Shown here: positions 1 to 64,000 of the stretch, piece by piece
Numbering within the stretch: the first letter of the stretch is position 1
How the letters are laid out: each line of letters begins with the position of its first letter
NCBI RefSeq assembly: GCF_010731695.1
Contig: NZ_AP022586.1
Coordinates: 496,001 to 560,000, forward strand
DNA from: Mycolicibacterium litorale
GTDB lineage: Bacteria; Actinomycetota; Actinomycetes; Mycobacteriales; Mycobacteriaceae
DNA: 64,000 nt
Direction of reading: 5' to 3'
Translations under genes and position numbers: made by a program
The notes under the pieces: generated by a model
Database searches by the model: none
What the model saw: only the letters and a program-made list of their open reading frames with translations
What the model was told of the DNA's origin: nothing

Positions 1-546
1 CCGGTCATCCCGGTGTTCATCAACTCCGTCGCCACCCCGCTGGGTCCGCTGCGCCGCTCCCGGTCGCTGGGGGAGGCGGTGGGCGGCTACCTCGCGACGC
101 TCGACAAGCGCGTGCTGGTGATCGGGTCGGGCGGGTTGTCGCACGACCCGCCGGTTCCCACGCTGGCGACCGCGCCGCCCGCGGCGCTCGACCGCATCGT
201 GCACGGCGCCCCGATGAGCGCCGAGGCGCGGCTGGCCCGGCAGTCCGCGGTCATCGACGCGGCCCACGCATTCGCCCACGGAGACAGCCCGCTGCAGCCG
301 CTGAACCCGGCGTGGGACGCCACGTTCCTGGAGATCCTCGACGAGGGCCGGCGCTCGGACCTCGACGGGTGGTCGAACGCCTTCATCGCTCGCGAGGGCG
401 GCAACTCGGCGCACGAGATCCGCACGTGGGTGGCGGCTTTCGCGGCGCTCGCGGCGGGCGGCCAGTACCGCACGCAGCAGCGGTTCTACCGCGCCGCGCC
501 GGAGCTGATCGCCGGGTTCGCGATCCGGACGGCGGTACCGGCGTGA
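1..546 (+). CDS. mhpB: MhpB-type extradiol dioxygenase, C-terminal part (5' end outside window)
   Basis: This is the C-terminal 181 residues of a type III (LigB-fold) extradiol ring-cleavage dioxygenase; its start lies upstream of the window. The visible part follows 3-carboxyethylcatechol 2,3-dioxygenase (MhpB) of the phenylpropionate pathway along its length: [11 protein letters not shown], then GSGGLSH, whose His corresponds to a catalytic histidine of MhpB, then [19 protein letters not shown] and the usual terminus near IAGF. Family members use Fe(II) and O2 to open a catechol ring at the meta position in the cytoplasm. A full protein has about 315 residues, so roughly 130 are missing because of the window edge, not because of decay. 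The stop overlaps the GTG of the next gene, which implies coupling. The family call is firm; the true substrate is unknown. Confidence 0.88.
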
Positions 547-2312
547 ACTTCGACAGGCAGGTCGACGTGCTGGTGGTCGGATCCGGCGGCGGCGGGATGA
601 CGGCCGCGCTGACCGCCCACTCCTGTGGACTCGACACCCTGGTGGTCGAGAAGTCCGCGCACTTCGGCGGATCCACCGCGCTGTCGGGCGGCGGCATCTG
701 GGTACCGGGCGCGCCGTCGCAGCGCAAAGCCGGGTACACGCCGGACCCCGACGGCGTCTTCGACTACCTCAAACAGATCACTGGCGGGCTGGTCACCGAT
801 GCCCGGCTGCGCACCTATGTCGACGCCGCGCCGCAGATGATGGAGTTCCTCGAGGACCTCAGCCCGTGGTTCGAATTCGTCTGGAAACCCGGCTATGCCG
901 ACTACTACCCGGAGCTGCCGGGCGGATCGGAACTCGGCAGCACGATCAATGTGCCCGCCATCGACCTGCGCAGGCTCGGTGACGAGGAGCAGAACCTGCT
1001 GCAGCCGCTGGCGCTCGCGCCGAAGGGGATCTGGTTCGCGCCCAAGGACCTGCGCCTCTTCTATCAGGTGCGGCAGAACTGGCGCGGTAAGGCGGTGCTG
1101 GTCAAACTCATCTGGCGGATGGTGCGGGCACGGGTGTTCGGCGACCGCATGGCCGCCATCGGCCAGTCACTGGCCGCGCGGATGCGCCTGGCGATGAAGC
1201 AGCAGGACATCCCGCTGTGGCTCGACGCGCCGATGACCGAACTGATCACCGGGCCCGACGGCGACGTGGTCGGCGCCGTCGTCGAGAAGGACGGACGCGC
1301 GCTCCGTATCGGCGCGCGCCGCGGCGTCATCCTGGCCGCGGGCGGTTTCGACCACGACATGGCCTGGCGCAGGCAACACCTCCCGGTCCTGGAGAAGGAC
1401 TGGAGCTTCGGCAACCCGGCCAATGTCGGCGACGGTATCCGGGCCGGAGAAAAAGTCGGCGCAGCAAGCGAACTGCTCGACGAGGCCTGGTGGTTCCCGG
1501 CTATCTGCTGGCCGGACGGCCGGCTGCAGTTCATGCTCAACGAACGCATGATGCCGGCCCAGTTCGTGGTCAACGGCGACGGTGAGCGCTTCATCAACGA
1601 GGCGGCGCCGTACATGGACTTCGCGCACGCGATGATCGACGGCCAGAAGACCGGGGTCACCCACATCCCGTGCTGGCTGATCACCGACATCCGCTCGTTC
1701 CACCGGTACGTCGTCGCCGGGCACCTGCCCATCCCGAAGGTCCCGTTCGCCCCCGTGCCCACCGGCTGGAAAGTGCCCAAGGCGTGGCTGGATTCCGGGG
1801 TGGTCAAGGAGGCCCACTCCTGGGAGGAGCTGGCGGAGAAGATCGGCGTGCCACCCGAGCGGCTGCGCCGCACCGCCGAGCGCTTCAACGAACTCGCGCA
1901 CAAGGGTCACGACGACGACTTCAACCGCGGCGACAGCGCGTACGACAACTACTACGGCGATCCCACGCTGCCCAACCCCAACCTGCACCCGCTGGGGAAG
2001 CCGCCCTACTACGCGTTCCAGATCATCCTCGGTGACCTCGGCACCTCGGGCGGGCTGCGCACCGACGAGCACGCCCGGGTCCTGCGCGACGACGATTCGC
2101 CGATACCCGGTCTGTATGCGGTGGGCAACAACTCCGCCGCGGTGATGGGGCGCAGCTACGCCGGGGCGGGCGCGACCATCGGCCCCGCCATGACCTTCGG
2201 CTATGTCGCCGCCAAACACCTTGCCGCACAGCCGGCGTCGCGCGACGCCGACCGGACCGACCAGCACGCTCAACCCAGTCCAGGGCCGACCCCCATCGGA
2301 GGTAGCACATGA
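543..2312 (+). CDS. KstD-like FAD-dependent dehydrogenase (3-ketosteroid delta-1-dehydrogenase family)
   Basis: The product has 589 residues. A dinucleotide-binding motif GSGGGG lies at residues 13-18, so FAD binds at the N-terminus. The C-terminal region carries [13 protein letters not shown] and [12 protein letters not shown] followed by [14 protein letters not shown], which is the FAD-binding and active-site signature of 3-ketosteroid delta-1-dehydrogenases, including the Tyr region of the catalytic site. Such enzymes remove two hydrogens from the A ring of 3-keto steroids. Many mycobacterial paralogues exist with unproven substrates, so a different cyclic ketone or a fumarate-reductase-like reaction remains possible. 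The GTG start at 543 overlaps the stop of the dioxygenase gene; a longer open frame reaching back to 312 is antisense-free but overlaps real coding sequence and has no flavin-protein homology there. The stop overlaps the ATG of the next gene. Confidence 0.85.
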
Positions 2313-3628
2313 AAATCTCGCTGTTCTACGAATTCCCGCTGCCGCGGCCGTGGTCGGAGGACGACGAGCACCAGTTGTTCCAGCACGGGCTGGACGAGGT
2401 GGAACTCGCCGACAAGGCCGGGTTCTCCACCGTGTGGCTCACCGAGCACCACTTCCTGGAGGAGTACTGCCACTCGACCGCGCCGGAGATGTTCCTGGCG
2501 GCGGCCAGCCAGCGCACCAAGAACATCCGCCTCGGCTTCGGCGTCATGCACCTGCCGCCACCGATCAACCATCCCGCCCGCATCGCCGAACGGGTCGCGA
2601 CCCTGGACCACCTGTCCAACGGCCGTGTGGAGTTCGGCACCGGAGAGGGCTCGTCGGTCGCCGAACTCGGCGGGTTCAACATCGATCCCGCCGACAAGCG
2701 CACCATGTGGGAGGAGGCCCTCGAGGTCTCGATCCGCTGCATGACCGAGGCGCCGTTCACCGGGTTCAAGGGCGAGCATGTCGAGATGGCGGCGCGCAAC
2801 GTGATCCCCAAACCGCTGCAGCAGCCGCATCCGCCCGTCTGGGTGGCCTGTACGCGGCCCTCCTCGGTACAGATGGCCGCCCAGAAGGCCATCGGCGCAC
2901 TGAGTTTCGCCTACACCGGTCCCGAGGCGCTCAAGGACCGCGTGGACGGCTACTACAGGGAGTTCGAGGAGAAGGGCACGCCGGTCACGCCGGCCATCAA
3001 CCCGAACCTGCTGGCGATCGGCGGTGACCTGTCGATGATGGTGGCCAAGACCGACGAGGAGGCGCTCAACCGCCTGGGCATCGGCGGCGGCTTCTTCTCG
3101 TTCGGGATCATGCACTACTACCTCACCGGTATGCACACCCCGGGACGCACAGGCGTGTGGGAGCTCTACGAGAAGGCGGTCAAGGAGGATCCGACGCTGG
3201 CGTACGGCCCCGGCCGCGGTGCGATCGGCTCACCCGACACGGTGCGCGAGTTCCTGCGCGGCTACGAAGCCAGCGGCGTCGACGAGATCATCCTGCTGCT
3301 CAACCCGCGCAGCCACGAGGGCACGATGGAGTCGATCGAGCTTATGGGCAAAGAGATCCTGCCGGAGTTCATCGAGCGTGACGAGAAGGCGGTCAAAGAC
3401 AAGGCCAAACGCCTGGAACCGGTCATCGACAAGGTCGAGGCGCGTCGTCAGCCGTCAGAGGCCCCACTGTTCGACGAGACGTACTCGTTCGGCGGGCTGC
3501 CCACCGGCCGCGGCGGCAAGTTCACCGCGGGGGAGATCCCCGAGGCGATGGCCGAGATCAACGAAGGTCGCGTGAAGGCCGCCGAACAGGAGAAGCAGGC
3601 CAGGGCGGTCAAGGAAGCGTCGGGCTAG
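2309..3628 (+). CDS. LLM-class (luciferase-like) flavin-dependent monooxygenase
   Basis: This 439-residue protein has the bacterial luciferase TIM-barrel fold. It opens with [15 protein letters not shown], followed by TVWLTEHHF (residues about 42-50), a run on natural hosts of LLM proteins (IRLGFGVMHLPPP) and the GRVEFGTGEG block typical of the family. Members oxidise organic substrates with O2 and reduced FMN, or use F420. The FMN reductase at the end of this operon is a natural partner, which favours an FMNH2-dependent monooxygenase. A GGAGG ribosome site sits at 2297-2301, and the ATG overlaps the preceding TGA by 4 nt. The C-terminal 80 residues form a Lys/Glu-rich extension beyond the usual barrel length. 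The substrate is unknown. Confidence 0.85.
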   Translation: MKISLFYEFPLPRPWSEDDEHQLFQHGLDEVELADKAGFSTVWLTEHHFLEEYCHSTAPEMFLAAASQRTKNIRLGFGVMHLPPPINHPARIAERVATLDHLSNGRVEFGTGEGSSVAELGGFNIDPADKRTMWEEALEVSIRCMTEAPFTGFKGEHVEMAARNVIPKPLQQPHPPVWVACTRPSSVQMAAQKAIGALSFAYTGPEALKDRVDGYYREFEEKGTPVTPAINPNLLAIGGDLSMMVAKTDEEALNRLGIGGGFFSFGIMHYYLTGMHTPGRTGVWELYEKAVKEDPTLAYGPGRGAIGSPDTVREFLRGYEASGVDEIILLLNPRSHEGTMESIELMGKEILPEFIERDEKAVKDKAKRLEPVIDKVEARRQPSEAPLFDETYSFGGLPTGRGGKFTAGEIPEAMAEINEGRVKAAEQEKQARAVKEASG

Positions 3629-3638
3629 GCCGACGCAC

Positions 3639-4451
3639 GTGGGTGGAATCGACGAACTGTGGCGCTACGACGGTAGGCGCGTCGTCGTCACCGGGTGCGC
3701 ATCCGGTATCGGCGCGCACCTCGTGCGGCAGCTGAACGACCTCGGCGCGCAGGTGGTGGGACTCGACATGCGGCGTCCCGCGGTCGATCTCGACGAGTTC
3801 GTCGAAATGGACCTGTCCGACGAGGCGTCGGTCGACCATGCGGTGGCGGCGCTCGGCGGCGACGTCGACGTGCTGTTCAACGTGGCCGGGGTGTCCTCGG
3901 GCATCGGGGACCCACCACTGGTGGTGCGGATCAACTTCCTCGGCACCCGGCACTTCACCGAGTCCGTCCTGCCCCGGATGCGGCCGGGGTCGTCGATCGT
4001 CAGCGTGTCCTCGCTCGCGGCCGCGTCCTATCTGGACAACGCGCAACGCACCGCCGGGCTGGTGCGCACAGCCACGGTGGATGATGGAATCGCCTGGTGC
4101 GCAGACCATTCCGAGGAGCTCGCCGACGGCGGGTACCGGCTGGCCAAGGAGGCGCTGATCCTCTACACCATGTGCAGCGCCGGACCGCTCGGTGCCCGCG
4201 GCATCCGCATCAACTGCACCGGGCCCGGCGTCACCGAGACGCCGATCCTCGATCAGCTGCGCACCGCCTACGGGCCGGCGTTCCTCGACGACATCCCCAA
4301 ACCGCTGGGGCGCGTGTCGGATCCGGAGGAGCAGGCCGCCGTCCTGCTCTTCCTCGGCAGTGATGCCGCCAGTTACATCACCGGCCAGGTCATCTGGGTC
4401 GACGGTGGAAACCTCGCCGGCCGGGTGGCCGCGAGCCTGGAAGGAGAGTGA
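3639..4451 (+). CDS. Short-chain dehydrogenase/reductase (SDR)
   Basis: This is a 270-residue classical SDR. The cofactor motif TGCASGIG is at residues 18-25, NVAG (a variant of NNAG) at 81-84, the catalytic Ser at 124-125 and Tyr166-x3-Lys170 in GYRLAKEA. The C-terminal ASYITGQVIWVDGG block is standard. An insertion of about 25 residues between the Ser and Tyr is shared with coniferyl-alcohol/3-alpha-hydroxysteroid dehydrogenase-like SDRs. It would oxidise or reduce a hydroxyl/keto group with NAD(P). The GTG start lies 10 nt after the preceding stop. The next gene starts 1 nt after this stop, so it belongs to the same operon. The substrate is not readable. Confidence 0.85.
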   Translation: MGGIDELWRYDGRRVVVTGCASGIGAHLVRQLNDLGAQVVGLDMRRPAVDLDEFVEMDLSDEASVDHAVAALGGDVDVLFNVAGVSSGIGDPPLVVRINFLGTRHFTESVLPRMRPGSSIVSVSSLAAASYLDNAQRTAGLVRTATVDDGIAWCADHSEELADGGYRLAKEALILYTMCSAGPLGARGIRINCTGPGVTETPILDQLRTAYGPAFLDDIPKPLGRVSDPEEQAAVLLFLGSDAASYITGQVIWVDGGNLAGRVAASLEGE

Positions 4452-4452
4452 C

Positions 4453-5442
4453 GTGGCCACACTCGACGAGTTCCGCCGCACGGGCGACGCCCTCCGGAAC
4501 TGGGGTCGCTGGGGCGAATTCGACGAACTGGGCACGCTGAACTTCATCACCGCCGACAAGGTGGCCGAGGGGGCGGGCCTGGTCCGGCACGGCAAGGTGT
4601 TTCCGCTCGGCGTCGATTTCGGCTCCTCGGGTCCGCAGGGCGCGTTCCAGTACCGGCCCAACCCGATGCACGTGATGACCGTCGACGGCGGCGACGCCAA
4701 CACCCTGGTGCAGTACGGCCCGCAATGGCTGAAGAACACCGTCGCCCAGCAACTCGCCGGCTATTTCGTCGACAACCCGTTCCGCTTCAACGACGACATG
4801 ATCATCATGCCGCTGCAGGCCGCGACGCAGTGGGATGCGCTGTCGCACGTGTACTACGACGGCAAGCTCTACAACGGATTCCCGGCCGACTCGGTCACCA
4901 GCCAGGGGGCGTTCCACTGCGGTATCGACAAAGTCGACAGCAAGGGCATCACCTCGCGTGGTGTGCTGCTCGACCTGGTGCGCCACCGCGGGGCCCAGGT
5001 GTTCCTCGAACACGGCGAGCCGATCACCCCCGACGAACTCGACGAGGTGGCGCGCGCCCAGGGTGTCGCGGTGGGCAGCGGGGACATCGTGCTGATCCGT
5101 ACCGGATGGTGGGACCGGTTCCTGGAGGCCGGCGACGGCACCGAACCGTACGCCGGGCTGGACTGGCACTGCGCGTCGTGGCTGCACGAGCGTGAGGTGG
5201 CCGCGATCGCCGCCGACAACCTGATGGTCGAGGACCCGGTATCCGGTGTGGAGGGCACGATCCTGCCGCTGCACATGCTGTGCCTGCGCGACATGGGCCT
5301 GATGCTCGGTGAGTATTGGGATCTCGGCGCGCTGGCGGCCGACTGCGCGGCCGACGGAGTCTACGAATTCCAGCTCGTCGCACCGCCGCTGCGGGTCACC
5401 GGCGCGGTGGGCGCGCCGCTGAACCCGATCGCGCTCAAATGA
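4453..5442 (+). CDS. Cyclase-family (kynurenine-formamidase-like) hydrolase
   Basis: The product has 329 residues and belongs to the metal-dependent cyclase family (PF04199). The metal-binding motif appears as TQWDALSH at residues 125-132, a common actinobacterial variant of the HxGTHxDxxxH motif of kynurenine formamidase. Later blocks DIVLIRTGWWDR and LPLHMLCLRDMGLMLGEYWD are also typical. Members hydrolyse amide or ester bonds or open lactone-like rings. The GTG at 4453 has AAGGAGAG (4441-4448) in front of it; the open frame extends upstream to 4192, but that part overlaps the SDR. The stop overlaps the ATG of the FMN reductase by 4 nt. A ring-opening or lactone hydrolysis step after a flavin monooxygenase is my inference. 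Confidence 0.78.
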   Translation: MATLDEFRRTGDALRNWGRWGEFDELGTLNFITADKVAEGAGLVRHGKVFPLGVDFGSSGPQGAFQYRPNPMHVMTVDGGDANTLVQYGPQWLKNTVAQQLAGYFVDNPFRFNDDMIIMPLQAATQWDALSHVYYDGKLYNGFPADSVTSQGAFHCGIDKVDSKGITSRGVLLDLVRHRGAQVFLEHGEPITPDELDEVARAQGVAVGSGDIVLIRTGWWDRFLEAGDGTEPYAGLDWHCASWLHEREVAAIAADNLMVEDPVSGVEGTILPLHMLCLRDMGLMLGEYWDLGALAADCAADGVYEFQLVAPPLRVTGAVGAPLNPIALK

Positions 5443-6020
5443 CCGCGCCAGGCGAGGCGCCGCTGGTCGTCGGGCTCGGGGGCACCTTGCGCGCGGACTC
5501 GTCGACCGAGCGGGCGGTGCGGTACTGCCTGGAGGCCGTCGAACGCCAGGGGGGCCGGACCCGGATGTTCGCCGGACCCGACCTCGATCTGCCGATGTAC
5601 GCACCACACCGACTCGAGCGCACCCCGGGGGCACTGCAACTCGTTGCCGCCCTGCGGGACGCCGATGCGGTCGTGGTCGGCTCGCCCGGCTACCACGGCG
5701 CGATCTCGGGGCTGGTGAAGAACGCGCTGGACTACATCGAGGATCTACGCGAGGACCCGCGGGTGTATCTCGACGACACCCCGTGGGGCTGTATCAGTTG
5801 TGCGTACGGGTGGCAGGCCGCGGTGAACACGCTCGGCCAGCTGCGCTCGATCGGCCATGCGCTGCGGGCCTGGCCGACGCCGCTGGGCGTCGCGATCAAC
5901 TCGGCCGACGCGATCTGGGACGACGGCGGTGAACTCGTCGACGAGCCGGTGCGCAACCAGCTCGACCTCTTGGCGAATCAGGTGCTCACCTTTGCCGCAG
6001 CGCACCGGACGGCGAAGTAG
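5439..6020 (+). CDS. NAD(P)H-dependent FMN reductase
   Basis: This 193-residue flavodoxin-fold protein belongs to the NADPH-dependent FMN reductase family. The phosphate-binding loop is GGTLRADSSTERA (residues 14-26), and GSPGYHGAISG (81-91) is followed by LVKNALDYI, the classic FMN-contacting segment of this family. It supplies free reduced flavin in the cytoplasm. Its place as the last gene of an operon that contains a luciferase-like monooxygenase suggests a two-component system. The ATG overlaps the stop of the cyclase gene. A GC-rich inverted repeat follows 52 nt after the stop. Confidence 0.85.
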   Translation: MTAPGEAPLVVGLGGTLRADSSTERAVRYCLEAVERQGGRTRMFAGPDLDLPMYAPHRLERTPGALQLVAALRDADAVVVGSPGYHGAISGLVKNALDYIEDLREDPRVYLDDTPWGCISCAYGWQAAVNTLGQLRSIGHALRAWPTPLGVAINSADAIWDDGGELVDEPVRNQLDLLANQVLTFAAAHRTAK

Positions 6021-6071
6021 AAATCGATCGGAGCGCGCGTACGCCGCCGCCGATCCTCTTGCCGATCCGAA

Positions 6072-6086
6072 CCGGCCGCCGGCCGG
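6072..6086. terminator. Possible hairpin between convergent genes
   Basis: CCGGCC-GCC-GGCCGG is a perfect 6-3-6 inverted repeat between the FMN reductase (+) and the XRE regulator (-), which converge here. There is no U-tract, which is common for mycobacterial terminators. Such short GC-only palindromes occur by chance in GC-rich DNA, so the call is weak. Nothing else is evident in the 133-nt gap. Confidence 0.3.
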
Positions 6087-6153
6087 GACGTCGCTGGATC
6101 GGCGCGTGTCGGCCGGCGTTGGTTCAGCGCGTCCGCGACATGCTGCGACCGGG

Positions 6154-6741
6154 TCACCTTCTGGTGCCCCAACTGCCAACGCCAGACCTCGGCCGCATGA
6201 TCAACGCGGCGACGTGGTAGATGCACCGCGTCTGTGCGCGATTGGCATACCCGTGCGGGATGTCGGCGGCGAAGTACACCGAATCGCCTGCCGAGAGGGT
6301 GATTTCGCGCTCACCGAGCGTCATCGTCAAGGTGCCGGACTGAACCGCGACGAACTCGTGTGAACCGGGTGCGTAAGCGGGATACATGCCCGCGTCGCAA
6401 GAGGGCGGCAGGACGCTGCGTACCCACTCGAAGTTCACTCCCGGCACGACCGGGGTGAGAATCGTGCGCTGCCACCCGCCGGTTTCGTCCACCCGGTCCT
6501 GGTCGGCAGCGCGGCGCACGATGATTCGTTCGTCGTCCGGCTCGGCGACCAGGCCGGCCAGCGTGACGTCGAGGCCGCCTGCGATCCGGTCGAGCACCAC
6601 GACGGTCGGCGCCTTGTCACCGCGCTCCACCGAAGAGAGCATGCTGACACTGACCTCCGAGCGGTCAGCCAACTCCCGCAGCGTGAGCCCGCGTTCACAC
6701 CGCAACGACTGGATCCGCTGGCCGAGGGACTCGAGATTCAT
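6154..6741 (-). CDS. XRE-family regulator with C-terminal cupin domain
   Basis: The product has 195 residues. Residues 7-62 form a helix-turn-helix (LTLRELADRSEVSVSMLSSVER), and residues about 105-180 form a cupin domain with PGSHEFVAVQSGTL and LSAGDSVYFAADIPHGY. Proteins of this type usually bind a small effector in the cupin and repress a neighbouring uptake or modification gene and themselves. I prefer the ATG at 6741 (MNLESLGQRI); the frame stays open to an ATG at 6780, but that would add 13 residues encoded by the palindromic promoter region. Divergent GNAT and MFS genes 13 nt away are the likely targets. Confidence 0.85.
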   Translation of the reverse strand: MNLESLGQRIQSLRCERGLTLRELADRSEVSVSMLSSVERGDKAPTVVVLDRIAGGLDVTLAGLVAEPDDERIIVRRAADQDRVDETGGWQRTILTPVVPGVNFEWVRSVLPPSCDAGMYPAYAPGSHEFVAVQSGTLTMTLGEREITLSAGDSVYFAADIPHGYANRAQTRCIYHVAALIMRPRSGVGSWGTRR

Positions 6742-6743
6742 AT

Positions 6744-6777
6744 ACACTATAGTAGTGTCTGATTTCGCTATAGCGAA
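6744..6777. promoter_or_regulatory. Two palindromes in the XRE/GNAT divergent promoter
   Basis: ACACTA-TAG-TAGTGT (6744-6758) is a perfect 6-3-6 inverted repeat, and TTCGCTATAGCGAA (6764-6777) is a perfect 14-bp palindrome. Both share a CTATAG core, and both lie between or within the first codons of the two divergent genes. They are the best operator candidates for the XRE-cupin protein. TATAGT on either strand could serve as a -10, which would make one or both transcripts leaderless; that is inference. Confidence 0.6.
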
Positions 6778-7264
6778 CACTTCGCCGGATCAGCTGGCCG
6801 CTATCGGCGATATCTACGCACATCACGTTCGCACCGGCGTTGCGACGTTCGAACTGACGCCGCCCGACCCGGCCGAGTGGGATCGCCGGTATGAGGCGGT
6901 GCTCGAAAAGGGGCTTCCGTTCCTCACCGCAACCATGGACGGCAAGGTCGCCGGGTACGCCTACTGCGCGCCGTGGAAGCCGCGGTGTGCATACCAGTCC
7001 ACGGTCGAGGACTCGATCTACCTCGCACCGCACGCGGTCGGGCGCGGTGTCGGGGGCAGACTGCTGGACGAGCTGCTGGACCGCTGCGCCGCCGTCGGAA
7101 TCCGCGAGGTCATCGCCGTCATAGCCGATGCCGACGCGTCCGCATCCCTTGCGCTGCACCGAAACCGTGGCTTCCTCGATGCGGGACGACTGCGTGCGGT
7201 CGGCTTCAAACACGGCCGGTGGCTGGACACCCTGCTACTCCAGCGGAGCCTGCGCGACACATGA
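6755..7264 (+). CDS. GNAT acetyltransferase, phosphinothricin-acetyltransferase type
   Basis: This 169-residue protein carries the acetyl-CoA loop VGRGVGGRLL at residues 95-104 and a typical N-terminus IGDIYAHHVRTGVATFE, as in phosphinothricin/methionine sulfone N-acetyltransferases. GYAYCAPW and the Ala/Leu-rich ASLALHRNRGF block also fit. It would acetylate a small amine in the cytoplasm. The GTG at 6755 is chosen because upstream codons belong to the promoter and to antisense XRE sequence. There is no obvious ribosome site, which fits a leaderless transcript. The stop overlaps the MFS start (ATGA), so acetylation and export of one compound may be coupled. Confidence 0.8.
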   Translation: MSDFAIANTSPDQLAAIGDIYAHHVRTGVATFELTPPDPAEWDRRYEAVLEKGLPFLTATMDGKVAGYAYCAPWKPRCAYQSTVEDSIYLAPHAVGRGVGGRLLDELLDRCAAVGIREVIAVIADADASASLALHRNRGFLDAGRLRAVGFKHGRWLDTLLLQRSLRDT

Positions 7265-8517
7265 TCGCTCGCCCCTACTACGGCTGGCTGATGGTCGGTG
7301 GTCTCGGCCTGACCGAGCTGGTGTCGTGGGGCGTGCTGATCTACGCATTCTCTGTGTTGGTGGTCCCGATGCGCGCCGAATTGGGTTGGTCCCTGGCTGA
7401 ACTCAACGCCGCGTACACAACCGGGGTGGTGCTTTCCGGGTTGCTCGCACTCCCGGTCGGACGGCTGCTCCACACGCACGGCGCGCGCGGGGTCATGACG
7501 GCCGGCAGCGTTGCCACCGTCGTCATGCTGCTGCTCTGGTCAACCGTCGATTCGTTATGGGTGTTCTTCTGCGTCTTCGTCATCGGCGGCGTGGCCATGG
7601 CGACCACGCTGTACGAGCCGGCGTTCGCAGTCACCACGGCGTGGTTCGACCGGGACCGGCCTCGAGCAGTGCTGGTGCTCACCATCTTCGGCGGGCTCGC
7701 GAGCGTGGTCTTCGTACCGCTGACCGGCGCCCTGGTCGCCTGGGCCGGCTGGCGCGAGGCGGTGGTGGTGCTGGCCGTGATCGCAGGAGGCATCGGATTG
7801 CCGGTGCACGCGATGCTGGTGCGACGCCGCCCGGCCGACCTCGGCATGTATCCCGACGGTACGCACGATCCGCCGCGCCAACCGCAGCACTACGCCGACG
7901 TGTCCACGCGCTCCGTACTGCGCACCGCGTCGTTTCGATGGCTCACCGTCTGCATGGTGCTCAGCACGGCCGCGAAGTTCGCGGTGAGCGTGGTTCTGGT
8001 CGCCTACCTGACGTCCCGTGGCTACTCGCTGTCGAGGGCGTCGCTCGCGGCGGGTGGGGTCGGACTGTTTCAGGTTGGCGGTCGGCTGGTCGTGACGGCA
8101 CTGCGCAACCGGGTGCCGCAATACCTTTCCACCGCCGGCATCTTCGTCTGCCAAGGAGCAGCGCTGGCAGTACTCCTGTGGGCCACCGGAACCGGCACTG
8201 CCGACACGGCGGTCACCGCCGCCTTCGTGGTGGTGTTCGGCCTCGGGTACGGACTCGAGGCGTTGTTGCGCGGCACGCTGGTAGCCGCCTACTACGGCGA
8301 CGCGAACTACCCGCGTATCAATGGTGTGCTCGGCGCGTACGTCACCGGGGCGCGAGCCGTGGGTCCGTTGTTGGCCGGCCTCGCCGTTACTGCGTTGAAC
8401 GGGTACGAAGCGGTGTTTCTCGCTGCGGGTCTCATGTGCGCGGCCAGCGGCATCGTCCTTGTTCTCGCTGAGCGCAGCCGCCGCGTTGAAGTGACGAGGC
8501 ACGTCGGCGGCGCGTAG
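7261..8517 (+). CDS. Major facilitator superfamily transporter
   Basis: This is a 418-residue, strongly hydrophobic protein with about 12 predicted membrane segments, starting with YYGWLMVGGLGLTELVSWGV. The first half carries the MFS-like loop PVGRLLHTHGARGVMTAGS after segment 2, and a hydrophilic loop of about 30 residues (around 195-220) separates the halves. Members related to the monocarboxylate/oxalate-formate group share the N-terminal YYGW pattern. The direction of transport cannot be told. It is co-transcribed with the GNAT gene (4-nt overlap) and probably controlled by the XRE-cupin regulator. Confidence 0.82.
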   Translation: MIARPYYGWLMVGGLGLTELVSWGVLIYAFSVLVVPMRAELGWSLAELNAAYTTGVVLSGLLALPVGRLLHTHGARGVMTAGSVATVVMLLLWSTVDSLWVFFCVFVIGGVAMATTLYEPAFAVTTAWFDRDRPRAVLVLTIFGGLASVVFVPLTGALVAWAGWREAVVVLAVIAGGIGLPVHAMLVRRRPADLGMYPDGTHDPPRQPQHYADVSTRSVLRTASFRWLTVCMVLSTAAKFAVSVVLVAYLTSRGYSLSRASLAAGGVGLFQVGGRLVVTALRNRVPQYLSTAGIFVCQGAALAVLLWATGTGTADTAVTAAFVVVFGLGYGLEALLRGTLVAAYYGDANYPRINGVLGAYVTGARAVGPLLAGLAVTALNGYEAVFLAAGLMCAASGIVLVLAERSRRVEVTRHVGGA

Positions 8518-8610
8518 CTGTTGGGCTGGTCCGCCACCGCCGTAGCCGACGCACTCGAGGACCTGCGCCGCACAGCTCCGAGTTAAGCACTTCGGTCATC
8601 GAGCATCTCC

Positions 8611-8635
8611 GAGAATGAGGTTCTCCAAAGGAGAA
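8611..8635. promoter_or_regulatory. GAGAAT-N3-GTTCTC operator, site 1
   Basis: GAGAATGAGGTTCTC (8611-8625) is an inverted repeat with GAGAA/TTCTC arms 5 bp apart. It runs into a second perfect repeat TTCTCC-AAA-GGAGAA (8621-8635). The same 15-mer pattern recurs at 27349, 36338 and (degenerate) 36484. It lies 21-45 nt before the GTG of the hydrolase gene, so it should control the 8656 operon. No strong -35/-10 pair is visible here. Confidence 0.6.
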
Positions 8636-8655
8636 AGTGTCAGTATCGTAGGGCC

Positions 8656-9498
8656 GTGAGTTTTCAGCGCAAATCGGTCGCCGTCGACGGGCTGACCACC
8701 GGCTATCTCGAAGCCGGACAGGGCGATCCGGTGGTGCTGCTGCATGGCGGAGAATTCGGCGCCGGTGCGGAACTCGGCTGGGAGCGGGTGATCGACCAGC
8801 TCGCGCGGCGGCACCACGTGCTCGCCCCCGACATGCTCGGGTTCGGCCGATCGGCGAAGGTTGTCGACTTCACCGACGGCCGCGGGATGCGCATCCGCCA
8901 CATCGCAAGGTTCTGCGAGGTCCTCGGCATCCGGTCGGCCCACTTCGTCGGCAACTCGATGGGAGCGATCAACCTACTCGTCGACGCGACGTCGGAGGCG
9001 CCGGTGCTTCCTGCCCGCAGCCTCGTGGCCCTCTGCGGCGGCGGGACAATCCAGCGCAACGAGCACGCGAACGCCCTCTACGACTACGACGCGACGCTCG
9101 ACGGGATGCGCCGCATCGTCACCGCACTGTTCGCCGATCCGGCGTATCCGGCCGACGACGACTACGTCCGCCGTCGCTACGAATCGAGCATCGCTCCGGG
9201 AGCATGGGAGTCGTTGGCCGCAGCCCGCTTTCGTCGTCCCGGCCTCGAACCGCCACCACCCCCTTCGGCCAACCGGCCGTATGACCGCATCGCCGTGCCC
9301 GCCCTGATCGTCGAGGGCGAGCGCGACAAACTCCTGCCGCCGGGTTGGGCCGCCGACATCGCCGGCCAGATCGAAGGCGGACGGTCGGCCGTCACCGCGG
9401 CGGCCGGGCACTGCCCACAGATCGAACAGCCCACGGCCGTCACCGAGTTACTGCTCGAGTTCTTCGCCCACGTGCCCCAACGAAAGGTGCCCGCCTGA
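8656..9498 (+). CDS. Alpha/beta hydrolase, MhpC-like (C-C bond hydrolase type)
   Basis: The product has 280 residues. LLHGGEFGAGAE (residues 28-39) matches the oxyanion loop of meta-cleavage product hydrolases such as MhpC and BphD. The nucleophile is Ser101 in VGNSMGA, the acid is probably Asp in EGERDKLLPP, and the His lies in AAGHCPQIEQP near residue 258. The family hydrolyses vinylogous diketones from extradiol ring cleavage, and the MhpB-type gene at the window start would provide such a product; the link is inference, since other ester hydrolases share the fold. The GTG at 8656 follows operator site 1. The stop overlaps the next ATG by one base. Confidence 0.78.
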   Translation: MSFQRKSVAVDGLTTGYLEAGQGDPVVLLHGGEFGAGAELGWERVIDQLARRHHVLAPDMLGFGRSAKVVDFTDGRGMRIRHIARFCEVLGIRSAHFVGNSMGAINLLVDATSEAPVLPARSLVALCGGGTIQRNEHANALYDYDATLDGMRRIVTALFADPAYPADDDYVRRRYESSIAPGAWESLAAARFRRPGLEPPPPPSANRPYDRIAVPALIVEGERDKLLPPGWAADIAGQIEGGRSAVTAAAGHCPQIEQPTAVTELLLEFFAHVPQRKVPA

Positions 9499-10328
9499 TG
9501 ACCAACGAGTTGCAAGGGCGAGTCGCGATCGTCACCGGCGGGGCATCGGGTATCGGTCGCGGCATCGTCGAACGGTTCGTCGCCGAGGGCGCGAACGTCG
9601 TCATCGCCGACGTCCAGGACGAACTCGGTGCCGCGCTCGCCGAGCGGTCCGGGCCGAACGCGGTGTTCCGCCACACCGACGTGGGGGACCAGGACCAGAT
9701 GAGCGCGCTGGTGGACGCCACCGTCGAGCGGTTCGGCGCCCTGGACGTGATGGTCAACAACGCCGGGATCTCCAGCCCGCTGCGGCGGGGCCTGTTCAGC
9801 GAGGACCTGACCGAGTTCGACCGGGTGATGCGGGTCAACCTGCTCAGCGTCATGGCGGGCACCCGCGACGCGGGCCGGTACATGGCCGACCACGGCGGAG
9901 GCTCGATCATCAACCTCTCGTCGATCGGCGGAATCCAGGCCGGCGGCGGGGTTCCGGTGTACCGGGCGTCGAAGGCGGCGATCCTGCATTTCACCAAGTG
10001 CGCGGCCATCGAACTGGCGCACTACGAGATCCGGGTGAACTGCATTGCGCCCGGCAACATCCCGACACCCATCCTGCAGTCCTCGGCCACGGGACAGGAC
10101 CGTGAGCGACTCGAACGGTTCGAGGCCAGGATTCGCGCGCAGATGCGCGACGACCGGCCACTCAAACGCGACGGCACGCCTGAAGACGTGGCAGAGGCGG
10201 CGCTGTACCTGGCCACCGAGCGCTCGCGGTATGTCACCGGCATCGTGCTGCCCGTCGAGGGGGGCACGACCGCAGGCAAGGTCATGGTCCGCAAGCCCAG
10301 CCCGGAGGAGAACGGCGCCCGCCAGTGA
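9498..10328 (+). CDS. Short-chain dehydrogenase/reductase (SDR)
   Basis: This is a 276-residue classical SDR with TGGASGIG at 13-20, NNAG at 87-90, Ser141-142 and Tyr155-x3-Lys159 (VYRASKAA). Asp38 after the second strand (IADVQ) suggests NAD rather than NADP. The C-terminal 15 residues (KVMVRKPSPEE) go beyond the usual end. The ATG shares its first base with the stop of the hydrolase gene, so the two are one transcript. It likely oxidises a hydroxyl of the pathway intermediate; the substrate is unknown. Confidence 0.85.
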   Translation: MTNELQGRVAIVTGGASGIGRGIVERFVAEGANVVIADVQDELGAALAERSGPNAVFRHTDVGDQDQMSALVDATVERFGALDVMVNNAGISSPLRRGLFSEDLTEFDRVMRVNLLSVMAGTRDAGRYMADHGGGSIINLSSIGGIQAGGGVPVYRASKAAILHFTKCAAIELAHYEIRVNCIAPGNIPTPILQSSATGQDRERLERFEARIRAQMRDDRPLKRDGTPEDVAEAALYLATERSRYVTGIVLPVEGGTTAGKVMVRKPSPEENGARQ

Positions 10329-10331
10329 CTT

Positions 10332-10351
10332 TAAATCAGTCGCTTGACTTA
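10332..10351. promoter_or_regulatory. Inverted repeat before TetR/ferredoxin/P450 genes
   Basis: TAAATCA-GTCGCT-TGACTTA is a TAAnTCA-N6-TGAnTTA inverted repeat. It lies just after the SDR stop and before the most likely TetR start, in a short AT-richer stretch. It is a natural autoregulatory operator for the TetR encoded next. If the TetR started at GTG 10325 the repeat would be coding, so its presence argues for the later start. Confidence 0.5.
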
Positions 10352-10372
10352 CAATCGTCGGCCGAGTTGACT

Positions 10373-11032
10373 GTGAGCGTGACCACAGCAAGGACCGCGC
10401 GGGCTGAGCGTGCCAACAGCACCCAGGAGGCGATCCTGCGGGCCGCCGAACGGCTGTACGCCGAGCACGGCGTGTTCGCGGTCTCCAACCGCCAGGTCAG
10501 TGAGGCTGCGGGGCAGGGCAACAACGCCGCGGTCGGCTACCACTTCGGGACCAAGACCGACCTCGTGCGGGCCATCGAGTTCAAACACCGCGGCCCGATC
10601 GAACGGCTCCGTGAGAAGATGGTGGCCGATCTGGGGCCCGCCCCCGACATGCGTGACTGGGTGGCGTGCCTGGTCCGGCCGCTGACCGACCACCTCGCCG
10701 AACTCGGCAATCCCAGCTGGTACGCGCGGTTCGCCGCGCAGGTGATGACCGACCCCGCCTACCACAGCATGATCGTGCGCGACGCATTGTCGTCCCCGTC
10801 GCTGGTCGAGGTCATCAACGGCATCGGCGCCTGCCTGCCCGACCTGCCGCCCGACGTCCGCGCCGAGCGGAACATCATGGGCCGCAACCTGTTGATGCAC
10901 AGCTGCGCCGAGCGCGAACGCGGCCTCGCCGAGGGCGCCGCGGTGCCGCGCGCCTCCTGGGCCGGCGCGGCCGCCGGCCTGATCGACGCGATCGTCGGTC
11001 TGTGGCAGGCACCTGTCACCGAGGTGCCCTGA
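10373..11032 (+). CDS. TetR-family transcriptional regulator
   Basis: The product has about 219 residues. The helix-turn-helix lies within the first 65 residues (EAILRAAERLYAEHGVFAVSNRQVSEAAGQ, then VGYHFGTKTDLVRA), with NAAVGYHFG as the recognition-helix end. The C-terminal part is an effector-binding, dimerising domain. The frame is open from GTG 10325, which overlaps the SDR stop, but I choose GTG 10373 (10379 is nearly as good) because the inverted repeat at 10332-10351 would otherwise be inside the gene. The stop overlaps the ferredoxin ATG. It probably controls the ferredoxin/P450 operon. Confidence 0.8.
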   Translation: MSVTTARTARAERANSTQEAILRAAERLYAEHGVFAVSNRQVSEAAGQGNNAAVGYHFGTKTDLVRAIEFKHRGPIERLREKMVADLGPAPDMRDWVACLVRPLTDHLAELGNPSWYARFAAQVMTDPAYHSMIVRDALSSPSLVEVINGIGACLPDLPPDVRAERNIMGRNLLMHSCAERERGLAEGAAVPRASWAGAAAGLIDAIVGLWQAPVTEVP

Positions 11033-11226
11033 TGAGGATCACTGTCGACCAGGACAAGTGTGTCTCCTCCGGCCAGTGTGTGCTCAACGCCGCCGACGTG
11101 TTCGACCAGCGTGACGACGACGGCGTCGTCGAACTGCTCGTCGACCGCCCAGCCCCCGACCAGGAGGCGGACGTCCACCGGGCGGCCGCGGCCTGCCCAG
11201 CCCTTGCCATCCACCTCGAGGAGTGA
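11032..11226 (+). CDS. 3Fe-4S ferredoxin (P450 redox partner)
   Basis: This is a 64-residue ferredoxin with three cluster cysteines, Cys10, Cys16 (CVSSGQC) and Cys55 followed by Pro (AACPALAI). The absence of a fourth cysteine at the usual position indicates a [3Fe-4S] cluster. Such proteins pass electrons from a flavoprotein reductase to a P450. The P450 gene begins 4 nt downstream, so it is the obvious partner. No ferredoxin reductase is encoded in the window. Confidence 0.9.
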   Translation: MRITVDQDKCVSSGQCVLNAADVFDQRDDDGVVELLVDRPAPDQEADVHRAAAACPALAIHLEE

Positions 11227-11230
11227 CCAC

Positions 11231-12469
11231 GTGTCGGACACGTTGACCGGAACCACCGAAGTCTCCGCTGACGTCCCGGAGTATCCGATGGAACGCTCGG
11301 CGGCCTGCCCGTTCGCGCCGCCGCAGCAGATGCTCGACATGGGGGCGGTCAGACCGCTTTCGCGGGTGCGGATCTGGGACGGCAGCACTCCGTGGCTGAT
11401 CACCGGTCACGCGGTCGCCCGCGAGTTGTTCGCCGACTCCCGGGTCAGTGTGGACGATCGCCGGTCGGGATTCCCGCACTGGAACGAGCACATGCTCTCG
11501 ACGGTCAACAAGCGGCCGCGGTCGGTGTTCACCTCCGACGCCGAGGAGCACACCCGCTTCCGCCGGATGCTGTCGAAGCCGTTCACCTTCAAGCGGGTCG
11601 AGGGGCTGCGCCCGGTCATCCAGCAGGTCACCGACGAGTGCATCGACGAGATCCTCGCCGGCCCGCAGCCCGCCGATATGGTCGCCAAGCTGGCGCTGCC
11701 GGTACCCACCAGGGTGATCAGCGACATGCTCGGCGTCCCGTACGAGGACCACGAGTTCTTCCAGCACCACGCCAACGTCGGATTGGCGCGCTACGCGTCG
11801 GCCGCGGACGGTCAGAAGGGTGCGATGAGCCTGCACCAGTACCTGATCGACCTCGTCGAGAAGAAGAGGGAGAACCCGGCCGAGGATGCGGTCTCCGATC
11901 TCGCCGAGCGGGTCAACGCCGGTGAGATCAGTGTCAAGGAAGCCGCGCAGCTGGGCACCGGGCTGCTGATCGCCGGGCACGAGACCACCGCGAACATGAT
12001 CGGCATCGGCGTCCTCGCGCTGATCGAGAACCCCGAACAGGCCGACTTCCTGCGGGACACCGACGATCCCAAGGCCATCGCCAACGCCGTCGAGGAGTTG
12101 ATGCGGTACCTGTCGATCATCCAGAACGGGCAGCGCCGCGTCGCCGTCGAGGACATCGAGATCGCGGGGGAGACCATCCGCGCCGGCGAGGGCATCATCA
12201 TCGACCTCGCCCCGGCGAACTGGGATGCCGCCGCCTATCCCGAACCCGAGAAGCTCGATCTGCGCCGCGACGCCGGCCAGCAGCTGGGGTTCGGATACGG
12301 CCGCCACCAGTGCGTCGGACAGCAACTCGCGCGCGCCGAACTGCAGATCGTCTTCCATACGTTGCTGCGGCGCATCCCGACGATGCGACTGGCCATCCCG
12401 TTCGAGGAGGTGCCGTTCAAACACGACCGCCTCGCCTACGGCGTCTACGAACTTCCCGTGACCTGGTAA
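11231..12469 (+). CDS. Cytochrome P450
   Basis: This is a 412-residue bacterial P450. The I-helix oxygen-binding motif AGHETT is at 248-253, the ExxR motif (ELMR) at 289-292 and the heme loop FGYGRHQCVG at 353-362 with Cys361 as heme ligand. The sequence resembles the CYP105/CYP107 type in its N-terminal PMERSAACPFAPP and VRIWDGSTPWLITGH blocks, but I do not assign a subfamily. It would hydroxylate a hydrophobic substrate using the adjacent ferredoxin. The GTG start at 11231 is chosen because it follows the ferredoxin stop directly. Confidence 0.92.
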   Translation: MSDTLTGTTEVSADVPEYPMERSAACPFAPPQQMLDMGAVRPLSRVRIWDGSTPWLITGHAVARELFADSRVSVDDRRSGFPHWNEHMLSTVNKRPRSVFTSDAEEHTRFRRMLSKPFTFKRVEGLRPVIQQVTDECIDEILAGPQPADMVAKLALPVPTRVISDMLGVPYEDHEFFQHHANVGLARYASAADGQKGAMSLHQYLIDLVEKKRENPAEDAVSDLAERVNAGEISVKEAAQLGTGLLIAGHETTANMIGIGVLALIENPEQADFLRDTDDPKAIANAVEELMRYLSIIQNGQRRVAVEDIEIAGETIRAGEGIIIDLAPANWDAAAYPEPEKLDLRRDAGQQLGFGYGRHQCVGQQLARAELQIVFHTLLRRIPTMRLAIPFEEVPFKHDRLAYGVYELPVTW

Positions 12470-12503
12470 CAGGTTGTCCCACAGCCCGATTGGAGCGCCA
12501 AAG

Positions 12504-13673
12504 ATGTCAGCACCAAGCACCACCCTCTATCCGCCCGAAGGGTTCGGTGCGCCCAAGCACCGCCACGGTCACTCCACCGGCCAGGTGACCGGGCTGCCTG
12601 AAGGCACCGAGATCTTCTCCGCCGACAACCACATCTCGGTCGCCGACGACATCTTCTACGACCGATTCCCCGAGGAGCTCAAGGGTGCGGCCCCGCGCAT
12701 CTGGTACGAGGACGGCGCCTACATGGTCGGCATGAAGGGCAAGGCCTGGACCGGTGGTGATTTCGGCCGCGTGCTCATGCAGTACGACGATCTCGCCGGT
12801 GCGGCGTCGAACAACATCGAGGCGCGTATCCGCGAGCTCAAAGAGGACGGCATCGACAAGGAACTCGCCTTCCCGAACGCTGTACTTGCCCTTTTTCATT
12901 ACCCCGACAAATCACTGCGCGAGAGGGTGTTCCGGATCTACAACGAGCACATCGCCGATCTGCAGGAGCGTTCGAACGGGCACTTCTACGGCGTCGGGCT
13001 GATCAACTGGTGGGACCCCAAGGGCACCCGGAGCACGCTGGAAGAGCTGAAGTCGCTGGGCCTCAAGACCTTTCTGCTGCCGCTGAACCCCGGCAAGGAC
13101 GACGACGGCAACATCTACGACTACGGCAGCACCACCATGGACGCGGTGTGGGACGAGATCGAGCAGGCGGGCCTGCCGGTCAGCCACCACATCGGCGAGA
13201 CCCCGCCCAAGACGCCGTGCCAGAACAACAGTGTCGTCGTCGGCATGATGGTCAACGTCGACTCGTTCCGCGAGCAGTTCGCCAAGTACGTCTTCTCCGG
13301 AATCCTCGACCGGCACCCGACGCTGAAGGTCGGCTGGTTCGAAGGCGGGATCGCCTGGGTGCCCACCGCTCTGCAGGACGCCGAGCACATGCTGGCCTCC
13401 TACCGGCACATGTTCAACCACGAACTGCAACACGATGTGCGCCACTACTGGGCCAACCACATGAGCGCGTCGTTCATGGTCGACCCGCTCGGCCTTGCGC
13501 TGATCGACCGCATCGGCGTCGACAACGTGATGTGGTCGAGCGACTACCCGCACAACGAGTCCACGTTCGGGTACTCGGAGAAGTCGCTGGCCACCGTCGT
13601 CGACGCGGTCGGCCCGGAGGACGCCGTCAAGATCGTGTCCACGAACGTGAAGAAGTTCCTGGGGATCGGATGA
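12504..13673 (+). CDS. Amidohydrolase-family (ACMSD-like) metal-dependent hydrolase
   Basis: This 389-residue TIM-barrel protein belongs to the amidohydrolase 2 family. It has an N-terminal SADNHISVADD segment (Asp41-x-His43) in place of HxH, a central SHHIGETPP block with His residues, and a C-terminal WSSDYPHNES with the conserved Asp. Family members decarboxylate or hydrolyse using one metal ion. A paralogue at 36550 shares the same layout. The ATG at 12504 has TGGAG (12491-12495) 8 nt in front. The next gene overlaps its stop by 4 nt. The specific reaction is unknown. Confidence 0.8.
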   Translation: MSAPSTTLYPPEGFGAPKHRHGHSTGQVTGLPEGTEIFSADNHISVADDIFYDRFPEELKGAAPRIWYEDGAYMVGMKGKAWTGGDFGRVLMQYDDLAGAASNNIEARIRELKEDGIDKELAFPNAVLALFHYPDKSLRERVFRIYNEHIADLQERSNGHFYGVGLINWWDPKGTRSTLEELKSLGLKTFLLPLNPGKDDDGNIYDYGSTTMDAVWDEIEQAGLPVSHHIGETPPKTPCQNNSVVVGMMVNVDSFREQFAKYVFSGILDRHPTLKVGWFEGGIAWVPTALQDAEHMLASYRHMFNHELQHDVRHYWANHMSASFMVDPLGLALIDRIGVDNVMWSSDYPHNESTFGYSEKSLATVVDAVGPEDAVKIVSTNVKKFLGIG

Positions 13674-14938
13674 CGACGTCTACTCAATCCGGCGTCACCC
13701 AGATCGCCCGGACCGGGTACACGTGGCTGGACATCCCCGCGGAGCCTGATTTCGCCCGGATGCGCGCAGAGGTCGGTGCGCGTCTGCACGCCGCGATGAC
13801 CGAACAGGGTGTGGATGCGCTTGTCCTGCTGGGCAACGGCAACGTCATGTACGCCACCGGGATCAGCTGGCCGCTGGCCGACGCGGGCCTGTCCCATGTC
13901 GAGCGGCCGGTGGCGGTCGTGCTGGCCGACGACGAGCACCCGCACCTGTTCCTGCCCTTCCGCGAGGGCGCGGCCATGGAGTCGGGCCTGCCCGATGACC
14001 ACCTGCACGGCCCGGTCTATCTCGAATTCGACGAGGGCGTCGGCGAATTCGCGAAGACCCTGGCCCGGCTGATCCCGGCCGGTGCGACGATCGCGACCGA
14101 CGAGCTGACCGGGGCGATGCGGCGGGCCGGCACTGCGTTGTTTCCCAGCGCGCCGATCGATGCCGCCCCGGTGATCGGGGCGGCCAAGATCGTCAAGACG
14201 ATCGACCAGATCGCGTGCATCCGGCGCGCCTGTCAGATCACCGAACAGGCCATCGCCGAGATCCAGCGGTCTCTCGCCCCCGGTGCGCGCCAGATCGACC
14301 TGTCCGCCGAATTCGTGCGCCGCACCTTCGAACTCGGCGCCACCACGAACATGTTCGACTCGATCTGGCAGGCCATGCCGACGTCGAAGGCCGAGGGCAC
14401 CTGGACCACCACCGGTGATCTGGCGCTGCCCCTGCTGACGACCGAGCGCGAGCTGGCACAGGGAGACGTGCTGTGGACCGACGTGTCGATCGCCTACCAC
14501 GGCTACTGCTCCGACCACGGCCGCACCTGGATCGTCGGTCAGGATCCGACACCGGCACAGCAGGCCCAGTTCGACAGATGGGCCGGGATCGTGGACGCCG
14601 TGCTCGCGGTGACCAGAGCCGGTGCCACCTGCGGCGACCTCGGGCGCGCGGCGACTGCGGCCGCCGGCGGGGAGAAGCCGTGGCTCCCGCACTTCTACCT
14701 GGGCCACGGCATCGGAACCAGCGCGGCCGAAATGCCGATGATCGGAACCGATCTCGGCCAGGAGTGGGACGACAACTTCGTCTTCCCGGCCGGGATGTTG
14801 CTGGTGTTCGAGCCGGTGGTCTGGGAGGACGGCACCGGCGGCTATCGCGGTGAGGAGATCGTGGTGGTGACCGAGGGCGGCTGGATGCCGCTGACTGCGT
14901 ATCCGTACGACCCGTATGAGGTGTCCGGTGGGAACTGA
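13670..14938 (+). CDS. M24-family metallopeptidase-like enzyme (metal site intact)
   Basis: This 422-residue protein has the two-domain creatinase/prolidase layout. The pita-bread catalytic domain has all five metal ligands at the expected places: Asp271, Asp282 (GYCSDHGRT), His346 (GHGIGT), Glu381 (FEPVVW) and Glu395 (GYRGEE). Family reactions include Xaa-Pro cleavage, creatine hydrolysis and DMSP lyase chemistry, so a non-peptidase role in this catabolic operon is possible. The ATG overlaps the amidohydrolase stop. It is followed by a second, degenerate M24 gene, which suggests a heteromeric complex. Confidence 0.82.
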   Translation: MTTSTQSGVTQIARTGYTWLDIPAEPDFARMRAEVGARLHAAMTEQGVDALVLLGNGNVMYATGISWPLADAGLSHVERPVAVVLADDEHPHLFLPFREGAAMESGLPDDHLHGPVYLEFDEGVGEFAKTLARLIPAGATIATDELTGAMRRAGTALFPSAPIDAAPVIGAAKIVKTIDQIACIRRACQITEQAIAEIQRSLAPGARQIDLSAEFVRRTFELGATTNMFDSIWQAMPTSKAEGTWTTTGDLALPLLTTERELAQGDVLWTDVSIAYHGYCSDHGRTWIVGQDPTPAQQAQFDRWAGIVDAVLAVTRAGATCGDLGRAATAAAGGEKPWLPHFYLGHGIGTSAAEMPMIGTDLGQEWDDNFVFPAGMLLVFEPVVWEDGTGGYRGEEIVVVTEGGWMPLTAYPYDPYEVSGGN

Positions 14939-16061
14939 GATCGAGGCGGACGGCCGGGCACTGCGTTACAGCCGCCGCGAGCGCGCGCTGGCGCAGATGG
15001 AGATCCACGACATCGACATCCTGGTGCTCGGCCGCCAGGCCAACGTCCGCTACATCTCCGGCGCCCCACAGCTGTGGGTGGTCGGCACCCGGCCGTTCGG
15101 GCCGATCTGCGAGTTCGTCCGCGCCACCGGTGAAATCCACCTCAACAGCACGTGGGACGAGGGCATCCCCGAGGAGATCCCGCACGAGAATCTGTACGGG
15201 TTCGCGTGGAACCCGATGACACTGGTCGGCATCCTGCAGAACATCAAGGGCGCCGACACCGCCCGGCGAGTCGGAACCGATGCGCTGACACCGACATTCG
15301 CCAAGTTGTTGCCCATGGCGTTCCCGAACGCGCAGCTGATCGACGCCGAGCCTGCCATGCAGGCCGCCCGCCGGATCAAGACGCCTGAAGAGATACTGGC
15401 TCTGCGGCGAGCGCTCGTCGTCGCTGAGGAAGGTCTGGCCGCGGGTGTCACCGCCCTCGGTCCGGGCACCACCGAGAACGCCCTCGCCGGCGCGGTGCTG
15501 GAGGCCGAGGCCGCAGGCGGGGTGAGTACCCCGGCGACCCAGGATGCCGCCTGGGTGACGTCGAAGGAGCATCCGTGGCGCCGCGCCGACGGTGACGGCA
15601 CGGTGCGCGACGGTGACCTGGTGGCGCTGGCGGCCGGGGTGCTGGCCGACGGATACGTCGCCGAGGTCGCCCGCACGCTCTATGTCGGTGAGCCGACCGA
15701 GGCCGCCCGCGCGCTGTACCGGCGCCGAGATGAGCTGTGGGACAGACTGCTCGAGGCGTGCCGGCCCGGTACGGCCACAAGCGGGTTGCTGGACGCCTAT
15801 CAGCGGGCCGGTGAGAACCTGCCGGCGATGCCGGTGGCGCACGGCCTCGGACTGGGTTTCGATCCGCCGGTGGTGTCACCGAGTCTGCGGGCGACCGCGC
15901 AGGCCGAACCCCTCGAAGAGGGCATGGTGCTCGCGGTCACCGCCTACGTGTGGGAGGAGGGTGTCGGTGCGGTGTTCACCCGGGATGCGGTCCTGATCAC
16001 CCCCGACGGCGCCGAGGTGTTGTCGTCCGCCCCGGCTTACGGTGAGGCCGTTCATGGCTGA
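14928..16061 (+). CDS. M24-family protein with lost metal ligands (probable pseudoenzyme)
   Basis: This 377-residue protein has the same two-domain fold as its upstream neighbour. The ligand positions are degraded: the first Asp is replaced by Ala (VALAAG, 233-238), the second by Glu246 (VAEVART), His305 is kept (VAHGLGLG), and the two Glu positions are Thr338 (AVTAYVW) and Arg352 (FTRDAVL). A binuclear metal centre is therefore unlikely. GTG 14928 is chosen because GAGG (14918-14921) lies 6 nt before it; an ATG at 14916 is the alternative. It overlaps the preceding gene by 11 nt. A structural or regulatory partner of the 13670 product is the simplest reading. Confidence 0.75.
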   Translation: MGTEIEADGRALRYSRRERALAQMEIHDIDILVLGRQANVRYISGAPQLWVVGTRPFGPICEFVRATGEIHLNSTWDEGIPEEIPHENLYGFAWNPMTLVGILQNIKGADTARRVGTDALTPTFAKLLPMAFPNAQLIDAEPAMQAARRIKTPEEILALRRALVVAEEGLAAGVTALGPGTTENALAGAVLEAEAAGGVSTPATQDAAWVTSKEHPWRRADGDGTVRDGDLVALAAGVLADGYVAEVARTLYVGEPTEAARALYRRRDELWDRLLEACRPGTATSGLLDAYQRAGENLPAMPVAHGLGLGFDPPVVSPSLRATAQAEPLEEGMVLAVTAYVWEEGVGAVFTRDAVLITPDGAEVLSSAPAYGEAVHG

Positions 16062-17010
16062 CCGGCCGTCACCGGAAGAGATCATTCTCTACGCGAAGGA
16101 CCCGAAGACCAAGATCGCGACGATCACCTTCAACCGGCCGGAGTTCCTCAACGCGCCGACGTCGGCGGCCCGGCTGCGCTACGCCGATCTGCTGCGCGCC
16201 GTCACCGTCGACAACGACGTCAAGGTGGTGGTGATCCGCGGCGTCGGCGCCAATCTCGGCAGCGGTGCGGACCTCCCGGAGTTCATGGAGGGCAACGACA
16301 ACCCCAAGGCGCGGCTGGCCGAACTGCGGCTGGAGGACGACGGCGTGGGAGAGGTGACCTACCCGCCGAAGGGCTCGTTCCGCAACGGCGCGACGATCAG
16401 CGCCTGGTACGCCAACGTGGCCGCCGGCAACCGGCCGCTGCAGGAGTGCAAGAAGATCAGCATCGTCGAGGCCAAGGGCTACTGCTACGGCTGGCACTTC
16501 TACCAGGCCGCCGACGCCGACATCGTGATCTCCAGCGATGACGCCCTGTTCGGTCACCCGTCGTTCCGGTATTACGGCTGGGGACCGCGGATGTGGACCT
16601 GGGTGCAGATGATGGGACTGCGCAAGTTCCAGGAGATGGTGTTCACCGGGCGGCCGTTCACCGCCGAGGAGATGTACCAGTGCAATTTCCTCAACCGGGT
16701 GGTGCCGCGGGAGGACCTCGAGGCCGAGACCGCGAAGTACGCATCGGCGTGCGCACGAAACCGGCCGACCGACACCATCTTTCAGCAGAAGGTCTTCTTC
16801 GAGGTGTTCAAGCAGTACCAGGGTGAGTACATGGGCAGCCTGCTCAGCGCGTTCTTCGAATCGATGGGCGGCCAGATCCAGCACGACGAGGACGACATGG
16901 ACATGCACGCGGCGATCGACAGCGGCCTGGCCGACGCGGTGAACGACAACGACGACAAGTTCCCGCCCGACTTCCGGCTGTCCAAGTCGAACCGCGCGAA
17001 GACGGACTAG
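16054..17010 (+). CDS. Crotonase-fold protein (enoyl-CoA hydratase family), atypical active site
   Basis: The product has 318 residues, longer than usual for the family (about 260). The crotonase core is present: TITFNRPEFLNAP, VVVIRGVGANLGSGADL and the oxyanion segment VEAKGYCYGWHFYQAADADIVIS. The segment FGHPSFRYYGWGPRMW has Ser where hydratases carry a catalytic Glu (PExxxG), and the other Glu is also absent. It may catalyse decarboxylation, isomerisation or C-C cleavage instead of hydration. The ATG at 16054 has GAGG 6 nt in front (16044-16047) and overlaps the previous gene by 8 nt. Confidence 0.8.
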   Translation: MADRPSPEEIILYAKDPKTKIATITFNRPEFLNAPTSAARLRYADLLRAVTVDNDVKVVVIRGVGANLGSGADLPEFMEGNDNPKARLAELRLEDDGVGEVTYPPKGSFRNGATISAWYANVAAGNRPLQECKKISIVEAKGYCYGWHFYQAADADIVISSDDALFGHPSFRYYGWGPRMWTWVQMMGLRKFQEMVFTGRPFTAEEMYQCNFLNRVVPREDLEAETAKYASACARNRPTDTIFQQKVFFEVFKQYQGEYMGSLLSAFFESMGGQIQHDEDDMDMHAAIDSGLADAVNDNDDKFPPDFRLSKSNRAKTD

Positions 17011-17012
17011 CC

Positions 17013-19424
17013 ATGCCCGCCGATGAGGCCGCCCCGCCGCTCGACGGCTTTCGGGTCGTCGACCTGTCGACCGGTATCGCGGGCGCATACTGCACGAAAC
17101 TGTTCGCCGACGGCGGCGCCGAGGTGGTGAAAGTCGAGTCACCCGAGGGCGACCCCTTGCGCGGGTGGTCGGCGTCCGGCGCCGACACCGGTGGTGACGG
17201 TGCGCTGTTCTCGTACCTGGCCTGCTCGAAGCGCAGCGTGGTGGCCGACCCCGCCGATTCCTCGGACTCCGCGTTCGTCGACGACCTGCTGGCGTCGGCC
17301 GAGGCGGTGGTGTGGTCGCGCGGTTCGGCGGTCGCCGGGCATCCCGACTTCACCGCCGCGGCGATCCACGCCCGCCATCCCGGCTTGATCGTCACGGCCA
17401 TCACGCCCTTCGGGCTCGACGGACCATGGACCGACCGTGCGGCCACCGAATTCACGCTGCAGGCCTGGTCGGGCGGGATCGTCGGGCTGGGGCGGGGCGC
17501 GCCGGACCGGGCGCCGGTGTACGTCGGCGGACAGATCGGTGAGTACCTCGCCGGTGCGTACGCGAGCGCCGCCACGCTGGCCGCCCGGCGCCGCGGCGTC
17601 GGCGAGCTGATCGATCTGTCGATGCTCGAGACCCAGATCCTCGGGCTGACCTACTACCCGGTGACCTACCACCAGATGCTGGGCCGGCCGTGGCGCGACG
17701 CCCGCAAGCTGACCGTGCCCGGCATCGCTCGCGCCAAGGACGGGCTGGTCGACATCGGTTGCGGCACCGCACAACAGTGGTTCGACCTGTGCGCGATGAC
17801 CGGACACGAGGACTGGATCGACGAGGACTCTCCGCTGTCGATCACCCAGCAGGCCAACGAGAAGGCCGAAGAGCTCTACGCCTGGGTCGCCGACCAGACC
17901 GTCGACGAGATCCGCGACCTGGCATCGGCGTTCCGCATCCCCAACGCGCCGGTCGCCAACGGCGAGAACGTCACCGCGCTCGACCACTACGTCGAGCGGG
18001 GATCATTCGGCACCAACCCCCGCGACGGCTTCACCCAGCCCGGCCCGCCCTACCGGCTCACGCCCGCGGTGCTGCGCGCTCCAGAGCCCGCGCCCCGGTT
18101 GGGCGAGCACACCGACGCCTACCGCCGAAACCGCATTCCCGGTCCTCGAGGTGACAGCTTGGCAGCCGGGAATGCGGTTTCGCGCGACGCGCTGCCGTTC
18201 GAGGGCCTGCGGGTGCTGGACCTCACGACATTCTGGGCCGGCCCCTCGTGCACCCACATCCTGGCGCTGCTCGGCGCCGAGGTCATCCACGTCGAGTCGA
18301 CGCGGCGTCCCGACGGCACCCGGCTGATCGCCGGAATCCCCGCCACCGAGCCACGGTGGTGGGAGCGCTCGCCGATCTTCTCCGGCCTGAACACCAGCAA
18401 GAAGGGCCTGACCCTCGACCTGCACACCCCTCGCGGACGAGAGCTGCTCAACCGGTTGATCGCGACGTCGGAGGTGGTGGTCGAGAACTTCACGCCCCGG
18501 GTGCTCGACCACCTCGGCCTCGACTTCGCCGCCGTGCAGGCGCTTCGGCCCGACGCGGTCATGGTCCGGATGCCCGGTTTCGGCCTCGACGGTCCGTGGC
18601 GCGACAACCCGGCGTTCGCCTACGTCATCGAGGCCGCCGCCGGGATCAGCTGGCTCACCGGCTATCCCGACCGCAACCCGTACGAGCCCTACTCCGTCGG
18701 CGACCCCAACGCGGGTATCCACGCGCTCAACGGGCTGCTGCTCGCGCTCGAACACCGGCGGCGCACCGGCGAAGGCGTACTGGTGGAGGCCGCGATGGTG
18801 GACGCGGCCCTCAACGTCGCGGCCGAACAGGTCATCGAGTACACCGCCTACGGTGCGCTGCTGGGCCGGGCCGGTAACCGCGGACCGCTGGCCGCACCGC
18901 AGAACCTGTATCTCAGCATGGACATCGACGAGTTCGGCCGTCTCGACAGCTGGGTGGCGATCGCGGTGACCGGCGACGCCGAGTGGGCGGCGCTGTGCGA
19001 AGCGATCGGCGCCGCGGACTGGGCCGCCGACCCCACCCTGGCCGGCGCGGACGGCCGGCGCGCCGCCCACGACCACATCGACGAGCGTCTCTCCCAGTGG
19101 TGCGCGCAGCGCAGCGCCGACAACATCGTCGAATGTCTCTGGCCTGCGGGCGTTCCGGTCGCCAAGGTGATGCAGCCTCACCGGCAGACCGAACTGACCC
19201 AGCTCGCCCACCGCGGGTTCTTCGAAGAGGTCGGGCACCCGGTCAATCCGGCCACCCCGCACAGTTCGCTGCCGTTCCGCCTGTCGTCCGGACCGCAGCG
19301 CTTCCACCGCGATCCGGCGCCTTTGCTCGGCCAGCACACCGAGGAGCTGCTCGCCGAACTCGGGCTCACCGCCGACGAGATCGCCCGACTCGCCGCCGAC
19401 AAGGTGATCGGCCACACGGTCTGA
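17013..19424 (+). CDS. Fused double CoA transferase (CaiB/BaiF, family III)
   Basis: This 803-residue protein contains two complete family III CoA transferase domains. Domain 1 (about 8-370) starts LDGFRVVDLSTGIAGAYC, and domain 2 (about 394-800) starts FEGLRVLDLTTFWAGPSC. In domain 2 the catalytic Asp is present (YSVGDPNAG); in domain 1 the matching site reads GGQIGEYLAG, with Glu in place of Asp. The family moves CoA between acyl groups through a mixed anhydride on that Asp. The linker at residues 372-390 is encoded exactly by a 57-nt palindromic element (18126-18182). The ATG lies 2 nt after the crotonase stop. It probably activates a pathway acid. Confidence 0.88.
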   Translation: MPADEAAPPLDGFRVVDLSTGIAGAYCTKLFADGGAEVVKVESPEGDPLRGWSASGADTGGDGALFSYLACSKRSVVADPADSSDSAFVDDLLASAEAVVWSRGSAVAGHPDFTAAAIHARHPGLIVTAITPFGLDGPWTDRAATEFTLQAWSGGIVGLGRGAPDRAPVYVGGQIGEYLAGAYASAATLAARRRGVGELIDLSMLETQILGLTYYPVTYHQMLGRPWRDARKLTVPGIARAKDGLVDIGCGTAQQWFDLCAMTGHEDWIDEDSPLSITQQANEKAEELYAWVADQTVDEIRDLASAFRIPNAPVANGENVTALDHYVERGSFGTNPRDGFTQPGPPYRLTPAVLRAPEPAPRLGEHTDAYRRNRIPGPRGDSLAAGNAVSRDALPFEGLRVLDLTTFWAGPSCTHILALLGAEVIHVESTRRPDGTRLIAGIPATEPRWWERSPIFSGLNTSKKGLTLDLHTPRGRELLNRLIATSEVVVENFTPRVLDHLGLDFAAVQALRPDAVMVRMPGFGLDGPWRDNPAFAYVIEAAAGISWLTGYPDRNPYEPYSVGDPNAGIHALNGLLLALEHRRRTGEGVLVEAAMVDAALNVAAEQVIEYTAYGALLGRAGNRGPLAAPQNLYLSMDIDEFGRLDSWVAIAVTGDAEWAALCEAIGAADWAADPTLAGADGRRAAHDHIDERLSQWCAQRSADNIVECLWPAGVPVAKVMQPHRQTELTQLAHRGFFEEVGHPVNPATPHSSLPFRLSSGPQRFHRDPAPLLGQHTEELLAELGLTADEIARLAADKVIGHTV
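18126..18182. repeat. 57-nt palindromic element inside a coding sequence
   Basis: Two perfect 17-nt arms, CGAAACCGCATTCCCGG (18126-18142) and its reverse complement (18166-18182), enclose a 23-nt loop that itself holds CCTCGAGG. The element is 57 nt, exactly 19 codons, begins on a codon boundary and encodes the linker between the two CoA transferase domains. This is the form expected for a small palindromic repeat that settled in frame in a tolerant linker. Arms of this length do not arise easily by chance. Confidence 0.75.
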
Positions 19425-19440
19425 CTGGTTGACTGGCGCC

Positions 19441-20247
19441 ATGTCGATCGACCCCTCCGGCATCCTGCTCACCGGCCGCGTCGCCGTGGTCACCGGCGGC
19501 GGCACCGGTATCGGCCTCGGCATCGCCGCGGGGCTAGCCGCCTTCGGCGCCAGGGTGGCGATCTGGGAGCGCGACGCCGAAAGCTGCGCGGCCGCAGCCG
19601 AAGCGGTCGGGGGTCTCGGCGTCGTCACCGACGTGCGTGAGAGCGCCGCGGTGTCGGCGGCGCTCGACCGCACCGCCGCCGAACTCGGCACCGTGACGAT
19701 CCTGGTCAACAACGCGGGCGGCACGTTCGCCTCACCGCTGCTCGAGACCAGCGAGAACGGCTGGGACGCACTCTACAAAGCCAACCTTCGGCACGTCATG
19801 CTGTGCACACAACGGGTCGCCCAGCACATGGTGGCCGCAGGCGTCGGCGGCAGCGTGATCAGCGTGACGTCCATCGAAGGAGTGCGGGCCGCGCCCGGGT
19901 ACGCCGCGTACGCCGCGGCCAAGGCCGGCGTCATCAACTACACGCAGACCGCCGCGTTCGAGTTGGCGCCGCACGGGATCCGGGTCAACGCGCTGGCGCC
20001 CGATGTCATCGTCACCGAGGGTCTCATGGCGCTGTCACCGGCCGGCCTGCCCGCGGGCATCGGCGACGCGATTCCGATGGGCCGCCCCGGAACCGTCGAC
20101 GAGATGGCTGGCGCCGCAGTTTTTCTCGCCTCGGACCTGGCGAGCTACATCACCGGGCAGACGCTGCACGTCGACGGCGGTACGCATTCCGCGGGTGGCT
20201 GGTACCGGCACCCCGGCACGGGTGCCGCCACCCTGGGCCCGGGTTAG
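19441..20247 (+). CDS. Short-chain dehydrogenase/reductase (SDR)
   Basis: This is a 268-residue classical SDR. TGGGTGIG is at residues 18-25, then NNAGGTF, Ser in SVTSIEG and Tyr-x3-Lys in YAAYAAAKAG. ASYITGQTLHVDGG closes the core, with a Gly/Ala-rich tail. ATG 19441 is chosen; a TTG at 19429 would add four residues. It lies 16 nt after the CoA transferase stop and is probably the last gene of the 8656 operon. Its TAG overlaps the TAA of the convergent epimerase gene (TTAG, 20244-20247). Confidence 0.85.
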   Translation: MSIDPSGILLTGRVAVVTGGGTGIGLGIAAGLAAFGARVAIWERDAESCAAAAEAVGGLGVVTDVRESAAVSAALDRTAAELGTVTILVNNAGGTFASPLLETSENGWDALYKANLRHVMLCTQRVAQHMVAAGVGGSVISVTSIEGVRAAPGYAAYAAAKAGVINYTQTAAFELAPHGIRVNALAPDVIVTEGLMALSPAGLPAGIGDAIPMGRPGTVDEMAGAAVFLASDLASYITGQTLHVDGGTHSAGGWYRHPGTGAATLGPG

Positions 20248-21311
20248 CGGGGCCGGTCGAGCCCCGGTTCGCCGAGCCGGGACCGGATCGCCGCCCACGG
20301 ATCGGCGTACTTCCCGGGCTTGTTCCGGTAGGCCGACTGACGCGCGACGAACAGCCGCGCCAACGGGGCGAGCAGCTGCATCGGATAACGCAGCAGACCC
20401 GCCTGGCCGCTCATCTCGGCGAGCATGTCGGGCCACGAATGATGTTGGAACGACAGCGCTTCCTGCGCCCGCGTCGCATCCATCCAGTCGGTGATGAACC
20501 ACGCGTCGTCGCGGTCGGGGTCACCGGGCCGCCCAGGCGGCAGCGCGCCGGCCATGCCACGGGCGCCGGCGAGCGCGGGTCCGACCTCACCCTGACGCAA
20601 TTTGTGGGTGTCGTCGCCCGCGATCAGCAGGATCTCGCCGACGACGTCGGCCGTGGTGGCCGCGGCGAAAGCCCATGCGACGTCGCGGACGTCGACGCTG
20701 TGCAGCCTGCCGTCGGTGGGCAGTGCGCTCTCGAAGAACAGTGCGTCGGTGGTGAACGGCATGGCCTTTGGATCGGTGCTGAGCACACCGCCGAGCCGCA
20801 GGACCACCCACTGCAGGCTCGACGCCCGCACGAGCTCCTCGGCTTCGAGTTTGTGTCCGCCGTAGAGGTCGGTCGGGTTGGGCGGGGTTTCGGCGGTGAC
20901 CGGCGCGGTGTGGCGGTGCGGGTTGCGCGCACCGTAGACCGCATTGCTCGACGCCTGGACGAAGCGCGGGGGAGTGGGCAGCGCCTCGGCCGCGCGGACG
21001 AGTGTCGCGGTGGCGTCCACGTTGACCTTGCGGGCCAGCGCGGCGTTGCGGTAGATCGGCGGCGGGATCACCGCGGCGAGATGGATGATCGCCGCGGGCG
21101 CGACCTCGCCGAGCAGTTGCTCGACCTGCCCGGCGTCGGTCAGGTCCGCCCACCGCGCCTGGACGCCGTCCGGTAGTGCCGCGGCGGCTTTGCGGTTGGC
21201 GTCGGTCTGCAGATCGGTTGCCACCACCGGGCGGCCGAGTTCGGCGAGGCGCCGCACCGTCTGCGAACCGACCAGCCCAAAACCGCCGGTAACGAGCACC
21301 GCGTCTGACAT
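20244..21311 (-). CDS. NAD-dependent epimerase/dehydratase (extended SDR)
   Basis: This 355-residue extended SDR has the N-terminal NAD motif GGFGLVG at residues 9-15 and the catalytic Tyr-x3-Lys in DLYGGHKLEAE. FVQASSNAVYG matches the Ser/Thr site of the epimerase family. The frame is open to 21473, but the ATG at 21311 directly precedes the Rossmann motif and has GGGAGA in front of it. It could act on a nucleotide sugar or, as in 3-beta-HSD-like mycobacterial members, on a hydrophobic hydroxyl compound. It converges on the 19441 SDR and is divergent from the acyltransferase gene 110 nt away. Confidence 0.82.
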   Translation of the reverse strand: MSDAVLVTGGFGLVGSQTVRRLAELGRPVVATDLQTDANRKAAAALPDGVQARWADLTDAGQVEQLLGEVAPAAIIHLAAVIPPPIYRNAALARKVNVDATATLVRAAEALPTPPRFVQASSNAVYGARNPHRHTAPVTAETPPNPTDLYGGHKLEAEELVRASSLQWVVLRLGGVLSTDPKAMPFTTDALFFESALPTDGRLHSVDVRDVAWAFAAATTADVVGEILLIAGDDTHKLRQGEVGPALAGARGMAGALPPGRPGDPDRDDAWFITDWMDATRAQEALSFQHHSWPDMLAEMSGQAGLLRYPMQLLAPLARLFVARQSAYRNKPGKYADPWAAIRSRLGEPGLDRPR

Positions 21312-21421
21312 TGTTCTCCCGAGAGGTCGGCGCGCGTGAGCATCGCGATTACGGAGTTCTCCTTTAGCGAGAGTAACGTATTCACCGACCTGCAACGGAG
21401 CAGCAGCCACAGGGGGATCCG

Positions 21422-22264
21422 GTGAGCGACCAGGACAAGAGCGACGACAGGGACGGCAACCGCAAGGTGCCACCCGACCGGCCCGAGGTCGCGAAGTGGG
21501 ACCCGGAGTTCACCGCGGCCATCGCCAAGACGGTCGGCGCCGCCATCAGGCGCTACTTCCGCTCCGATGTCCGCGGACTGGAGGCGATCCCACCCGCCGG
21601 GGGCGCGCTGGTCGTCGCGAACCACTCCGGCGGCATGCTCACCCCGGACGTGCTGATCTTCGCGCCGGCGTTCTATCAGCGGTTCGGGTACGACCGACCG
21701 GTGTACACGCTGGCCCACTACGGGGTGTTCGTCCCACCGCTGGGCAGCCTGCTGCGCCGCGCCGGAGTGATCGAGGCCAGCCGTGAGAACGCCGGTAAGG
21801 CGCTGCGCTCCGGCGCGGTGGTCCTGGTCTTCCCCGGCGGCGATTACGACTCGTACCGACCGACGTTCTCCGAGAACAAGATCGACTTCGCGGGCCGCAC
21901 CGGCTACGTGCGCACGGCCATCGAGGCCGGGGTGCCCATCGTCCCGATGGTGTCGATCGGTGGGCAGGAGACTCAGCTGTTCCTCGCGCGCGGTGACTCC
22001 ATCGCCCGGCGCCTCGGGCTCAAGCGGGCCCGAATGGAGATCCTGCCGGTCAGCTTCGGCTTCCCCTTCGGCCTGTCGCTGATCTTCCCGCCCAATCTGC
22101 CGCTGCCGTCGAAGGTCGTGACCAGGGTGCTCGAACCCATCGACATCACCGCGCAGTTCGGCGAGGATCCGGATGTGGCCGAAGTCGACCAGCACGTCCG
22201 CACCGTGATGCAGAAGGCGCTCAACGAACTCGCGCGCGAACGTCGTTTCCCGGTGCTGGGGTGA
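21422..22264 (+). CDS. PlsC-type lysophospholipid acyltransferase
   Basis: This 280-residue protein has the LPLAT fold pattern. VVANHSGGMLTPD (64-76) holds the His68...Asp76 pair, a spacing longer than the usual HX4D. VFPGGDYDS corresponds to the FPEG motif, and IVPMVSIGGQ follows. Proteins with the NHSGG variant are common in mycobacteria and acylate glycerol or similar alcohols at the membrane. The GTG at 21422 has AGGGGGAT in front. It shares a 110-nt divergent promoter region with the epimerase and is coupled to the next gene by a GTGA overlap. With FadD and WS/DGAT nearby, lipid assembly or storage is likely. Confidence 0.8.
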   Translation: MSDQDKSDDRDGNRKVPPDRPEVAKWDPEFTAAIAKTVGAAIRRYFRSDVRGLEAIPPAGGALVVANHSGGMLTPDVLIFAPAFYQRFGYDRPVYTLAHYGVFVPPLGSLLRRAGVIEASRENAGKALRSGAVVLVFPGGDYDSYRPTFSENKIDFAGRTGYVRTAIEAGVPIVPMVSIGGQETQLFLARGDSIARRLGLKRARMEILPVSFGFPFGLSLIFPPNLPLPSKVVTRVLEPIDITAQFGEDPDVAEVDQHVRTVMQKALNELARERRFPVLG

Positions 22265-23907
22265 GCACCGTGTTCAGCGAGACCGCCGCCAAGGTGGGCG
22301 CAAGCGTCGGGTTGATGCAGACCCTGTGGCGCGCACGGCTCATCGCCCCCATGCGACCGGACCGCTATCTGCGCATGGGCGGCGCCGTGCGCAGGGTGGG
22401 GATGACGGCGACGGTCGGGTTCGCCACCGCGGCGCAGCGCTGTCCCGACCGGCCGGGACTGGTCGACGAACGCGGCACCCTGACGTTCCGGGAACTCGAC
22501 GACGAATCGGATGCGCTGGCCGTCGCGCTGCAGCAGTTGCCCGGCGGCACTCCCGGGACAGTCGCGATCATGTGCCGCAACCACCGCGGCTTCGTCCAGG
22601 CGCTGCTGGCCGCCAACCGCATCGGGGCCAACGCGCTGCTGCTGAACACGTCGTTCGCCGGGCCTGCACTGGCCGAGGTCGCCGAACGCGAGGGCGCCGA
22701 CGTCGTGATCTACGACGAGGAGTTCGCCGAGACCGTCGGGGTGGCGCTGGCGAAGCTGCCCGATGCGCTGCCCATCGTCGCCTGGACCGACGAGCCCGGC
22801 GCGGACACCGAGACCACCGTGGACGCTTTGATCGACGCGCACCGGGGGCAGCGCCCGCGCCCCGCCGAGCGCAGCAGTGAGACCATCCTGCTGACCTCCG
22901 GAACGACGGGAACGCCGAAGGGCGCGAAGCGTTCCGCGGGCAGTGGTGGCGCGGGCGACCTCAAGGCCGTGCTGGACCGCACGCCGTGGCGCGCGGAGGA
23001 GACCACGGTCATCGTCGCGCCCATGTTCCACGCGTGGGGGTTCTCGCAGTTGTTGTTCGCCGGGCTGCTGGCCTGCACGATCGTCACCCGGCGCCGCTTC
23101 GATCCGGAGGCCACGCTGGCCCTGGTCGACGAGCACCGCGCCACCGGCCTCGTGGTGGTGCCGGTGATGTTCGACCGGATCATGGATCTCCCCGACGAGG
23201 TGCGGGCCCGCTACAGCGGCCGGTCGCTGCGCTTCGCCACCGCCTCGGGTTCGCGGATGCGTCCCGACGTCGTCACCGCGTTCATGGACCAGTTCGGCGA
23301 CGTCATCTACAACAACTACAACGCCACCGAGGCCGGCATGATCGCCACCGCGACACCCGCCGACCTGCGGGCCGCACCCGACACCGCGGGCACACCGGCC
23401 GACGGCACCGAGATCCGCATCTTCGATCCGGACTTCCGCGAGCTGCCCCCGGGCGAGACCGGCAGCATCTTCGTGCGCAGCGGCACGCTGTTCGACGGGT
23501 ACACCTCGGGTGCCACCAAGGACTTCCACGACGGCTTCATGGCTTCCGGTGACGTCGGGTACCTCGACGAGGCGGGACGGCTGTTCGTCGTCGGCCGCGA
23601 CGACGAGATGATCGTCTCCGGCGGCGAGAACGTCTACCCGATCGAGGTCGAGAAGACGCTGGCCGCCCATCCGGGGGTGGCCGAGGCCGCGGTACTCGGG
23701 GTGGACGACGAGAAGTACGGCCAGCGCCTTGCCGCATTCGTGGTGCCCGCCGACGGTGCGTCGGTCACGGCCGAGGAACTCAAGGAACACGTCCGCGGCA
23801 ACCTCGCGAATTACAAAGTGCCGCGGGAGATCAAGGTGCTCGACGAACTCCCGCGCGGCGGCACCGGCAAGGTGCTGCGCAACGAACTGCTCGCCCAGCT
23901 CGACTAG
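22261..23907 (+). CDS. Acyl-CoA synthetase (FadD family)
   Basis: This is a 548-residue ANL adenylating enzyme. The P-loop-like A3 motif LTSGTTGTPKG is at 211-221, the A5 motif is NNYNATEAG, A7/A8 read SGDVGYLDE and VGRDDEMIVSGGENVYP, and the A10 lysine lies in GGTGKVLRNEL. It activates a carboxylic acid to an acyl-AMP and then the CoA thioester. The N-terminal 50 residues before the AMP-binding core (MRPDRYLRMGG) are typical for mycobacterial FadD12-like proteins; I do not assign a number. The start overlaps the acyltransferase stop, and the stop overlaps that of WS/DGAT (CTAG, 23904-23907). Confidence 0.9.
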   Translation: MSTVFSETAAKVGASVGLMQTLWRARLIAPMRPDRYLRMGGAVRRVGMTATVGFATAAQRCPDRPGLVDERGTLTFRELDDESDALAVALQQLPGGTPGTVAIMCRNHRGFVQALLAANRIGANALLLNTSFAGPALAEVAEREGADVVIYDEEFAETVGVALAKLPDALPIVAWTDEPGADTETTVDALIDAHRGQRPRPAERSSETILLTSGTTGTPKGAKRSAGSGGAGDLKAVLDRTPWRAEETTVIVAPMFHAWGFSQLLFAGLLACTIVTRRRFDPEATLALVDEHRATGLVVVPVMFDRIMDLPDEVRARYSGRSLRFATASGSRMRPDVVTAFMDQFGDVIYNNYNATEAGMIATATPADLRAAPDTAGTPADGTEIRIFDPDFRELPPGETGSIFVRSGTLFDGYTSGATKDFHDGFMASGDVGYLDEAGRLFVVGRDDEMIVSGGENVYPIEVEKTLAAHPGVAEAAVLGVDDEKYGQRLAAFVVPADGASVTAEELKEHVRGNLANYKVPREIKVLDELPRGGTGKVLRNELLAQLD

Positions 23908-25355
23908 GGCGCGACCGCGGTGGCCGGTGCCATCGCGGTGTCGACCGGGCGCAGTTCGGCGGGCAATCCTGCGGCGCGCCGGATCTCGGCGAGCCCGTGC
24001 AGCATCGCGTCGGTCGCTTCGTGGATGTCGTCGAACGTCTGGTCGTCGGAGAGCACGGAGATGTCGACCTGGTCGACGTAACTCCACACGGTCATGTTGA
24101 AAGCGCTTCCCGCCGAGAGCACGCCGACGGAGTAGATCTCCGTGACGTCGGCGCCGCCGATGTGTCCACGCTCGCGCGGACCCGGCACGCTCGACACCGC
24201 GACGTTCATGATCCGGTTGTGCGCGGCGTGCTGCGCCTGCCAGCGGAATGCGCTGGGCGCCACCGGCGGCGGCAGGTATTCCATCATCCTGCCCTGCAGG
24301 CGGGGACCCATCAGATCGTGAACTTCCTTGGCGCGCTTGGTCGCCAGCGCCGTCAGCCGCACCCGGCGCAGCGGGTCGTCGATGTGGACGGGCAGCGACA
24401 CCGCCAGCCCGCTGATCTCGTTTCCGGTCACCCGGTCGGGGGAGCGGTCGGTGGCCACGGGCACCGACGCCAGCAGCGGCCGGTCGGCGCGCCCGTCGTA
24501 GCGCAGCAGAAGTTCGCGCAGTCCGCCGGCGGCGACCGACAGCACCAGATCGTTGAACGTGACGCCGAGGTGTTTGGCCGTCTCCTTCAGATCCGCCAGC
24601 GACACCGGCGCAGTGGCGAAGGTGCGCGCGGGCGACACCACGTGGTTGAGGAACGTCGGGGGCGTCCGGAACATCTTCGCCATCTCGTCGCCGCCCCGCT
24701 GATCGCGAGTGCGCCGCCGCACCCGCACCGCCCCGCGCACCGCCTGGCTCACCAGGCCGGGGAATTCGACGGCCTTCTGCAGGTGGTCGCGGCTGGCCTC
24801 GGCCAACAGCTGTGACCGGGTCGGCGGCTCGCACGTCGTGTAGTGGTCGCGTTCGTCGGGCGCCGCGCCGGCCAGGTCCATCAGCCGGGCCAGCAGGTTC
24901 GCCGACGCGACGCCGTCGGCCAGCGTGTGGTGGACCTTGCCGATCAGTGCGTACCTGTTGTCGGGCATGCCTTCGGCGAAGTAGAACTCCCACAGCGGCC
25001 GGCTGCGGTCCAGCGGGGTGCTGGCGATGCGGCCGATGACCTCGTCGAGTTCGCGGCGGCCGCCGGGGGCGGGCACCGACACGGTCCGGACGTGGTAGTC
25101 GAGGTCGATGTCGCAGTTCTCCAGCCACATCGGATGGTGGAACCGCAGCGGGATGTCGATCAGCCGGTAGCGCAGCGGCTCGAGCAGGTGCAGCCGGCGG
25201 GCGATGGTGCGGCGGAACACCTCGAACGAGTACGGGCTGTCATGGTCGATGTCGTAGGAGGTGGCGTCGATGATCGCCACCTTGAGGGTGTGGGTGTGCA
25301 GGTTGGGCGTCTCGCTGTACAGCAGCATGGCGTCCATGCCGTTGAGTCGCTTCAC
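23904..25355 (-). CDS. Wax ester synthase/diacylglycerol acyltransferase (WS/DGAT)
   Basis: The product has 483 residues. The catalytic HHxxxDG motif is VHHTLADG with His142-His143 and Asp147-Gly148, followed by a C-terminal domain with NISVPGP-like VSSVPGPRE and the SVGVLSAGSAFNMTVWSY block. The enzyme esterifies acyl-CoA with diacylglycerol or a fatty alcohol at the membrane or lipid body. The frame is open to 25418, but GTG 25355 has GAGG 6 nt in front and gives the family N-terminus (KRLNGMDAMLL). It is a single gene, separated from the SDR upstream by hairpins. Confidence 0.92.
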   Translation of the reverse strand: MKRLNGMDAMLLYSETPNLHTHTLKVAIIDATSYDIDHDSPYSFEVFRRTIARRLHLLEPLRYRLIDIPLRFHHPMWLENCDIDLDYHVRTVSVPAPGGRRELDEVIGRIASTPLDRSRPLWEFYFAEGMPDNRYALIGKVHHTLADGVASANLLARLMDLAGAAPDERDHYTTCEPPTRSQLLAEASRDHLQKAVEFPGLVSQAVRGAVRVRRRTRDQRGGDEMAKMFRTPPTFLNHVVSPARTFATAPVSLADLKETAKHLGVTFNDLVLSVAAGGLRELLLRYDGRADRPLLASVPVATDRSPDRVTGNEISGLAVSLPVHIDDPLRRVRLTALATKRAKEVHDLMGPRLQGRMMEYLPPPVAPSAFRWQAQHAAHNRIMNVAVSSVPGPRERGHIGGADVTEIYSVGVLSAGSAFNMTVWSYVDQVDISVLSDDQTFDDIHEATDAMLHGLAEIRRAAGLPAELRPVDTAMAPATAVAP

Positions 25356-25440
25356 GCCCCACCTCGATCCTCGCCGCCCGTAGAGCACGTATCCCCGCGA
25401 TCGCGTGGACTCATGCAACCACCCCGGCCCGCCGTGGCGG

Positions 25441-25500
25441 CCGGTTTCGCGCGAATGGGGCCGACCCGAAACCGGGGACCTCGCCGCGCGAGATCCCCGG
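25441..25500. terminator. Two adjacent hairpins in the SDR-WS/DGAT gap
   Basis: CCGGTTTCG (25441-25449) pairs with CGAAACCGG (25467-25475). A second stem pairs CCGGGGA (25472-25478) with TCCCCGG (25494-25500) and adds CTCGC/GCGAG inside it, with a 3-nt loop. The two stems overlap by 4 nt and so exclude each other. They follow the stop of the mycofactocin-type SDR on the minus strand and probably end its transcript before the WS/DGAT gene. Confidence 0.5.
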
Positions 25501-25517
25501 TCGACGCGAAGCGCGGC

Positions 25518-26354
25518 CTACTTCAGGCAGCTGCCGCCGTCGATGGGCAGCGTGACACCGGTGATGTAGCGCGACTCGTCGGAAGCGAGGAACAGTACGG
25601 CGTTGGCGATGTCCTCGGGCTCGACCCACCCGATCGGCAGGGTGTGCATCAGCTGGCCGACGACCTTCATGTCCTCGGGGCCCGGGTTCTCCAGATCGGG
25701 GCGGAACAGCTTCATGGTGCCCTCGTTCATGAACAGCGGCGTGTTGACGTTGGTCGGGTGCACGGAGTTCACGCGGATGTTCTGCGGGCCGAGTTCGACC
25801 GCGAACGTCCGCATCAGGCCCACCACACCGTGTTTGGCCGCCACGTAGTGGCCGGTGTGCGGGTAGGCCTTGAGGCCGCCGACCGAGCTGGTGAGGATGA
25901 TCGAGCCGCCCCGGCCGCCGGCCAGCAGGTGGGGGACACCGGCTTTGACGGTCTTCCACACGCCGCCCAGGTTGACGTCGATCATGTCTTCCCAGTCGCC
26001 CTCGCTGGTCTTGTCCAGCGTCTCGCCGCCGTTGCCGATGCCGGCGTTGGCAACGATGATGTCGAGTCGGCCCAGCTGCTCGACACCGGCGTCCACGGCG
26101 GCCTTCAGCGCATCGAAGTCACGGGTGTCGACTTCGGCGGTGTAGATGCGTCGGTCGAGGTTCTTGACCAGGTCCGCGGTCTCGGCGAGATCCTCGGGCG
26201 TCGACAGCGGGATCCGGACGCTGTCGATCTGCTTGCAGATGTCGACGGCGATGATGTCGGCGCCCTCCTGCGCCAGCCGCACCGCGTGTGCCCGGCCCTG
26301 TCCGCGGGCCGCACCGGTGATGAATGCGACCTTGCCTTCTACGCGTCCTGCCAT
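25518..26354 (-). CDS. Mycofactocin-coupled SDR (carveol-dehydrogenase-like)
   Basis: This 278-residue SDR begins with MAGRVEGKVAFITGAARGQG, the signature of the mycofactocin-coupled subfamily in which NAD is held tightly and electrons pass to mycofactocin. The family insertion after the second strand (CKQIDSVRIPLSTPEDL) is also present. NAGIGNGG, TSSVGG and Tyr-x3-Lys in HYVAAKHG complete the active site. Relatives oxidise carveol and other cyclic or secondary alcohols. The mycofactocin biosynthesis genes are not in the window. The ATG start fits the family exactly. Confidence 0.9.
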   Translation of the reverse strand: MAGRVEGKVAFITGAARGQGRAHAVRLAQEGADIIAVDICKQIDSVRIPLSTPEDLAETADLVKNLDRRIYTAEVDTRDFDALKAAVDAGVEQLGRLDIIVANAGIGNGGETLDKTSEGDWEDMIDVNLGGVWKTVKAGVPHLLAGGRGGSIILTSSVGGLKAYPHTGHYVAAKHGVVGLMRTFAVELGPQNIRVNSVHPTNVNTPLFMNEGTMKLFRPDLENPGPEDMKVVGQLMHTLPIGWVEPEDIANAVLFLASDESRYITGVTLPIDGGSCLK

Positions 26355-26396
26355 CGGGTCCTCGATTCCTGGTTCGTCGATTCGTCCATGTGCGCC

Positions 26397-26424
26397 GGTC
26401 TGCTGGGCACCTGCTCAGCAGACC
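26397..26424. promoter_or_regulatory. 9-bp inverted repeat upstream of the mycofactocin-type SDR
   Basis: GGTCTGCTG (26397-26405) and CAGCAGACC (26416-26424) form a perfect 9-bp inverted repeat with a 10-nt spacer, 43-70 nt before the SDR start. It may be an operator for the SDR or a leader hairpin. The rest of the 217-nt gap (26355-26572) is AT-richer than its surroundings and shows no gene. Confidence 0.45.
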
Positions 26425-26572
26425 TTCTCACCGGCATTCGATTGTGTCAACGCCACACTCGAAAAGGGCAATTTCTACTATCCGCTTAGAAGAACGGCAT
26501 TTCCGGAGAATGCGGACTAGCGTCGCGAACACCGCGGGCGGCGGGTGGGCCGACCGCGATGAGCGGGGTGTG

Positions 26573-27226
26573 TCAGATGCGGGCGAACCCGTGCGCGACG
26601 AAGTCCCAGACCTCGTCGGCGGTGATCGGATGGACGGAGCCGTCATCGGCGCCGCCGCTGGATTGAGCGACGAACATGACCGTCTGCATCGTCATCGCGG
26701 CCATCCGCTTGGGGTTGATCCCCTCCCGCAGTTGACCGGCGGCGCTGGCCTCTTCCATGAGCTCGGCGAGCAGGATGAGCAACGGCGCGTGCGCGACCTT
26801 GACCTCGGCGGGATGCGAGACGAGCAGACGCGGGGCGAAGTCGGTGAACAGCGGCCGTTTGGCGGCGGGATCCGGCCGCGAGGTCTCGAACAGCAGCTGA
26901 ATGGCCACTTTCAGACGCTCGATAGGGTCGGTGTGGCTGGCGGTGGCGGCCCGGATCTGGTCGGCCGACCGGCTCAGCGCATCCTCGAAGAGCGCCAGGA
27001 GCAGTTCGTGCTTACCGTCGAACTGCAGGTAGAAACTGCGAAGCGACTGCCGCGACCGATCGACCACCTCTTGCACGGTGAAATCCGTGCTGCCCTTCTC
27101 GATGATGATCGCCTGAGCGGCGTCGAGGAACCGCTGGACACGCTGCGCGGCGCGGAGTTTGGCGGTCTTGATCGACCGCTCGACGGCCCGCTGCTTCCAA
27201 GCCGGCTCTTCGCTGGGTGTGCTCAC
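26573..27226 (-). CDS. TetR-family regulator, candidate for the GAGAAT-N3-RTTCTC sites
   Basis: The product has about 217 residues. The HTH occupies roughly residues 25-75 (RFLDAAQAIIIEKGSTDFTVQEVVDRS then RSFYLQFDGKHELLLALFEDA), followed by an effector domain. The frame is open to 27319, but the extra N-terminus (PRRSPVQFIHVLPTRPGFEL) does not look like a TetR arm, so I choose GTG 27226 (VSTPSEEPAWKQRAVERS). The divergent 187-nt region contains a perfect copy of the shared palindrome at 27349-27363, and GGAGAAC half-sites at 27253 and 27276. This makes it the best candidate for the shared regulator. Confidence 0.8.
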   Translation of the reverse strand: MSTPSEEPAWKQRAVERSIKTAKLRAAQRVQRFLDAAQAIIIEKGSTDFTVQEVVDRSRQSLRSFYLQFDGKHELLLALFEDALSRSADQIRAATASHTDPIERLKVAIQLLFETSRPDPAAKRPLFTDFAPRLLVSHPAEVKVAHAPLLILLAELMEEASAAGQLREGINPKRMAAMTMQTVMFVAQSSGGADDGSVHPITADEVWDFVAHGFARI

Positions 27227-27330
27227 CGGCAGCTCGAAGCCTGGCCGAGTCGGGAGAACATGAATGAACTGTACCGGAGAACGCCTGGGCATAGTGGTCC
27301 GAGCCCCCCTCGCGGCCAACGTGTCGGAGA

Positions 27331-27363
27331 TTGTGCCTTCCTCATGGCGAGAATAGTATTCTC
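27331..27363 (+). promoter_or_regulatory. Promoter with GAGAAT-AGT-ATTCTC operator, site 2
   Basis: TTGTGC (27331-27336) and TAGTAT (27354-27359) are 17 bp apart and form a plausible promoter for the acyl-CoA dehydrogenase gene at 27414. The -10 is embedded in a perfect 15-bp palindrome, GAGAATAGTATTCTC (27349-27363). A repressor bound there would block the promoter, and the palindrome also offers TACTAT on the other strand for the TetR gene. Confidence 0.65.
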
Positions 27364-27413
27364 AGATTGTGCGTTAGAGAAGCGTTTCCCCAGAGAGCAA
27401 ACCCGGGAGTGCC

Positions 27414-28595
27414 GTGCAGCTGACTTTCGACGCCGACGTCGAAGCTTTCCGCGCCGAGTTCGTGGCGTTCCTCGATGCACACCAGCCCCGGGAGGCCGAC
27501 GCGGCGCAGCGCCCCCGATCCTCGGCCGACGTGCCGGAGTGGGCCCGTCGCTGGCAGCGCCTGCTGTTCGACAACGGCTGGCTGCTGCCCGGTCATCCGC
27601 CCGAGTTCGGCGGCCGCAACGCCACCATCCTCCAGCAGTACGTTCACCAGCTCGAGCTGTCGCGGCGGCGCATCTACCAGAGTTTCAACCCGCAGGGCGT
27701 GGGCATCATCGCCGCGTCCCTGATCTCGTTCGGCACGCCCGAACAGCAGCGAAAGTGGGCGGTGCCGATCCTGCGCGCCGAGCTCACCGCCGCGCTGGGG
27801 ATGAGTGAACCGGGCGCCGGTTCGGACCTCGCGTCGCTGCGCACCAGGGCCGTGCGCGCACCGGATTCCGGCCACTACGTGGTCAACGGGCAGAAGGTCT
27901 GGACGTCGGGGGCCAATGAGGCCGACGTCATCCTCACCTTCGTGCGGACCGATCCGGATGCGGCCAAACACCGCGGCATCAGCGTGCTGATGATCCCCAC
28001 CGATTCCCCCGGTGTCGTCCGCCGTCCGTTCGCGTCAATCTGCGATGCCGACGAGAAGGACTTCAACGAGGTCTTCTTCACCGACGTCGAGGTGCCCGCG
28101 GAAAACCTGATCGGCGCCGAGAACGACGGGTGGCGGGTGGCCAACGGGTCACTGGGGCACGAGCGCACGATGCTGTGGCTCAGCTACGGCGACCGGCTGC
28201 AGGATCTGATCGACGACTTCCCGGCCCGCACGGCGCTCGACCGCGACCACTACGCCACCATGGTCATGGACTCGATGGCGCTGCGGCTGCTCGGTTCGGT
28301 CGCGCTCGCCCGGGCAGCGCGCGGGATCGACGACGGCGCCGCCCTGTCGGTGCTCAAACTGCTGGGCTCCGAGGCCGGGCAGGCCGCCACCGGACACGCA
28401 CTGGCCGCGGCCGGGGTGGAGGGTCTGGCACACCCCACCACGGTCGGGCCGTGGACGCCGCTCAACCTCGACGCCTACTCGTGCGGCTGGTTCGAGCGGT
28501 ACACCCGCAGCTTCGCCGGCACCATCGCCGGCGGCACATCGGAGATCCAGCGCAACATCGTCGCCCAGCGACTGCTCGGATTACCCAGGAACTAG
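27414..28595 (+). CDS. Acyl-CoA dehydrogenase (FadE)
   Basis: The product has 393 residues. The FAD/substrate blocks are GMSEPGAGSDLASL and VNGQKVWTSGANEADV, and the C-terminal block is GTIAGGTSEIQRNIVAQRLLGLP, with Glu in the usual catalytic-base region. It introduces a 2,3 double bond into an acyl-CoA and passes electrons to ETF. The type resembles the subunits of heteromeric actinobacterial dehydrogenases used for steroid side chains. The GTG has GGGAGTGCC in front. It is followed 9 nt later by a crotonase, the next beta-oxidation step. Confidence 0.9.
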   Translation: MQLTFDADVEAFRAEFVAFLDAHQPREADAAQRPRSSADVPEWARRWQRLLFDNGWLLPGHPPEFGGRNATILQQYVHQLELSRRRIYQSFNPQGVGIIAASLISFGTPEQQRKWAVPILRAELTAALGMSEPGAGSDLASLRTRAVRAPDSGHYVVNGQKVWTSGANEADVILTFVRTDPDAAKHRGISVLMIPTDSPGVVRRPFASICDADEKDFNEVFFTDVEVPAENLIGAENDGWRVANGSLGHERTMLWLSYGDRLQDLIDDFPARTALDRDHYATMVMDSMALRLLGSVALARAARGIDDGAALSVLKLLGSEAGQAATGHALAAAGVEGLAHPTTVGPWTPLNLDAYSCGWFERYTRSFAGTIAGGTSEIQRNIVAQRLLGLPRN

Positions 28596-28604
28596 AGGAG
28601 AAAC

Positions 28605-29387
28605 GTGTACATCGACTACGAGGTCGCCGACAAGATCGCGACCATCTCGCTGAACCGGCCCGAGGTGGCCAACGCGCAGAACACCGAACTCCTCGACGAA
28701 CTCGACGCGGCGTGGACGCGAGCCGCCGAGGACCCCGAGGTCGTCGTGATCGTGCTGCGCGCCAACGGAAAACACTTCTCCGCCGGCCACGATCTGCGGG
28801 GCGGCGGCCCGGTGCCCGACAAGATCACCTTGGAATTCATCATCGCCCACGAGTCGAAGCGCTACCTCGAGTACACGCTGCGGTGGCGCAACGTGCCCAA
28901 ACCGTCGATCGCCGCCGTGCAGGGCCGCTGCATCTCCGGCGGGCTGATGCTGTGCTGGCCCTGTGATCTGATCCTCGCCGCAGACGACGCCCTGTTCTCC
29001 GACCCGGTCGCGCTGATGGGGATCGGCGGGGTCGAATACCACGGCCACACCTGGGAATTGGGGCCGCGCAAGGCCAAGGAGATCCTGTTCACGGGCCGGC
29101 CGCTGACCGCCGAGGAGGCCGAACGCACCGGCATGGTCAACCGGGTGGTGCCCCGCGACGACCTCGACGCCGAGACCCGCGCGCTGGCCGAGCAGATCGC
29201 CGCGATGCCGCCCTTCGCGCTGCGGCAGGCCAAGCGGGCGGTCAACCAGACTCTCGACGTGCAGGGCTTCTACGCCGCGATCCAGTCGGTGTTCGACATC
29301 CACCAGACCGGTCACGGCAACGCGTTGAGCGTGGGCGGATGGCCGGTGCTGGTCGACCTCGACAAGATGAAGAGCACCGTCCAGTAA
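28605..29387 (+). CDS. Enoyl-CoA hydratase/isomerase family protein
   Basis: This 260-residue crotonase has ATISLNRPEVANAQ, then KHFSAGHDLRGGG and the oxyanion segment VQGRCISGGLMLCWPCDLILA. In the third motif, FSDPVALMGIGGVEYHG, Val replaces the usual catalytic Glu after Pro, so the chemistry may differ from simple hydration. The ribosome site AGAGGAG lies 7 nt before GTG 28605. It follows the acyl-CoA dehydrogenase in the same operon. The stop is followed by a palindromic repeat that may act as a terminator. Confidence 0.85.
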   Translation: MYIDYEVADKIATISLNRPEVANAQNTELLDELDAAWTRAAEDPEVVVIVLRANGKHFSAGHDLRGGGPVPDKITLEFIIAHESKRYLEYTLRWRNVPKPSIAAVQGRCISGGLMLCWPCDLILAADDALFSDPVALMGIGGVEYHGHTWELGPRKAKEILFTGRPLTAEEAERTGMVNRVVPRDDLDAETRALAEQIAAMPPFALRQAKRAVNQTLDVQGFYAAIQSVFDIHQTGHGNALSVGGWPVLVDLDKMKSTVQ

Positions 29388-29403
29388 TCGGGTCACCTCG
29401 CCT

Positions 29404-29470
29404 CCGCGAGCGTGCGCGTCTGCACCCGACGCGCCGCGGTTTCCGCAGCACATTGTGCACGGTCACGCGG
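29404..29470. repeat. 65-67 nt palindromic repeat, copy 1
   Basis: The unit starts CCGCGAGCGTGCG, has a central CGCCGCGGTTTC block and ends in a degenerate inverted arm (TGCACGGTCACGCGG). It matches the reverse complement of copy 2 at 30439-30503 over most of its length. It lies between the crotonase stop and the stop codon of the AbiEi-like gene on the opposite strand, so it may also serve as a bidirectional terminator. Confidence 0.65.
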
Positions 29471-30359
29471 CGCGAGGGTGCCGAAGCTGATGGTCGATTC
29501 GCGCCACGAAGTCCCAGGCGCGGTGCCGCACGTCCTCGAACACTATCGGGATGACCACCCAGCCGACGTCCATCAGCGCTGACTGACGACGGCGGTCCGC
29601 ACGCATGGCCTCCGGTCCGCTGTGCCAGTCGACTCCGTCGTACTCGACCGCGACGCGCTGATCCGGCCAGGCGAAGTCGAGCCGCCGCACCTCGCCGTTG
29701 CCGTCGACGACCGCGAACTGCAGCTCCGGTGACGGTAGACCACCGTCGATCATGGCGAGCCGGGCCTCGCTCTCCAGTGGGGACTCGGCTCGCGGATCGG
29801 CCAGCGGGAGGAGGTCGCGGACGGCGACGATGCCTCGCCTGCCGGCCTGTTCGATTGCCGCGCGCCACAATTCGCCCCGGCTGACGGTCTTGCTGCGCAG
29901 TGCCGCGTCGAGAGTGGCCAGGGCGCGCGGACGACGAAGGCCGCGTGCCACTTCGACCGCCGTCCACGCGGGCGTCGTCGCACGCCGCTCGCCGGTTGAC
30001 ACGAGCGGGGCGCCGTCGCGCCGGTGCACGACCAGCCCGTCGACCGGGCGCAGTTGGTGCCCCGGCGGGTTGAGCACGTGCAGCTCCTTGGGCTCCTCGG
30101 TGTCGAAACCGAACAGCGCCGCGGCGGTCGCCAGACACACCGCGATGCGGGTGCCGCAGGCCAGGTCGAGCCCGCGCAGACGCATCTCGTCGGTCGGTTC
30201 GCCCAAGCAGTACACACCCTGCCAGATGCGTTCGACGTACTTGCGTTTCACCACCGCTTCGAACTCGTATCGCGATGTGACGGCGAGGATCTGGCCGCTC
30301 GTCGCGACGCCACCCTGTCTGTCGAATATCCGCTGCAGTGCTTCGTCCATGGCGGCCAT
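29463..30359 (-). CDS. AbiEi-like/DUF559 protein, PD-(D/E)xK-type C-terminus
   Basis: The product has 298 residues. The N-terminal 80 residues resemble AbiEi-type winged-helix antitoxin/regulator proteins (GVATSGQILAVTSRYEFEAVV, then VYCLG). The C-terminal 110 residues resemble DUF559/Vsr-type endonuclease domains: Glu in SPLESEARLAM, then RRLDFAWPDQRVAVEYDG with the Asp and Glu spaced as in PD-(D/E)xK enzymes, and a C-terminal VIPIVFEDV strand. Such genes occur in many copies in mycobacteria with no proven role. It is alone, unrelated to its catabolic neighbours, and flanked on both sides by the same palindromic repeat in opposite orientation. Confidence 0.7.
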   Translation of the reverse strand: MAAMDEALQRIFDRQGGVATSGQILAVTSRYEFEAVVKRKYVERIWQGVYCLGEPTDEMRLRGLDLACGTRIAVCLATAAALFGFDTEEPKELHVLNPPGHQLRPVDGLVVHRRDGAPLVSTGERRATTPAWTAVEVARGLRRPRALATLDAALRSKTVSRGELWRAAIEQAGRRGIVAVRDLLPLADPRAESPLESEARLAMIDGGLPSPELQFAVVDGNGEVRRLDFAWPDQRVAVEYDGVDWHSGPEAMRADRRRQSALMDVGWVVIPIVFEDVRHRAWDFVARIDHQLRHPRAA

Positions 30360-30438
30360 CGTCGGTCGGGCCGCGAGGTCAGGACAGCACCAACCATGCC
30401 GCCTGTGGATGAATCAGCGGCTGTGCACGGTCTCAGTG

Positions 30439-30503
30439 CCGCGAGCGTGCGCAAAGTGCCGGCGAAACCGCGGCGTCTCGTGGGCAGACACGCACGCTCG
30501 CGG
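30439..30503. repeat. 65-nt palindromic repeat, copy 2
   Basis: Perfect 13-nt arms CCGCGAGCGTGCG (30439-30451) and CGCACGCTCGCGG (30491-30503) enclose a 39-nt centre containing CGAAACCGCGGCG. The unit is the inverted counterpart of copy 1 at 29404-29470. It lies in the 172-nt gap between the start of the AbiEi-like gene and the end of the long minus-strand operon; the remaining sequence of that gap shows nothing. Confidence 0.7.
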
Positions 30504-30531
30504 TAAGAGGTAAAGAGGTGGGGAGGTGCTT

Positions 30532-31332
30532 CTACAGGTTGGCCAGCCGGGGCGCCGAGCCGCGGGCCCGCAGCCCCGCTCCCGCTCGGCGCGTGAGTTC
30601 GCGTGAGCTGCCCAGCAATCCGTCGAGTACCAGTGTCCGCTTCACGTGGATGTGCAGATCGTGTTCGGCGGTGAAACCGATTCCGGCGAGCACCTGCTGG
30701 CAGTTCCTGGCCGCCGTCAGCGCCGCCTTCCCCGCGGCGGCCTTGGCCAGCAGCGCGTTCAGGTCGGGGTTCTCCGAGCCGGGCAGCGTCAGCGTGGCCT
30801 CGGCGCCCTCGATGGCCACCAGCGTCTCGGCCAGCCGGTGCCTCACGGCTTGGAACTGGGCGATGGGCCGGCCGAACTGCACCCGGTCCTTGGCGTGCCG
30901 GCACGCCAGCGTCAGCATCGCCCTGGCCGATCCGACCAGCCACCAGCCGACCGCCATCCGCGCCTCGGCCACCCGGATGGGATAGCCCTCCTCCTCACGG
31001 CGCAGCGGCAGCCCGCCGAGTGTCGGATCGGCGCTCTGCGCGCTGATCCGGTCCCACACCACCCACGCGTTGCCGGCGTACGGCAGCGGCAGCTCGACGG
31101 TGTCGCCGATCGTGTTGCCGGTGGCGTGCAACACGACGTCGACGAGAACCGAAGCGTGCGAACCGGTCTCACCGAGAAGCCGGAACACCAGCGGCACGGC
31201 CGTTTCGGGCATGTCGGTCAGCATCTCGGCCCAGCCGAGTTCGGTGAGCGCGGCGTCGAGGTCGGGGCCCGACGCCGTCAGCATGGTCTTGCGCAGAGAT
31301 GCTTCGAGCATGTCGAGTGATTGTCGGTCCAC
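30532..31332 (-). CDS. Acyl-CoA dehydrogenase, short subunit
   Basis: This 266-residue protein is about 110 residues shorter than a standard FadE. It keeps the C-terminal helical domain (CRHAKDRVQFGRPIAQFQAVRHRLAE, then IGFTAEHDLHIHVKRTLVLDGLLG), but the N-terminal helical domain is reduced. Actinobacterial steroid dehydrogenases work as heterotetramers of two unlike FadE subunits, and this gene directly follows a full-size partner. GTG 31332 is chosen because GGAAGGAG lies 5 nt before it; an in-frame GTG at 31338 touches the ribosome site. It is the last gene of the 36317-30532 operon. Confidence 0.85.
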   Translation of the reverse strand: MDRQSLDMLEASLRKTMLTASGPDLDAALTELGWAEMLTDMPETAVPLVFRLLGETGSHASVLVDVVLHATGNTIGDTVELPLPYAGNAWVVWDRISAQSADPTLGGLPLRREEEGYPIRVAEARMAVGWWLVGSARAMLTLACRHAKDRVQFGRPIAQFQAVRHRLAETLVAIEGAEATLTLPGSENPDLNALLAKAAAGKAALTAARNCQQVLAGIGFTAEHDLHIHVKRTLVLDGLLGSSRELTRRAGAGLRARGSAPRLANL

Positions 31333-31334
31333 GA

Positions 31335-32462
31335 TCACTCCTTCCCGAGGTCGAGCAGGCGGCGGGCGATGATGTTGCGCTGCACCTCTGCGGTGCCGCC
31401 GTAGATGGTGGCCGCCCGGGAGTACAGGTATTCGGTGCGCCAGTCGGTGTCTTCGAGTTCGACGGCGCCGGGCAGCAGATCGCGCGCGGTGTCGTAGAGG
31501 CGCTGTTCGGCGCCGGCCAGCAGCACCTTGTCGATGGAGGTCTCCGGTCCGAGCTTGTGTCCTTCGGCCAGCCGATACTGGGTGGCGCGCGAGCGGCACC
31601 GCAGCGTGTGCAGCGCCAGGTAGACGTCGCCCATGTCGACGTCCACGGCCTGCCCGATTCCCTTGACCTCGCCGATCAGCGCGTCGAATCGCGAATACAG
31701 GTAGGCGATCCGCTGCCAGAAGCACGTCGAGCGTTCGTAGGGCAGCAGGTCCATCGCCAGCCGCCATCCGTCGCCGGGCCGGCCGAGCATCCGGTCGGCG
31801 CCCACCACGACGTCGTCGAAGTAGACCTCGCAGAACTCGTCGACGCCGTGCATGGTGTGCAACGGACGCACCGAGATCCCCGGCGTGTCCAGGTCGACGA
31901 AGAACGCGGTGATCGCCTCGTGGTCGGGGATGTCCGCACCACCGGTGCGGGTGAGCAGGATGCAGCGGTGCGAGTACTGGGCGAAGCTGGTCCACACCTT
32001 CTGGCCGTTGATCACCCACTCGTCGCCGCGCTGCACCGCACGCGTGGTCAGCGACGCCAGGTCACTGCCGGAGCCTGGCTCGGAGAACCCCTGGCACCAC
32101 TGCTCTTCGCCGCTGAGCAGTTTCGGCACCATCTCGGCGGCCAGCTCGGGGGAGGCGTAGTCGATCATCGTGGGCGCGAGCACCTCGAGCATCGAATACG
32201 GTCCGGGCTCGGCCAGCCGGCGGCCCACCACCTCCTCGCCGACGATGGCCCGCAGGATCGCGGGCCCGCCGAGCCCGCCGGCGCGTTCGGGCCAGCCGTA
32301 GCGCATCCAATCGGCGTCGTAGAGTGCGCGCTGCACGCGGGCGAACTGGCGCATGTGGCCCTGCAGCGAGTGGTCGTCCGGCGGCTCGACCAAGCCCGAG
32401 TTCTCGTCGAGCCAGCTCCGCAGTGCCGTCCGGAACGCGGCGGGCTCCAACAGGTCAGTCAT
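31335..32462 (-). CDS. Acyl-CoA dehydrogenase, full-size subunit
   Basis: This is a 375-residue acyl-CoA dehydrogenase. It contains YGWPERAGGLGG, then CQGFSEPGSGSDLASL, INGQKVWTSFAQYSH and a C-terminal IYGGTAEVQRNIIARRLLDLG. The N-terminal, middle beta and C-terminal helical domains are all present. With the short subunit starting 3 nt after its stop, it probably forms an alpha2beta2 enzyme. The ATG at 32462 overlaps the stop of the SnoaL-like gene by 4 nt; an upstream open extension to 32630 lies inside that gene and is not used. Confidence 0.88.
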   Translation of the reverse strand: MTDLLEPAAFRTALRSWLDENSGLVEPPDDHSLQGHMRQFARVQRALYDADWMRYGWPERAGGLGGPAILRAIVGEEVVGRRLAEPGPYSMLEVLAPTMIDYASPELAAEMVPKLLSGEEQWCQGFSEPGSGSDLASLTTRAVQRGDEWVINGQKVWTSFAQYSHRCILLTRTGGADIPDHEAITAFFVDLDTPGISVRPLHTMHGVDEFCEVYFDDVVVGADRMLGRPGDGWRLAMDLLPYERSTCFWQRIAYLYSRFDALIGEVKGIGQAVDVDMGDVYLALHTLRCRSRATQYRLAEGHKLGPETSIDKVLLAGAEQRLYDTARDLLPGAVELEDTDWRTEYLYSRAATIYGGTAEVQRNIIARRLLDLGKE

Positions 32463-32896
32463 CCGGCTTCGGGTCTCCCTATCGCGTGGGGGCGCCCGGA
32501 GTCGTGGTCCCCGGAGCGCCGGATGAACGTCATCGCACGGGTTTTCAGCCGCCAGCCGCCCGCGGTGCGGACGTAGGTGTCGTTGTAGTAACCGATGCGC
32601 ATGTCGTGCTTGGAATGCTCGATGAAGCACAGCGGCTGGGTCCCGCTCGCCGTGTCGGCGCCTTCGGTCAGGTCCACCAGCGCCGTGCCGGTCATGAACA
32701 GCCCCTTGGGCGCCGCGTCCACCAGCACGGGGAACCGGTTGAGCGTGTAGGTCTCGCCGAATGCGCTGTAAGTGCCGTCGGGGGTGAAGACGCTGGTCAG
32801 TCCGTCGATGTCGCCCTGGGTGATGGTGACGGCGTACTTGGCGAGCAGCTGGTGGATCTCGACCAGATCCTCAGTTCGTGTCGGTGTCGTGCTCAT
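32459..32896 (-). CDS. SnoaL/NTF2-like protein
   Basis: The 145-residue product has the NTF2-like cone fold: LVEIHQLLAKYAVTITQGDIDGLTSVFTPDGTY at the N-terminus, and the C-terminal YNDTYVRTAGGWRLKTRAMTF strand pair typical of SnoaL_4. Members are small dehydratases, isomerases or beta subunits of Rieske oxygenases. Because a Rieske alpha subunit is encoded in the same operon, a beta-subunit role is possible, but the standard beta-subunit signature is not obvious. The start overlaps the amidohydrolase gene by 26 nt. Confidence 0.75.
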   Translation of the reverse strand: MSTTPTRTEDLVEIHQLLAKYAVTITQGDIDGLTSVFTPDGTYSAFGETYTLNRFPVLVDAAPKGLFMTGTALVDLTEGADTASGTQPLCFIEHSKHDMRIGYYNDTYVRTAGGWRLKTRAMTFIRRSGDHDSGRPHAIGRPEAG

Positions 32897-34109
32897 TCTT
32901 GTAGACCTTACCGCCCTTCATTACAAAGTCGACATCGCGTGTAACGCCGATGTCCGCCAGGGGGTCGCCCGGCACCGCGATGATGTCGGCGAGGTAGCCG
33001 ACGGCGAGGCGACCGAGTGAATCGGACCGGTTGATCAGATCCGCGGCGACGACCGTCGCGGCGCGCAGCACCGCCGCGGGCGGCATACCCCACTCGACGA
33101 GCGTGACGAGTTCATCGGCGTTGCGGCCGTGGGGGATTGCCGGTGCGTCGGTGCCGACGGCGATCTTCACGCCCGCTTCGTAGGCGGCCTTGATCGACGT
33201 CCTGGCCTTCGGGAACATCTCGGCGGCCTTGGCCTGCAACTCCGGGGGCGCCTTCGAGACGTCCATGTACTCGGCGAGCCGCCGGGTGGTGACGAGGAAC
33301 CGGTCGTTGTCCACCAGCATCCGGATGGCCTCGTCGTCCATCAGGAAGCCGTGCTCGATGCAGTCGATCCCGCACGCCACGGCATGTTTGACGGCCTCGG
33401 CGCCGTGGGTGTGCGCGGCCACCCGCATCCCGCGCCGGTGCGCCTCGTCGACGATGGCCCGCAGTTCCTCGTCCGAATAGTGTTGTGCGCCTGCCTCTCC
33501 GGTCAGCGACATCACCCCGCCGGACACACAGACCTTGATCAGCTGAGCACCGTGTTTGATCTGGTAGCGCACCGCCTTGCGGATCTCGTCGACACCGTTG
33601 GCGATGCCCTCCTCGACCGTCAGTTCGAGGGCGCCGGGCATGAAGGCGGCGAACATCGTCGGGTCGAGGTGTCCGCCGGTGGGGGTGATCGCGTGTCCGG
33701 CCGGGACCACCCGGGGCCCGTCGATCCAGCCGGCGTCGATGGCCTTGCCCAGCGCGACGTCGAGCAGGTATCCGCCGGTCTTGACGAACAGCCCGAGGTT
33801 GCGCACCGTGGTGAACCCGGCGCGCAGCGTGCGCCGGGCATTGCCGACCGCGCGCAGCACCCGGGTCGGGGGATCGTCCTGCACCTGCGACAGGCCCGGG
33901 TTCTCCCCCCGGCCGCCCATCAGGAGGTTCACCTCCATGTCCATCAGACCGGGCAGCAGGATGGAGTCACCGAGGTCGATCACGTCGGCGCCGGCGGGCA
34001 CGTCGCCGCCCACCGACACGATGCGATCACCGTCGACGGTGACGACGCCGGGGCGGACGATCTCCCCGCTGTCGACGTCGACGTATCCGGCTGCCTTGAG
34101 GGTGAGCAC
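32871..34109 (-). CDS. Imidazolonepropionase-like amidohydrolase
   Basis: This 412-residue amidohydrolase has a small N-terminal beta-sandwich (GYVDVDSGEIVRPGVVTVDG), DSILLPGLMDMEVNL where cyclic hydrolases usually carry HxH (here MEVN, so the first metal pair is altered), VAAHTHGAEAVKHAV and IEHGFLMDDE, then VGTDAPAIPHG with the catalytic Asp. The GYLADIIAVPGDPL ending is typical. It may hydrolyse a cyclic amide, ester or lactone. GTG 34109 lies 2 nt after the stop of the companion-protein gene with GAGG directly before it, so translation is probably coupled. Confidence 0.8.
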   Translation of the reverse strand: MLTLKAAGYVDVDSGEIVRPGVVTVDGDRIVSVGGDVPAGADVIDLGDSILLPGLMDMEVNLLMGGRGENPGLSQVQDDPPTRVLRAVGNARRTLRAGFTTVRNLGLFVKTGGYLLDVALGKAIDAGWIDGPRVVPAGHAITPTGGHLDPTMFAAFMPGALELTVEEGIANGVDEIRKAVRYQIKHGAQLIKVCVSGGVMSLTGEAGAQHYSDEELRAIVDEAHRRGMRVAAHTHGAEAVKHAVACGIDCIEHGFLMDDEAIRMLVDNDRFLVTTRRLAEYMDVSKAPPELQAKAAEMFPKARTSIKAAYEAGVKIAVGTDAPAIPHGRNADELVTLVEWGMPPAAVLRAATVVAADLINRSDSLGRLAVGYLADIIAVPGDPLADIGVTRDVDFVMKGGKVYKNEHDTDTN

Positions 34110-34111
34110 CT

Positions 34112-34441
34112 CTAGACCACCGGCTCCTTGATCAGTTTGATGTAGGCCGCACCGCTGTCGAGGACACGCGGCTGCTTCCACACCTCGACGGGGAAACTCA
34201 CCATCACGATCGACTGGCCCAGGTGCACGAGTGCCTTCGCGTCCTCGGGCATGCCCTTGAGCGGGAAGCGGGCGTCGACGTAGACCATGATGTCCTCGAG
34301 TCGGGCCATTCCGGCGTCGTAGAGCTCCTGCATCTCGTCCATCGTCGAGTTGAGCCGCTTGGCGTACCGCTCCTCCTCGGTGGGCAGGCACCAGTCGGAG
34401 AACCGCTCCAGGTCGGCGAATTCCTCGGGCAGCTTAGACAT
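34112..34441 (-). CDS. Small conserved Rieske-companion protein, copy A
   Basis: I do not recognise a named family for this 109-residue protein. It aligns along its length with the 107-residue product at 51186, which is also encoded directly after a Rieske oxygenase alpha subunit with the same overlap style. Shared positions include LPxEF near the N-terminus, RYxKRxNSxM, YVD and a C-terminal VSxxVExWKQPRVxxS. It is predicted mainly helical, without signal peptide or membrane segment. It overlaps the oxygenase gene by 8 nt, so it is made with it, and a role as small subunit or assembly factor is my inference. Confidence 0.75.
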   Translation of the reverse strand: MSKLPEEFADLERFSDWCLPTEEERYAKRLNSTMDEMQELYDAGMARLEDIMVYVDARFPLKGMPEDAKALVHLGQSIVMVSFPVEVWKQPRVLDSGAAYIKLIKEPVV

Positions 34442-35780
34442 TGGCGTGATCCTTCTCGGCAGAACTGGCGTGTCCATTCGTGGCGCTCGCGGTGGCACTG
34501 CCGTCGGCCAGTGACGCCTTGTACCGATCCACGTACTGGTGTGCGGTCATGTGCAGGTGACGCAGCAGGATCTCCTGGTCGCACAGCGGGAAATCCGTGA
34601 CGACGCGGGTGCCGATCTGGGTCTGGGTGGCCTCCAGGGTGTTGGCGTCCTGGAACGCGTACTCCTTGAACGTCACCGCGGCCAGTTCCTGAGAGAGCCG
34701 CTGCCGCAGGTTGGTCGGTGGCACGAAGTACAGGTCGGCTTCGAAGATGTGCTTGTCCACCGCGGTGGGCCAGTAGTTGTAGGTCAGATACCAGCCCGGC
34801 GCCCAGAACAGCAGCGTGAAGTTGGGGAAGAACTCGAACGAGTCTGTGCCCCAGCTCTTGTGGCGCCCCGGGTTGATGGCGGGCGGCAGCTCGTCGGGCA
34901 GAATGCCCTTGATGTTCGGCCGGTCCCACGGGCCGAACAGCCCGCTGTGCAGGATGCGCTCGATCGGCTTGACCATGTTGAGATCCTTCGGCGGGGACAT
35001 CCCGCCCCACGACGACACCATCGAGTGGTCACCCTTGATGTCGTAAGCCAGGGCCTCGAAGCCGAACTTGGCCAGCTTCTCGGCCTCCTCCTTCTCCGCC
35101 TGCTTCATGTGCAGGATCGGCGCGTGGTAGAACTCGGTGAACGCGTCGATGAACAGCTTCCAGTTCGCGTTGATCTCCGCGCGGTAGCTGTAGTGCTCGG
35201 TCATCTCGTGGAACGGGTAGCCCTCGAGGCCCTTCGCGAAGTCGCCGAGGTATTCGCGCAGCGGGATCGCGTCCTTGTCGAAGTTGATGAAGATGAAGCC
35301 TTCCCACACCTCGCAGCGGACCGGCACCAGGCCGTACTGCGCCTTGTCGAGGTCGAAGAACTCGCCTTCCTGCTGGACGAAGGTCAGGTCGCCCTTGAGG
35401 TCGTAGCGCCACGCGTGGTACTTGCAGACGAACTGGCGGCAGGAACCGGACACCTCTTCGCCCGGGAAGTCCGACCACACCAGCTTGTTGCCGCGGTGAC
35501 GGCAGAAGTTGTAGAACGCCCGCACCTCGTTGTCGGTGCCCTTGACGATGATCACCGACGTCCCGGGCCCGGCGCAGGGCATCTCGCGGGTGAAGTAGCT
35601 GCCCTTCTTCGGCAACTGCTCGACGCGGCCGACCTTGAGCCAGGTCTTCTTGAAGATCGCCTCCTGCTCGAGCTTGAAGTGCTCGGGGTCGATGGAGTCC
35701 TCGTAGTTGACCGGCGCCGTGCCGAGTTCCGGCCAGTTCTCGGTCCAGCTACCGGCGGCCGGTTTCGGAAAATGTGCCAC
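34434..35780 (-). CDS. Rieske non-heme iron oxygenase, alpha subunit (A)
   Basis: The product has 448 residues. The Rieske [2Fe-2S] ligands are Cys93 and His95 (CRHRGNK) and Cys119 and His122 (CKYHAWRYD). The mononuclear iron site is NWKLFIDAFTEFYHAPILH with His219 and His224. These oxygenases use electrons from a reductase to hydroxylate or dihydroxylate hydrophobic rings; no reductase or ferredoxin gene lies next to it. The C-terminal 20 residues are a low-complexity Ala/Ser/Asn tail. GTG 35780 has GGAGAGG 9 nt in front. It is a paralogue of the 49903 product. Confidence 0.93.
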   Translation of the reverse strand: MAHFPKPAAGSWTENWPELGTAPVNYEDSIDPEHFKLEQEAIFKKTWLKVGRVEQLPKKGSYFTREMPCAGPGTSVIIVKGTDNEVRAFYNFCRHRGNKLVWSDFPGEEVSGSCRQFVCKYHAWRYDLKGDLTFVQQEGEFFDLDKAQYGLVPVRCEVWEGFIFINFDKDAIPLREYLGDFAKGLEGYPFHEMTEHYSYRAEINANWKLFIDAFTEFYHAPILHMKQAEKEEAEKLAKFGFEALAYDIKGDHSMVSSWGGMSPPKDLNMVKPIERILHSGLFGPWDRPNIKGILPDELPPAINPGRHKSWGTDSFEFFPNFTLLFWAPGWYLTYNYWPTAVDKHIFEADLYFVPPTNLRQRLSQELAAVTFKEYAFQDANTLEATQTQIGTRVVTDFPLCDQEILLRHLHMTAHQYVDRYKASLADGSATASATNGHASSAEKDHANV

Positions 35781-35786
35781 GGTTCG

Positions 35787-36317
35787 TTACCTCTCCTGGT
35801 CGGGTTCTACGCCGAATGTGTTGATGGCCATGGCCAGCGCGCCATAGCAGCCGATGGTGAAGACGAGATCCATACGCTGGCGCTCGTCGAGATGGGCGCT
35901 GAGCTCGGCCCACGTCTGGTCGGAGATGTTCGCCTTGTCCTGCAGTTGGTCCACCGCGTCGAGCACCGCCTGGTCGAGCTCGTCGGCGCCCCGTCCCTGG
36001 GCGGCACCCTCGATGGCGGCGTCGGTCAGCCCGACCTCGCGGCCCATCGAGACGTGGTGGCGCCACTCGTACTCCGAGCCCAGCACATGCGCGACCCGCA
36101 GGATCGCCAGTTCGCGCAGGCGGTCGGGCAGCGTGGACCGGAACAGCAGGTGGACGTTGAAGCGCAGGAAGGCTCGGGTGAGGTGGGGGTGGCGAACCAG
36201 CGTGGCCAGCAGGTTTCCCGCCGCTTCGGGGTTGAGCCGCTCCTCGGGGAGCATGACCGACAGTGCGCGCAGCACGTCGTCGTCCCACTGATCCGCCGGC
36301 AACGGGGCCAGGCGCAC
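35787..36317 (-). CDS. Carboxymuconolactone decarboxylase-like (CMD/AhpD) protein
   Basis: This 176-residue, mainly helical protein has the CMD pattern: LPDRLRELAILRVAHVLGSEYEWRHHVSMG followed by LTDAAIEG. The usual AhpD CxxC is absent (SEYEWRHH instead), so a peroxidase role is unlikely and a decarboxylase- or hydrolase-like role is more plausible. It is the first gene of a seven-gene minus-strand operon, 19 nt downstream of operator site 3 and 6 nt before the Rieske gene. GTG 36317 has GAGGAGACGCCC in front. Confidence 0.78.
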   Translation of the reverse strand: MRLAPLPADQWDDDVLRALSVMLPEERLNPEAAGNLLATLVRHPHLTRAFLRFNVHLLFRSTLPDRLRELAILRVAHVLGSEYEWRHHVSMGREVGLTDAAIEGAAQGRGADELDQAVLDAVDQLQDKANISDQTWAELSAHLDERQRMDLVFTIGCYGALAMAINTFGVEPDQER

Positions 36318-36336
36318 GGGCGTCTCCTCTCAGTGA

Positions 36337-36353
36337 TGAGAATCAGGTTCTCA
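36337..36353. promoter_or_regulatory. GAGAAT-CAG-GTTCTC operator, site 3
   Basis: TGAGAA-TCAGG-TTCTCA is a perfect 6-5-6 inverted repeat 20 nt upstream of the CMD-like gene. It is the third full copy of the shared 15-mer (36338-36352). It should govern the 30532-36317 operon. A clear -35 hexamer for the minus strand is not visible. Confidence 0.65.
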
Positions 36354-36467
36354 TTTCTGCCTAACAGGTTTCCACACGACGTGCACGATGGTCAATACGG
36401 GCGCCCGAGGTGCCCGCGTCCGTGTGTCTCCACATGCCGCGCGTACTGCGGTAATTGTTCACCGACA

Positions 36468-36498
36468 TTGATTCTCCCGCAGTGAGAAGATAGTTTTC
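36468..36498 (+). promoter_or_regulatory. Promoter with degenerate operator, site 4
   Basis: TTGATT (36468-36473) and TAGTTT (36491-36496) are 17 bp apart and form a good promoter for the amidohydrolase gene at 36550. GAGAA-GATAG-TTTTC (36484-36498), one mismatch from the shared palindrome, overlaps this -10 just as at site 2. An extra TTCTC half-site lies at 36472. The 231-nt divergent gap (36318-36549) otherwise holds no gene. Confidence 0.6.
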
Positions 36499-36549
36499 TG
36501 AAGAGGAGAACTGCTCGAGCACGGAGCCGCCCAACGGAAGGACACCGCC

Positions 36550-37848
36550 GTGAAGCACGAGGACATGATTCTGATCAGCGTGGACGATCACATCATCGAA
36601 CCGCCGGGCATGTTCAAGAACCACCTGCCGGAGAAGTACGTCAACGACGCGCCGAGGCTCGTGCACAACCCGGACGGCTCCGACACCTGGCAGTTCCGCG
36701 ACACCGTGATCCCCAACGTCGCGCTCAACGCGGTGGCCGGCCGGCCGAAAGAGGAGTACGGCCTCGAACCCCAGGGTCTCGACGAGATCCGCAAGGGCTG
36801 CTACGACCCGAACGAACGCGTCAAGGACATGAACGCCGGCGGCGTGCTGGCCACCATGAACTTCCCGTCGTTCCCCGGTTTCGCGGCGCGGCTGTTCGCC
36901 ACCGAGGACCCCGACTTCTCCATGGCTCTGGTGCAGGCCTACAACGACTGGCACATCGACGAGTGGTGCGGCAGCAATCCGGGCCGGTTCATCCCGATGG
37001 CGATCCCGGCGATCTGGGATCCCGAGCTGTGCGCCAAGGAGGTGCGACGGGTCTCGGAGAAGGGTGTGCATTCACTGACGTTCACCGAGAACCCCTCGAC
37101 GCTGGGCTACCCGAGCTTCCACGACCTCGAGCACTGGAAGCCGTTGTGGGAAGCGCTCGTCGACACCGACACGGTGATGAACGTGCACATCGGCTCGTCG
37201 GGCAAGCTCGCGATCACCGCGCCGGACGCACCGATGGACGTGATGATCACGCTGCAGCCGATGAACATCGTGCAGGCCGCGGCGGATCTGCTGTGGTCGG
37301 CGCCGATCAAGCAGTATCCCGATCTGAAGATCGCGCTGAGCGAGGGCGGCACGGGGTGGATTCCCTACTTCCTCGACCGCGTGGACCGCACCTACGAGAT
37401 GCACTCGACATGGACGCACCAGAACTTCGGTGACAAGTTGCCCTCGGAGGTGTTCCGCGACCACTTCCTGACGTGCTTCATCTCCGATCCGGTCGGTGTG
37501 AAGAACCGGCACATGATCGGCATCGACAACATCTGCTGGGAGATGGACTACCCGCACAGCGATTCGATGTGGCCCGGTGCGCCCGAGGAGTTGATGGCCG
37601 TCTTCGAGACCTACGAGGTCACCGACGAGGAGATCAACAAGATCACCCACGAGAACGCGATGCGGTGGTACCACTTCGAACCGTTCAATCACGTCCCGAA
37701 GGAGCAGGCCACCGTCGGCGCGCTGCGCAAGTCCGCCGAGGGTCACGACGTGTCGATCCGGGCGCTGAGCGCCCACAAGGACCGCAGCGGCTCGAGCTTC
37801 GCCGACTTCCAGGCCAACGCCAAGGCGGTCAGCGGCGCCCGCGACTGA
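36550..37848 (+). CDS. Amidohydrolase-family (ACMSD-like) metal-dependent hydrolase
   Basis: This 432-residue amidohydrolase 2 protein is a paralogue of the 12504 product. It starts LISVDDHIIEPPGMF, with DDH in place of HxH, has VMNVHIGSSGK and LSEGGTGWIPYFLDR in the middle and a C-terminal EMDYPHSDS with the conserved Asp. The last 45 residues form an extra helical tail. It probably hydrolyses or decarboxylates a pathway intermediate. GTG 36550 follows GGAAGGACACCGCC. It is cut off from the downstream genes by a strong hairpin at 37860-37895. Confidence 0.82.
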   Translation: MKHEDMILISVDDHIIEPPGMFKNHLPEKYVNDAPRLVHNPDGSDTWQFRDTVIPNVALNAVAGRPKEEYGLEPQGLDEIRKGCYDPNERVKDMNAGGVLATMNFPSFPGFAARLFATEDPDFSMALVQAYNDWHIDEWCGSNPGRFIPMAIPAIWDPELCAKEVRRVSEKGVHSLTFTENPSTLGYPSFHDLEHWKPLWEALVDTDTVMNVHIGSSGKLAITAPDAPMDVMITLQPMNIVQAAADLLWSAPIKQYPDLKIALSEGGTGWIPYFLDRVDRTYEMHSTWTHQNFGDKLPSEVFRDHFLTCFISDPVGVKNRHMIGIDNICWEMDYPHSDSMWPGAPEELMAVFETYEVTDEEINKITHENAMRWYHFEPFNHVPKEQATVGALRKSAEGHDVSIRALSAHKDRSGSSFADFQANAKAVSGARD

Positions 37849-37859
37849 TCCGCGGCGCG

Positions 37860-37895
37860 TTCACCGGTGTGGTCGAAACCGACCGCACCGGTGAA
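37860..37895 (+). terminator. Strong hairpin between amidohydrolase and FadE genes
   Basis: TTCACCGGTG (37860-37869) pairs perfectly with CACCGGTGAA (37886-37895). An inner GGTCG/CGACC stem and one T-G wobble extend it to 16 bp around a 4-nt AAAC loop. It starts 12 nt after the amidohydrolase stop. No U-tract follows, but the stem is far longer than expected by chance, so a factor-aided terminator or attenuator is likely. Confidence 0.7.
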
Positions 37896-37937
37896 AAGCT
37901 GTGTGGCCGTGCCCATCTGACGACAGAGGAGAACCAA

Positions 37938-39116
37938 GTGCCGGGCGGTATGAACTTCGAGCTGACCGAGGACCAGCAGCTGATCTACAAATCGGTCAGT
38001 GAGCTCGCCGCGAGGTTCGACGACCAGTACTGGATGGAGAAGGACTCCAACCACGAGTTCCCGACCGAGTTCTACGACGCGATCGCCGGTGGCGGCTGGC
38101 TGGGGATGACGATCCCCGAGGAGTACGGCGGCCACGGCCTCGGCATCACCGAGGCCACCCTGCTCGCCGAGGCGGTCGCCCGCTCGGGCGGCGGGATGAA
38201 CGCGGCCAGCTCCATCCACATGTCGATCTTCGGGATGCACCCGGTGGTCAAGCACGGGTCCGAGGAACTCAAGGCCCGCACCCTGCCCCGCATCGCCACC
38301 GGCGATCTGCACGTGTGCTTCGGGGTCACCGAACCCGGTGCGGGGCTCGACACGTCACGCATCACCACCTTCGCCAAGCGCGACGGTGACAGCTATGTCG
38401 TGAACGGCCGCAAGGTGTGGATCTCCAAGGCGCTCGAGTCGGAGAAGATCCTGCTGCTGACCCGCACCACACCGTACGACGAGGTCAGCAAGAAGACCGA
38501 CGGTATGACGCTGTTCATGACCGATCTCGACCGCGCGCACGTCGACATCCGTCCCATCCCGAAGATGGGCCGTAACGCGGTCAGCTCGAACGAACTGTTC
38601 ATCGACGATCTGCGGATCCCCGTCGAGGACCGGGTCGGCGAGGAGGGCAAGGGGTTCTTCTACATCCTCGACGGGCTCAACCCCGAGCGCATGCTGATCG
38701 CCGCCGAGGCGCTCGGCATCGGCCGGGTGGCCCTCGACAAGGCCGTGCGCTACGCCACCGACCGGCACGTGTTCGACCGTCCGATCGGGATGAACCAGGG
38801 CATCCAGTTCCCGCTGGCCGACTCGCTGGCCCGGCTCGACGCCGCGGAGCTGATGCTGCGCAAGGCCACCTGGCTCTACGACAACGGCAAATCGTGTGGC
38901 CGCGAAGCCAATACGGCCAAGTACCTGTGCGCCGACGCGGGCTTCACCGCCGCCGACCGGGCGCTGCAGACCCACGGTGGCATGGGCTACGCCGAGGAGT
39001 ACCACGTCGCGCGGTTCTTCCGTGAGGCCCGGCTGATGAAGATCGCCCCGGTCAGTCAGGAGATGATCCTGAACTTCCTCGGATCCCACGTGCTCGGCCT
39101 ACCCAGGAGCTACTGA
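37938..39116 (+). CDS. Acyl-CoA dehydrogenase (FadE)
   Basis: This is a 392-residue acyl-CoA dehydrogenase. It contains MTIPEEYGGHGLGITEATLL, then CFGVTEPGAGLDTSRI, VNGRKVWISKALESEKIL and the C-terminal GGMGYAEEYHVARFFREARL. Glu in PVSQEMILNFLG is at the usual catalytic-base region. GTG 37938 is chosen because AGAGGAG lies 6 nt before it; ATG 37950 is an alternative. It begins a beta-oxidation operon: SDR, CoA transferase, thiolase and a second FadE follow. Confidence 0.9.
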   Translation: MPGGMNFELTEDQQLIYKSVSELAARFDDQYWMEKDSNHEFPTEFYDAIAGGGWLGMTIPEEYGGHGLGITEATLLAEAVARSGGGMNAASSIHMSIFGMHPVVKHGSEELKARTLPRIATGDLHVCFGVTEPGAGLDTSRITTFAKRDGDSYVVNGRKVWISKALESEKILLLTRTTPYDEVSKKTDGMTLFMTDLDRAHVDIRPIPKMGRNAVSSNELFIDDLRIPVEDRVGEEGKGFFYILDGLNPERMLIAAEALGIGRVALDKAVRYATDRHVFDRPIGMNQGIQFPLADSLARLDAAELMLRKATWLYDNGKSCGREANTAKYLCADAGFTAADRALQTHGGMGYAEEYHVARFFREARLMKIAPVSQEMILNFLGSHVLGLPRSY

Positions 39117-39117
39117 G

Positions 39118-39885
39118 ATGAACAACGGCTACTTCGACCTGACCGGGCGCGCCGCGATGGTCACCGGCGCGGGCGCCGGCGGCGGGATCGGCGCCGCGGT
39201 CGCCGCCGCGCTGGCCCAGGCCGGCGCCGCCGTACTGGTCACCGACATCGACGCGGACGCAGCGGCGGCCGTGGCCGAGCGCATCCGCGCCGAGGGCGGT
39301 AAGGCGGATTCATGTGCGCTCGACGTCGCCGACCGCGGCGCCGCCGACGCCGCCGCCGCACAGGCCGCCGGGCTCGGCGGGGGATCGCTGCACATCCTGG
39401 TCAACAACGCCGGGGTCACCGCACCGGCGATGTTCCCGAAGCTGACCGAGGAGGCGTTCCGGCTCACCTTCGACATCCACGTGATGGGCACCTTCCACTG
39501 CACCCAGGCGGCGCTGCCGTACCTGCCCACCGACGGCACCGCGCGCGTCATCAACGTGACGTCGGCGGCCGGCCTCACCGGCACGCTCGGACAGGTGAAC
39601 TACTCGGCGGCAAAGGCGGGCATCATCGGGTTCACCAAATCGCTGGCCCGCGAACTGGCCACCAAGAACATCATGGTCAACGCGCTGGCACCGCTCGCCG
39701 CCACCCCGATGACCGAGACCATCCGGACCAACGAGAAGTTCGCGGCGAACATGATGAACCGCATCCCGCTCAAGCGCTGGGCCGGCCCCGAGGAGGTGGC
39801 CGGGGCGTTCGTGTTCATGGCGTCGGACGCCGCGTCGTACATCACCGGTCAGGTGCTGCCGGTGGATGGTGGCATGGTGATGTGA
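39118..39885 (+). CDS. SDR, 3-hydroxyacyl-CoA dehydrogenase/FabG-like
   Basis: This 255-residue SDR has a cofactor loop slightly longer than usual (TGAGAGGGIG), then NNAGVTAPAMFP, Ser in NVTSAAG and Tyr-x3-Lys in VNYSAAKAG. ASYITGQVLPVDGG ends the core. Its place between an acyl-CoA dehydrogenase and a thiolase suggests oxidation of a 3-hydroxyacyl-CoA. The segment at 65-85 is very Ala-rich. The ATG lies 1 nt after the FadE stop, and its own stop overlaps the CoA transferase ATG. Confidence 0.85.
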   Translation: MNNGYFDLTGRAAMVTGAGAGGGIGAAVAAALAQAGAAVLVTDIDADAAAAVAERIRAEGGKADSCALDVADRGAADAAAAQAAGLGGGSLHILVNNAGVTAPAMFPKLTEEAFRLTFDIHVMGTFHCTQAALPYLPTDGTARVINVTSAAGLTGTLGQVNYSAAKAGIIGFTKSLARELATKNIMVNALAPLAATPMTETIRTNEKFAANMMNRIPLKRWAGPEEVAGAFVFMASDAASYITGQVLPVDGGMVM

Positions 39886-41129
39886 TGCAGACAGCGGCGG
39901 GCAGGAGCGGAGCGACCGGGGGATCGGGGGAGCCGCCGCTGGCCGGCGTCACCGTCGTGACGTTGGAACAGGCGGTGTCCGCACCGATGTGCACGCGCGT
40001 GCTCGCCGACTTCGGTGCGCGGGTGATCAAGATCGAGAACCCGAACGGCGGCGACTTCGCCCGCTACTACGACGACGTGGTCAAGGGGCAGGCCGCGCAT
40101 TTCGTCTGGGTCAACCGCGGCAAGGAATCGCTGACGCTGGACCTCAAGTCCCCGGCGGGGATGGAGGTGCTGCACCGGTTGCTCGACGGCGCCGACGTGC
40201 TGGTGTCCAACCTCGCGCCCGGGGCGACCGCGCGGATGGGCCTCGGCGCGGCGGACCTCAAACAGCGCCACCCGCACGTGATCCCGGTCGAGATCGACGG
40301 CTACGGGACCGGCGGACCGATCTCGCACAAACGCGCCTACGACCTGCTGATCCAGGCGGAGTCGGGGGCGTGCGCGGTCACCGGCTACCCGAACATGCCG
40401 GCCAAGCCCGGTCCGCCGGTGGCGGACGTCTCCACCGGGCTCTACGCCGCGCTGTCGATCATGGCCCTGCTCTACGCCCGCAAGGGTGAGGACGTCGCAC
40501 CGGCCCCTGGCGTCGCGGTGAGCCTGTTCGACACCATGACCGACATCATGGGGTACCAGCTGACCTACACCCAGTACTCCGGCATCGACCAGCAACCGCT
40601 GGGGATGAGCTCGCCGGCGGTGGCGCCGTACGGCGCCTATCCCACCCGCGACGACCAGACGGTGGTGCTGGGCACCACCAACGACCGGGAATGGCAGCGG
40701 CTGGCCCGCGAGATCATCGAACGCCCGGACCTGGCCGACGACCCGGTCTACGCCACCAACGCCGACCGGGTGGCACACCGCGACGTCCTCAACGACGCCA
40801 TCGGGAGCTGGTGTGCCAAGCACGATCTCGCCCACATCCAGAAGAAGGCCGACGAGGCGGGGATCGGGAATTCCCGCTACAACCGCCCCAGTGAAGTGGT
40901 CACCCACCCGCATCTGAGCGCGCGGGACCGCTGGCGTCCGGTCCAGACCCCGAACGGCGAGATTTCCGCGCTGCTGCCGCCCCCGGTGATCGAGGGCTTC
41001 GAACAGCCCATGGGCGCGGTACCCGGTCTCGGCCAGCACACCGACGCGATACTGGCCGGGTTGGGAATGTCCGCCGGTGACATCGCCGCGCTGCGAGAGC
41101 AGGGCGCGATCGGCCCGGCGCAGGAATAG
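39885..41129 (+). CDS. CoA transferase (CaiB/BaiF, family III)
   Basis: This 414-residue single-domain family III CoA transferase starts LAGVTVVTLEQAVSAPMCTR, carries NRGKESLTLDLKSPAG, and has the catalytic Asp in PPVADVSTGLYAAL. It would load an organic acid with CoA from a donor thioester. The first 18 residues are a Gly/Ser-rich extension. It sits in the beta-oxidation operon between the SDR and the thiolase. It is one of three CoA transferase domains encoded in the window; the other two are fused at 17013. Confidence 0.9.
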   Translation: MQTAAGRSGATGGSGEPPLAGVTVVTLEQAVSAPMCTRVLADFGARVIKIENPNGGDFARYYDDVVKGQAAHFVWVNRGKESLTLDLKSPAGMEVLHRLLDGADVLVSNLAPGATARMGLGAADLKQRHPHVIPVEIDGYGTGGPISHKRAYDLLIQAESGACAVTGYPNMPAKPGPPVADVSTGLYAALSIMALLYARKGEDVAPAPGVAVSLFDTMTDIMGYQLTYTQYSGIDQQPLGMSSPAVAPYGAYPTRDDQTVVLGTTNDREWQRLAREIIERPDLADDPVYATNADRVAHRDVLNDAIGSWCAKHDLAHIQKKADEAGIGNSRYNRPSEVVTHPHLSARDRWRPVQTPNGEISALLPPPVIEGFEQPMGAVPGLGQHTDAILAGLGMSAGDIAALREQGAIGPAQE

Positions 41130-41158
41130 TCGCCACGCGTCACGAACGAGGAGCACCC

Positions 41159-42310
41159 ATGCGCGAGACCGTCATCGTCGAAGCCGTCCGCACACCCGTC
41201 GGCAAGCGCAACGGCGGCCTGGCCGGTATGCACGCCGCCGACCTGTCCGCCATCGTCCTCAACGAACTGGTGCTGCGGGCCGGGATCGAACCCGACGTCG
41301 TCGACGACGTGATCTGGGGTTGCGTGTCCCAGGTCGGCGACCAGTCGAGCAACATCGGCCGGTTCGCCGTACTGGCCGCCGGGTGGCCCGAACACATCCC
41401 GGGCACCACTGTGAACCGTGCGTGCGGTTCGAGTCAGCAGGCGCTCGACTTCGCCGTGCACGCGGTGATGTCCGGACAGCAGGACATCGTCGTCGCCGGG
41501 GGCGTCGAGGTGATGAGCCGGGTACCGCTGGGATCGGCGCGCGCGACCGGAATGCCCTACGGCCCCAAGGTGCTCGAGCGTTACCGCGATTTCAGCTTCA
41601 ACCAGGGGATCTCGGCGGAGCTGATCGCGGAGAAGTGGGGGTTGTCGCGGACCCGGCTCGACGAGTACTCCGCCCGTTCGCACGCGCTGGCCGCGGCGGC
41701 CCAGGACGACAAGGCGTTCGACGCCCAGATCGTGCCGGTGTTCCCGGGTGACGACGCGGCACCGGTGACCGCCGACGAAGGGGTGCGCCGGGGTACGTCG
41801 GTGGACAAGCTGGCCGGCCTCAAGCCGGCGTTCCGTGAGGACGGGGTGATTCACGCCGGCAACTCGTCACAGATCTCCGACGGGGCGGCGGCGCTGTTGG
41901 TGATGACGGCCGAGAACGCCGTGCAGCTGGGGCTGACGCCGATCGTGCGGTACCGGGCGGGCGCGGTGGCCGGGGCCGACCCGGTGCTCATGCTCACCGG
42001 TCCGATCCCGGCGACGCAGAAGGTGCTGCACAAGGCCGGCGTCGGTGTGGACGAGATCGGCGTGTTCGAGGTGAACGAGGCGTTCGCGCCGGTGCCGCTG
42101 GCGTGGCTCGCCGAAACCGGCGCCGCCGATGAGCGGCTCAACCCGCTCGGCGGCGCGATCGCGCTCGGCCACCCCCTCGGCGCATCGGGTGCGGTGCTGA
42201 TGACCCGGATGGTGCATCACATGCGCGACAACGGAATTCGATATGGACTGCAGACCATGTGCGAGGGCGGCGGCACGGCCAACGCGACCCTCGTCGAGCT
42301 CATCGCCTAG
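41159..42310 (+). CDS. Thiolase (acetyl-CoA acetyltransferase family)
   Basis: This is a 383-residue thiolase. Nucleophilic Cys89 lies in VNRACGSSQQAL, the NEAFA motif in EVNEAFAPVPLAW, His in GGAIALGHPLGASG and the second Cys in TMCEGGGTANA, so the degradative-type active site is complete. It cleaves a 3-ketoacyl-CoA with free CoA. The ATG has GAGGAG 6 nt in front. It follows the CoA transferase by 29 nt and completes a beta-oxidation cycle with its operon partners. Confidence 0.93.
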   Translation: MRETVIVEAVRTPVGKRNGGLAGMHAADLSAIVLNELVLRAGIEPDVVDDVIWGCVSQVGDQSSNIGRFAVLAAGWPEHIPGTTVNRACGSSQQALDFAVHAVMSGQQDIVVAGGVEVMSRVPLGSARATGMPYGPKVLERYRDFSFNQGISAELIAEKWGLSRTRLDEYSARSHALAAAAQDDKAFDAQIVPVFPGDDAAPVTADEGVRRGTSVDKLAGLKPAFREDGVIHAGNSSQISDGAAALLVMTAENAVQLGLTPIVRYRAGAVAGADPVLMLTGPIPATQKVLHKAGVGVDEIGVFEVNEAFAPVPLAWLAETGAADERLNPLGGAIALGHPLGASGAVLMTRMVHHMRDNGIRYGLQTMCEGGGTANATLVELIA

Positions 42311-42338
42311 ACCATCCCGCCGACCAGGAGGACCCCGC

Positions 42339-43487
42339 GTGCGCCGAGACCTGTTCACCGACGACCACGACGCCTTCCGGCAGCTGGCCCGCGACTTCGT
42401 CGAGAAGGAGGTCGTCCCGCAGTACCCGCAGTGGGAGAAGGCCGGCCGCATGCCGCGCGAGGTGTTCAAGCAGATGGGCGCACTGGGCATGCTCGGCATG
42501 GCGATTCCCGAGGAGTACGGGGGAGCGGGGATCGACGACTACCGCTACAACGTGGTGCTCCAGGAGGAGGCGGCCCGCGCCTTGGTGACGCTGTCGACGG
42601 TGCGCACCCAGCTCGAGGTGATCCTGCCGTACTTCCTGCACTACGCGAACGACGAGCAGCGCGCTCGGTGGTTCCCGGGGCTGGCCGACGGCACCCTGCT
42701 GACCGCGATCGCGATGACCGAGCCGGGTACCGGATCGGACCTGGCCGGGGTGCGGACCACCGCGGTCCGGGACGGCGACCAGTACATCGTCAACGGCGCG
42801 AAGACGTTCATCACCGGCGGGATTCAGGCGGACCTGGTCGTGGTGGTGGCGCGCACCTCGACCGACCCGGAGAACCGGCGGAGAGGCCTCTCGCTGATCG
42901 TCGTCGAGGACGGGATGCCCGGGTTCGAACGCGGCCGGGAGCTCGAGAAGATGGGCTGCAAGGTCCAGGACACCGCGGAGTTGTCGTTCACCGACGTGCG
43001 GGTACCGGTCGCCAACCTGTTGGGGGAGGAGGGCGAGGCGTTCAGCTACCTCGGCCACAATCTGGCGCAGGAGCGGTTGACGGTCGCGGTGGGCTCGGTG
43101 GCCCAGGCGCGCTCGGCTCTGCACGCGACGATCGACTACGTCAAGAACCGCAAGGCGTTCGGGACCCCGGTGGCGTCGTTCCAGAACACGAAGTTCGAAC
43201 TGGCGGCGGTGTCCACCGAGATCGAGGCCGCTCAGGCGATGCTCGACCGCGCCGTCCTCGACCATGTCGACGGCGTGCTGTCACGGGAGGACGCCGCCCG
43301 CGTGAAGCTGTTCTGCACCGAGATGCAGGCCCGCGCGGTCGACCGCTGCCTGCAGCTGTTCGGCGGCTACGGCTACATGATGGAGTACCCGATCGCCCGG
43401 CTGTACAACGACGCCCGGGTGGCCCGGATCTACGCGGGCACCAGCGAGGTGATGAAGGTGATCATCGCCAAGTCACTCGGGCTCTAA
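42339..43487 (+). CDS. Acyl-CoA dehydrogenase (FadE)
   Basis: This 382-residue enzyme has MAIPEEYGGAGIDDYRYN, then AIAMTEPGTGSDLAGV, VNGAKTFITGGIQADLVV, and a C-terminal FGGYGYMMEYPIARLYNDAR with the catalytic Glu in IYAGTSEVMKVIIAK. This is the short/medium-chain homotetramer type, unlike the heteromeric pair at 30532-32462. GTG 42339 has CAGGAG 8 nt in front (42325-42330). It is the last gene of the operon. Confidence 0.92.
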   Translation: MRRDLFTDDHDAFRQLARDFVEKEVVPQYPQWEKAGRMPREVFKQMGALGMLGMAIPEEYGGAGIDDYRYNVVLQEEAARALVTLSTVRTQLEVILPYFLHYANDEQRARWFPGLADGTLLTAIAMTEPGTGSDLAGVRTTAVRDGDQYIVNGAKTFITGGIQADLVVVVARTSTDPENRRRGLSLIVVEDGMPGFERGRELEKMGCKVQDTAELSFTDVRVPVANLLGEEGEAFSYLGHNLAQERLTVAVGSVAQARSALHATIDYVKNRKAFGTPVASFQNTKFELAAVSTEIEAAQAMLDRAVLDHVDGVLSREDAARVKLFCTEMQARAVDRCLQLFGGYGYMMEYPIARLYNDARVARIYAGTSEVMKVIIAKSLGL

Positions 43488-43550
43488 GCACTCTGCTGAG
43501 CGCCTGACCAGCGGTGTGACCGCGGTCTAAACGTGATTTCACTGAGACCC

Positions 43551-43597
43551 TTGTCACATCGGAAAAACCTACCTACTGTGTGTTCACTAGGTTGGTT
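43551..43597 (+). promoter_or_regulatory. Promoter and operator of the TetR gene at 43614
   Basis: TTGTCA (43551-43556) and TACTGT (43574-43579) are 17 bp apart and form a good SigA-type promoter. AACCTACCTA (43566-43575) and TAGGTTGGTT (43588-43597) are an inverted repeat with 9 of 10 matches and a 12-bp spacer that covers the -10. This is the expected autoregulatory site for the TetR that follows. Confidence 0.65.
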
Positions 43598-43613
43598 CGA
43601 CCGAGGGAGACAG

Positions 43614-44246
43614 TTGTCCGCGTTGCAGTCTTCGAGGCCCTACGCCACATTGCTGGCAAAGGGTGAGGACCGCCGTCAGCGGATACTCGCGGTCGCCGAG
43701 CGGCTGCTGGCCCGTAACGGTTGGCGCAACACGTCGCTCGCGCAGATCGCCAAGGAGGCCGGGGTCACCCCGGCGGGCCTGCTGCATCACTTCGAATCCA
43801 AGGAACAGTTGCTCCACGCGGTGCTCGACGCCCGCGACATGGACGACGACAGCCATGCCGACCTCACCGGCGACCTTTTCCTACAGATCGCCCGGGTCGC
43901 CCAGCGGTTCGAGCGCGCACCCGAGCTCGCGGGAACCTTCACCGTCCTGCTGGTCGAGAACATCGCGCCGGACGCGCCGCTGCACGACCGGCTGCTCGAC
44001 CGCCAGCGCGCGGCGGCGTCGATCGTCACCAGCATCATCCGGCGCGGACAGGCTGCCGGACAGTACCGCCAGGACCTGAACGCGGCCACCAAGGCCCTGG
44101 AGATTGTGGCCTTCGTCAACGGCATGGAGACGTCATGGTTGCTCGACCCCTCCATTCCACTGGCCGAGGTGTTCAAGGACTACGCCGAGATGTTGGCCCG
44201 CGACTTCAGCCCCGTTCCGACGCCGCACGAGGAGATCAGCAGATGA
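43614..44246 (+). CDS. TetR-family transcriptional regulator
   Basis: The product has 210 residues. HTH: RILAVAERLLARNGWRNTSLAQIAKEAGVTPAGLLHHF at about 22-60, followed by ESKEQLLHAVL. The rest is a helical effector domain. The frame opens at 43533, but that part contains the promoter; TTG 43614 has GAGGGAGACAG in front and gives a normal TetR N-terminus. It is coupled to the unknown gene at 44243 by ATGA. Targets may include itself and the beta-oxidation genes just upstream. Confidence 0.82.
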   Translation: MSALQSSRPYATLLAKGEDRRQRILAVAERLLARNGWRNTSLAQIAKEAGVTPAGLLHHFESKEQLLHAVLDARDMDDDSHADLTGDLFLQIARVAQRFERAPELAGTFTVLLVENIAPDAPLHDRLLDRQRAAASIVTSIIRRGQAAGQYRQDLNAATKALEIVAFVNGMETSWLLDPSIPLAEVFKDYAEMLARDFSPVPTPHEEISR

Positions 44247-44773
44247 CCCAAGAGCCCGATATGCGCTACCGCCTCGACATCGTCTCCCCGAACGTGCGGG
44301 ACGCCGTGCGGTTCGCCGGCGGATGGCTCTACGACCGGTCGATGGCCGGGTGGGACGTCACCGTCCTGCTCGACAGTGTGGGCGAGGACGAGCGGCCGCT
44401 GGAGATCCTCGGGGCCACCGTGCTCCCGCTGCAGCCGGTGCTCGAATCTTGGAGCGAGCGACCGCACCCCCAGACCGTCGCGGTCGCAGCCGAACTCATC
44501 GAAGGCGATGAGCGGGTCCGCGCACACGTGCGCACCGCGCTCGACCACGGTATGACCGAGGTGACGCTGTGGGGTGAGCGCTGTCCGGCCTGCCTCGACG
44601 ACGACGTGGACACTGTCCGGCACGAGCTGAGCGCCGCCGCGCGGGCTTTCAAGGCGCAGGCCCTCGCGGCCACCAACGACATCGAGGCCGACTTCGTCGG
44701 TCAGACCGAGACCTTCCGCTGCGGCATGACGACCTACCCGTCGGTGGCGGCGGACCTCATTCCCGCCAGCTAG
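44243..44773 (+). CDS. Conserved-looking protein of unknown function
   Basis: I do not recognise the family of this 176-residue protein. The first half, RLDIVSPNVRDAVRFAGGWLYDRSMAGWDVTVLL, reads like an alpha/beta domain, followed by ERPLEILGATVLPL. A CPAC pair lies at about residues 115-118 and another Cys at 161, with no membrane segment. The ATG overlaps the TetR stop, so it is made together with the regulator, and a role in sensing is possible but unproven. Its TAG overlaps the TAG of the convergent oxidoreductase gene (CTAG). Confidence 0.65.
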   Translation: MTQEPDMRYRLDIVSPNVRDAVRFAGGWLYDRSMAGWDVTVLLDSVGEDERPLEILGATVLPLQPVLESWSERPHPQTVAVAAELIEGDERVRAHVRTALDHGMTEVTLWGERCPACLDDDVDTVRHELSAAARAFKAQALAATNDIEADFVGQTETFRCGMTTYPSVAADLIPAS

Positions 44774-45744
44774 GCCCGCAGGCCGACGTCGACGACGACC
44801 TTGCCGACGGCGTGGCCGTCGGCCACCTGCCTCAGCGCGTCGGCCACGGCGGCGAGTGGATAGACCGCGCCGATGTGCGGCCGGATGACGTTGTCGGCCA
44901 GGAGTGTTCGCAACTGCTCGTCGTTGCGCCGGAATTCGCCAGCCGGGACGTCGCCGAATTGAAAACCCTGCACGGTGACGCCCTTGATCAGCACCAAGTT
45001 CAGCGGGATGCGGGGGATGGCGCCGGAGGCGAAGCCGACGGTGACGAACCGCCCCCCTCGGCGCAGCGCCCGCAGTGCCGGTTCCGACAACTCGCCGCCG
45101 ACCGGGTCGATCACCGCGGCCGCACCGCCGGGTAGTGCGTCGCGCAGCGCGTGGCGCAGCGGCTGCGCCCGGTGGTTGATCGCCCGGTGAGCGCCGTGAC
45201 CGATTGCCGCATGAAGCTTTTCGTCCGAGGACGCCACCGCGGTGACGCGGGCGCCGAGGTGGACGGCGAGCTGTACCGCGGCCAGGCCCACCCCGCCGCC
45301 GGCGCCGAGGACGATCACGTCGTCGCCTGGTTCGACCCGCGCCACCGAGCGCAGCGTGTGCCACGCGGTGCGGTGGGCCACGCCGAACGCGGCAGCGCTG
45401 CGGTCGTCGACACCGTCGGGCACGGGGGTCAGCCCGGCAGTCGCCACCGCCACCTCCTCGGCGAACGCGCCGAACATCCCGGTGCCTGCCACCCTGTCGC
45501 CGACGGCGAAACCCGTTGTGCCCTGACCGATCCCGATGACGGTGCCGGCGAACTCACTGCCCGGCACGAACGGAGTGGGAACGGCGACCTGATACCGGCC
45601 GGCGATCAGCAAGACGTCGGGATAGTTCACCGCCGCGGCACCCACCCGGACGATGACCTGACCCGGGCCGGCCTGAGGCGACGGCAGATCGTCGATCCGC
45701 ACCGACTCCGGCGGACCGTACGCGGCGCAGACCGCGGCCCTCAC
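44770..45744 (-). CDS. NADPH:quinone oxidoreductase-like (MDR superfamily)
   Basis: This 324-residue medium-chain dehydrogenase has the GroES-like N-domain (GQVIVRVGAAAVNYPDVLLIAG, without zinc ligands) and a Rossmann motif GAGGGVGLAAVQLA. FVPGSEFAGTV and VNYPD are hallmarks of the quinone oxidoreductase/enoyl reductase branch. It may reduce an enone or enoyl-CoA. GTG 45744 overlaps the stop of the kinase-like gene; the frame stays open to 45876 inside that gene. It is the last gene of the 48776-44770 operon. Confidence 0.85.
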   Translation of the reverse strand: MRAAVCAAYGPPESVRIDDLPSPQAGPGQVIVRVGAAAVNYPDVLLIAGRYQVAVPTPFVPGSEFAGTVIGIGQGTTGFAVGDRVAGTGMFGAFAEEVAVATAGLTPVPDGVDDRSAAAFGVAHRTAWHTLRSVARVEPGDDVIVLGAGGGVGLAAVQLAVHLGARVTAVASSDEKLHAAIGHGAHRAINHRAQPLRHALRDALPGGAAAVIDPVGGELSEPALRALRRGGRFVTVGFASGAIPRIPLNLVLIKGVTVQGFQFGDVPAGEFRRNDEQLRTLLADNVIRPHIGAVYPLAAVADALRQVADGHAVGKVVVDVGLRA

Positions 45745-46760
45745 CGGTAGTCGCTGGACTCGGCGAGCTCGGCGGCCGACGCCATCAGGCCCGTCACCAC
45801 CGGCCCGAAGGCCAGCAGCTTCTCGTCGTCGCCGGCGCGCTGGAAACCCTGCTCCAGCACGATCGCGAGCTTCCATTTCGCCAGGATCAGGTAGTAGTCC
45901 AGATCGTCGACCTGCCGCCCGGACACCTCGGCATAGTGCGCCACCACGTCGTCGCGCGACGGCATCCCGCGCATGTCCACGTAGCCCATGTCGGATTCGC
46001 CCGCCTCACCGGTCGGCCAGCTCTGCACCATCCACCCCAGATCCAGCTTCGGATCGCCGACGGTCCCCATCTCCCAGTCGACGATCGCGGCCAGCCGCGC
46101 CGGCGCGCCATGGTGGTACATGACGTTCGCGAACTGGTAGTCGCCGTGCATCAGGCCGGGGACGAAGTCGAGCGGTCTGTGCGCCCGCAGCCACGCCGTC
46201 GCGGTCTCCAGCCCGGGCAGGTCGCGCCGCTTGATCCGCTCGAGGAAGCCGATCCACCGGTCCACCTGCCGCTCGTGGAAGCCGTCGGGGCGGCCGAGGT
46301 CCGCCAGCCCGCGTACGCGCCAGTCCACCTTCGACAGCAGCGCGATGCCCTCGGCCAGCTGATAGCTCAGGCCGGCGCGGGCGGAGGTGTCGCTGTGGAA
46401 GGGTTCCGGCCATCTGGCGTGGGTGTCCATCGGCGACCACCCGTCGACGAACCCCATCAGGTAGAACGGCCGTCCGAGCACCTCGGGGTCCGCGCACACG
46501 CCGACCGCGGCGGTGTGCGGTACGTCGGTGCCGTCGAGCGCCTCGATGATCCGCCACTCTCGCAGGATGCCCCTGTCCCGGTCGGGTGGGGCGCCGGGCG
46601 GCGGCATACGCAGCACACATCGGTGCTCACCGCGGCGGACCTCGTAGATGACGTTCTGCGTGCCACCGGAGAGGAACCGGGTCTGCAGCGGATCGCCCTT
46701 GCCCGGCATCGCGGCGTCGTCCATCCACGCGGCGAGACGGGCGGTGTCGATATCGCTCAC
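45741..46760 (-). CDS. APH-family phosphotransferase (ACAD-associated kinase-like)
   Basis: This is a 339-residue aminoglycoside-phosphotransferase-fold protein. The N-lobe has RFLSGGTQNVIYEV and CVLRMPPP, and the catalytic loop is HGDYQFANVMYH with Asp and Asn followed by IVDWEMGTVGDPKLDLGW, which carries the second metal-binding Asp. Members next to acyl-CoA dehydrogenases correspond to the APH half of animal ACAD10/11, which phosphorylates hydroxylated acyl groups. The GTG overlaps the stop of the acyl-CoA dehydrogenase gene (4 nt), matching that pairing. Confidence 0.87.
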   Translation of the reverse strand: MSDIDTARLAAWMDDAAMPGKGDPLQTRFLSGGTQNVIYEVRRGEHRCVLRMPPPGAPPDRDRGILREWRIIEALDGTDVPHTAAVGVCADPEVLGRPFYLMGFVDGWSPMDTHARWPEPFHSDTSARAGLSYQLAEGIALLSKVDWRVRGLADLGRPDGFHERQVDRWIGFLERIKRRDLPGLETATAWLRAHRPLDFVPGLMHGDYQFANVMYHHGAPARLAAIVDWEMGTVGDPKLDLGWMVQSWPTGEAGESDMGYVDMRGMPSRDDVVAHYAEVSGRQVDDLDYYLILAKWKLAIVLEQGFQRAGDDEKLLAFGPVVTGLMASAAELAESSDYR

Positions 46761-48058
46761 AGGTTGCCCACCTCGTTCTCCAGGTACTGGGCGTACTTCG
46801 CCTGTGCCGCTTCCCGTTTGCGCGGAATCCACTCGGTGGGCCAGGTGTCGGCGCTGGGCTGATGGTCGCGGAGCACCTGTTTGGCCACCGTCATCTTGTG
46901 CACCTCGGTGGGCCCGTCGGCGAGGCCCATCACCGCCGCGCCGGTGACCATGCCGAGGAACGGCATCTCGTTGGTCACCCCCAGGGCGCCGTGCACCTGC
47001 ATCGCCCGCCATGCGATGTCGTGCAGCACCGTCGGCATCACCACCTTGACGGCGGCGATGTCCTTGCGCACCCTCTTGTAGTCGTTGTACTTGTCGATCT
47101 CCCAGGCGGTGTACAGCACCATCAGCCGGAACTGCAGCAGCTGGGCGTAGGAGTCGGCGATATAGCCCTGGACGAACTGTTTGTCCGACAGCCGACTGCC
47201 CTGCGTCTGGCGGCTGAGCGCACGTTCGCACATCATGTCGAGTGCCTTGCGGGACAGGCCGATCGTGCGCATGGCGTGGTGGATCCGCCCGCCACCCAGG
47301 CGGGTCTGGGCGATCGCGAATGCCTGGCCCTCGCCGCCGAGCAGTGCCTCGGCGGGCACGCGCACGTTGTCGTAGTGGATCAGCGCGTGGCTGCCCTCGC
47401 CGGCGTGCTCACCGTAGAGGCCGATGTTGCGCACGATGTTCACCCCGGGGGTGTCGGTGGGCACGAGGAACATCGACATGCCCTGATACGGGCTGACATC
47501 CGGGTTGGTCACCACCATCACGATCAGGAACGCGGCCGTCGCGGCGTTGGAGGAGAAGAACTTCCGGCCGGTGATCACCCAGTCGTCACCGTCGCGCACC
47601 GCCCGGGTGGTGAACAGTGTGGGGTCGGCACCGGCGTGCGGTTCGGTCATCGAGTAGCAGGAGAAGAGCTCACCGTCGAGCAGTGGCCGCAGGTACCGCT
47701 GCTTTTGATCCTCGGTGCCGTAGTGGGCGATGATCTCCGCGTTTCCCGTGTCGGGCGCCTGGCATCCGAAGATTATCGGTGCCCACTGGGACCGGCCCAG
47801 GATCTCGTTGAGCAGCGCGAGTTTGAGCTGGCCGAAACCCTGTCCGCCCAGTTCGGGCCCGAGGTGGGTGGCCCATAGTCCGCGGCGGCGCACCTGTTCC
47901 TTGAGCGGGTCGACCGCGCGGCGACGTTCCCCGTCGAGTGGGACGAACTGCTGATGCGGCCACACCAGGTCCAGCGGTTCGACTTCCTCCCGGACGAACT
48001 CGTCGGCCCAGTCGAGGATCTCCTGGTACTCGGGGTCGGTCTCGAAGTCCCACGCCAT
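46757..48058 (-). CDS. Acyl-CoA dehydrogenase, ACAD10/11-like
   Basis: This 433-residue acyl-CoA dehydrogenase is of the longer ACAD10/11-like type. It has GPELGGQGFGQLKLALLNE, then CYSMTEPHAGADPTLF, ITGRKFFSSNAATAAF and a C-terminal LADGPTEVHKMTVAKQVL. The segment GCQAPDTGNAEI is also typical of that branch. ATG 48058 (MAWDFETDPEYQ) is preceded by GAGAGG. It lies 58 nt downstream of the TetR gene and overlaps the kinase gene. Together they may process hydroxy-acyl-CoAs by phosphorylation and elimination; that is inference from the animal enzymes. Confidence 0.88.
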   Translation of the reverse strand: MAWDFETDPEYQEILDWADEFVREEVEPLDLVWPHQQFVPLDGERRRAVDPLKEQVRRRGLWATHLGPELGGQGFGQLKLALLNEILGRSQWAPIIFGCQAPDTGNAEIIAHYGTEDQKQRYLRPLLDGELFSCYSMTEPHAGADPTLFTTRAVRDGDDWVITGRKFFSSNAATAAFLIVMVVTNPDVSPYQGMSMFLVPTDTPGVNIVRNIGLYGEHAGEGSHALIHYDNVRVPAEALLGGEGQAFAIAQTRLGGGRIHHAMRTIGLSRKALDMMCERALSRQTQGSRLSDKQFVQGYIADSYAQLLQFRLMVLYTAWEIDKYNDYKRVRKDIAAVKVVMPTVLHDIAWRAMQVHGALGVTNEMPFLGMVTGAAVMGLADGPTEVHKMTVAKQVLRDHQPSADTWPTEWIPRKREAAQAKYAQYLENEVGNL

Positions 48059-48116
48059 CGGGGTTTCCTCTCTGTCGGGCCGCGTCAACCGGCCATCGTG
48101 TGCGGGCGACGTGCGG

Positions 48117-48776
48117 TCACCGGCGGTCCTGGCTGCGGACGTTGAATCCCGTGATCAGGGCGGCGATGTCGCCGGTGACGACGTCCGCGAAGGAACGGTC
48201 GCCGAAGCCGCCGATGGCCCAGCGGCGGACCCCCTCGCTCACGTGCATCTGCGCCAGCCGTGACAGGTGGGAGACGTCGACCTGCGCGGCGATTTTCCCG
48301 TCGGCCTGAGCGGCGGCGAACAGTTCGCCGAACATGTCGGCGCCAAGCGCGGTCTCGTCGTCGGCGAGGATCCCCTGCTCATGGCGATAACCCTCGAGAA
48401 TGGTCTCGACGATCAGGTCACGGGGGTTGCGCGCCATCGAGCGCTCGAGGCTGCGCAGCGCCCGCGCGATGACGACCTCGACGTCGTAGTCGTTGCGCAG
48501 CAGTCCGCGCACGGTCTTCTGGGCGGCCCGGGTCGAGGTCAGCCCGACTTCGAACAGCACGTCCTCTTTGGCGGGGAAGTAGAAGTAGAACAGCGCCCGA
48601 GACACCCCTGCCGCACGGCAGATGTCGGCGACCGTGGTCTGCGCGTAGCCGTTCGTGCGCCACAGCGCCATCGCAGCGGCCACGAGCGCCCGCTTGGTCT
48701 CGTGTGACCGGGCGCGCTGATAGGTGGCACGCCGCTGACCACTGTCAGCGGTGACTGTGTCGGCGCCATCGGGCAT
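48117..48776 (-). CDS. TetR-family transcriptional regulator
   Basis: The product has 219 residues. HTH: ALVAAAMALWRTNGYAQTTVADICRAAGVSRALFYFYFPAKEDVLFEV at about 30-77, then a helical effector domain. It is the first gene of a minus-strand unit with FadE, kinase and quinone oxidoreductase, all within 60 nt of each other. The 86-nt gap upstream (48777-48862) is AT-richer, with possible -10 elements such as TATATG on the minus strand, but no clear operator. It probably represses its own operon. Confidence 0.82.
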   Translation of the reverse strand: MPDGADTVTADSGQRRATYQRARSHETKRALVAAAMALWRTNGYAQTTVADICRAAGVSRALFYFYFPAKEDVLFEVGLTSTRAAQKTVRGLLRNDYDVEVVIARALRSLERSMARNPRDLIVETILEGYRHEQGILADDETALGADMFGELFAAAQADGKIAAQVDVSHLSRLAQMHVSEGVRRWAIGGFGDRSFADVVTGDIAALITGFNVRSQDRR

Positions 48777-48862
48777 GAACGGACTCTATCAACGGTTTTC
48801 CGTCCTGCATATAGCTGACGCGTGTCTAACTATTGGCCGTCTGACCAACGCGCTCGACGCGA

Positions 48863-49780
48863 CTATGCGCGGGCGATGTTCTCGATGATGATCTCGCGCG
48901 CGGACTCGTAGAAGGCACTGATGAGCGTCGAGAAGGACAATTCGAACGGATAGATCATGTGCACGTCGAGCGCGTCGACCTGCCAACCGGGGAGCACCGG
49001 GACGATCGTGTGCTCACGCAATTCGGTGGTGCAGATGATCTGGGTGGGCATCACCCCGATGCCGAGGCCCTGCAGGATGTACTGCTTGCACACCTGGAAG
49101 TTGTTGGCTCGCGCGCGGATCCGGGGCGTCAGCTCATGTCGGTGCTGGTTGCGCGTGAGGGTGAGCCTGCGCGGGCCGCCGAACCCGAAGTCGATGAAGG
49201 GCAGCTCGCCCAGCTGCGTCGGATCGGTCACCGGTTCGGCCAGTTGCCGCACGAAGCCGGCCGAGGCGCACAGGAACAACTCGAGGCTGAAGATCTTGCG
49301 GGCGATCAGCGTCGAATCCTGCAACGGCCCGGTCCCGAACACCACGTCGAAACCGTCCCGAATCGGGTCCATCATGCTGTCCACCAGCCGGATGTCCAGC
49401 CGCGAGTGAGGGTAGTGCTGCAGAAAGGCCGCGCCGACCCGCGAGGCGTAGTCGATGCCGAGGAACACTGGGATCGCCACGCGGAGCTCGCCCTGGGGTT
49501 CGTGTCTGCTGGCCTCGACGAGGGCGCGCACACCATTGGCCTCGGTCAGGATGTTGACCGCGTGGCTGTAGACCTTCTCGCCGAGGTCGGTCACGGTCAA
49601 CTGGTGGGTGTTCTTGCGCAGCAGCTTGATGCCCAGGTCGGACTCCAGCTTGCTGAGTTTGCGGCTGACGGTCGACTTCGGCATGCCCAGCAGCGTCGCC
49701 GCCTTCGAAAGGCTGCGGTGGTCCACCACCTTGCTGAACACGAGCAACGCATCGATGTCGAACGGAAGGTTCTGTTCCAT
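48863..49780 (-). CDS. LysR-family transcriptional regulator
   Basis: This is a 305-residue LysR-type regulator. The winged HTH is at about 8-66 (IDALLVFSKVVDHRSLSKAATLLGMPKSTVSRKLSKLE), and the inducer-binding periplasmic-protein-like domain follows (GELRVAIPVFLG, then DSMMDPIRDGFDVVFG and a C-terminal QGLGIGVMPTQI). ATG 49780 (MEQNLPFDID) is chosen over 49831. It is divergent from the Rieske/TauD operon 122 nt away, the standard arrangement for LysR control. Confidence 0.88.
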   Translation of the reverse strand: MEQNLPFDIDALLVFSKVVDHRSLSKAATLLGMPKSTVSRKLSKLESDLGIKLLRKNTHQLTVTDLGEKVYSHAVNILTEANGVRALVEASRHEPQGELRVAIPVFLGIDYASRVGAAFLQHYPHSRLDIRLVDSMMDPIRDGFDVVFGTGPLQDSTLIARKIFSLELFLCASAGFVRQLAEPVTDPTQLGELPFIDFGFGGPRRLTLTRNQHRHELTPRIRARANNFQVCKQYILQGLGIGVMPTQIICTTELREHTIVPVLPGWQVDALDVHMIYPFELSFSTLISAFYESAREIIIENIARA

Positions 49781-49827
49781 GGCAATTGCCGCCGATGCCC
49801 TCTCCTGCCGGCCGTCGTTCCAAATAT

Positions 49828-49842
49828 GCAACAGCGTGTTGC
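49828..49842. promoter_or_regulatory. Palindrome in the LysR/Rieske divergent region
   Basis: GCAACA-GCG-TGTTGC is a perfect 6-3-6 inverted repeat 47 nt upstream of the LysR gene and 60 nt upstream of the Rieske gene. It matches the size and position of a LysR recognition site. If LysR started at 49831 the palindrome would overlap its first codons, which supports the start at 49780. Confidence 0.6.
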
Positions 49843-49902
49843 GGCTTTTGGGCTGTTTCGGCGGATTGACCGGCTGTTAGCGTCGGCGCCGAGGAGGGCC
49901 TC

Positions 49903-51189
49903 ATGAGTCACGACAGCCTGGTGACCAAACCCGCGAGCGGACACTGGACCGACGCCTATCCCGAACTCGGCAGGGGACCGGTCTCGCTCGAGGACTGCGT
50001 CTCAGAGGAGTTCTACGACAAAGAACGCGAGCACGTCTTCAAGAAGACGTGGCTCTACGTCGGCCGGGTCGAGGCTGTGCCGAAGTCGGGCAGCTACTTC
50101 ACCCGGGAACTGCGATTCCTCAACACCTCGGTGATCGTCGTGCGCGGCAAGGACGGCGTGATCCGCGCCATGCACAACATCTGCCCGCACCGCGGCAACA
50201 AGATGCTGTGGGAGGACGATCCGTTCCAGGAGGTGTCCGGACGCGCGCCGCTGCTGTACTGCCGCTTCCATGGTTGGCGCTACAAGCTGGACGGCTCCCT
50301 GCACTCGGCGACCCGCACGGATCTCCTGCTCGACTTCGATGGCGACAGCTGCCGGGTGCCCGCGATCCAGTGTGACGTCTGGGAAGGCTTCATCTTCATC
50401 AATCTGAACCCGGACAACACCGAGTCGGTGCGCGATTACCTCGGCGACCTCGCCCACGATCTGGAGGGCTATCCCTTCGCGGGACCGCACCAGGTCTACC
50501 GGTTCACGGCCGAATTGCAGTGCAACTGGAAGATCTTCGTCGACGGATTCGCCGAGAGCTATCACGGCCCCTATCTGCACGCCTCCTCGTTCGGCGCTGT
50601 CACCGCCGAGGCCAGAGACGCGTTCGACCAGCCCAATCCGTTCACCGATGCGCTGGCCTATCAGCTCGAGGGACCGCACCGGATGTTCTCCTTCGCCGGT
50701 GAGCCGTCGCGAAAAACGCCGTACTCCAAGCCGATCGAGTGCGTGATGGAGGCCAGCGCGGCGGGTCCGTGGAACAAGAAGCCCAACCGCGGTCCGATGC
50801 CGCGGGGTATCAATCCGACTCGCTCGGAGAAATACGGCTTCGACTCCTACCAGTTCTTCCCGAACTTCGTGCTCATCTTCGGGGCGTCGGGCTTCACCGT
50901 GCACACCCACTGGCCCACCGGACCGCACTCGCACATCTTCGAGACGGAGGCGTACTACCAGCCGCCCACGACCCACCGCGAACGCCTGGGCCAGGAACTG
51001 ACCATGACGTATCTCAACGACATCATCCTCGAGGACGCCAGCCCCTCCGAAGGTCTGCAGGCGATGCTGAAAAGCGGTGTCCTGACCCACTTCCCGATGA
51101 ACGACGAGGAGATCCTGCTGCGCCATCTGCACAAGGTCGTCGGTGACTACGTGGAACGGGGCGAGAAGGAAACGGCGGCGCAGCCATGA
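49903..51189 (+). CDS. Rieske non-heme iron oxygenase, alpha subunit (B)
   Basis: The product has 428 residues. Rieske ligands are Cys94 and His96 (CPHRGNK) and Cys120 and His123 (CRFHGWRYK). The iron site is CNWKIFVDGFAESYHGPYLH with His221 and His226. It is a clear paralogue of the 34434 product (shared FKKTWLxVGRVE and GSYFTRE). The ATG has GAGGAGGG in front. The stop overlaps the companion-protein ATG by 4 nt. It is expected to hydroxylate a hydrophobic ring under LysR control. No dedicated reductase is nearby. Confidence 0.93.
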   Translation: MSHDSLVTKPASGHWTDAYPELGRGPVSLEDCVSEEFYDKEREHVFKKTWLYVGRVEAVPKSGSYFTRELRFLNTSVIVVRGKDGVIRAMHNICPHRGNKMLWEDDPFQEVSGRAPLLYCRFHGWRYKLDGSLHSATRTDLLLDFDGDSCRVPAIQCDVWEGFIFINLNPDNTESVRDYLGDLAHDLEGYPFAGPHQVYRFTAELQCNWKIFVDGFAESYHGPYLHASSFGAVTAEARDAFDQPNPFTDALAYQLEGPHRMFSFAGEPSRKTPYSKPIECVMEASAAGPWNKKPNRGPMPRGINPTRSEKYGFDSYQFFPNFVLIFGASGFTVHTHWPTGPHSHIFETEAYYQPPTTHRERLGQELTMTYLNDIILEDASPSEGLQAMLKSGVLTHFPMNDEEILLRHLHKVVGDYVERGEKETAAQP

Positions 51190-51509
51190 GTGCCTCTCTG
51201 CCGCCGGAATTCTCGCATCTGGCGCACCTTGTCGACGAGTGGGCAATCGAGGACGGCCACCAGCGGTACGTCAAGCGGGTCAACAGTTCGATGGAGCAGA
51301 TCCGCGCCTTCTACGACGAGGTGTTCCCGTGCGCTGAGGAAGCGGTCGCCTACGTCGACGAATTCGACTACTGCCAGCCGCTGCCCGGCGACGTCGCGAA
51401 CCTGCGCAACCTGCTCTACTCGCTGATCACGGTCTCTCTGGCGGTGGAGCTGTGGAAACAGCCGAGGGTCAAGCACTCGGCACGCACGATCTTGACGAGA
51501 GTGAGCTGA
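51186..51509 (+). CDS. Small conserved Rieske-companion protein, copy B
   Basis: The 107-residue product is homologous to the 34112 product (109 residues). Common positions are LPPEF, RYVKRVNSSM, YVDEF and the C-terminal VSLAVELWKQPRV. No known domain is evident to me; it is soluble and mainly helical. Both copies directly follow a Rieske alpha subunit gene, with the start overlapping its stop. The Trp-Lys-Gln-Pro-Arg-Val ending is the most conserved part and may bind the oxygenase. The function is inferred from context only. Confidence 0.78.
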   Translation: MSASLPPEFSHLAHLVDEWAIEDGHQRYVKRVNSSMEQIRAFYDEVFPCAEEAVAYVDEFDYCQPLPGDVANLRNLLYSLITVSLAVELWKQPRVKHSARTILTRVS

Positions 51510-51514
51510 GCGCC

Positions 51515-52342
51515 ATGAGCCTGACCACCCGACTCGAGGTCATCGACGTCGCGCCGCGGATCGCCAGCGAGATCAGGACCGACCTCGACACCCTGCTGAG
51601 CGGCCGCGAGTCCCAGCACATCCGCGCCGTCCTCGAACAGCGCGGCGTGGTCTTCGTCCGCGGGCTGGACATCACCGACGAGCAACAGGTGACCATCGCC
51701 AGGACGCTGGGCAAGCTGGTGGCCAACGAGGGCGACGGCGGCATCTACAAGATCTCGCTGGACAAGAACGTCAACCAGAAGGCCGATTACCTCAAGGGGT
51801 CGATGTTCTGGCACTTCGACGGTTCGCTGCAGCCCTACCCGAATCTCGCGACGCTTCTTCGCGCGATCACGCTCTCCGAGGTCGGCGGAGAGACCGAGTT
51901 CTGCAACACCTACGCCGCGTACGACGACCTGCCGCAGTCCGACAAGGAGCTCATCGCCGATCTGCGGGTGGTGCACAGCGCCGAACGCTCGCAGTACTAC
52001 GTCCGGCCCGAGATGAGCTACGAGGAACTCTCGCTGTGGCAGAAGTCGCCGACGAAGGCGTGCCCGATCGTGTGGACCCACCGATCGGGCCGCAAGTCTC
52101 TGCTGCTCGGGGCAACCGCCGACTACGTGATCGGGCTGCCGGTGGAGGACAGCCGCGCGCTGCTGGCCCGCCTGCGCGACTGGGCCACTCAACCGCAGTA
52201 CGTGTACCGGCACCGCTGGCAGCCCGGCGACCTGTTGATCTGGGACAACACCGGCACCATGCACCGAGTGCTGCCCTACGACGAGAACAGCGGCCGGCTG
52301 ATGCACCGGACCATCCTGGCGGGCGAAGAGCCTCTGCATTGA
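51515..52342 (+). CDS. TauD/TfdA-family Fe(II)/2-oxoglutarate dioxygenase
   Basis: This is a 275-residue Fe(II)/2-oxoglutarate dioxygenase. The first two iron ligands are His100 and Asp102 (FWHFDGS), the third is His250 (GTMHRVLPYD), and an Arg for 2-oxoglutarate follows at 261/265 (GRLMHRTILAG). It couples decarboxylation of 2-oxoglutarate to hydroxylation of a substrate. ATG 51515 lies 5 nt after the companion gene; an extension to 51452 would overlap it. It is the last gene of the LysR-controlled operon, so three oxidative proteins are co-regulated. Confidence 0.9.
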   Translation: MSLTTRLEVIDVAPRIASEIRTDLDTLLSGRESQHIRAVLEQRGVVFVRGLDITDEQQVTIARTLGKLVANEGDGGIYKISLDKNVNQKADYLKGSMFWHFDGSLQPYPNLATLLRAITLSEVGGETEFCNTYAAYDDLPQSDKELIADLRVVHSAERSQYYVRPEMSYEELSLWQKSPTKACPIVWTHRSGRKSLLLGATADYVIGLPVEDSRALLARLRDWATQPQYVYRHRWQPGDLLIWDNTGTMHRVLPYDENSGRLMHRTILAGEEPLH

Positions 52343-52355
52343 AGCTCGCGAGGCG

Positions 52356-53315
52356 TCAGGTGAAGTCCGCGCACAGCGACGCCACGAACTCCTGGGTGCG
52401 CTGCCGGGACTTCCGCCGGGTCGCGGCGTCGTCGCCGAGGGGGATCACGCGTACGGCCAGGTCGGTGACACCGGCATCGCGATAGCGCCGCAGCCGGTTC
52501 GCCACGGCGGCCTCGTCTCCGGCGGCCATGGTGTCGCCGACGTCGTCGGCGTCGCCGTGCTCGAGCAGCCGAAGGTAGTTGGGTGAGAGTTCCGCGTGGC
52601 CGAGCACCTCACTGGCGTAGGCACGGGCGTCGTCGACCTCACCCGGTGAGCACAGCGCGACCGGTACACCGGCGACGATGCGCGGCGTCCGGCGTCCTGC
52701 GGCGGCCGCGGCGGCCGTGAGGCGGGGCGCGATGTGGCTTTCGATCGCCCGCTCGTCGGCCATCCAGAGGATCGTGCCGCCCGCCCGCTCCCCGGCCAGC
52801 TTGAGCATCACCGGGCCCAGCGCGGCCAGCAGGACGGGCACCTCGTAGGAGTCGGTGACGTCGATCGACCCGTGCACGTGGTAGGTGTCGTTGTCCACGT
52901 CGACCGCGGCCGGTCCGGACAGCGACGCGCTCAGGACGTCGAGGTAGTCGCGTACCAGCCGCGCGGGTTTGTCGTAGGCCAGGCCGAGTTGCCCGGAGAT
53001 GATCCAGTCGTGAGAGGGGCCGACTCCCAACGTGAATCGCCCACCGCACGACACCTGTGTCGTCGCCGCCTGCTGCGCCATGATGAGCGGATGCCGAGTC
53101 TGGATCGGGACGACCGCCGTGCCGACCTCGATGCGCTCGGTGACTCGGCCCAGCAGCGCGACGGCGGTCATGGCGTCGAGGTACCCGGGCACCTGAGGGA
53201 ACCAGAACGAGGCGAAACCCTGCTCGTCGGCGGTCCGCCCGTCGTCGAGGAGCCCGCTCAGGCGCTCGGACCGGGAGCGTTCCCGGTCGGAGCCGACCAT
53301 CAACCCGATGCGCAC
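52356..53315 (-). CDS. LLM-class F420-dependent oxidoreductase
   Basis: This 319-residue luciferase-fold protein has WFPQVPGYLDAMTAVALLGRVTERIEVGTAVVPIQTRHP, the standard F420-binding region of mycobacterial LLM proteins, and GGRFTLGVGPSHDW. The C-terminal RRYRDAGVTDLAVRV strand is usual. GTG 53315 has GGAGGGGATAG in front. It would use reduced F420 rather than FMN and lacks the long tail of the 2309 protein. It is probably the third gene of the minus-strand unit 55004-52356. Confidence 0.87.
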   Translation of the reverse strand: MRIGLMVGSDRERSRSERLSGLLDDGRTADEQGFASFWFPQVPGYLDAMTAVALLGRVTERIEVGTAVVPIQTRHPLIMAQQAATTQVSCGGRFTLGVGPSHDWIISGQLGLAYDKPARLVRDYLDVLSASLSGPAAVDVDNDTYHVHGSIDVTDSYEVPVLLAALGPVMLKLAGERAGGTILWMADERAIESHIAPRLTAAAAAAGRRTPRIVAGVPVALCSPGEVDDARAYASEVLGHAELSPNYLRLLEHGDADDVGDTMAAGDEAAVANRLRRYRDAGVTDLAVRVIPLGDDAATRRKSRQRTQEFVASLCADFT

Positions 53316-53328
53316 CTATCCCCTCCGC

Positions 53329-54072
53329 TCACGGCACATGTCGGTCCCACTCGTGGGGCACGACGGGATGGAACGGCGCGGCGAACAGCGGGGTGACACC
53401 CCCGTCGCTCCAGCGCTTCTCGAGCGCCGGCCGCAGCCGGTCGGCGACGTCCACGGGGTCGTCGTCGAGGAAGCAGAACGAAAGGGTCTGTCCGGCAGGT
53501 GCACTGGCGAGCCGCGCGTCGACCGGTAGCGATGTGGCCGTCCACACGCCGCCCACGCCGTCCACGTCGAGCAGGTCCGTCGGCGCGCAGCCGCCCCGCT
53601 CCAGCAGCAGGTACGCCCCGCGCAGCGGCCACCACGGCAGGACGTCGGCGCCGACCTTGACGCGCGTCGCGGCCGCCTTCCCGGTGACGCCGTAGACACC
53701 GCGTTCGACCGGCGGCAGCAGCGGCAGTTTCCGGCCCGCGTCGCCCAGCGCCTTGGACAGCGCCAGGAACGCGCCCATCCCACCCGGGTCGGTGAAGAAG
53801 TACGTCATCACATGATCGACGGCGTCGTAGGGGCTTTCGCTGACCGCGCGCGCAGAGCGGCATTCGGGTGTGGACACCAGGCGCAGGGATGCGCGCACCG
53901 CGGACAACCGGTGTTGTTCGGGTCGGTGGTCGAGGGTGTGCCAGCGCAGGTATTCGGCGTCTGTGCCGTCGGGATGCCGTGTCGCCATCGACACGAACAG
54001 CGTGCCGATGTCTCCGCGGCCCTCGGCGAGGACGTCGCCGACCTCGTCGGACGGGGCGCCGGGTAGCTGCAT
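53329..54072 (-). CDS. Unknown protein with EthD-like dimeric barrel features
   Basis: The product has 247 residues. ATG 54072 is fixed by GAGGAG 7 nt upstream. The segment GTLFVSMATRHPDGTDAEYLRWHTLDHRPEQHRL resembles EthD/dimeric alpha-beta-barrel proteins, and a second half (AGQTLSFCFLDDDPVDVADRL) looks like a repeat of the same fold. No catalytic motif is clear. Neighbours are an epimerase 11 nt upstream and an LLM oxidoreductase 13 nt downstream on the same strand. Function not known. Confidence 0.65.
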   Translation of the reverse strand: MQLPGAPSDEVGDVLAEGRGDIGTLFVSMATRHPDGTDAEYLRWHTLDHRPEQHRLSAVRASLRLVSTPECRSARAVSESPYDAVDHVMTYFFTDPGGMGAFLALSKALGDAGRKLPLLPPVERGVYGVTGKAAATRVKVGADVLPWWPLRGAYLLLERGGCAPTDLLDVDGVGGVWTATSLPVDARLASAPAGQTLSFCFLDDDPVDVADRLRPALEKRWSDGGVTPLFAAPFHPVVPHEWDRHVP

Positions 54073-54083
54073 CGTGTGCCTCC

Positions 54084-55004
54084 TCAGCCCTGCGCCGGCC
54101 CGACCGGGGCCAGCGTGATCTCCGGGTGCCGCGCCGCGGTCATCCGCCGCATACCGTCGCGCCACGAAACCCTGGTGCGGCCCAGGATCTCGTGCATGCG
54201 GGTGACGTCGGGCCACAGCGGTGTGTGAGCGTCGGGGGTGTAGTCGAAGGCGGGCGTGCTGCCGACCAGCGCACCGAGATAGGTGCAGTAGTCCTCGGCG
54301 CTGACGGTCTCGCTGCCGGCCCAGTTCACCACCACGGGCGGGACATCGGCCACCTCCATCGCGCGGATGCCCAATGCGACGTAGTCGTCCTCGTAGATCG
54401 GGTTGTAGTTGTTCGGCCGGTCGGGATGGAGCCGGATCGGCTCTCCGGCGAGGATCGCGTCGAGGCGGTCGGCGGGTGCACCACCCTCAGGACCGTAGGT
54501 CGAGCAGATCCTGATGATCGTGAGCGGGACCCGGTGGTGCCGGGATATCCACGTGCACACCGCCTCCGCGGCCACCTTCGAGAAGCTGTAGTTCGCCCGC
54601 AGCGGCACCCCGGGCGGATCGGTTTCCCTCAGGGGCCGCTGTCCCTGGTAACCGTAGATCGATCCGGTCGAACAGAGCACGAAGCCCTTGGCCGCGCGGC
54701 AGTGCCAGAGCAGGTCACCGGAGTGGTGCGCGTTGGTCTGCACGCAGTGCGTCCAGTCACCGGCGCCGGGGTCCACCGCCGCGTGGAAGACGTAGGTGAA
54801 ATCGTCGGGGACGCCGGTGAAGTCGCCGCTGCTCATGTCGAGTGCCAGCGGGGTGACGCCCACGGCGTCGAGCCGGCCCCGGTCGACCGGGTCTCGCAGG
54901 CGGGCAGCGCCCCACACCTCGTTGCGTCCGGCCAGCGCCCGCGCGATCGGGAAGGCGATCTTGCCGGTCGCTCCGGTGATCAGGACCTTCTCGCCAGTCA
55001 ACAT
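54084..55004 (-). CDS. NAD-dependent epimerase/dehydratase (extended SDR)
   Basis: This 306-residue extended SDR has the N-terminal motif GATGKIAFP (residues 11-19), CSTGSIYGYQG with the Ser/Thr, Tyr-x3-Lys in ANYSFSKVAAEA, and CSTYGPEGGAP as the following loop. It acts on a sugar nucleotide or a hydroxylated lipid intermediate. The ATG at 55004 directly abuts GAGGAG, so TTG 55001 is an alternative start. It heads a three-gene minus-strand unit and is divergent from the hydrolase gene 90 nt away. Confidence 0.82.
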   Translation of the reverse strand: MLTGEKVLITGATGKIAFPIARALAGRNEVWGAARLRDPVDRGRLDAVGVTPLALDMSSGDFTGVPDDFTYVFHAAVDPGAGDWTHCVQTNAHHSGDLLWHCRAAKGFVLCSTGSIYGYQGQRPLRETDPPGVPLRANYSFSKVAAEAVCTWISRHHRVPLTIIRICSTYGPEGGAPADRLDAILAGEPIRLHPDRPNNYNPIYEDDYVALGIRAMEVADVPPVVVNWAGSETVSAEDYCTYLGALVGSTPAFDYTPDAHTPLWPDVTRMHEILGRTRVSWRDGMRRMTAARHPEITLAPVGPAQG

Positions 55005-55094
55005 CTCCTCAGTTGTATCGCACGTGGAGAGAAATGTCAGGTACTTGAGATGTTCGGAGGAAAGGTCCGGCCACCGCCGCTTCGCCGTGCGAGG

Positions 55095-55853
55095 ATGACG
55101 ACCGTGACTGTGGTTCTGGTACACGGCAACCCGGAGACCGACGCGGTCTGGGACCCGCTCGTCGAGGCACTCGGGCGCACCGATGTGGTCCGGTTGTCGC
55201 CGCCGGGATTCGGTGCGCCGTTGCCCAGCGGCTTCTCGGCCACGTTCCTCGCCTACCGTGACTGGCTCGTCGACGAGCTCGAGGGCATCGACGGCCCCGT
55301 CGACCTCGTCGGACACGACTGGGGCGGAGGTCACGTGGTGAACGCGGTGATGCACCGGCCCGAACTCGTGCGCAGTTGGGCCAGTGACGTCCTCGGCTTG
55401 TTCGACCGCGACTACGTGTGGCACGACATGGCGCAGGGCTTCCAGACGCCGGAGACCGGCGAGCAACTGGTCGAGCTGATGCAACAGGGCGCGGTGCAGG
55501 ACCGGGCGCGTCAGCTGGCCGATTTCGGGATCCCCCAGGATGTGGCGGCGTCGTTCGCCGCGGCGCAGGGTCCGGAGATGGGTCGGGCGATCCTCGCGCT
55601 CTACCGCTCGGCGAGCCAACCGGCGCTGGCCGACGCCGGGAGGGCACTGGAGAACGCCGCGGCACGGCCGGGGCTGTCGCTCGTGGCCACCGAGGACCCT
55701 TTCGTCGGCACCGACGAGATGCGGCGCCGGGCGGCCGGCCGGGCCGGCGCCCGCACCGAGGTGCTCCACGGGCTGGGGCACTGGTGGATGGTGGAGGACC
55801 CGACCGTCGGTGCGGCGGCCCTCAACCGGTTCTGGGCGTCACTCGACGGATGA
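55095..55853 (+). CDS. Alpha/beta hydrolase with Asp nucleophile (epoxide hydrolase/dehalogenase-like)
   Basis: The product has 252 residues. VHGNPE (9-14) is the HGxP oxyanion loop, and the nucleophile is Asp75 in GHDWGGGHV, as in epoxide hydrolases and haloalkane dehalogenases, not Ser. The acid is probably Asp in TEDPFVGTDE and the His lies in LHGLGHWWMVEDP. It would open an epoxide or remove a halogen through an aspartyl ester. The ATG has GAGG directly before it, so the ribosome site is weak. It is a single gene, converging on the vWA gene 15 nt away. Confidence 0.82.
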   Translation: MTTVTVVLVHGNPETDAVWDPLVEALGRTDVVRLSPPGFGAPLPSGFSATFLAYRDWLVDELEGIDGPVDLVGHDWGGGHVVNAVMHRPELVRSWASDVLGLFDRDYVWHDMAQGFQTPETGEQLVELMQQGAVQDRARQLADFGIPQDVAASFAAAQGPEMGRAILALYRSASQPALADAGRALENAAARPGLSLVATEDPFVGTDEMRRRAAGRAGARTEVLHGLGHWWMVEDPTVGAAALNRFWASLDG

Positions 55854-55868
55854 CGGCTCGCCCGCCGG

Positions 55869-57614
55869 TCAGACCCGCGCCGGTTTCGGTGCGGCGAGTT
55901 CTGCCAGTGCGGACATGAACAACTCGTCCATCTGCGGGCTGAGATCGGAGAGGGCCGGGGCGCTCGCGTAGCTGGCAGAGCCGAAGACGCGTTCGAGCAC
56001 GTCGGTCTCCGTGGCGGCGCCGATGGAAAGGCACAGGCACGCAACGCCTTCCATGCGGAGCTCTTCGAGTGCCTTGCTGGCGTCGGCCTCCGCGTAACGA
56101 CCTTCGTAGCCGTCGTCGTAGGGAAAGCCGTCCGACAGCACGAGCAGCAGCCGATTCGGCGTACCGGCCTCGTTCTTGAGAACCTCGCCCGCACCGCGGA
56201 TTCCGGCACCGAGTCGGGTGTAGCTCGCCGGCTCGAGCTGGTTTAGCCGGGCTCGGCCGACGGCGCTGAAACTCTGGTCGAACGTCTTGATGGCCGGCAG
56301 ATGTACCGCGTGGCGGCCCTGCGATCGAAATGCGTAGACGGCGACGCGGTCACCGAGCTCTTCGAGTGTGACGGCCAGAGTGGCGGCGGCCCGTCGCTGG
56401 TGGTCGTGCACCGCGAGGCCGTCGGAATCGGCGTCGACGGCGGACCCGGAGGCGTCAATCAAGATCAGCACGCCGAGATTGCGCGCGAGTTTGCGACGCT
56501 CCAGATAGACGTGTTCGGCTCCGGAGAAGCCGGATTGCAGATCGACGAACAGGTCGATGAGCGCCTCGATGTCGAGGTCGTCCCCGTCGGCGCGGCCGCG
56601 CAGGACTTTCGGGCCGAGCCCGACGCGCGCCAGGCGGCGCCGCAGCACGTCGTCGCGACTGACACCGGCGTCGGCGACATCGGCGGCGACGGTCAGGGGA
56701 AAGTCGATGACCCGGCACCAGTCCGGCTTGTACCGGTCGTTGAAGACGTCCCACTCCGGATACAGTGCGCCACCGACGCCGACCGCCGCGCCGGGTTTGC
56801 CGTCGTCGGTGAAATGGATCCGGGTGGGCAGCGGGCGGGCATCGGGCCCGATCTCCTGCACCCGCCGGGTGGAACGGACTGTCATCTCGGCGCCCGCGGC
56901 GCCCTCCCCGGGAGAACGCGAACCTCCGAACATCTTGCGCATGTAGTCCGACATGGACTGGTTGTTGAAGATCGGGCTCTCGAACAGCTTGAGGATCTTG
57001 CTCTCCCCGGACTTTCCGCCGTCGTCGTCCTCATCTTCGTCGTCGTCCTCCGACTCGGGCATGTCGATCGGATCGAATGTCAGTTGAAGGTCTTTGTTGG
57101 TGGCCTGCCCGCCCGGTCCGGCGGGTGCCGCCAGCAGCCGGGAGGGTTTGATGACACCGAACCACTCCGGCGGTTCGGGGACATGGGCACGGCTCTTGGC
57201 CACCTCGAGTGACTCGTCGGCGGACGCCGTGCCGGGTGGTCCGTCGCCCAGCAGCGCGGCATCCAGCGGAATCTGGCGGGCCAGGTCGGCCAGCACCCGC
57301 CGCCCTTCGAGCGCCAGGTAACGGCGCGCCAGCGTGGAACGGGCGCGTAAACCCTTGACCAGGTGCGGTTTCAGGCTGCCCGCGCCGAGAAGGGCGGCCT
57401 GCACGATCATCTCGCGCCGTTGCTCGGGCACCGATCGACCGCCCGAGACGAAGATGAACTGGCCGTTGGTGTGCGCGGGCTGACCCTCCGGCGCCTCCGT
57501 GACATCGACCGACCTGCCGGCGATGTGGGTGGCCAGGAACCGGAACCGGTCAGGGTGTCCCGGGGCGAGCGGAGCGGCGGGGAATGAATGGCCGGGATCG
57601 GACGCGTCGGTCAC
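55869..57614 (-). CDS. vWA-domain protein (NorD/CbbO-like)
   Basis: The product has 581 residues. An N-terminal helical region (about 1-180, with TLARRYLALEGRRVLADLA) is followed by an acidic stretch (187-198, mostly Asp/Glu), and a C-terminal von Willebrand A domain carries the MIDAS motif Asp386-x-Ser388-x-Ser390 (LIDASGS), then SDGFPYDDGYEG. This is the layout of NorD/CbbO, which with a MoxR ATPase remodel a metalloenzyme. The GTG start overlaps the stop of the MoxR gene by 4 nt. It probably acts on a membrane or metal enzyme encoded nearby; the adjacent AveC-like protein is a candidate client (inference). Confidence 0.85.
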   Translation of the reverse strand: MTDASDPGHSFPAAPLAPGHPDRFRFLATHIAGRSVDVTEAPEGQPAHTNGQFIFVSGGRSVPEQRREMIVQAALLGAGSLKPHLVKGLRARSTLARRYLALEGRRVLADLARQIPLDAALLGDGPPGTASADESLEVAKSRAHVPEPPEWFGVIKPSRLLAAPAGPGGQATNKDLQLTFDPIDMPESEDDDEDEDDDGGKSGESKILKLFESPIFNNQSMSDYMRKMFGGSRSPGEGAAGAEMTVRSTRRVQEIGPDARPLPTRIHFTDDGKPGAAVGVGGALYPEWDVFNDRYKPDWCRVIDFPLTVAADVADAGVSRDDVLRRRLARVGLGPKVLRGRADGDDLDIEALIDLFVDLQSGFSGAEHVYLERRKLARNLGVLILIDASGSAVDADSDGLAVHDHQRRAAATLAVTLEELGDRVAVYAFRSQGRHAVHLPAIKTFDQSFSAVGRARLNQLEPASYTRLGAGIRGAGEVLKNEAGTPNRLLLVLSDGFPYDDGYEGRYAEADASKALEELRMEGVACLCLSIGAATETDVLERVFGSASYASAPALSDLSPQMDELFMSALAELAAPKPARV

Positions 57615-58429
57615 GTCTGAGGCAGGACGGTGTCGACGAGTTCATCGAGGGCCCGGATGACGTCGTCGTCGTCGGAGAGCACCTGGACGACGGCCGCATG
57701 GACGGCACTGCGCAGGTTCAGGCCTTCGGCCGCAAGGCCACCCGCGAGGATCAACATGCGGGTGGAGGACACCTCCCGCAGGGGTGAGCCGTCGAGATTC
57801 CTGATGGCGTAGGCGAGTCTGACCAACGCATGGGCGGTCTGGCTGTCGATTCCGGCTTCGTACGCGACGACCTCGGTCTCGACCTCGGGGGAGGGGTAGC
57901 CGAGTTCGATGGCGATGAACCGCTGACGGGTCGACTCCTTGAGGTTCTTCAGCACGCTCTGGTAGCCGGGGTTGTAGGAGATCACCAGTTGGAATCCGGG
58001 TGCCGCCTGCAGTGTCGTGCCGAGCCTGTCGACGGGCAGTTCCCGGCGGTGATCGGCGAGCGGGTGGATGACCACGGTGGTGTCCTGACGCGCCTCCACC
58101 ACCTCGTCCAGATAGAAGATGGCGCCCTCGCGCACGGCGCGGGTCAACGGCCCGTCCACCCAGACCGTCTCACCGCCCTTCAACAGGAACCGGCCGACCA
58201 GATCCGCCGACGTCATGTCCTCGTGGCCCGCGACGGTGATCAGATCCCGGCCCAGCTGGTGGGCCATCGCCTCGACGAATCGCGTCTTCCCGCATCCCGT
58301 CGGGCCTTTCAGAAGCACCGGCAGGCCTCGGCGGGCCGCCGCGCGGAAGACCTCCACCTCGTCGCCCACCGCGCGGTAGTACGGCGCGTTGGCAACGGGG
58401 GCGACCACCGCAGAAGTACTGATCGACAT
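57611..58429 (-). CDS. MoxR-family AAA+ ATPase (CbbQ/NorQ-like)
   Basis: This 272-residue ATPase has Walker A GPTGCGKT at 42-49, Walker B IFYLDE at 104-109 and STRQRFIAIELGYP as the arginine-finger region. The CbbQ/NorQ type is indicated by the compact size and the partner vWA gene. It would use ATP to insert or exchange a cofactor in a client protein. The ATG abuts the stop of the AveC-like gene with no gap and the stop overlaps the vWA start, so AveC-like, MoxR and vWA proteins form one transcript. Confidence 0.9.
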   Translation of the reverse strand: MSISTSAVVAPVANAPYYRAVGDEVEVFRAAARRGLPVLLKGPTGCGKTRFVEAMAHQLGRDLITVAGHEDMTSADLVGRFLLKGGETVWVDGPLTRAVREGAIFYLDEVVEARQDTTVVIHPLADHRRELPVDRLGTTLQAAPGFQLVISYNPGYQSVLKNLKESTRQRFIAIELGYPSPEVETEVVAYEAGIDSQTAHALVRLAYAIRNLDGSPLREVSSTRMLILAGGLAAEGLNLRSAVHAAVVQVLSDDDDVIRALDELVDTVLPQT

Positions 58430-59590
58430 CTATTCTCCTCGCTCGAGCGGAACGTTCCTGGGAAGTTGCACGCCCTCGGGGAGGACAAGCTCACCGTCAT
58501 GGTTGATGTAGCCGGAGTTCGTCAGCGGCATCGGCAACGACGGATCGGGGCACGGCCGATCGGTGTCTTCGCCGCAGATGCCCATCAGGAAGTAGGAACG
58601 CTTCAGGATGTCTTCGGGCCAGGGATCCTGGTGCATGGCGAAGAACTGTGCCGGGATGTTGTAGAACACGAAGAAGAATGCGCTGCACGCCGCGAAGATC
58701 GCCAGAAACCGGGTGAGCTGCTGTTTGACCATCCCGCCTCGGACCTGGTCGAGGCCGCGCTCGACGAAGGTGCGGCCACGGTCGTCGGTGAAGTAGCGCA
58801 GACAGCACAGGCCGGCCTGGACACCGCCCCACATGAGCCCTTCATAGAGCGGCCACTGGTAGTAGGTGCCGGCATTGACCGACAGCGCCTGGATGGCGCC
58901 CGGATAGGTGAACAGCCCCATCGGCATGAGGAACAGGCCCTCGATGACGAAATCGAAGAAGAAGGTCCAGGCGATGACCACGGCGATCAGCCCGAAGGTG
59001 TTGATGTTGGGGAACCGCTTCTTGGCCAGGCGCATGACCGCGCAGCCGAGCATCGTGCACAGCAGGACGAAGAAGTAGCCGGGGGCGTTCATCAGGACCG
59101 GTTCGGCCATCATGGCGCCCGGTTCCCCGTACGACACCCAACCCGGAATGTCCTGGACCCACGAGCCCATGTTCCACATCCAGGTGTTGTACGTACTCCA
59201 CGTGTTGAAGTAGTTCAGCAGCGGGTCCTGAAACCACAGCAGGCCGCAGGACACGAAGAGCATGCCGTCGAGGGTGATTCGCCGCTCCCGACGCCACGGC
59301 CGGATCAGGAACCACCAGATGGCGACGGGCATTCCGACGACGATCACGGCGGTCCAGGTGAACAGGATCGCCTTCATGAACGTCGGTGGGTCGGTCGGGC
59401 CCGGCGGAACCCGCTCGAAGTAGGGGCCGGTGACCCAGCGGATCCACACGTACAGCTGGAAAGCGAGGATGAGTCCGCCGACCGTGGCCCAGACCCGCAC
59501 CGGGGTGATCTTCTTCTGGGGCTGCGTGCCGATCGACGCGCTGCTCAACGATTCGGTGAGAACGGGCTTCTTGCTCGACAGATCGCTCAC
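58430..59590 (-). CDS. AveC-like membrane protein 1 (spirocyclase AveC family)
   Basis: This 386-residue protein has about 6-7 membrane segments. Conserved family blocks are RWVTGPYFE after the first segment, ITLDGMLFVSCGLLWFQDPLLNYF, NAGTYYQWPLYEGLMWG and DDRGRTFVERG, and the hydrophilic C-terminus holds ICGE, TDRPCP and SGYINHDGELVLPEG. AveC of Streptomyces catalyses spiroketal closure in avermectin synthesis; the mycobacterial members have no proven reaction. GTG 59590 has GGAGACAG in front. It is paralogous to the 60330 product and heads the AveC-MoxR-vWA operon. Confidence 0.8.
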   Translation of the reverse strand: MSDLSSKKPVLTESLSSASIGTQPQKKITPVRVWATVGGLILAFQLYVWIRWVTGPYFERVPPGPTDPPTFMKAILFTWTAVIVVGMPVAIWWFLIRPWRRERRITLDGMLFVSCGLLWFQDPLLNYFNTWSTYNTWMWNMGSWVQDIPGWVSYGEPGAMMAEPVLMNAPGYFFVLLCTMLGCAVMRLAKKRFPNINTFGLIAVVIAWTFFFDFVIEGLFLMPMGLFTYPGAIQALSVNAGTYYQWPLYEGLMWGGVQAGLCCLRYFTDDRGRTFVERGLDQVRGGMVKQQLTRFLAIFAACSAFFFVFYNIPAQFFAMHQDPWPEDILKRSYFLMGICGEDTDRPCPDPSLPMPLTNSGYINHDGELVLPEGVQLPRNVPLERGE

Positions 59591-59663
59591 GACACTGTCT
59601 CCTCTGCATTTGTCGATCGCATGGACCTCGGTATTTGTCCGAAGTGGCCGATGCGTCGAAAAT

Positions 59664-59689
59664 ATACCAGCGAGTATCTGGATGACCAA
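59664..59689. promoter_or_regulatory. ATAC-N6-GTAT operator and AveC1 promoter
   Basis: ATAC-CAGCGA-GTAT (59664-59677) lies between AveC1 and its divergent TetR gene. On the minus strand TTGGTC (59689-59684) and TATATT (59666-59661) are 17 bp apart, a good promoter for AveC1, with the palindrome covering spacer and -10. The same site recurs at 61540 between the second AveC/TetR pair, so the two TetR proteins may recognise the same sequence. The rest of the 132-nt gap shows nothing. Confidence 0.65.
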
Positions 59690-59722
59690 TAGTCCGAAAA
59701 AAATCTGTGGCAAGATTGCCGC

Positions 59723-60325
59723 ATGGTCGAGCCTTGGACGCGCGAGCGACGCCTCGAGCGCACGCGCTCGCTGCTGCTGGACGCCGCCGAGCAGGTGTTC
59801 GCCGAAAAGGGTTTCATCGCAGCGACTCTCGACGACATCGCCAGGGCCGCCGGTTACTCGAAGGGTGCGATCTACAAGTACTTCGCCACCAAGGAGGAGC
59901 TGTTCCTGGCGGCAAGCGACCGCTACTGGCGACGGTACTTCGACAAGTTCGCCGAGGTGATGTCGTCGTCGGACCACATCGGAGCACGCGAACTCGAAGA
60001 CATCGGTGAGCGGTGGCGCCAGCTGAGCCGTGACCGCGGAGCCGAGCACTCGGCACTGGGTCTCGAGTTCAACCTCTACCTACTGCGCAACCCCGACGCG
60101 CGGGAACGGGTGGCCGCCAAGCGATCCGAGGTCGTCGACCAGCTCGCCCAATACATCGTGCAGGGGATCGAAAGCCTCGGCGCGACCCTGCTGATCCCCG
60201 CGACGACGTTCGCCCACATCATCATCGCCACGACCGACGCCGTCGAGCTCAGCAGCCACCTCGACGAGATCGACCTCTACCAGCCGATCGTGGAGATGTA
60301 CGTCTCGGCCGTGAAGATGCCCTGA
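59723..60325 (+). CDS. TetR-family regulator 1 (AveC-linked)
   Basis: The product has 200 residues. HTH: TRSLLLDAAEQVFAEKGFIAATLDDIARAAGYSKGAIYKYF at about 14-54, a very regular TetR HTH. The effector domain is similar throughout to the TetR at 61600, and DNA identity between the two HTH regions is high, including an identical 20-nt run around the GTGTTCGCCGAAAAGGGTTT block. Leader elements place its own promoter beside the ATAC-N6-GTAT site. It probably represses AveC1 and possibly AveC2. Confidence 0.88.
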   Translation: MVEPWTRERRLERTRSLLLDAAEQVFAEKGFIAATLDDIARAAGYSKGAIYKYFATKEELFLAASDRYWRRYFDKFAEVMSSSDHIGARELEDIGERWRQLSRDRGAEHSALGLEFNLYLLRNPDARERVAAKRSEVVDQLAQYIVQGIESLGATLLIPATTFAHIIIATTDAVELSSHLDEIDLYQPIVEMYVSAVKMP

Positions 60326-60329
60326 CGCC

Positions 60330-61496
60330 TCACTCGCCCTGTTGGATGGGAACGATCGGTGGCACCTCCGCACCCTCGGGGAGTACCAGTTCGCCGTCAT
60401 GGTTGATGTAGCCGGAGTGCTTGGTCGGCAGCGGCAGTTCAGGATTCGGGCACGGTCGGTCGGTCCCCTCGCCGCAGATGCCTGGGTTGAAGTACGAGCG
60501 CTTCTGCACGTCCTCCGGCCACGGGTCGCCGTGCATGCCGAGCCAGGTCGCGGGAACGTTGTAGAAGAGGAAGAAGCATGCGCTGACACCGCCGAAGATC
60601 GCCAGGAAGCGTATGAACTGTTGCTTGACGACTCCGCCTCGGATGCTGTCGAGGCCGCGTTCGACGACGGTGCGTCCCCGGTCATCGGTGAAGAAGCGCA
60701 GGCAACACAGCGCTGCCTGGACACCGCCCCACATCAAGCCCTCGTAGATCGGCCATTGGTAATACGTGCCGGCGTTGAACGACAACGACTGGATGGCGCC
60801 CGGGTAGGAATAGAAGCCGATCGGCAGAAGGACGAGTGCCTCCATGATGAAGTCGAAGACGAACGCGATCGCATAGGTGGCCAGGATCAGCCGCAGATTG
60901 CTGATGTTCGGCCAGCGGTTCTTGATCTTGCGCATGATCGCGCACCCGACGATGGTGAGCAGCAGTACGCCGTACATGTAGCCGGGGATGTTGGTCAGCA
61001 GCGGTTCGGGCACGGTATGGCCCGGTTCCTCGTGTGCCACCCACCCCGGGATGTGCGGTGCCCAGGAGCCCTGGTTCCACAGCCAGGCGTTGTACGTACA
61101 CCAGGTGCTGTAGTAGTTGAGCATCGGATCCTGGAACATCATCAGGCCCATCGACACCAGCAGCATGCCGTCGAGGGTTATGCGCTTCTCCCGTACCCAG
61201 GGCCGGATGATGAAGAACCAGAGGGCGACGGGCAGACCGATCCACAGCACCACCGAGTTGGCGATCAACGGGATCTTCATGTACAGCGGTGGCTCGCTCG
61301 GGCCTCCCGCCACCGGCTCGAAGTAGGGGCCGGTGACCCACCGAACAGCGACATAGACCGTGAACGCCAGGAACACGGCGCCGACAGTGGCCCAGATCTT
61401 GACGGCCTTCGCCTTGGGCTGAACCTGGGCGCCGAGTTCGGCCGTTGCGCCCAAAGGCTCGGTCACAGCGGGATTCTTGTTCGACAGATCGCTCAC
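60330..61496 (-). CDS. AveC-like membrane protein 2 (spirocyclase AveC family)
   Basis: This 388-residue protein is paralogous to the 58430 product, with the same membrane layout and conserved blocks: RWVTGPYFEPVAGGPSEPP, ITLDGMLLVSMGLMMFQDPMLNYY, NAGTYYQWPIYEGLMWGG, TDRPCPNPELP and SGYINHDGELVLPEG. The N-terminal 45 residues are soluble. GTG 61496 has GGAGGCGTC in front. Unlike copy 1 it has no MoxR/vWA partner behind it. The stop lies 4 nt after the stop of TetR 1, with which it converges. Confidence 0.8.
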   Translation of the reverse strand: MSDLSNKNPAVTEPLGATAELGAQVQPKAKAVKIWATVGAVFLAFTVYVAVRWVTGPYFEPVAGGPSEPPLYMKIPLIANSVVLWIGLPVALWFFIIRPWVREKRITLDGMLLVSMGLMMFQDPMLNYYSTWCTYNAWLWNQGSWAPHIPGWVAHEEPGHTVPEPLLTNIPGYMYGVLLLTIVGCAIMRKIKNRWPNISNLRLILATYAIAFVFDFIMEALVLLPIGFYSYPGAIQSLSFNAGTYYQWPIYEGLMWGGVQAALCCLRFFTDDRGRTVVERGLDSIRGGVVKQQFIRFLAIFGGVSACFFLFYNVPATWLGMHGDPWPEDVQKRSYFNPGICGEGTDRPCPNPELPLPTKHSGYINHDGELVLPEGAEVPPIVPIQQGE

Positions 61497-61539
61497 GACG
61501 CCTCCTGGAACGCCGCGTCCGCCGCGGCACCAAGCGAAA

Positions 61540-61566
61540 GATACCAGCGAGTATCCGAATGTCCAG
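61540..61566. promoter_or_regulatory. GATAC-N6-GTATC operator between AveC2 and TetR2
   Basis: GATAC-CAGCGA-GTATC (61540-61555) is a perfect 5-6-5 inverted repeat with the same N6 core, CAGCGA, as the site at 59664. For AveC2 on the minus strand CTGGAC (61566-61561) and TATCTT (61543-61538) are 17 bp apart. The shared core shows that the whole AveC/TetR module was duplicated with its operator. Confidence 0.65.
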
Positions 61567-61599
61567 ATGGTTTCTGAGATTCTGTGGCACACTTTTCGC

Positions 61600-62208
61600 A
61601 TGGTCGAGCGGTGGACACGGGAGCGGCGTCTCGAGCACACGCGCTCGCTGCTGCTCGACGCGGCGGAGGACGTGTTCGCCGAAAAGGGTTTCGCGCCAGC
61701 GACTCTCGACGACATCGCGCACGCGGCGGGCTACACGAAGGGCGCCATCTACAAGCACTTCGCGACCAAGGAGGACCTCTTCCTCGCCGTGAGCGACCGG
61801 TACTGGCGCCGCTACTTCGACAACTTCGCCGAAGTCATGTCGTCGGCCGAGCAGGTCGGGTCGCGCGAAATCGACGAGATCGCAGCGCGGTGGCGACAAC
61901 TGAGCCGGGACCGGGGCGCCGAGCACGCCGCGCTCGGCCACGAGTTCGCGCTGTACCTACTGCGCAATCCCGAGGCTCGCGAGCGCGTGGCCGAGAAGAG
62001 GTCAGAGGTCGTCGAGGCGCTCGCGGCGTTCATCGTCGAGGGCATCGACAGGCTCGGTGGCGCCTTGCTGATCCCGGCGATGACGTTGGCTCAGGTGCTG
62101 GTCGCGACCAGTGATTCCGTCGTTCTGGGCAGCGAGCTCGACGATGTCGACCTGTACCGGCCGGTCATCGAGATGTACATGTCCGCGATCAAACTGCCCG
62201 ACAACTGA
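61600..62208 (+). CDS. TetR-family regulator 2 (AveC-linked)
   Basis: This 202-residue paralogue of TetR 1 has nearly the same HTH (SLLLDAAEDVFAEKGFAPATLDDIAHAAGYTKGAIYKHF). The recognition helices differ at only one or two residues (SKGAIYKYF versus TKGAIYKHF), so both may bind the same operator. ATG 61600 is chosen; upstream frame to 61477 covers the operator. It is followed 26 nt later by the P450 gene on the same strand, which is probably co-transcribed. Confidence 0.88.
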   Translation: MVERWTRERRLEHTRSLLLDAAEDVFAEKGFAPATLDDIAHAAGYTKGAIYKHFATKEDLFLAVSDRYWRRYFDNFAEVMSSAEQVGSREIDEIAARWRQLSRDRGAEHAALGHEFALYLLRNPEARERVAEKRSEVVEALAAFIVEGIDRLGGALLIPAMTLAQVLVATSDSVVLGSELDDVDLYRPVIEMYMSAIKLPDN

Positions 62209-62234
62209 AGCGAATATCGGCGAAGGGAGCTCCG

Positions 62235-63437
62235 GTGACCACCACCGCAGCGGAGGGACTCTATTACGACCCGTGGAATGTCGCCCTCAACGCCGACCCG
62301 TATCCGATGCTCGGGCGGATCCGCGAACAGGCGCCGCTCTACTACAACGCCGACCACGACTTCTACGCGCTGAGCCGCTTCGACGACGTGAACCGTGCGC
62401 TCGTCGACCATCAGACGTTCAGCTCCGCACGCGGTGCGGTGCTCGAGATCATCCAGTCCGGCATGGAGATTCCGCCCGGCACTCTGGTTTTCGAGGACCC
62501 GCCCCTGCACGACATCCACCGCAACCTGTTGTCCCGGGCGTTCACACCGCGCAAGATCAATTCGCTCGAGCCGAAGATCCGGGAGCTCACCGCGCGCTGT
62601 CTCGACCCGTTCATCGGCGGGGACCACTTCGACTTCGTCACGCACCTCGGCTCGGTCATGCCGATGCGTGTGGTCGGGATGTTGTTCGGAATACCTGAGG
62701 ACTACCAGAAACTCGTCGCCGAGGACGGCGACAAGCACGTCCGGGTCGAGCACGGTCGGTCGATGACGGACAATCCGGAGGGTGCCATCACCGACGGAGA
62801 GGTGTTCGCCGAGTTCATCGACTGGCGGCGTAAGCACCCGGCCGACGATTTGACCACCGAACTGCTGAACGCGGAGTTCGAGGACGAGACCGGCACCGTC
62901 CGCACGCTGCACCGCGACGAGTTGCTGATGTTCATGAACGTCGTCGCGGTCGCCGGCGCCGAGACGACGACACGCCTGATCGGCTGGTCCGGCAAGCTGT
63001 TGTCCGACCATCCCGAGCAGCGCAGGCGGCTGATAGCCGACAGGGCGCTACTTCCCGGTGCGATCGAGGAGATCCTGCGCTACGAACCGCCGGCGCTGCA
63101 GGCGGCGCGCTATGTCACTCGCGACGTCGACTACCACGGGCGTACGGTGCCCGCGGGATCGGCGATGCTGATGCTCATCGGAGCCGCCAACCGCGACCCA
63201 CGGCGCTTCGGGGAGGATGCCGAGCGCTTCGACATCACCCGTCCGGTCCGCCAGCATCTGACCTTCGGGGTCGGCGCGCACTACTGCCTGGGAAACGCGC
63301 TGGCACGACTCGAAGGCCGAATCGCGTTGGACGAGATTCTCATCCGGTTCCATGACTGGGAAGTCGACATCGACAACGCCGTGATGTCGCCGGCATCGGC
63401 GGTGCGGGGCTGGGACAGCATGCCGGCGCGTCTCTAG
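62235..63437 (+). CDS. Cytochrome P450
   Basis: This is a 400-residue P450. The I-helix motif AGAETT is at 240-245, ExxR (EILR) at 279-282 and the heme loop FGVGAHYCLG at 344-353 with Cys351. EDPPLHDIHRNLLSRAFTPRKI is the usual C-helix region. It has no ferredoxin gene beside it, unlike the P450 at 11231. GTG 62235 has AAGGGAG in front (62223-62229). Neighbours are TetR 2 and a convergent EXPERA-type membrane protein with which it shares a CTAG stop overlap. Oxidation of a sterol-like or polyketide substrate is possible. Confidence 0.92.
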   Translation: MTTTAAEGLYYDPWNVALNADPYPMLGRIREQAPLYYNADHDFYALSRFDDVNRALVDHQTFSSARGAVLEIIQSGMEIPPGTLVFEDPPLHDIHRNLLSRAFTPRKINSLEPKIRELTARCLDPFIGGDHFDFVTHLGSVMPMRVVGMLFGIPEDYQKLVAEDGDKHVRVEHGRSMTDNPEGAITDGEVFAEFIDWRRKHPADDLTTELLNAEFEDETGTVRTLHRDELLMFMNVVAVAGAETTTRLIGWSGKLLSDHPEQRRRLIADRALLPGAIEEILRYEPPALQAARYVTRDVDYHGRTVPAGSAMLMLIGAANRDPRRFGEDAERFDITRPVRQHLTFGVGAHYCLGNALARLEGRIALDEILIRFHDWEVDIDNAVMSPASAVRGWDSMPARL

Positions 63438-64000
63438 GCGGCTGCGCCCGCCCGCCGCGTCAGGTAGTCGATTTGCAGGTGGATCGCGTAGAGGACCACC
63501 GGGGGCAGCACGACGAACGGGACGTTCTCGGCGATGAACTTGAATCCCAGCCCGAACGCGCCCTGCCCGATGTTCTCGAAACCGGCGCCCACCTCCGCCA
63601 GGAAGTACACCGCGGTGCTGCTCATCAGCACCGCGCATCCGGCGAATGCCACCCACAGGCAGCGGATCCGCGACTCCGTCGGCAGGTCGACCTTGATCAA
63701 CCGCAGCCACATGGTGAACACGATGACGCCGGTGACGACGCCGACCACCTCGAGCGCGAAGATCCACGGGTTCCCGCTGACGTAGCGGGTGTCGGCCAGC
63801 GCGTACTGCCACCACAGCCACTTCCAGCCGGGGTCCGTCGTCGGCGTCCACCATCCCAGCGGGTGCCCGACGAGGAACATCAGCTCGTAGCCGATCTGGC
63901 TGCACGCCGTGTAAGGCAGGTAGAACAGCGTCAGCTCAGCCGCCTTGTCGAGCGTGGTGCGGTTCTCGCCGGGCGCATCCCACAGGAGGATGAGCGGTAC
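63434..64000 (-). CDS. EXPERA/emopamil-binding (sterol isomerase-like) membrane protein, partial
   Basis: The last 188 residues of a membrane protein are visible; the frame runs off the window edge. It has about four membrane segments. The pattern WWQYALADTRYVSGNPWIFALEVVG, then AVYFLAEVGAGFEN and NVPFVVLPPVVLYAIHL, matches the emopamil-binding protein family (WxxYAKGDxRY, ExxT, YFLTE, FxF...NxxWxVLPG), whose founding member is the sterol delta8-delta7 isomerase. Conserved Asp, Arg, Tyr and Glu positions are kept. I infer that it binds or isomerises a polycyclic or sterol-like substrate. This is an unusual gene in a bacterium. Confidence 0.68.
   Translation of the reverse strand, partial: VPLILLWDAPGENRTTLDKAAELTLFYLPYTACSQIGYELMFLVGHPLGWWTPTTDPGWKWLWWQYALADTRYVSGNPWIFALEVVGVVTGVIVFTMWLRLIKVDLPTESRIRCLWVAFAGCAVLMSSTAVYFLAEVGAGFENIGQGAFGLGFKFIAENVPFVVLPPVVLYAIHLQIDYLTRRAGAAA

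Follow-up and report, generated by a model that had tools for sequence, protein, structure and literature searches.

A palindromic promoter element as the likely operator of a TetR-family regulator across a catabolic region of Mycolicibacterium litorale

A long run of catabolic genes in Mycolicibacterium litorale, in which the same short palindrome recurs ahead of several operons, raises the question of whether these operons answer to one regulator and, if so, to which. The window referred to throughout is the whole stretch analysed, 64,000 nucleotides of contig NZ_AP022586.1 (positions 496,001 to 560,000), and coordinates are those of the window unless given as contig positions. The initial annotation had described three full copies and one degenerate copy of GAGAAT-N3-RTTCTC, and all four are present:

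8611-8625, + strand: putative operator GAGAATGAGGTTCTC, 30 bp 5′ of the hydrolase gene at 8656
27349-27363, no strand: putative operator GAGAATAGTATTCTC, a perfect palindrome, between tetR and fadE
36338-36352, − strand: putative operator GAGAATCAGGTTCTC, 20 bp 5′ of the CMD/Rieske operon
36484-36498, + strand: degenerate putative operator GAGAAGATAGTTTTC, two mismatches, 51 bp 5′ of the amidohydrolase gene at 36550

The genes associated with these sites, together with one more distant pair, are as follows:

8656-10328, + strand: alpha/beta hydrolase and SDR, the first genes behind the 8611 operator
26573-27226, − strand: TetR-family regulator (the 26573 TetR), 217 amino acids from a GTG start, predicted to bind the palindrome
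27414-28595, + strand: acyl-CoA dehydrogenase (FadE), divergent from tetR
28605-29387, + strand: enoyl-CoA hydratase/isomerase, in a unit with fadE
30532-31311 and 31335-32462, − strand: acyl-CoA dehydrogenase-type pair, Rieske operon
32871-34109, − strand: amidohydrolase (Amidohydro_1), Rieske operon
34434-35780, − strand: Rieske ring-hydroxylating oxygenase, alpha-subunit type
35787-36317, − strand: carboxymuconolactone-decarboxylase-family (CMD) protein, encoded by the gene that opens the Rieske operon
36550-37848, + strand: amidohydrolase (Amidohydro_2), heading a unit with FadE, SDR and CoA-transferase
contig 612666-614250: thiolase-like/ChsH2-type pair

With up to three mismatches, the window holds 72 matches to the palindrome against a shuffled mean of 39.8, the highest of 100 shuffles reaching 62. 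A second motif, GGTATTGGCATTCTC, was also noticed.

Two of the four copies overlap a predicted −10 box, and both promoters read as TTGnnn-17-TAnnnT, as had been claimed. These are TAGTAT of the fadE promoter at 27349 (TTGTGC-17-TAGTAT) and TAGTTT of the amidohydrolase 36550 promoter at 36484 (TTGATT-17-TAGTTT). The site at contig 616728 covers the predicted −10 of the amidohydrolase at contig 616765, and at several other genes the operator lies 14-37 bp ahead of the start codon. Since the operator covers the −10 or sits shortly before the start codon, the geometry is that of a repressor. A few TetR-family proteins activate, and the 26573 TetR does show a weak match to FasR, a named activator in NCBIfam (33 bits, cut-off 330), while some sites are distant from the start codon, such as that of the korA-like gene (236-248 bp). 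Set against the covered −10 boxes and the short distances elsewhere, it is nonetheless quite unlikely that the 26573 TetR binds the palindrome as an activator or dual regulator rather than as a repressor.

Across the genome, the sites cluster. A search for the exact pattern returns 16 strand rows, which stand for 11 distinct places in 5.58 Mb. Eight of these 11 fall in a single catabolic region of 134 kb, each of the eight in an intergenic position. The exact sites run from contig 482.8 to 616.7 kb; the 28 kb over which they had originally been placed does contain sites but falls short of their actual span. A reversed-pattern control, run genome-wide for exact matches, returned none. This control was judged weak because the genome is TA-poor, and permuted half-sites were therefore added. 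In the 174 kb of sequence read, GAGAAYNNNRTTCTC has eight exact matches, and all eight are intergenic although intergenic DNA makes up 6.7% of the bases by the gene calls made for this analysis. In the same 174 kb, 59 permuted half-sites gave a mean of 0.03 exact matches and a largest count of one, and a chance origin of the palindrome was rejected on this ground. Both matches with one mismatch are intergenic, as are seven of the 25 with two mismatches, for which the permuted controls averaged 1.0 and reached at most five intergenic matches. Genome-wide, two mismatches yield at least 58 matches per strand versus four for the reversed pattern, a count that is not used as evidence. One 1-mismatch match, at contig 1624345, lies inside a gene, and three weak outlying matches are found at contig 218948, 3362299 and 3362396.

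The element is also retained in orthologous promoters. An exact site is present in all 72 orthologs of the CMD/Rieske-operon promoter, and a site lies upstream of fadE in each of the 54 orthologs that passed filters; among orthologs of the operon-internal genes g57-g62 and g42-g47, there is no exact site or a single one. The degenerate copy at 36484 is kept as GAGAAG(A/C)TA(A/G)TTTTC in 35 of 56 orthologous promoters. Among seven genomes of four genera, tetR, CMD/Rieske, the amidohydrolase g152 and the SDR/thiolase/MeaB group carry the site in all seven, and the ferredoxin/ligase promoter does so in six. Judged by these promoter comparisons, the core of the candidate regulon is a set of five promoters: tetR/fadE, CMD/Rieske, SDR/thiolase, ferredoxin/acyl-CoA ligase and amidohydrolase. 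Of the four-promoter set of the initial annotation, 27349, 36338 and 36484 are conserved in orthologs. Against that set, none of the 55 sites mapped in six other genomes corresponds to 8611; the loci compared around tetR do not extend to the distant 8611 promoter. The P450 site at contig 570239 is likewise without a counterpart in the six other genomes, and nine of the 55 sites adjoin no homolog of the query genes used.

The lineage-specific sites at 8611 and 570239 and the in-gene match at contig 1624345 are the only ones that would fit a repeat that had spread or arisen by chance and had no regulatory role. A weight matrix of the 55 sites has only the 15 bases in common, with varying spacer and flanks. 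Over 80 loci, the arms of the tetR/fadE site are 100% conserved, compared with 75% elsewhere in the aligned intergenic sequence. Together with the near-zero permuted controls and the orthologous promoters, which speak against it as well, this leaves the repeat or chance explanation with a negligible probability. The element is instead one of promoter regions, located over predicted −10 boxes or shortly before start codons and, as far as sequence comparison can tell, locked in position to tetR across genera.

This position lock bears on the question of which protein would bind. Every one of the 80 named mycobacterial loci has an exact palindrome 5′ of its ortholog of the 26573 TetR, at a distance of 123 bp in 69, 122 bp in seven, 125 bp in three and 114 bp in one, and in 50 of them another site follows tetR. 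Within six other genera, all ten best-scoring loci have an exact site upstream of tetR, and the same ten have one downstream too (nine exact, one with one mismatch). Three other-genus genomes with the TetR hold nine, seven and ten exact sites genome-wide; none occurs in two genomes that served as controls because they give no match to the TetR at 1e-20. Across 78 of the 80 named loci, the two left out being under 8 kb each, intergenic DNA accounts for 11% of the bases but for 197 of the 211 exact sites. Three loci of the same genus (L165, L170 and L175) have the upstream site at another distance and in the GAGAAC form, and one genome has two tetR copies (G101), of which the one examined has no site.

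The protein itself has the features of its family. Its start may lie further upstream, as far as the TTG at 27319, and a length of 239 amino acids is given for many copies in databases. The N-terminal helix-turn-helix is recognized by Pfam TetR_N (31.2 bits, cut-off 24), and the DNA-binding domain is almost invariant (110 rows, 88 distinct). The predicted structure is an all-helical TetR fold with a ligand-binding domain, as in known TetR-family repressors. Comparison of this fold gave many tied rows, with drug-, resorcinol- and acyl-CoA-binding repressors among them, and so the ligand is not decided by fold. The gene is divergent from fadE/echA, and the palindrome that appears beside it in all 80 loci would be the element expected next to the gene of a TetR-family regulator.

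The region encodes further regulators that could bind the palindrome:

6154: HTH/cupin-type regulator gene
10373-11032, + strand: second TetR, in the hydrolase/SDR unit, examined as a rival regulator
43650, 48117, 59723, 61600 and contig 609729: five further TetR genes, a minimum for the region
contig 492296-493033: IclR

Presence and absence, sorted by hand from tables, was compared among 198 genomes of the genus. The distribution of sites is bimodal, with 159 genomes carrying at least four and 39 carrying zero to two. An ortholog of the 26573 TetR is found in 158 of the 159 many-site genomes versus five of the 39 few-site genomes (Fisher's test, 1e-31). The exception among the former is an assembly of 700 contigs (G148) with no TetR match at the threshold used. 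The five few-site genomes that keep the TetR are G026, G056, G063, G089 and G178; in G026, G063 and G089 no site with one mismatch or fewer lies near the TetR, though weaker site remnants are seen there in G026 and G089. TetR 10373 and IclR give Fisher p-values as extreme, the three regulators being scored at different thresholds (1e-80, 1e-40 and 1e-60). Because two other regulators give equally small p-values, co-occurrence alone was rejected as proof.

It could be argued that the palindrome is bound by a different regulator, encoded in the region or elsewhere, and that the 26573 TetR is just one of its targets, given that TetR 10373 and IclR are associated with the sites to a similar degree. 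TetR 10373 is, however, missing from six and IclR from eight of the 159 genomes with many sites. Both are lacking in four genomes with a completeness score of 100% (G137, G149, G154 and G157), which keep the sites and the 26573 TetR, and neither can therefore be the sole regulator. The position lock, examined among the regulators of the region at the 26573 TetR, belongs to that gene in 80 of 80 loci and extends to the six other genera. An alternative regulator is accordingly unlikely. The proposal that the 26573 TetR is the master regulator gains support from these comparative tests, namely the position lock, the almost invariant DNA-binding domain, the co-occurrence and the dispensability of the two other regulators. 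It is likely that GAGAAY-N3-RTTCTC, a conserved promoter element, is the operator of the 26573 TetR, and this protein would then join its own gene and a catabolic region exceeding 130 kb in a single regulon.

In the mechanism proposed, a dimer of the TetR would bind the two half-sites and block RNA polymerase. The regulator would be autoregulated, and the region most likely repressed by default. The TetR may then be freed from the DNA by an intermediate of the pathway, perhaps by a CoA thioester like those to which KstR and KstR2 respond. Repression could be graded through the presence of strong sites alongside weaker but conserved copies like that at 36484.

As to what the pathway degrades, the region encodes acyl-CoA ligases, acyl-CoA dehydrogenase pairs, thiolases, a Rieske oxygenase, P450s and a KstD-like flavoprotein, and is adjoined by a split B12-dependent acyl-CoA mutase. 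The KstD-like FAD-dependent enzyme (contig 490657-492264), the sole gene examined in this way, scores 412 bits against a cut-off of 789 for the 3-ketosteroid dehydrogenase equivalog; among solved structures, a 3-oxosteroid 1-dehydrogenase comes closest to it (E 7e-93). One acyl-CoA dehydrogenase is most like IpdE2, below the cut-off (118 of 450 bits). This gene content, including the adjoining mutase, suggests that the substrate is cyclic and possibly an isoprenoid.

Catabolic genes that span over 130 kb and are loosely annotated can thereby be treated as a single regulon open to testing, for which a candidate regulator and a short putative operator can be named. The candidate regulon is present in 159 of the 198 mycobacterial genomes sampled; the other 39 lack it wholly or almost wholly. 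The operator lists likely member operons beyond gene order, including possible units hundreds of kilobases away.

The arrangement is likened to the KstR kind, and no earlier description of such a putative regulon was met in the literature searched. As in the KstR regulon for cholesterol catabolism in mycobacteria and rhodococci, a TetR-family regulator is paired with a short palindrome repeated at many catabolic promoters. The KstR regulon comprises genes for acyl-CoA dehydrogenases, ligases, thiolases and oxygenases. The operator and the protein family, however, are different. The KstR consensus TNNAACGTGTTNNA (PMC8228715) has no match in the 174 kb and its relaxed form TNNAACNNGTTNNA has three, while the 26573 TetR scores 20.7 bits with the KstR equivalog NF033703, whose cut-off is 280. 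The KstR2 regulon, for steroid C/D rings, resembles the present one in its TetR-family regulator, small promoter set and acyl-CoA dehydrogenase genes, but its operator AAGCAAG-NN-CTTGCTT (PMC8228715) is absent from the 174 kb, as is the relaxed form GCAAGNNCTTGC. Identity with KstR or KstR2 is ruled out by operator and by protein family, which agrees with the initial reading of the motif as neither.

KstR3 of the Mycolicibacterium neoaurum HBC operon is a TetR repressor of aldolase and DUF35-protein genes (PMC10398937). Its gene lies inside the operon with atf1, chsH4 and chsE6; the 26573 TetR is divergent from fadE/echA. It is reported that kstR3 deletion significantly changed seven genes, four of them up and clustered at the operon and three down with no clear link to it (PMC10398937). 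The aldolase and DUF35 genes have a parallel here in the thiolase-like/ChsH2-type pair, likened by gene type alone.

Motif X of Mycobacterium sp. VKM Ac-1817D is also palindromic and TetR-linked, and lies beside 14 operons at phytosterol-induced genes without KstR/KstR2 sites, although two of its sites do adjoin KstR sites; its authors assigned it to the Rv0767c ortholog (PMC6593523). The palindrome studied here shares with it an occurrence at many promoters, mostly without KstR/KstR2 sites, and could in principle be the same motif. The operons given for motif X, with a steroid delta-isomerase, four P450s and alcohol and aldehyde dehydrogenases (PMC6593523), nevertheless do not match the core promoters found here. 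The sites bound by Rv0767c are reported to abound in GAC/GTC and to contain little TAA/TTA (PMC10312376), unlike GAGAAT/ATTCTC, a comparison made from that description. That the two are one motif is very improbable. Literature searches by motif letters, gene content and regulator, with most subscription journals and figures outside their scope, gave no description of the regulon among the matches listed; the motif-letter search turned up a KshA study with KstR sites.

A wider and decidedly tentative reading is that this would be a third large TetR regulon beside those of KstR and KstR2, one that most mycobacteria have inherited and that other Mycobacteriaceae also carry. It might govern a complete undescribed pathway in which a cyclic isoprenoid is degraded and its quaternary carbon rearranged by the B12-dependent mutase, with one CoA-ester intermediate opening the whole region through graded operators.

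The palindrome GAGAAT-N3-RTTCTC, 15 bases long, had been described in the initial annotation at four promoters of the window (8611, 27349, 36338 and, in degenerate form, 36484), and all four copies were found there. The window occupies positions 496001-560000 of a single-contig genome of 5,579,510 bases, in which the exact palindrome GAGAATNNNRTTCTC occurs at 11 places (16 strand rows); a reversed-pattern control has no match genome-wide. The genome-wide scan that had been proposed shows clustering, with 8 of the 11 exact sites between contig positions 482791 and 616742, or 2.4% of the genome. A 173.6 kb stretch around the window was read, with genes called by a simple codon-usage script. Equal frequency within genes had been named as a point against the motif; all eight exact matches to GAGAAYNNNRTTCTC in this stretch are intergenic, compared with 6.7% of its bases, and lie 14–76 bp 5′ of a start codon. 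Permuted half-sites of the same composition (n = 59) gave a mean of 0.03 exact matches there and at most 1. Both single-mismatch matches are intergenic, as are 7 of the 25 two-mismatch matches (permuted controls: mean 1.0, largest 5). The observation of a shared palindrome is confirmed and enlarged. The outlying exact sites are:

96 bp 5′ of a BipA/TypA gene, also within a doubtful 72-codon frame
L019:8520-8534, 248 bp 5′ of a KorA-like 2-oxoacid:ferredoxin oxidoreductase gene, ~140 kb past the cluster's last site
between two divergent luciferase-like genes

Of the single-mismatch matches outside the region, one (contig 1624345) falls within a gene and another (contig 2510297) separates a thiolase gene from a luciferase-like gene. 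Near contig 2.51 Mb, degenerate sites (L022:3134, L022:8298) stand beside an SDR and a divergent thiolase/luciferase-like pair and may also belong to the regulon; G151 carries an exact site 38 bp 5′ of the thiolase homolog.

Exact sites were counted on the better strand in 198 same-genus genomes, own genome included, and the tables were sorted by hand. At least four sites occur in 159 genomes and 0–2 in 39, with none holding three. The candidate regulator is the TetR-family gene at 26573-27226, divergent from fadE (the 26573 TetR). Among many-site genomes, 158 of 159 have its ortholog (E below 1e-80), compared with 5 of 39 among few-site genomes. The many-site genome without a match at this threshold, G148, is an assembly of 700 contigs. 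The few-site genomes with the TetR are G026, G056, G063, G089 and G178. G056 has an exact site 5′ of tetR and G178 a single-mismatch site near it. No exact or single-mismatch site lies near tetR in G026, G063 or G089; weaker remnants are seen in G026 and G089. The genomes of G089 (L056) and G063 (L060) measure 3.2 and 4.5 Mb, with the TetR frame still open. The closest named relatives by this protein are Mycobacterium sp. IS-1742 and IS-1496 (98% identity). Across the family, it is matched (E 1e-20) in 65 of 251 family genomes and 10 of 31 genera, one of these genera by a distant match alone; two control genomes of other genera contain no sites.

Two other regulators of the region follow the sites in the same manner. 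TetR-10373 (E 1e-40) is shared by 153 many-site genomes out of 159 and found in 1 of the 39 others; the corresponding counts for the IclR gene at contig 492296 (E 1e-60) are 151 and none. Fisher p-values for co-occurrence do not separate the three regulators compared, so the argument for the 26573 TetR comes from the position lock of site to gene, from exceptional genomes and from extension to other genera, and not from co-occurrence. The exceptions are G137, G149, G154 and G157 (scored 100% complete), which are without TetR-10373 and the IclR and keep both the sites and the 26573 TetR. Further regulator genes of the region include:

43650, TetR
48117, TetR
59723, TetR
61600, TetR
contig 609729, TetR
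6154, HTH/cupin

Many orthologous matches of the IclR gene (L013:11296-12033) carry one in-frame TAG inside the aligned stretch; the true start is perhaps further downstream.

The position lock was measured in 80 named loci, the best matches among 405 relatives from the genome collection; their species overlap with those of the 198 genomes. GAGAATA(C/G/A/T)TATTCTC stands, exact, 5′ of the TetR gene in 80/80, at a distance of 123 bp in 69 loci, 122 in 7, 125 in 3 and 114 in 1. A second GAGAAYNNNRTTCTC follows within 500 bp 3′ of tetR in 50 of the 80. Sites were checked in 28 further loci (L150-L177), the 10 best-scoring from six other genera and 18 from the same genus. All 10 have an exact site 5′ of tetR and another 3′ (nine exact, one with one mismatch). 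Three of the 18 have a GAGAAC-form site 85 bp 5′ of the tetR start, and one G101 copy is without a site. Invariant residues (7-38, 40-45, 47-58, 60-87 and 90-95 in 110 orthologous rows, 88 distinct) cover nearly all of the DNA-binding domain. The initial annotation's proposal of the 26573 TetR as master regulator of the cluster, acting through the palindrome, is supported by this comparative genomics. By analogy with its family, the protein would repress its targets and be released by a ligand.

Orthologous promoters were compared over 250 bp upstream of each filter-passing ortholog in the 80 loci, as had also been proposed. The exact site is kept at tetR (80/80), fadE (54/54) and the first gene of the Rieske operon, a CMD-family gene (72/72). 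In the fadE unit, the second gene has it in 24/44 orthologs; the SDR at 25518 has it in 7/78 (22/78 with at most one mismatch). Operon-internal genes have none (g57-g61, g42-g47) or 1/74 (g62). The 36550 amidohydrolase has an exact site at 173-232 bp in 31/56 orthologs, by position that of the divergent Rieske operon. Within 105 bp, the degenerate 36484 form GAGAAG(A/C)TA(A/G)TTTTC is kept in 35/56, in three forms of 17, 15 and 3 copies. The best match has 3 mismatches in 16 others (about half of the same type) and 4 or 5 in five; five control genes mostly show at least 4. Conservation in degenerate form suggests that the 36484 operator is weaker by design. The gene at 29463-30359, which separates fadE/echA from the Rieske operon, matches an MTES_1575-type nuclease domain weakly, under the curated cut-off, and has a filter-passing ortholog in just 9/80 loci.

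Site mapping covered 55 exact sites from three same-genus genomes (G020, G151, G006) and three of other genera (G340, G314, G417). Homologs of own-genome genes, some weakly similar, adjoin 46 of them. With the own genome included, a site is present in 7/7 genomes at tetR, the Rieske-operon first gene, the contig 616765 amidohydrolase and the SDR/thiolase/MeaB group, and in 6/7 at the ferredoxin/acyl-CoA ligase. The KorA-like gene has its site at 245 bp in G020 and 236 bp in G151. Neither the 8611 hydrolase site nor that of the P450 at contig 570268 has a counterpart among the 55.

The -10 overlap noted initially at 27349 and 36484 was recovered, and a third predicted promoter has its -10 within the palindrome:

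27349 site, TTGTGC-17-TAGTAT
36484 site, TTGATT-17-TAGTTT
contig 616728 site, TTGCAG-17-TACGAT

A promoter scan at the remaining exact sites found no comparable -35/-10 pair. All 80 named loci keep the TANTAT spacer of the tetR/fadE site, which would fit a double use as operator centre and -10 box; the ten loci from other genera do not keep it. Two other divergent pairs, contig 584933/585056 and contig 591081/591234, have two sites each, 585056 alone being exact. An asymmetric 15-base element, GGTATTGGCATTCTC (GGWAWTGGCATTCTC), has one half-site in common with the operator and is found (L012, L016) at:

contig 478265
contig 478413
contig 614314
contig 615093
contig 619495

This second element is present in 151/159 many-site genomes versus 0/39 others. 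Its copies at contig 478413 and 615093 form TTGGCA-17-TANNNT, so the element may be a promoter that contains a half-site.

Products of the region (Pfam/NCBIfam) include acyl-CoA ligases, acyl-CoA dehydrogenase pairs, enoyl-CoA hydratases, thiolases, a ChsH2-type OB protein, class III CoA-transferases, a Rieske oxygenase, P450s and amidohydrolases. An MhpA-type hydroxylase scores above its cut-off and a KstD-like flavoprotein below. The larger member of the acyl-CoA dehydrogenase pair at contig 484266-486156 is nearest the solved enzyme Tcur3483, which has a steroid role. Two further features are:

contig 478454-480452 (L012:12454-14452), a split acyl-CoA mutase of the B12-dependent kind, most similar among solved structures to 2-hydroxyisobutyryl-CoA mutase
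a MeaB-type GTPase gene, 3′ of the thiolase that follows the contig 488561 site

The mutase's divergent promoter has two copies of the second element alone and no exact operator in the own genome; G340 has an exact site 157 bp 5′ of the mutase ortholog. The substrate may be cyclic, branched or isoprenoid.

The view that the motif is not that of KstR or KstR2 holds, as neither consensus, as quoted in PMC8228715, occurs in the 173.6 kb. The 26573 TetR has general TetR matches only, by sequence and by fold, and its relatives bear general names only among the protein-collection matches listed (120 of 4598). A 2015 survey of mycobacterial TetR motifs gives regulators by M. tuberculosis numbers; its main text, where motifs are shown as logos, contains neither half-site (PMC4482099). 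A motif X is described in PMC6593523. For KstR3 of M. neoaurum, PMC10398937 reports that deletion significantly changed seven genes, of which four were raised and clustered at its own operon.
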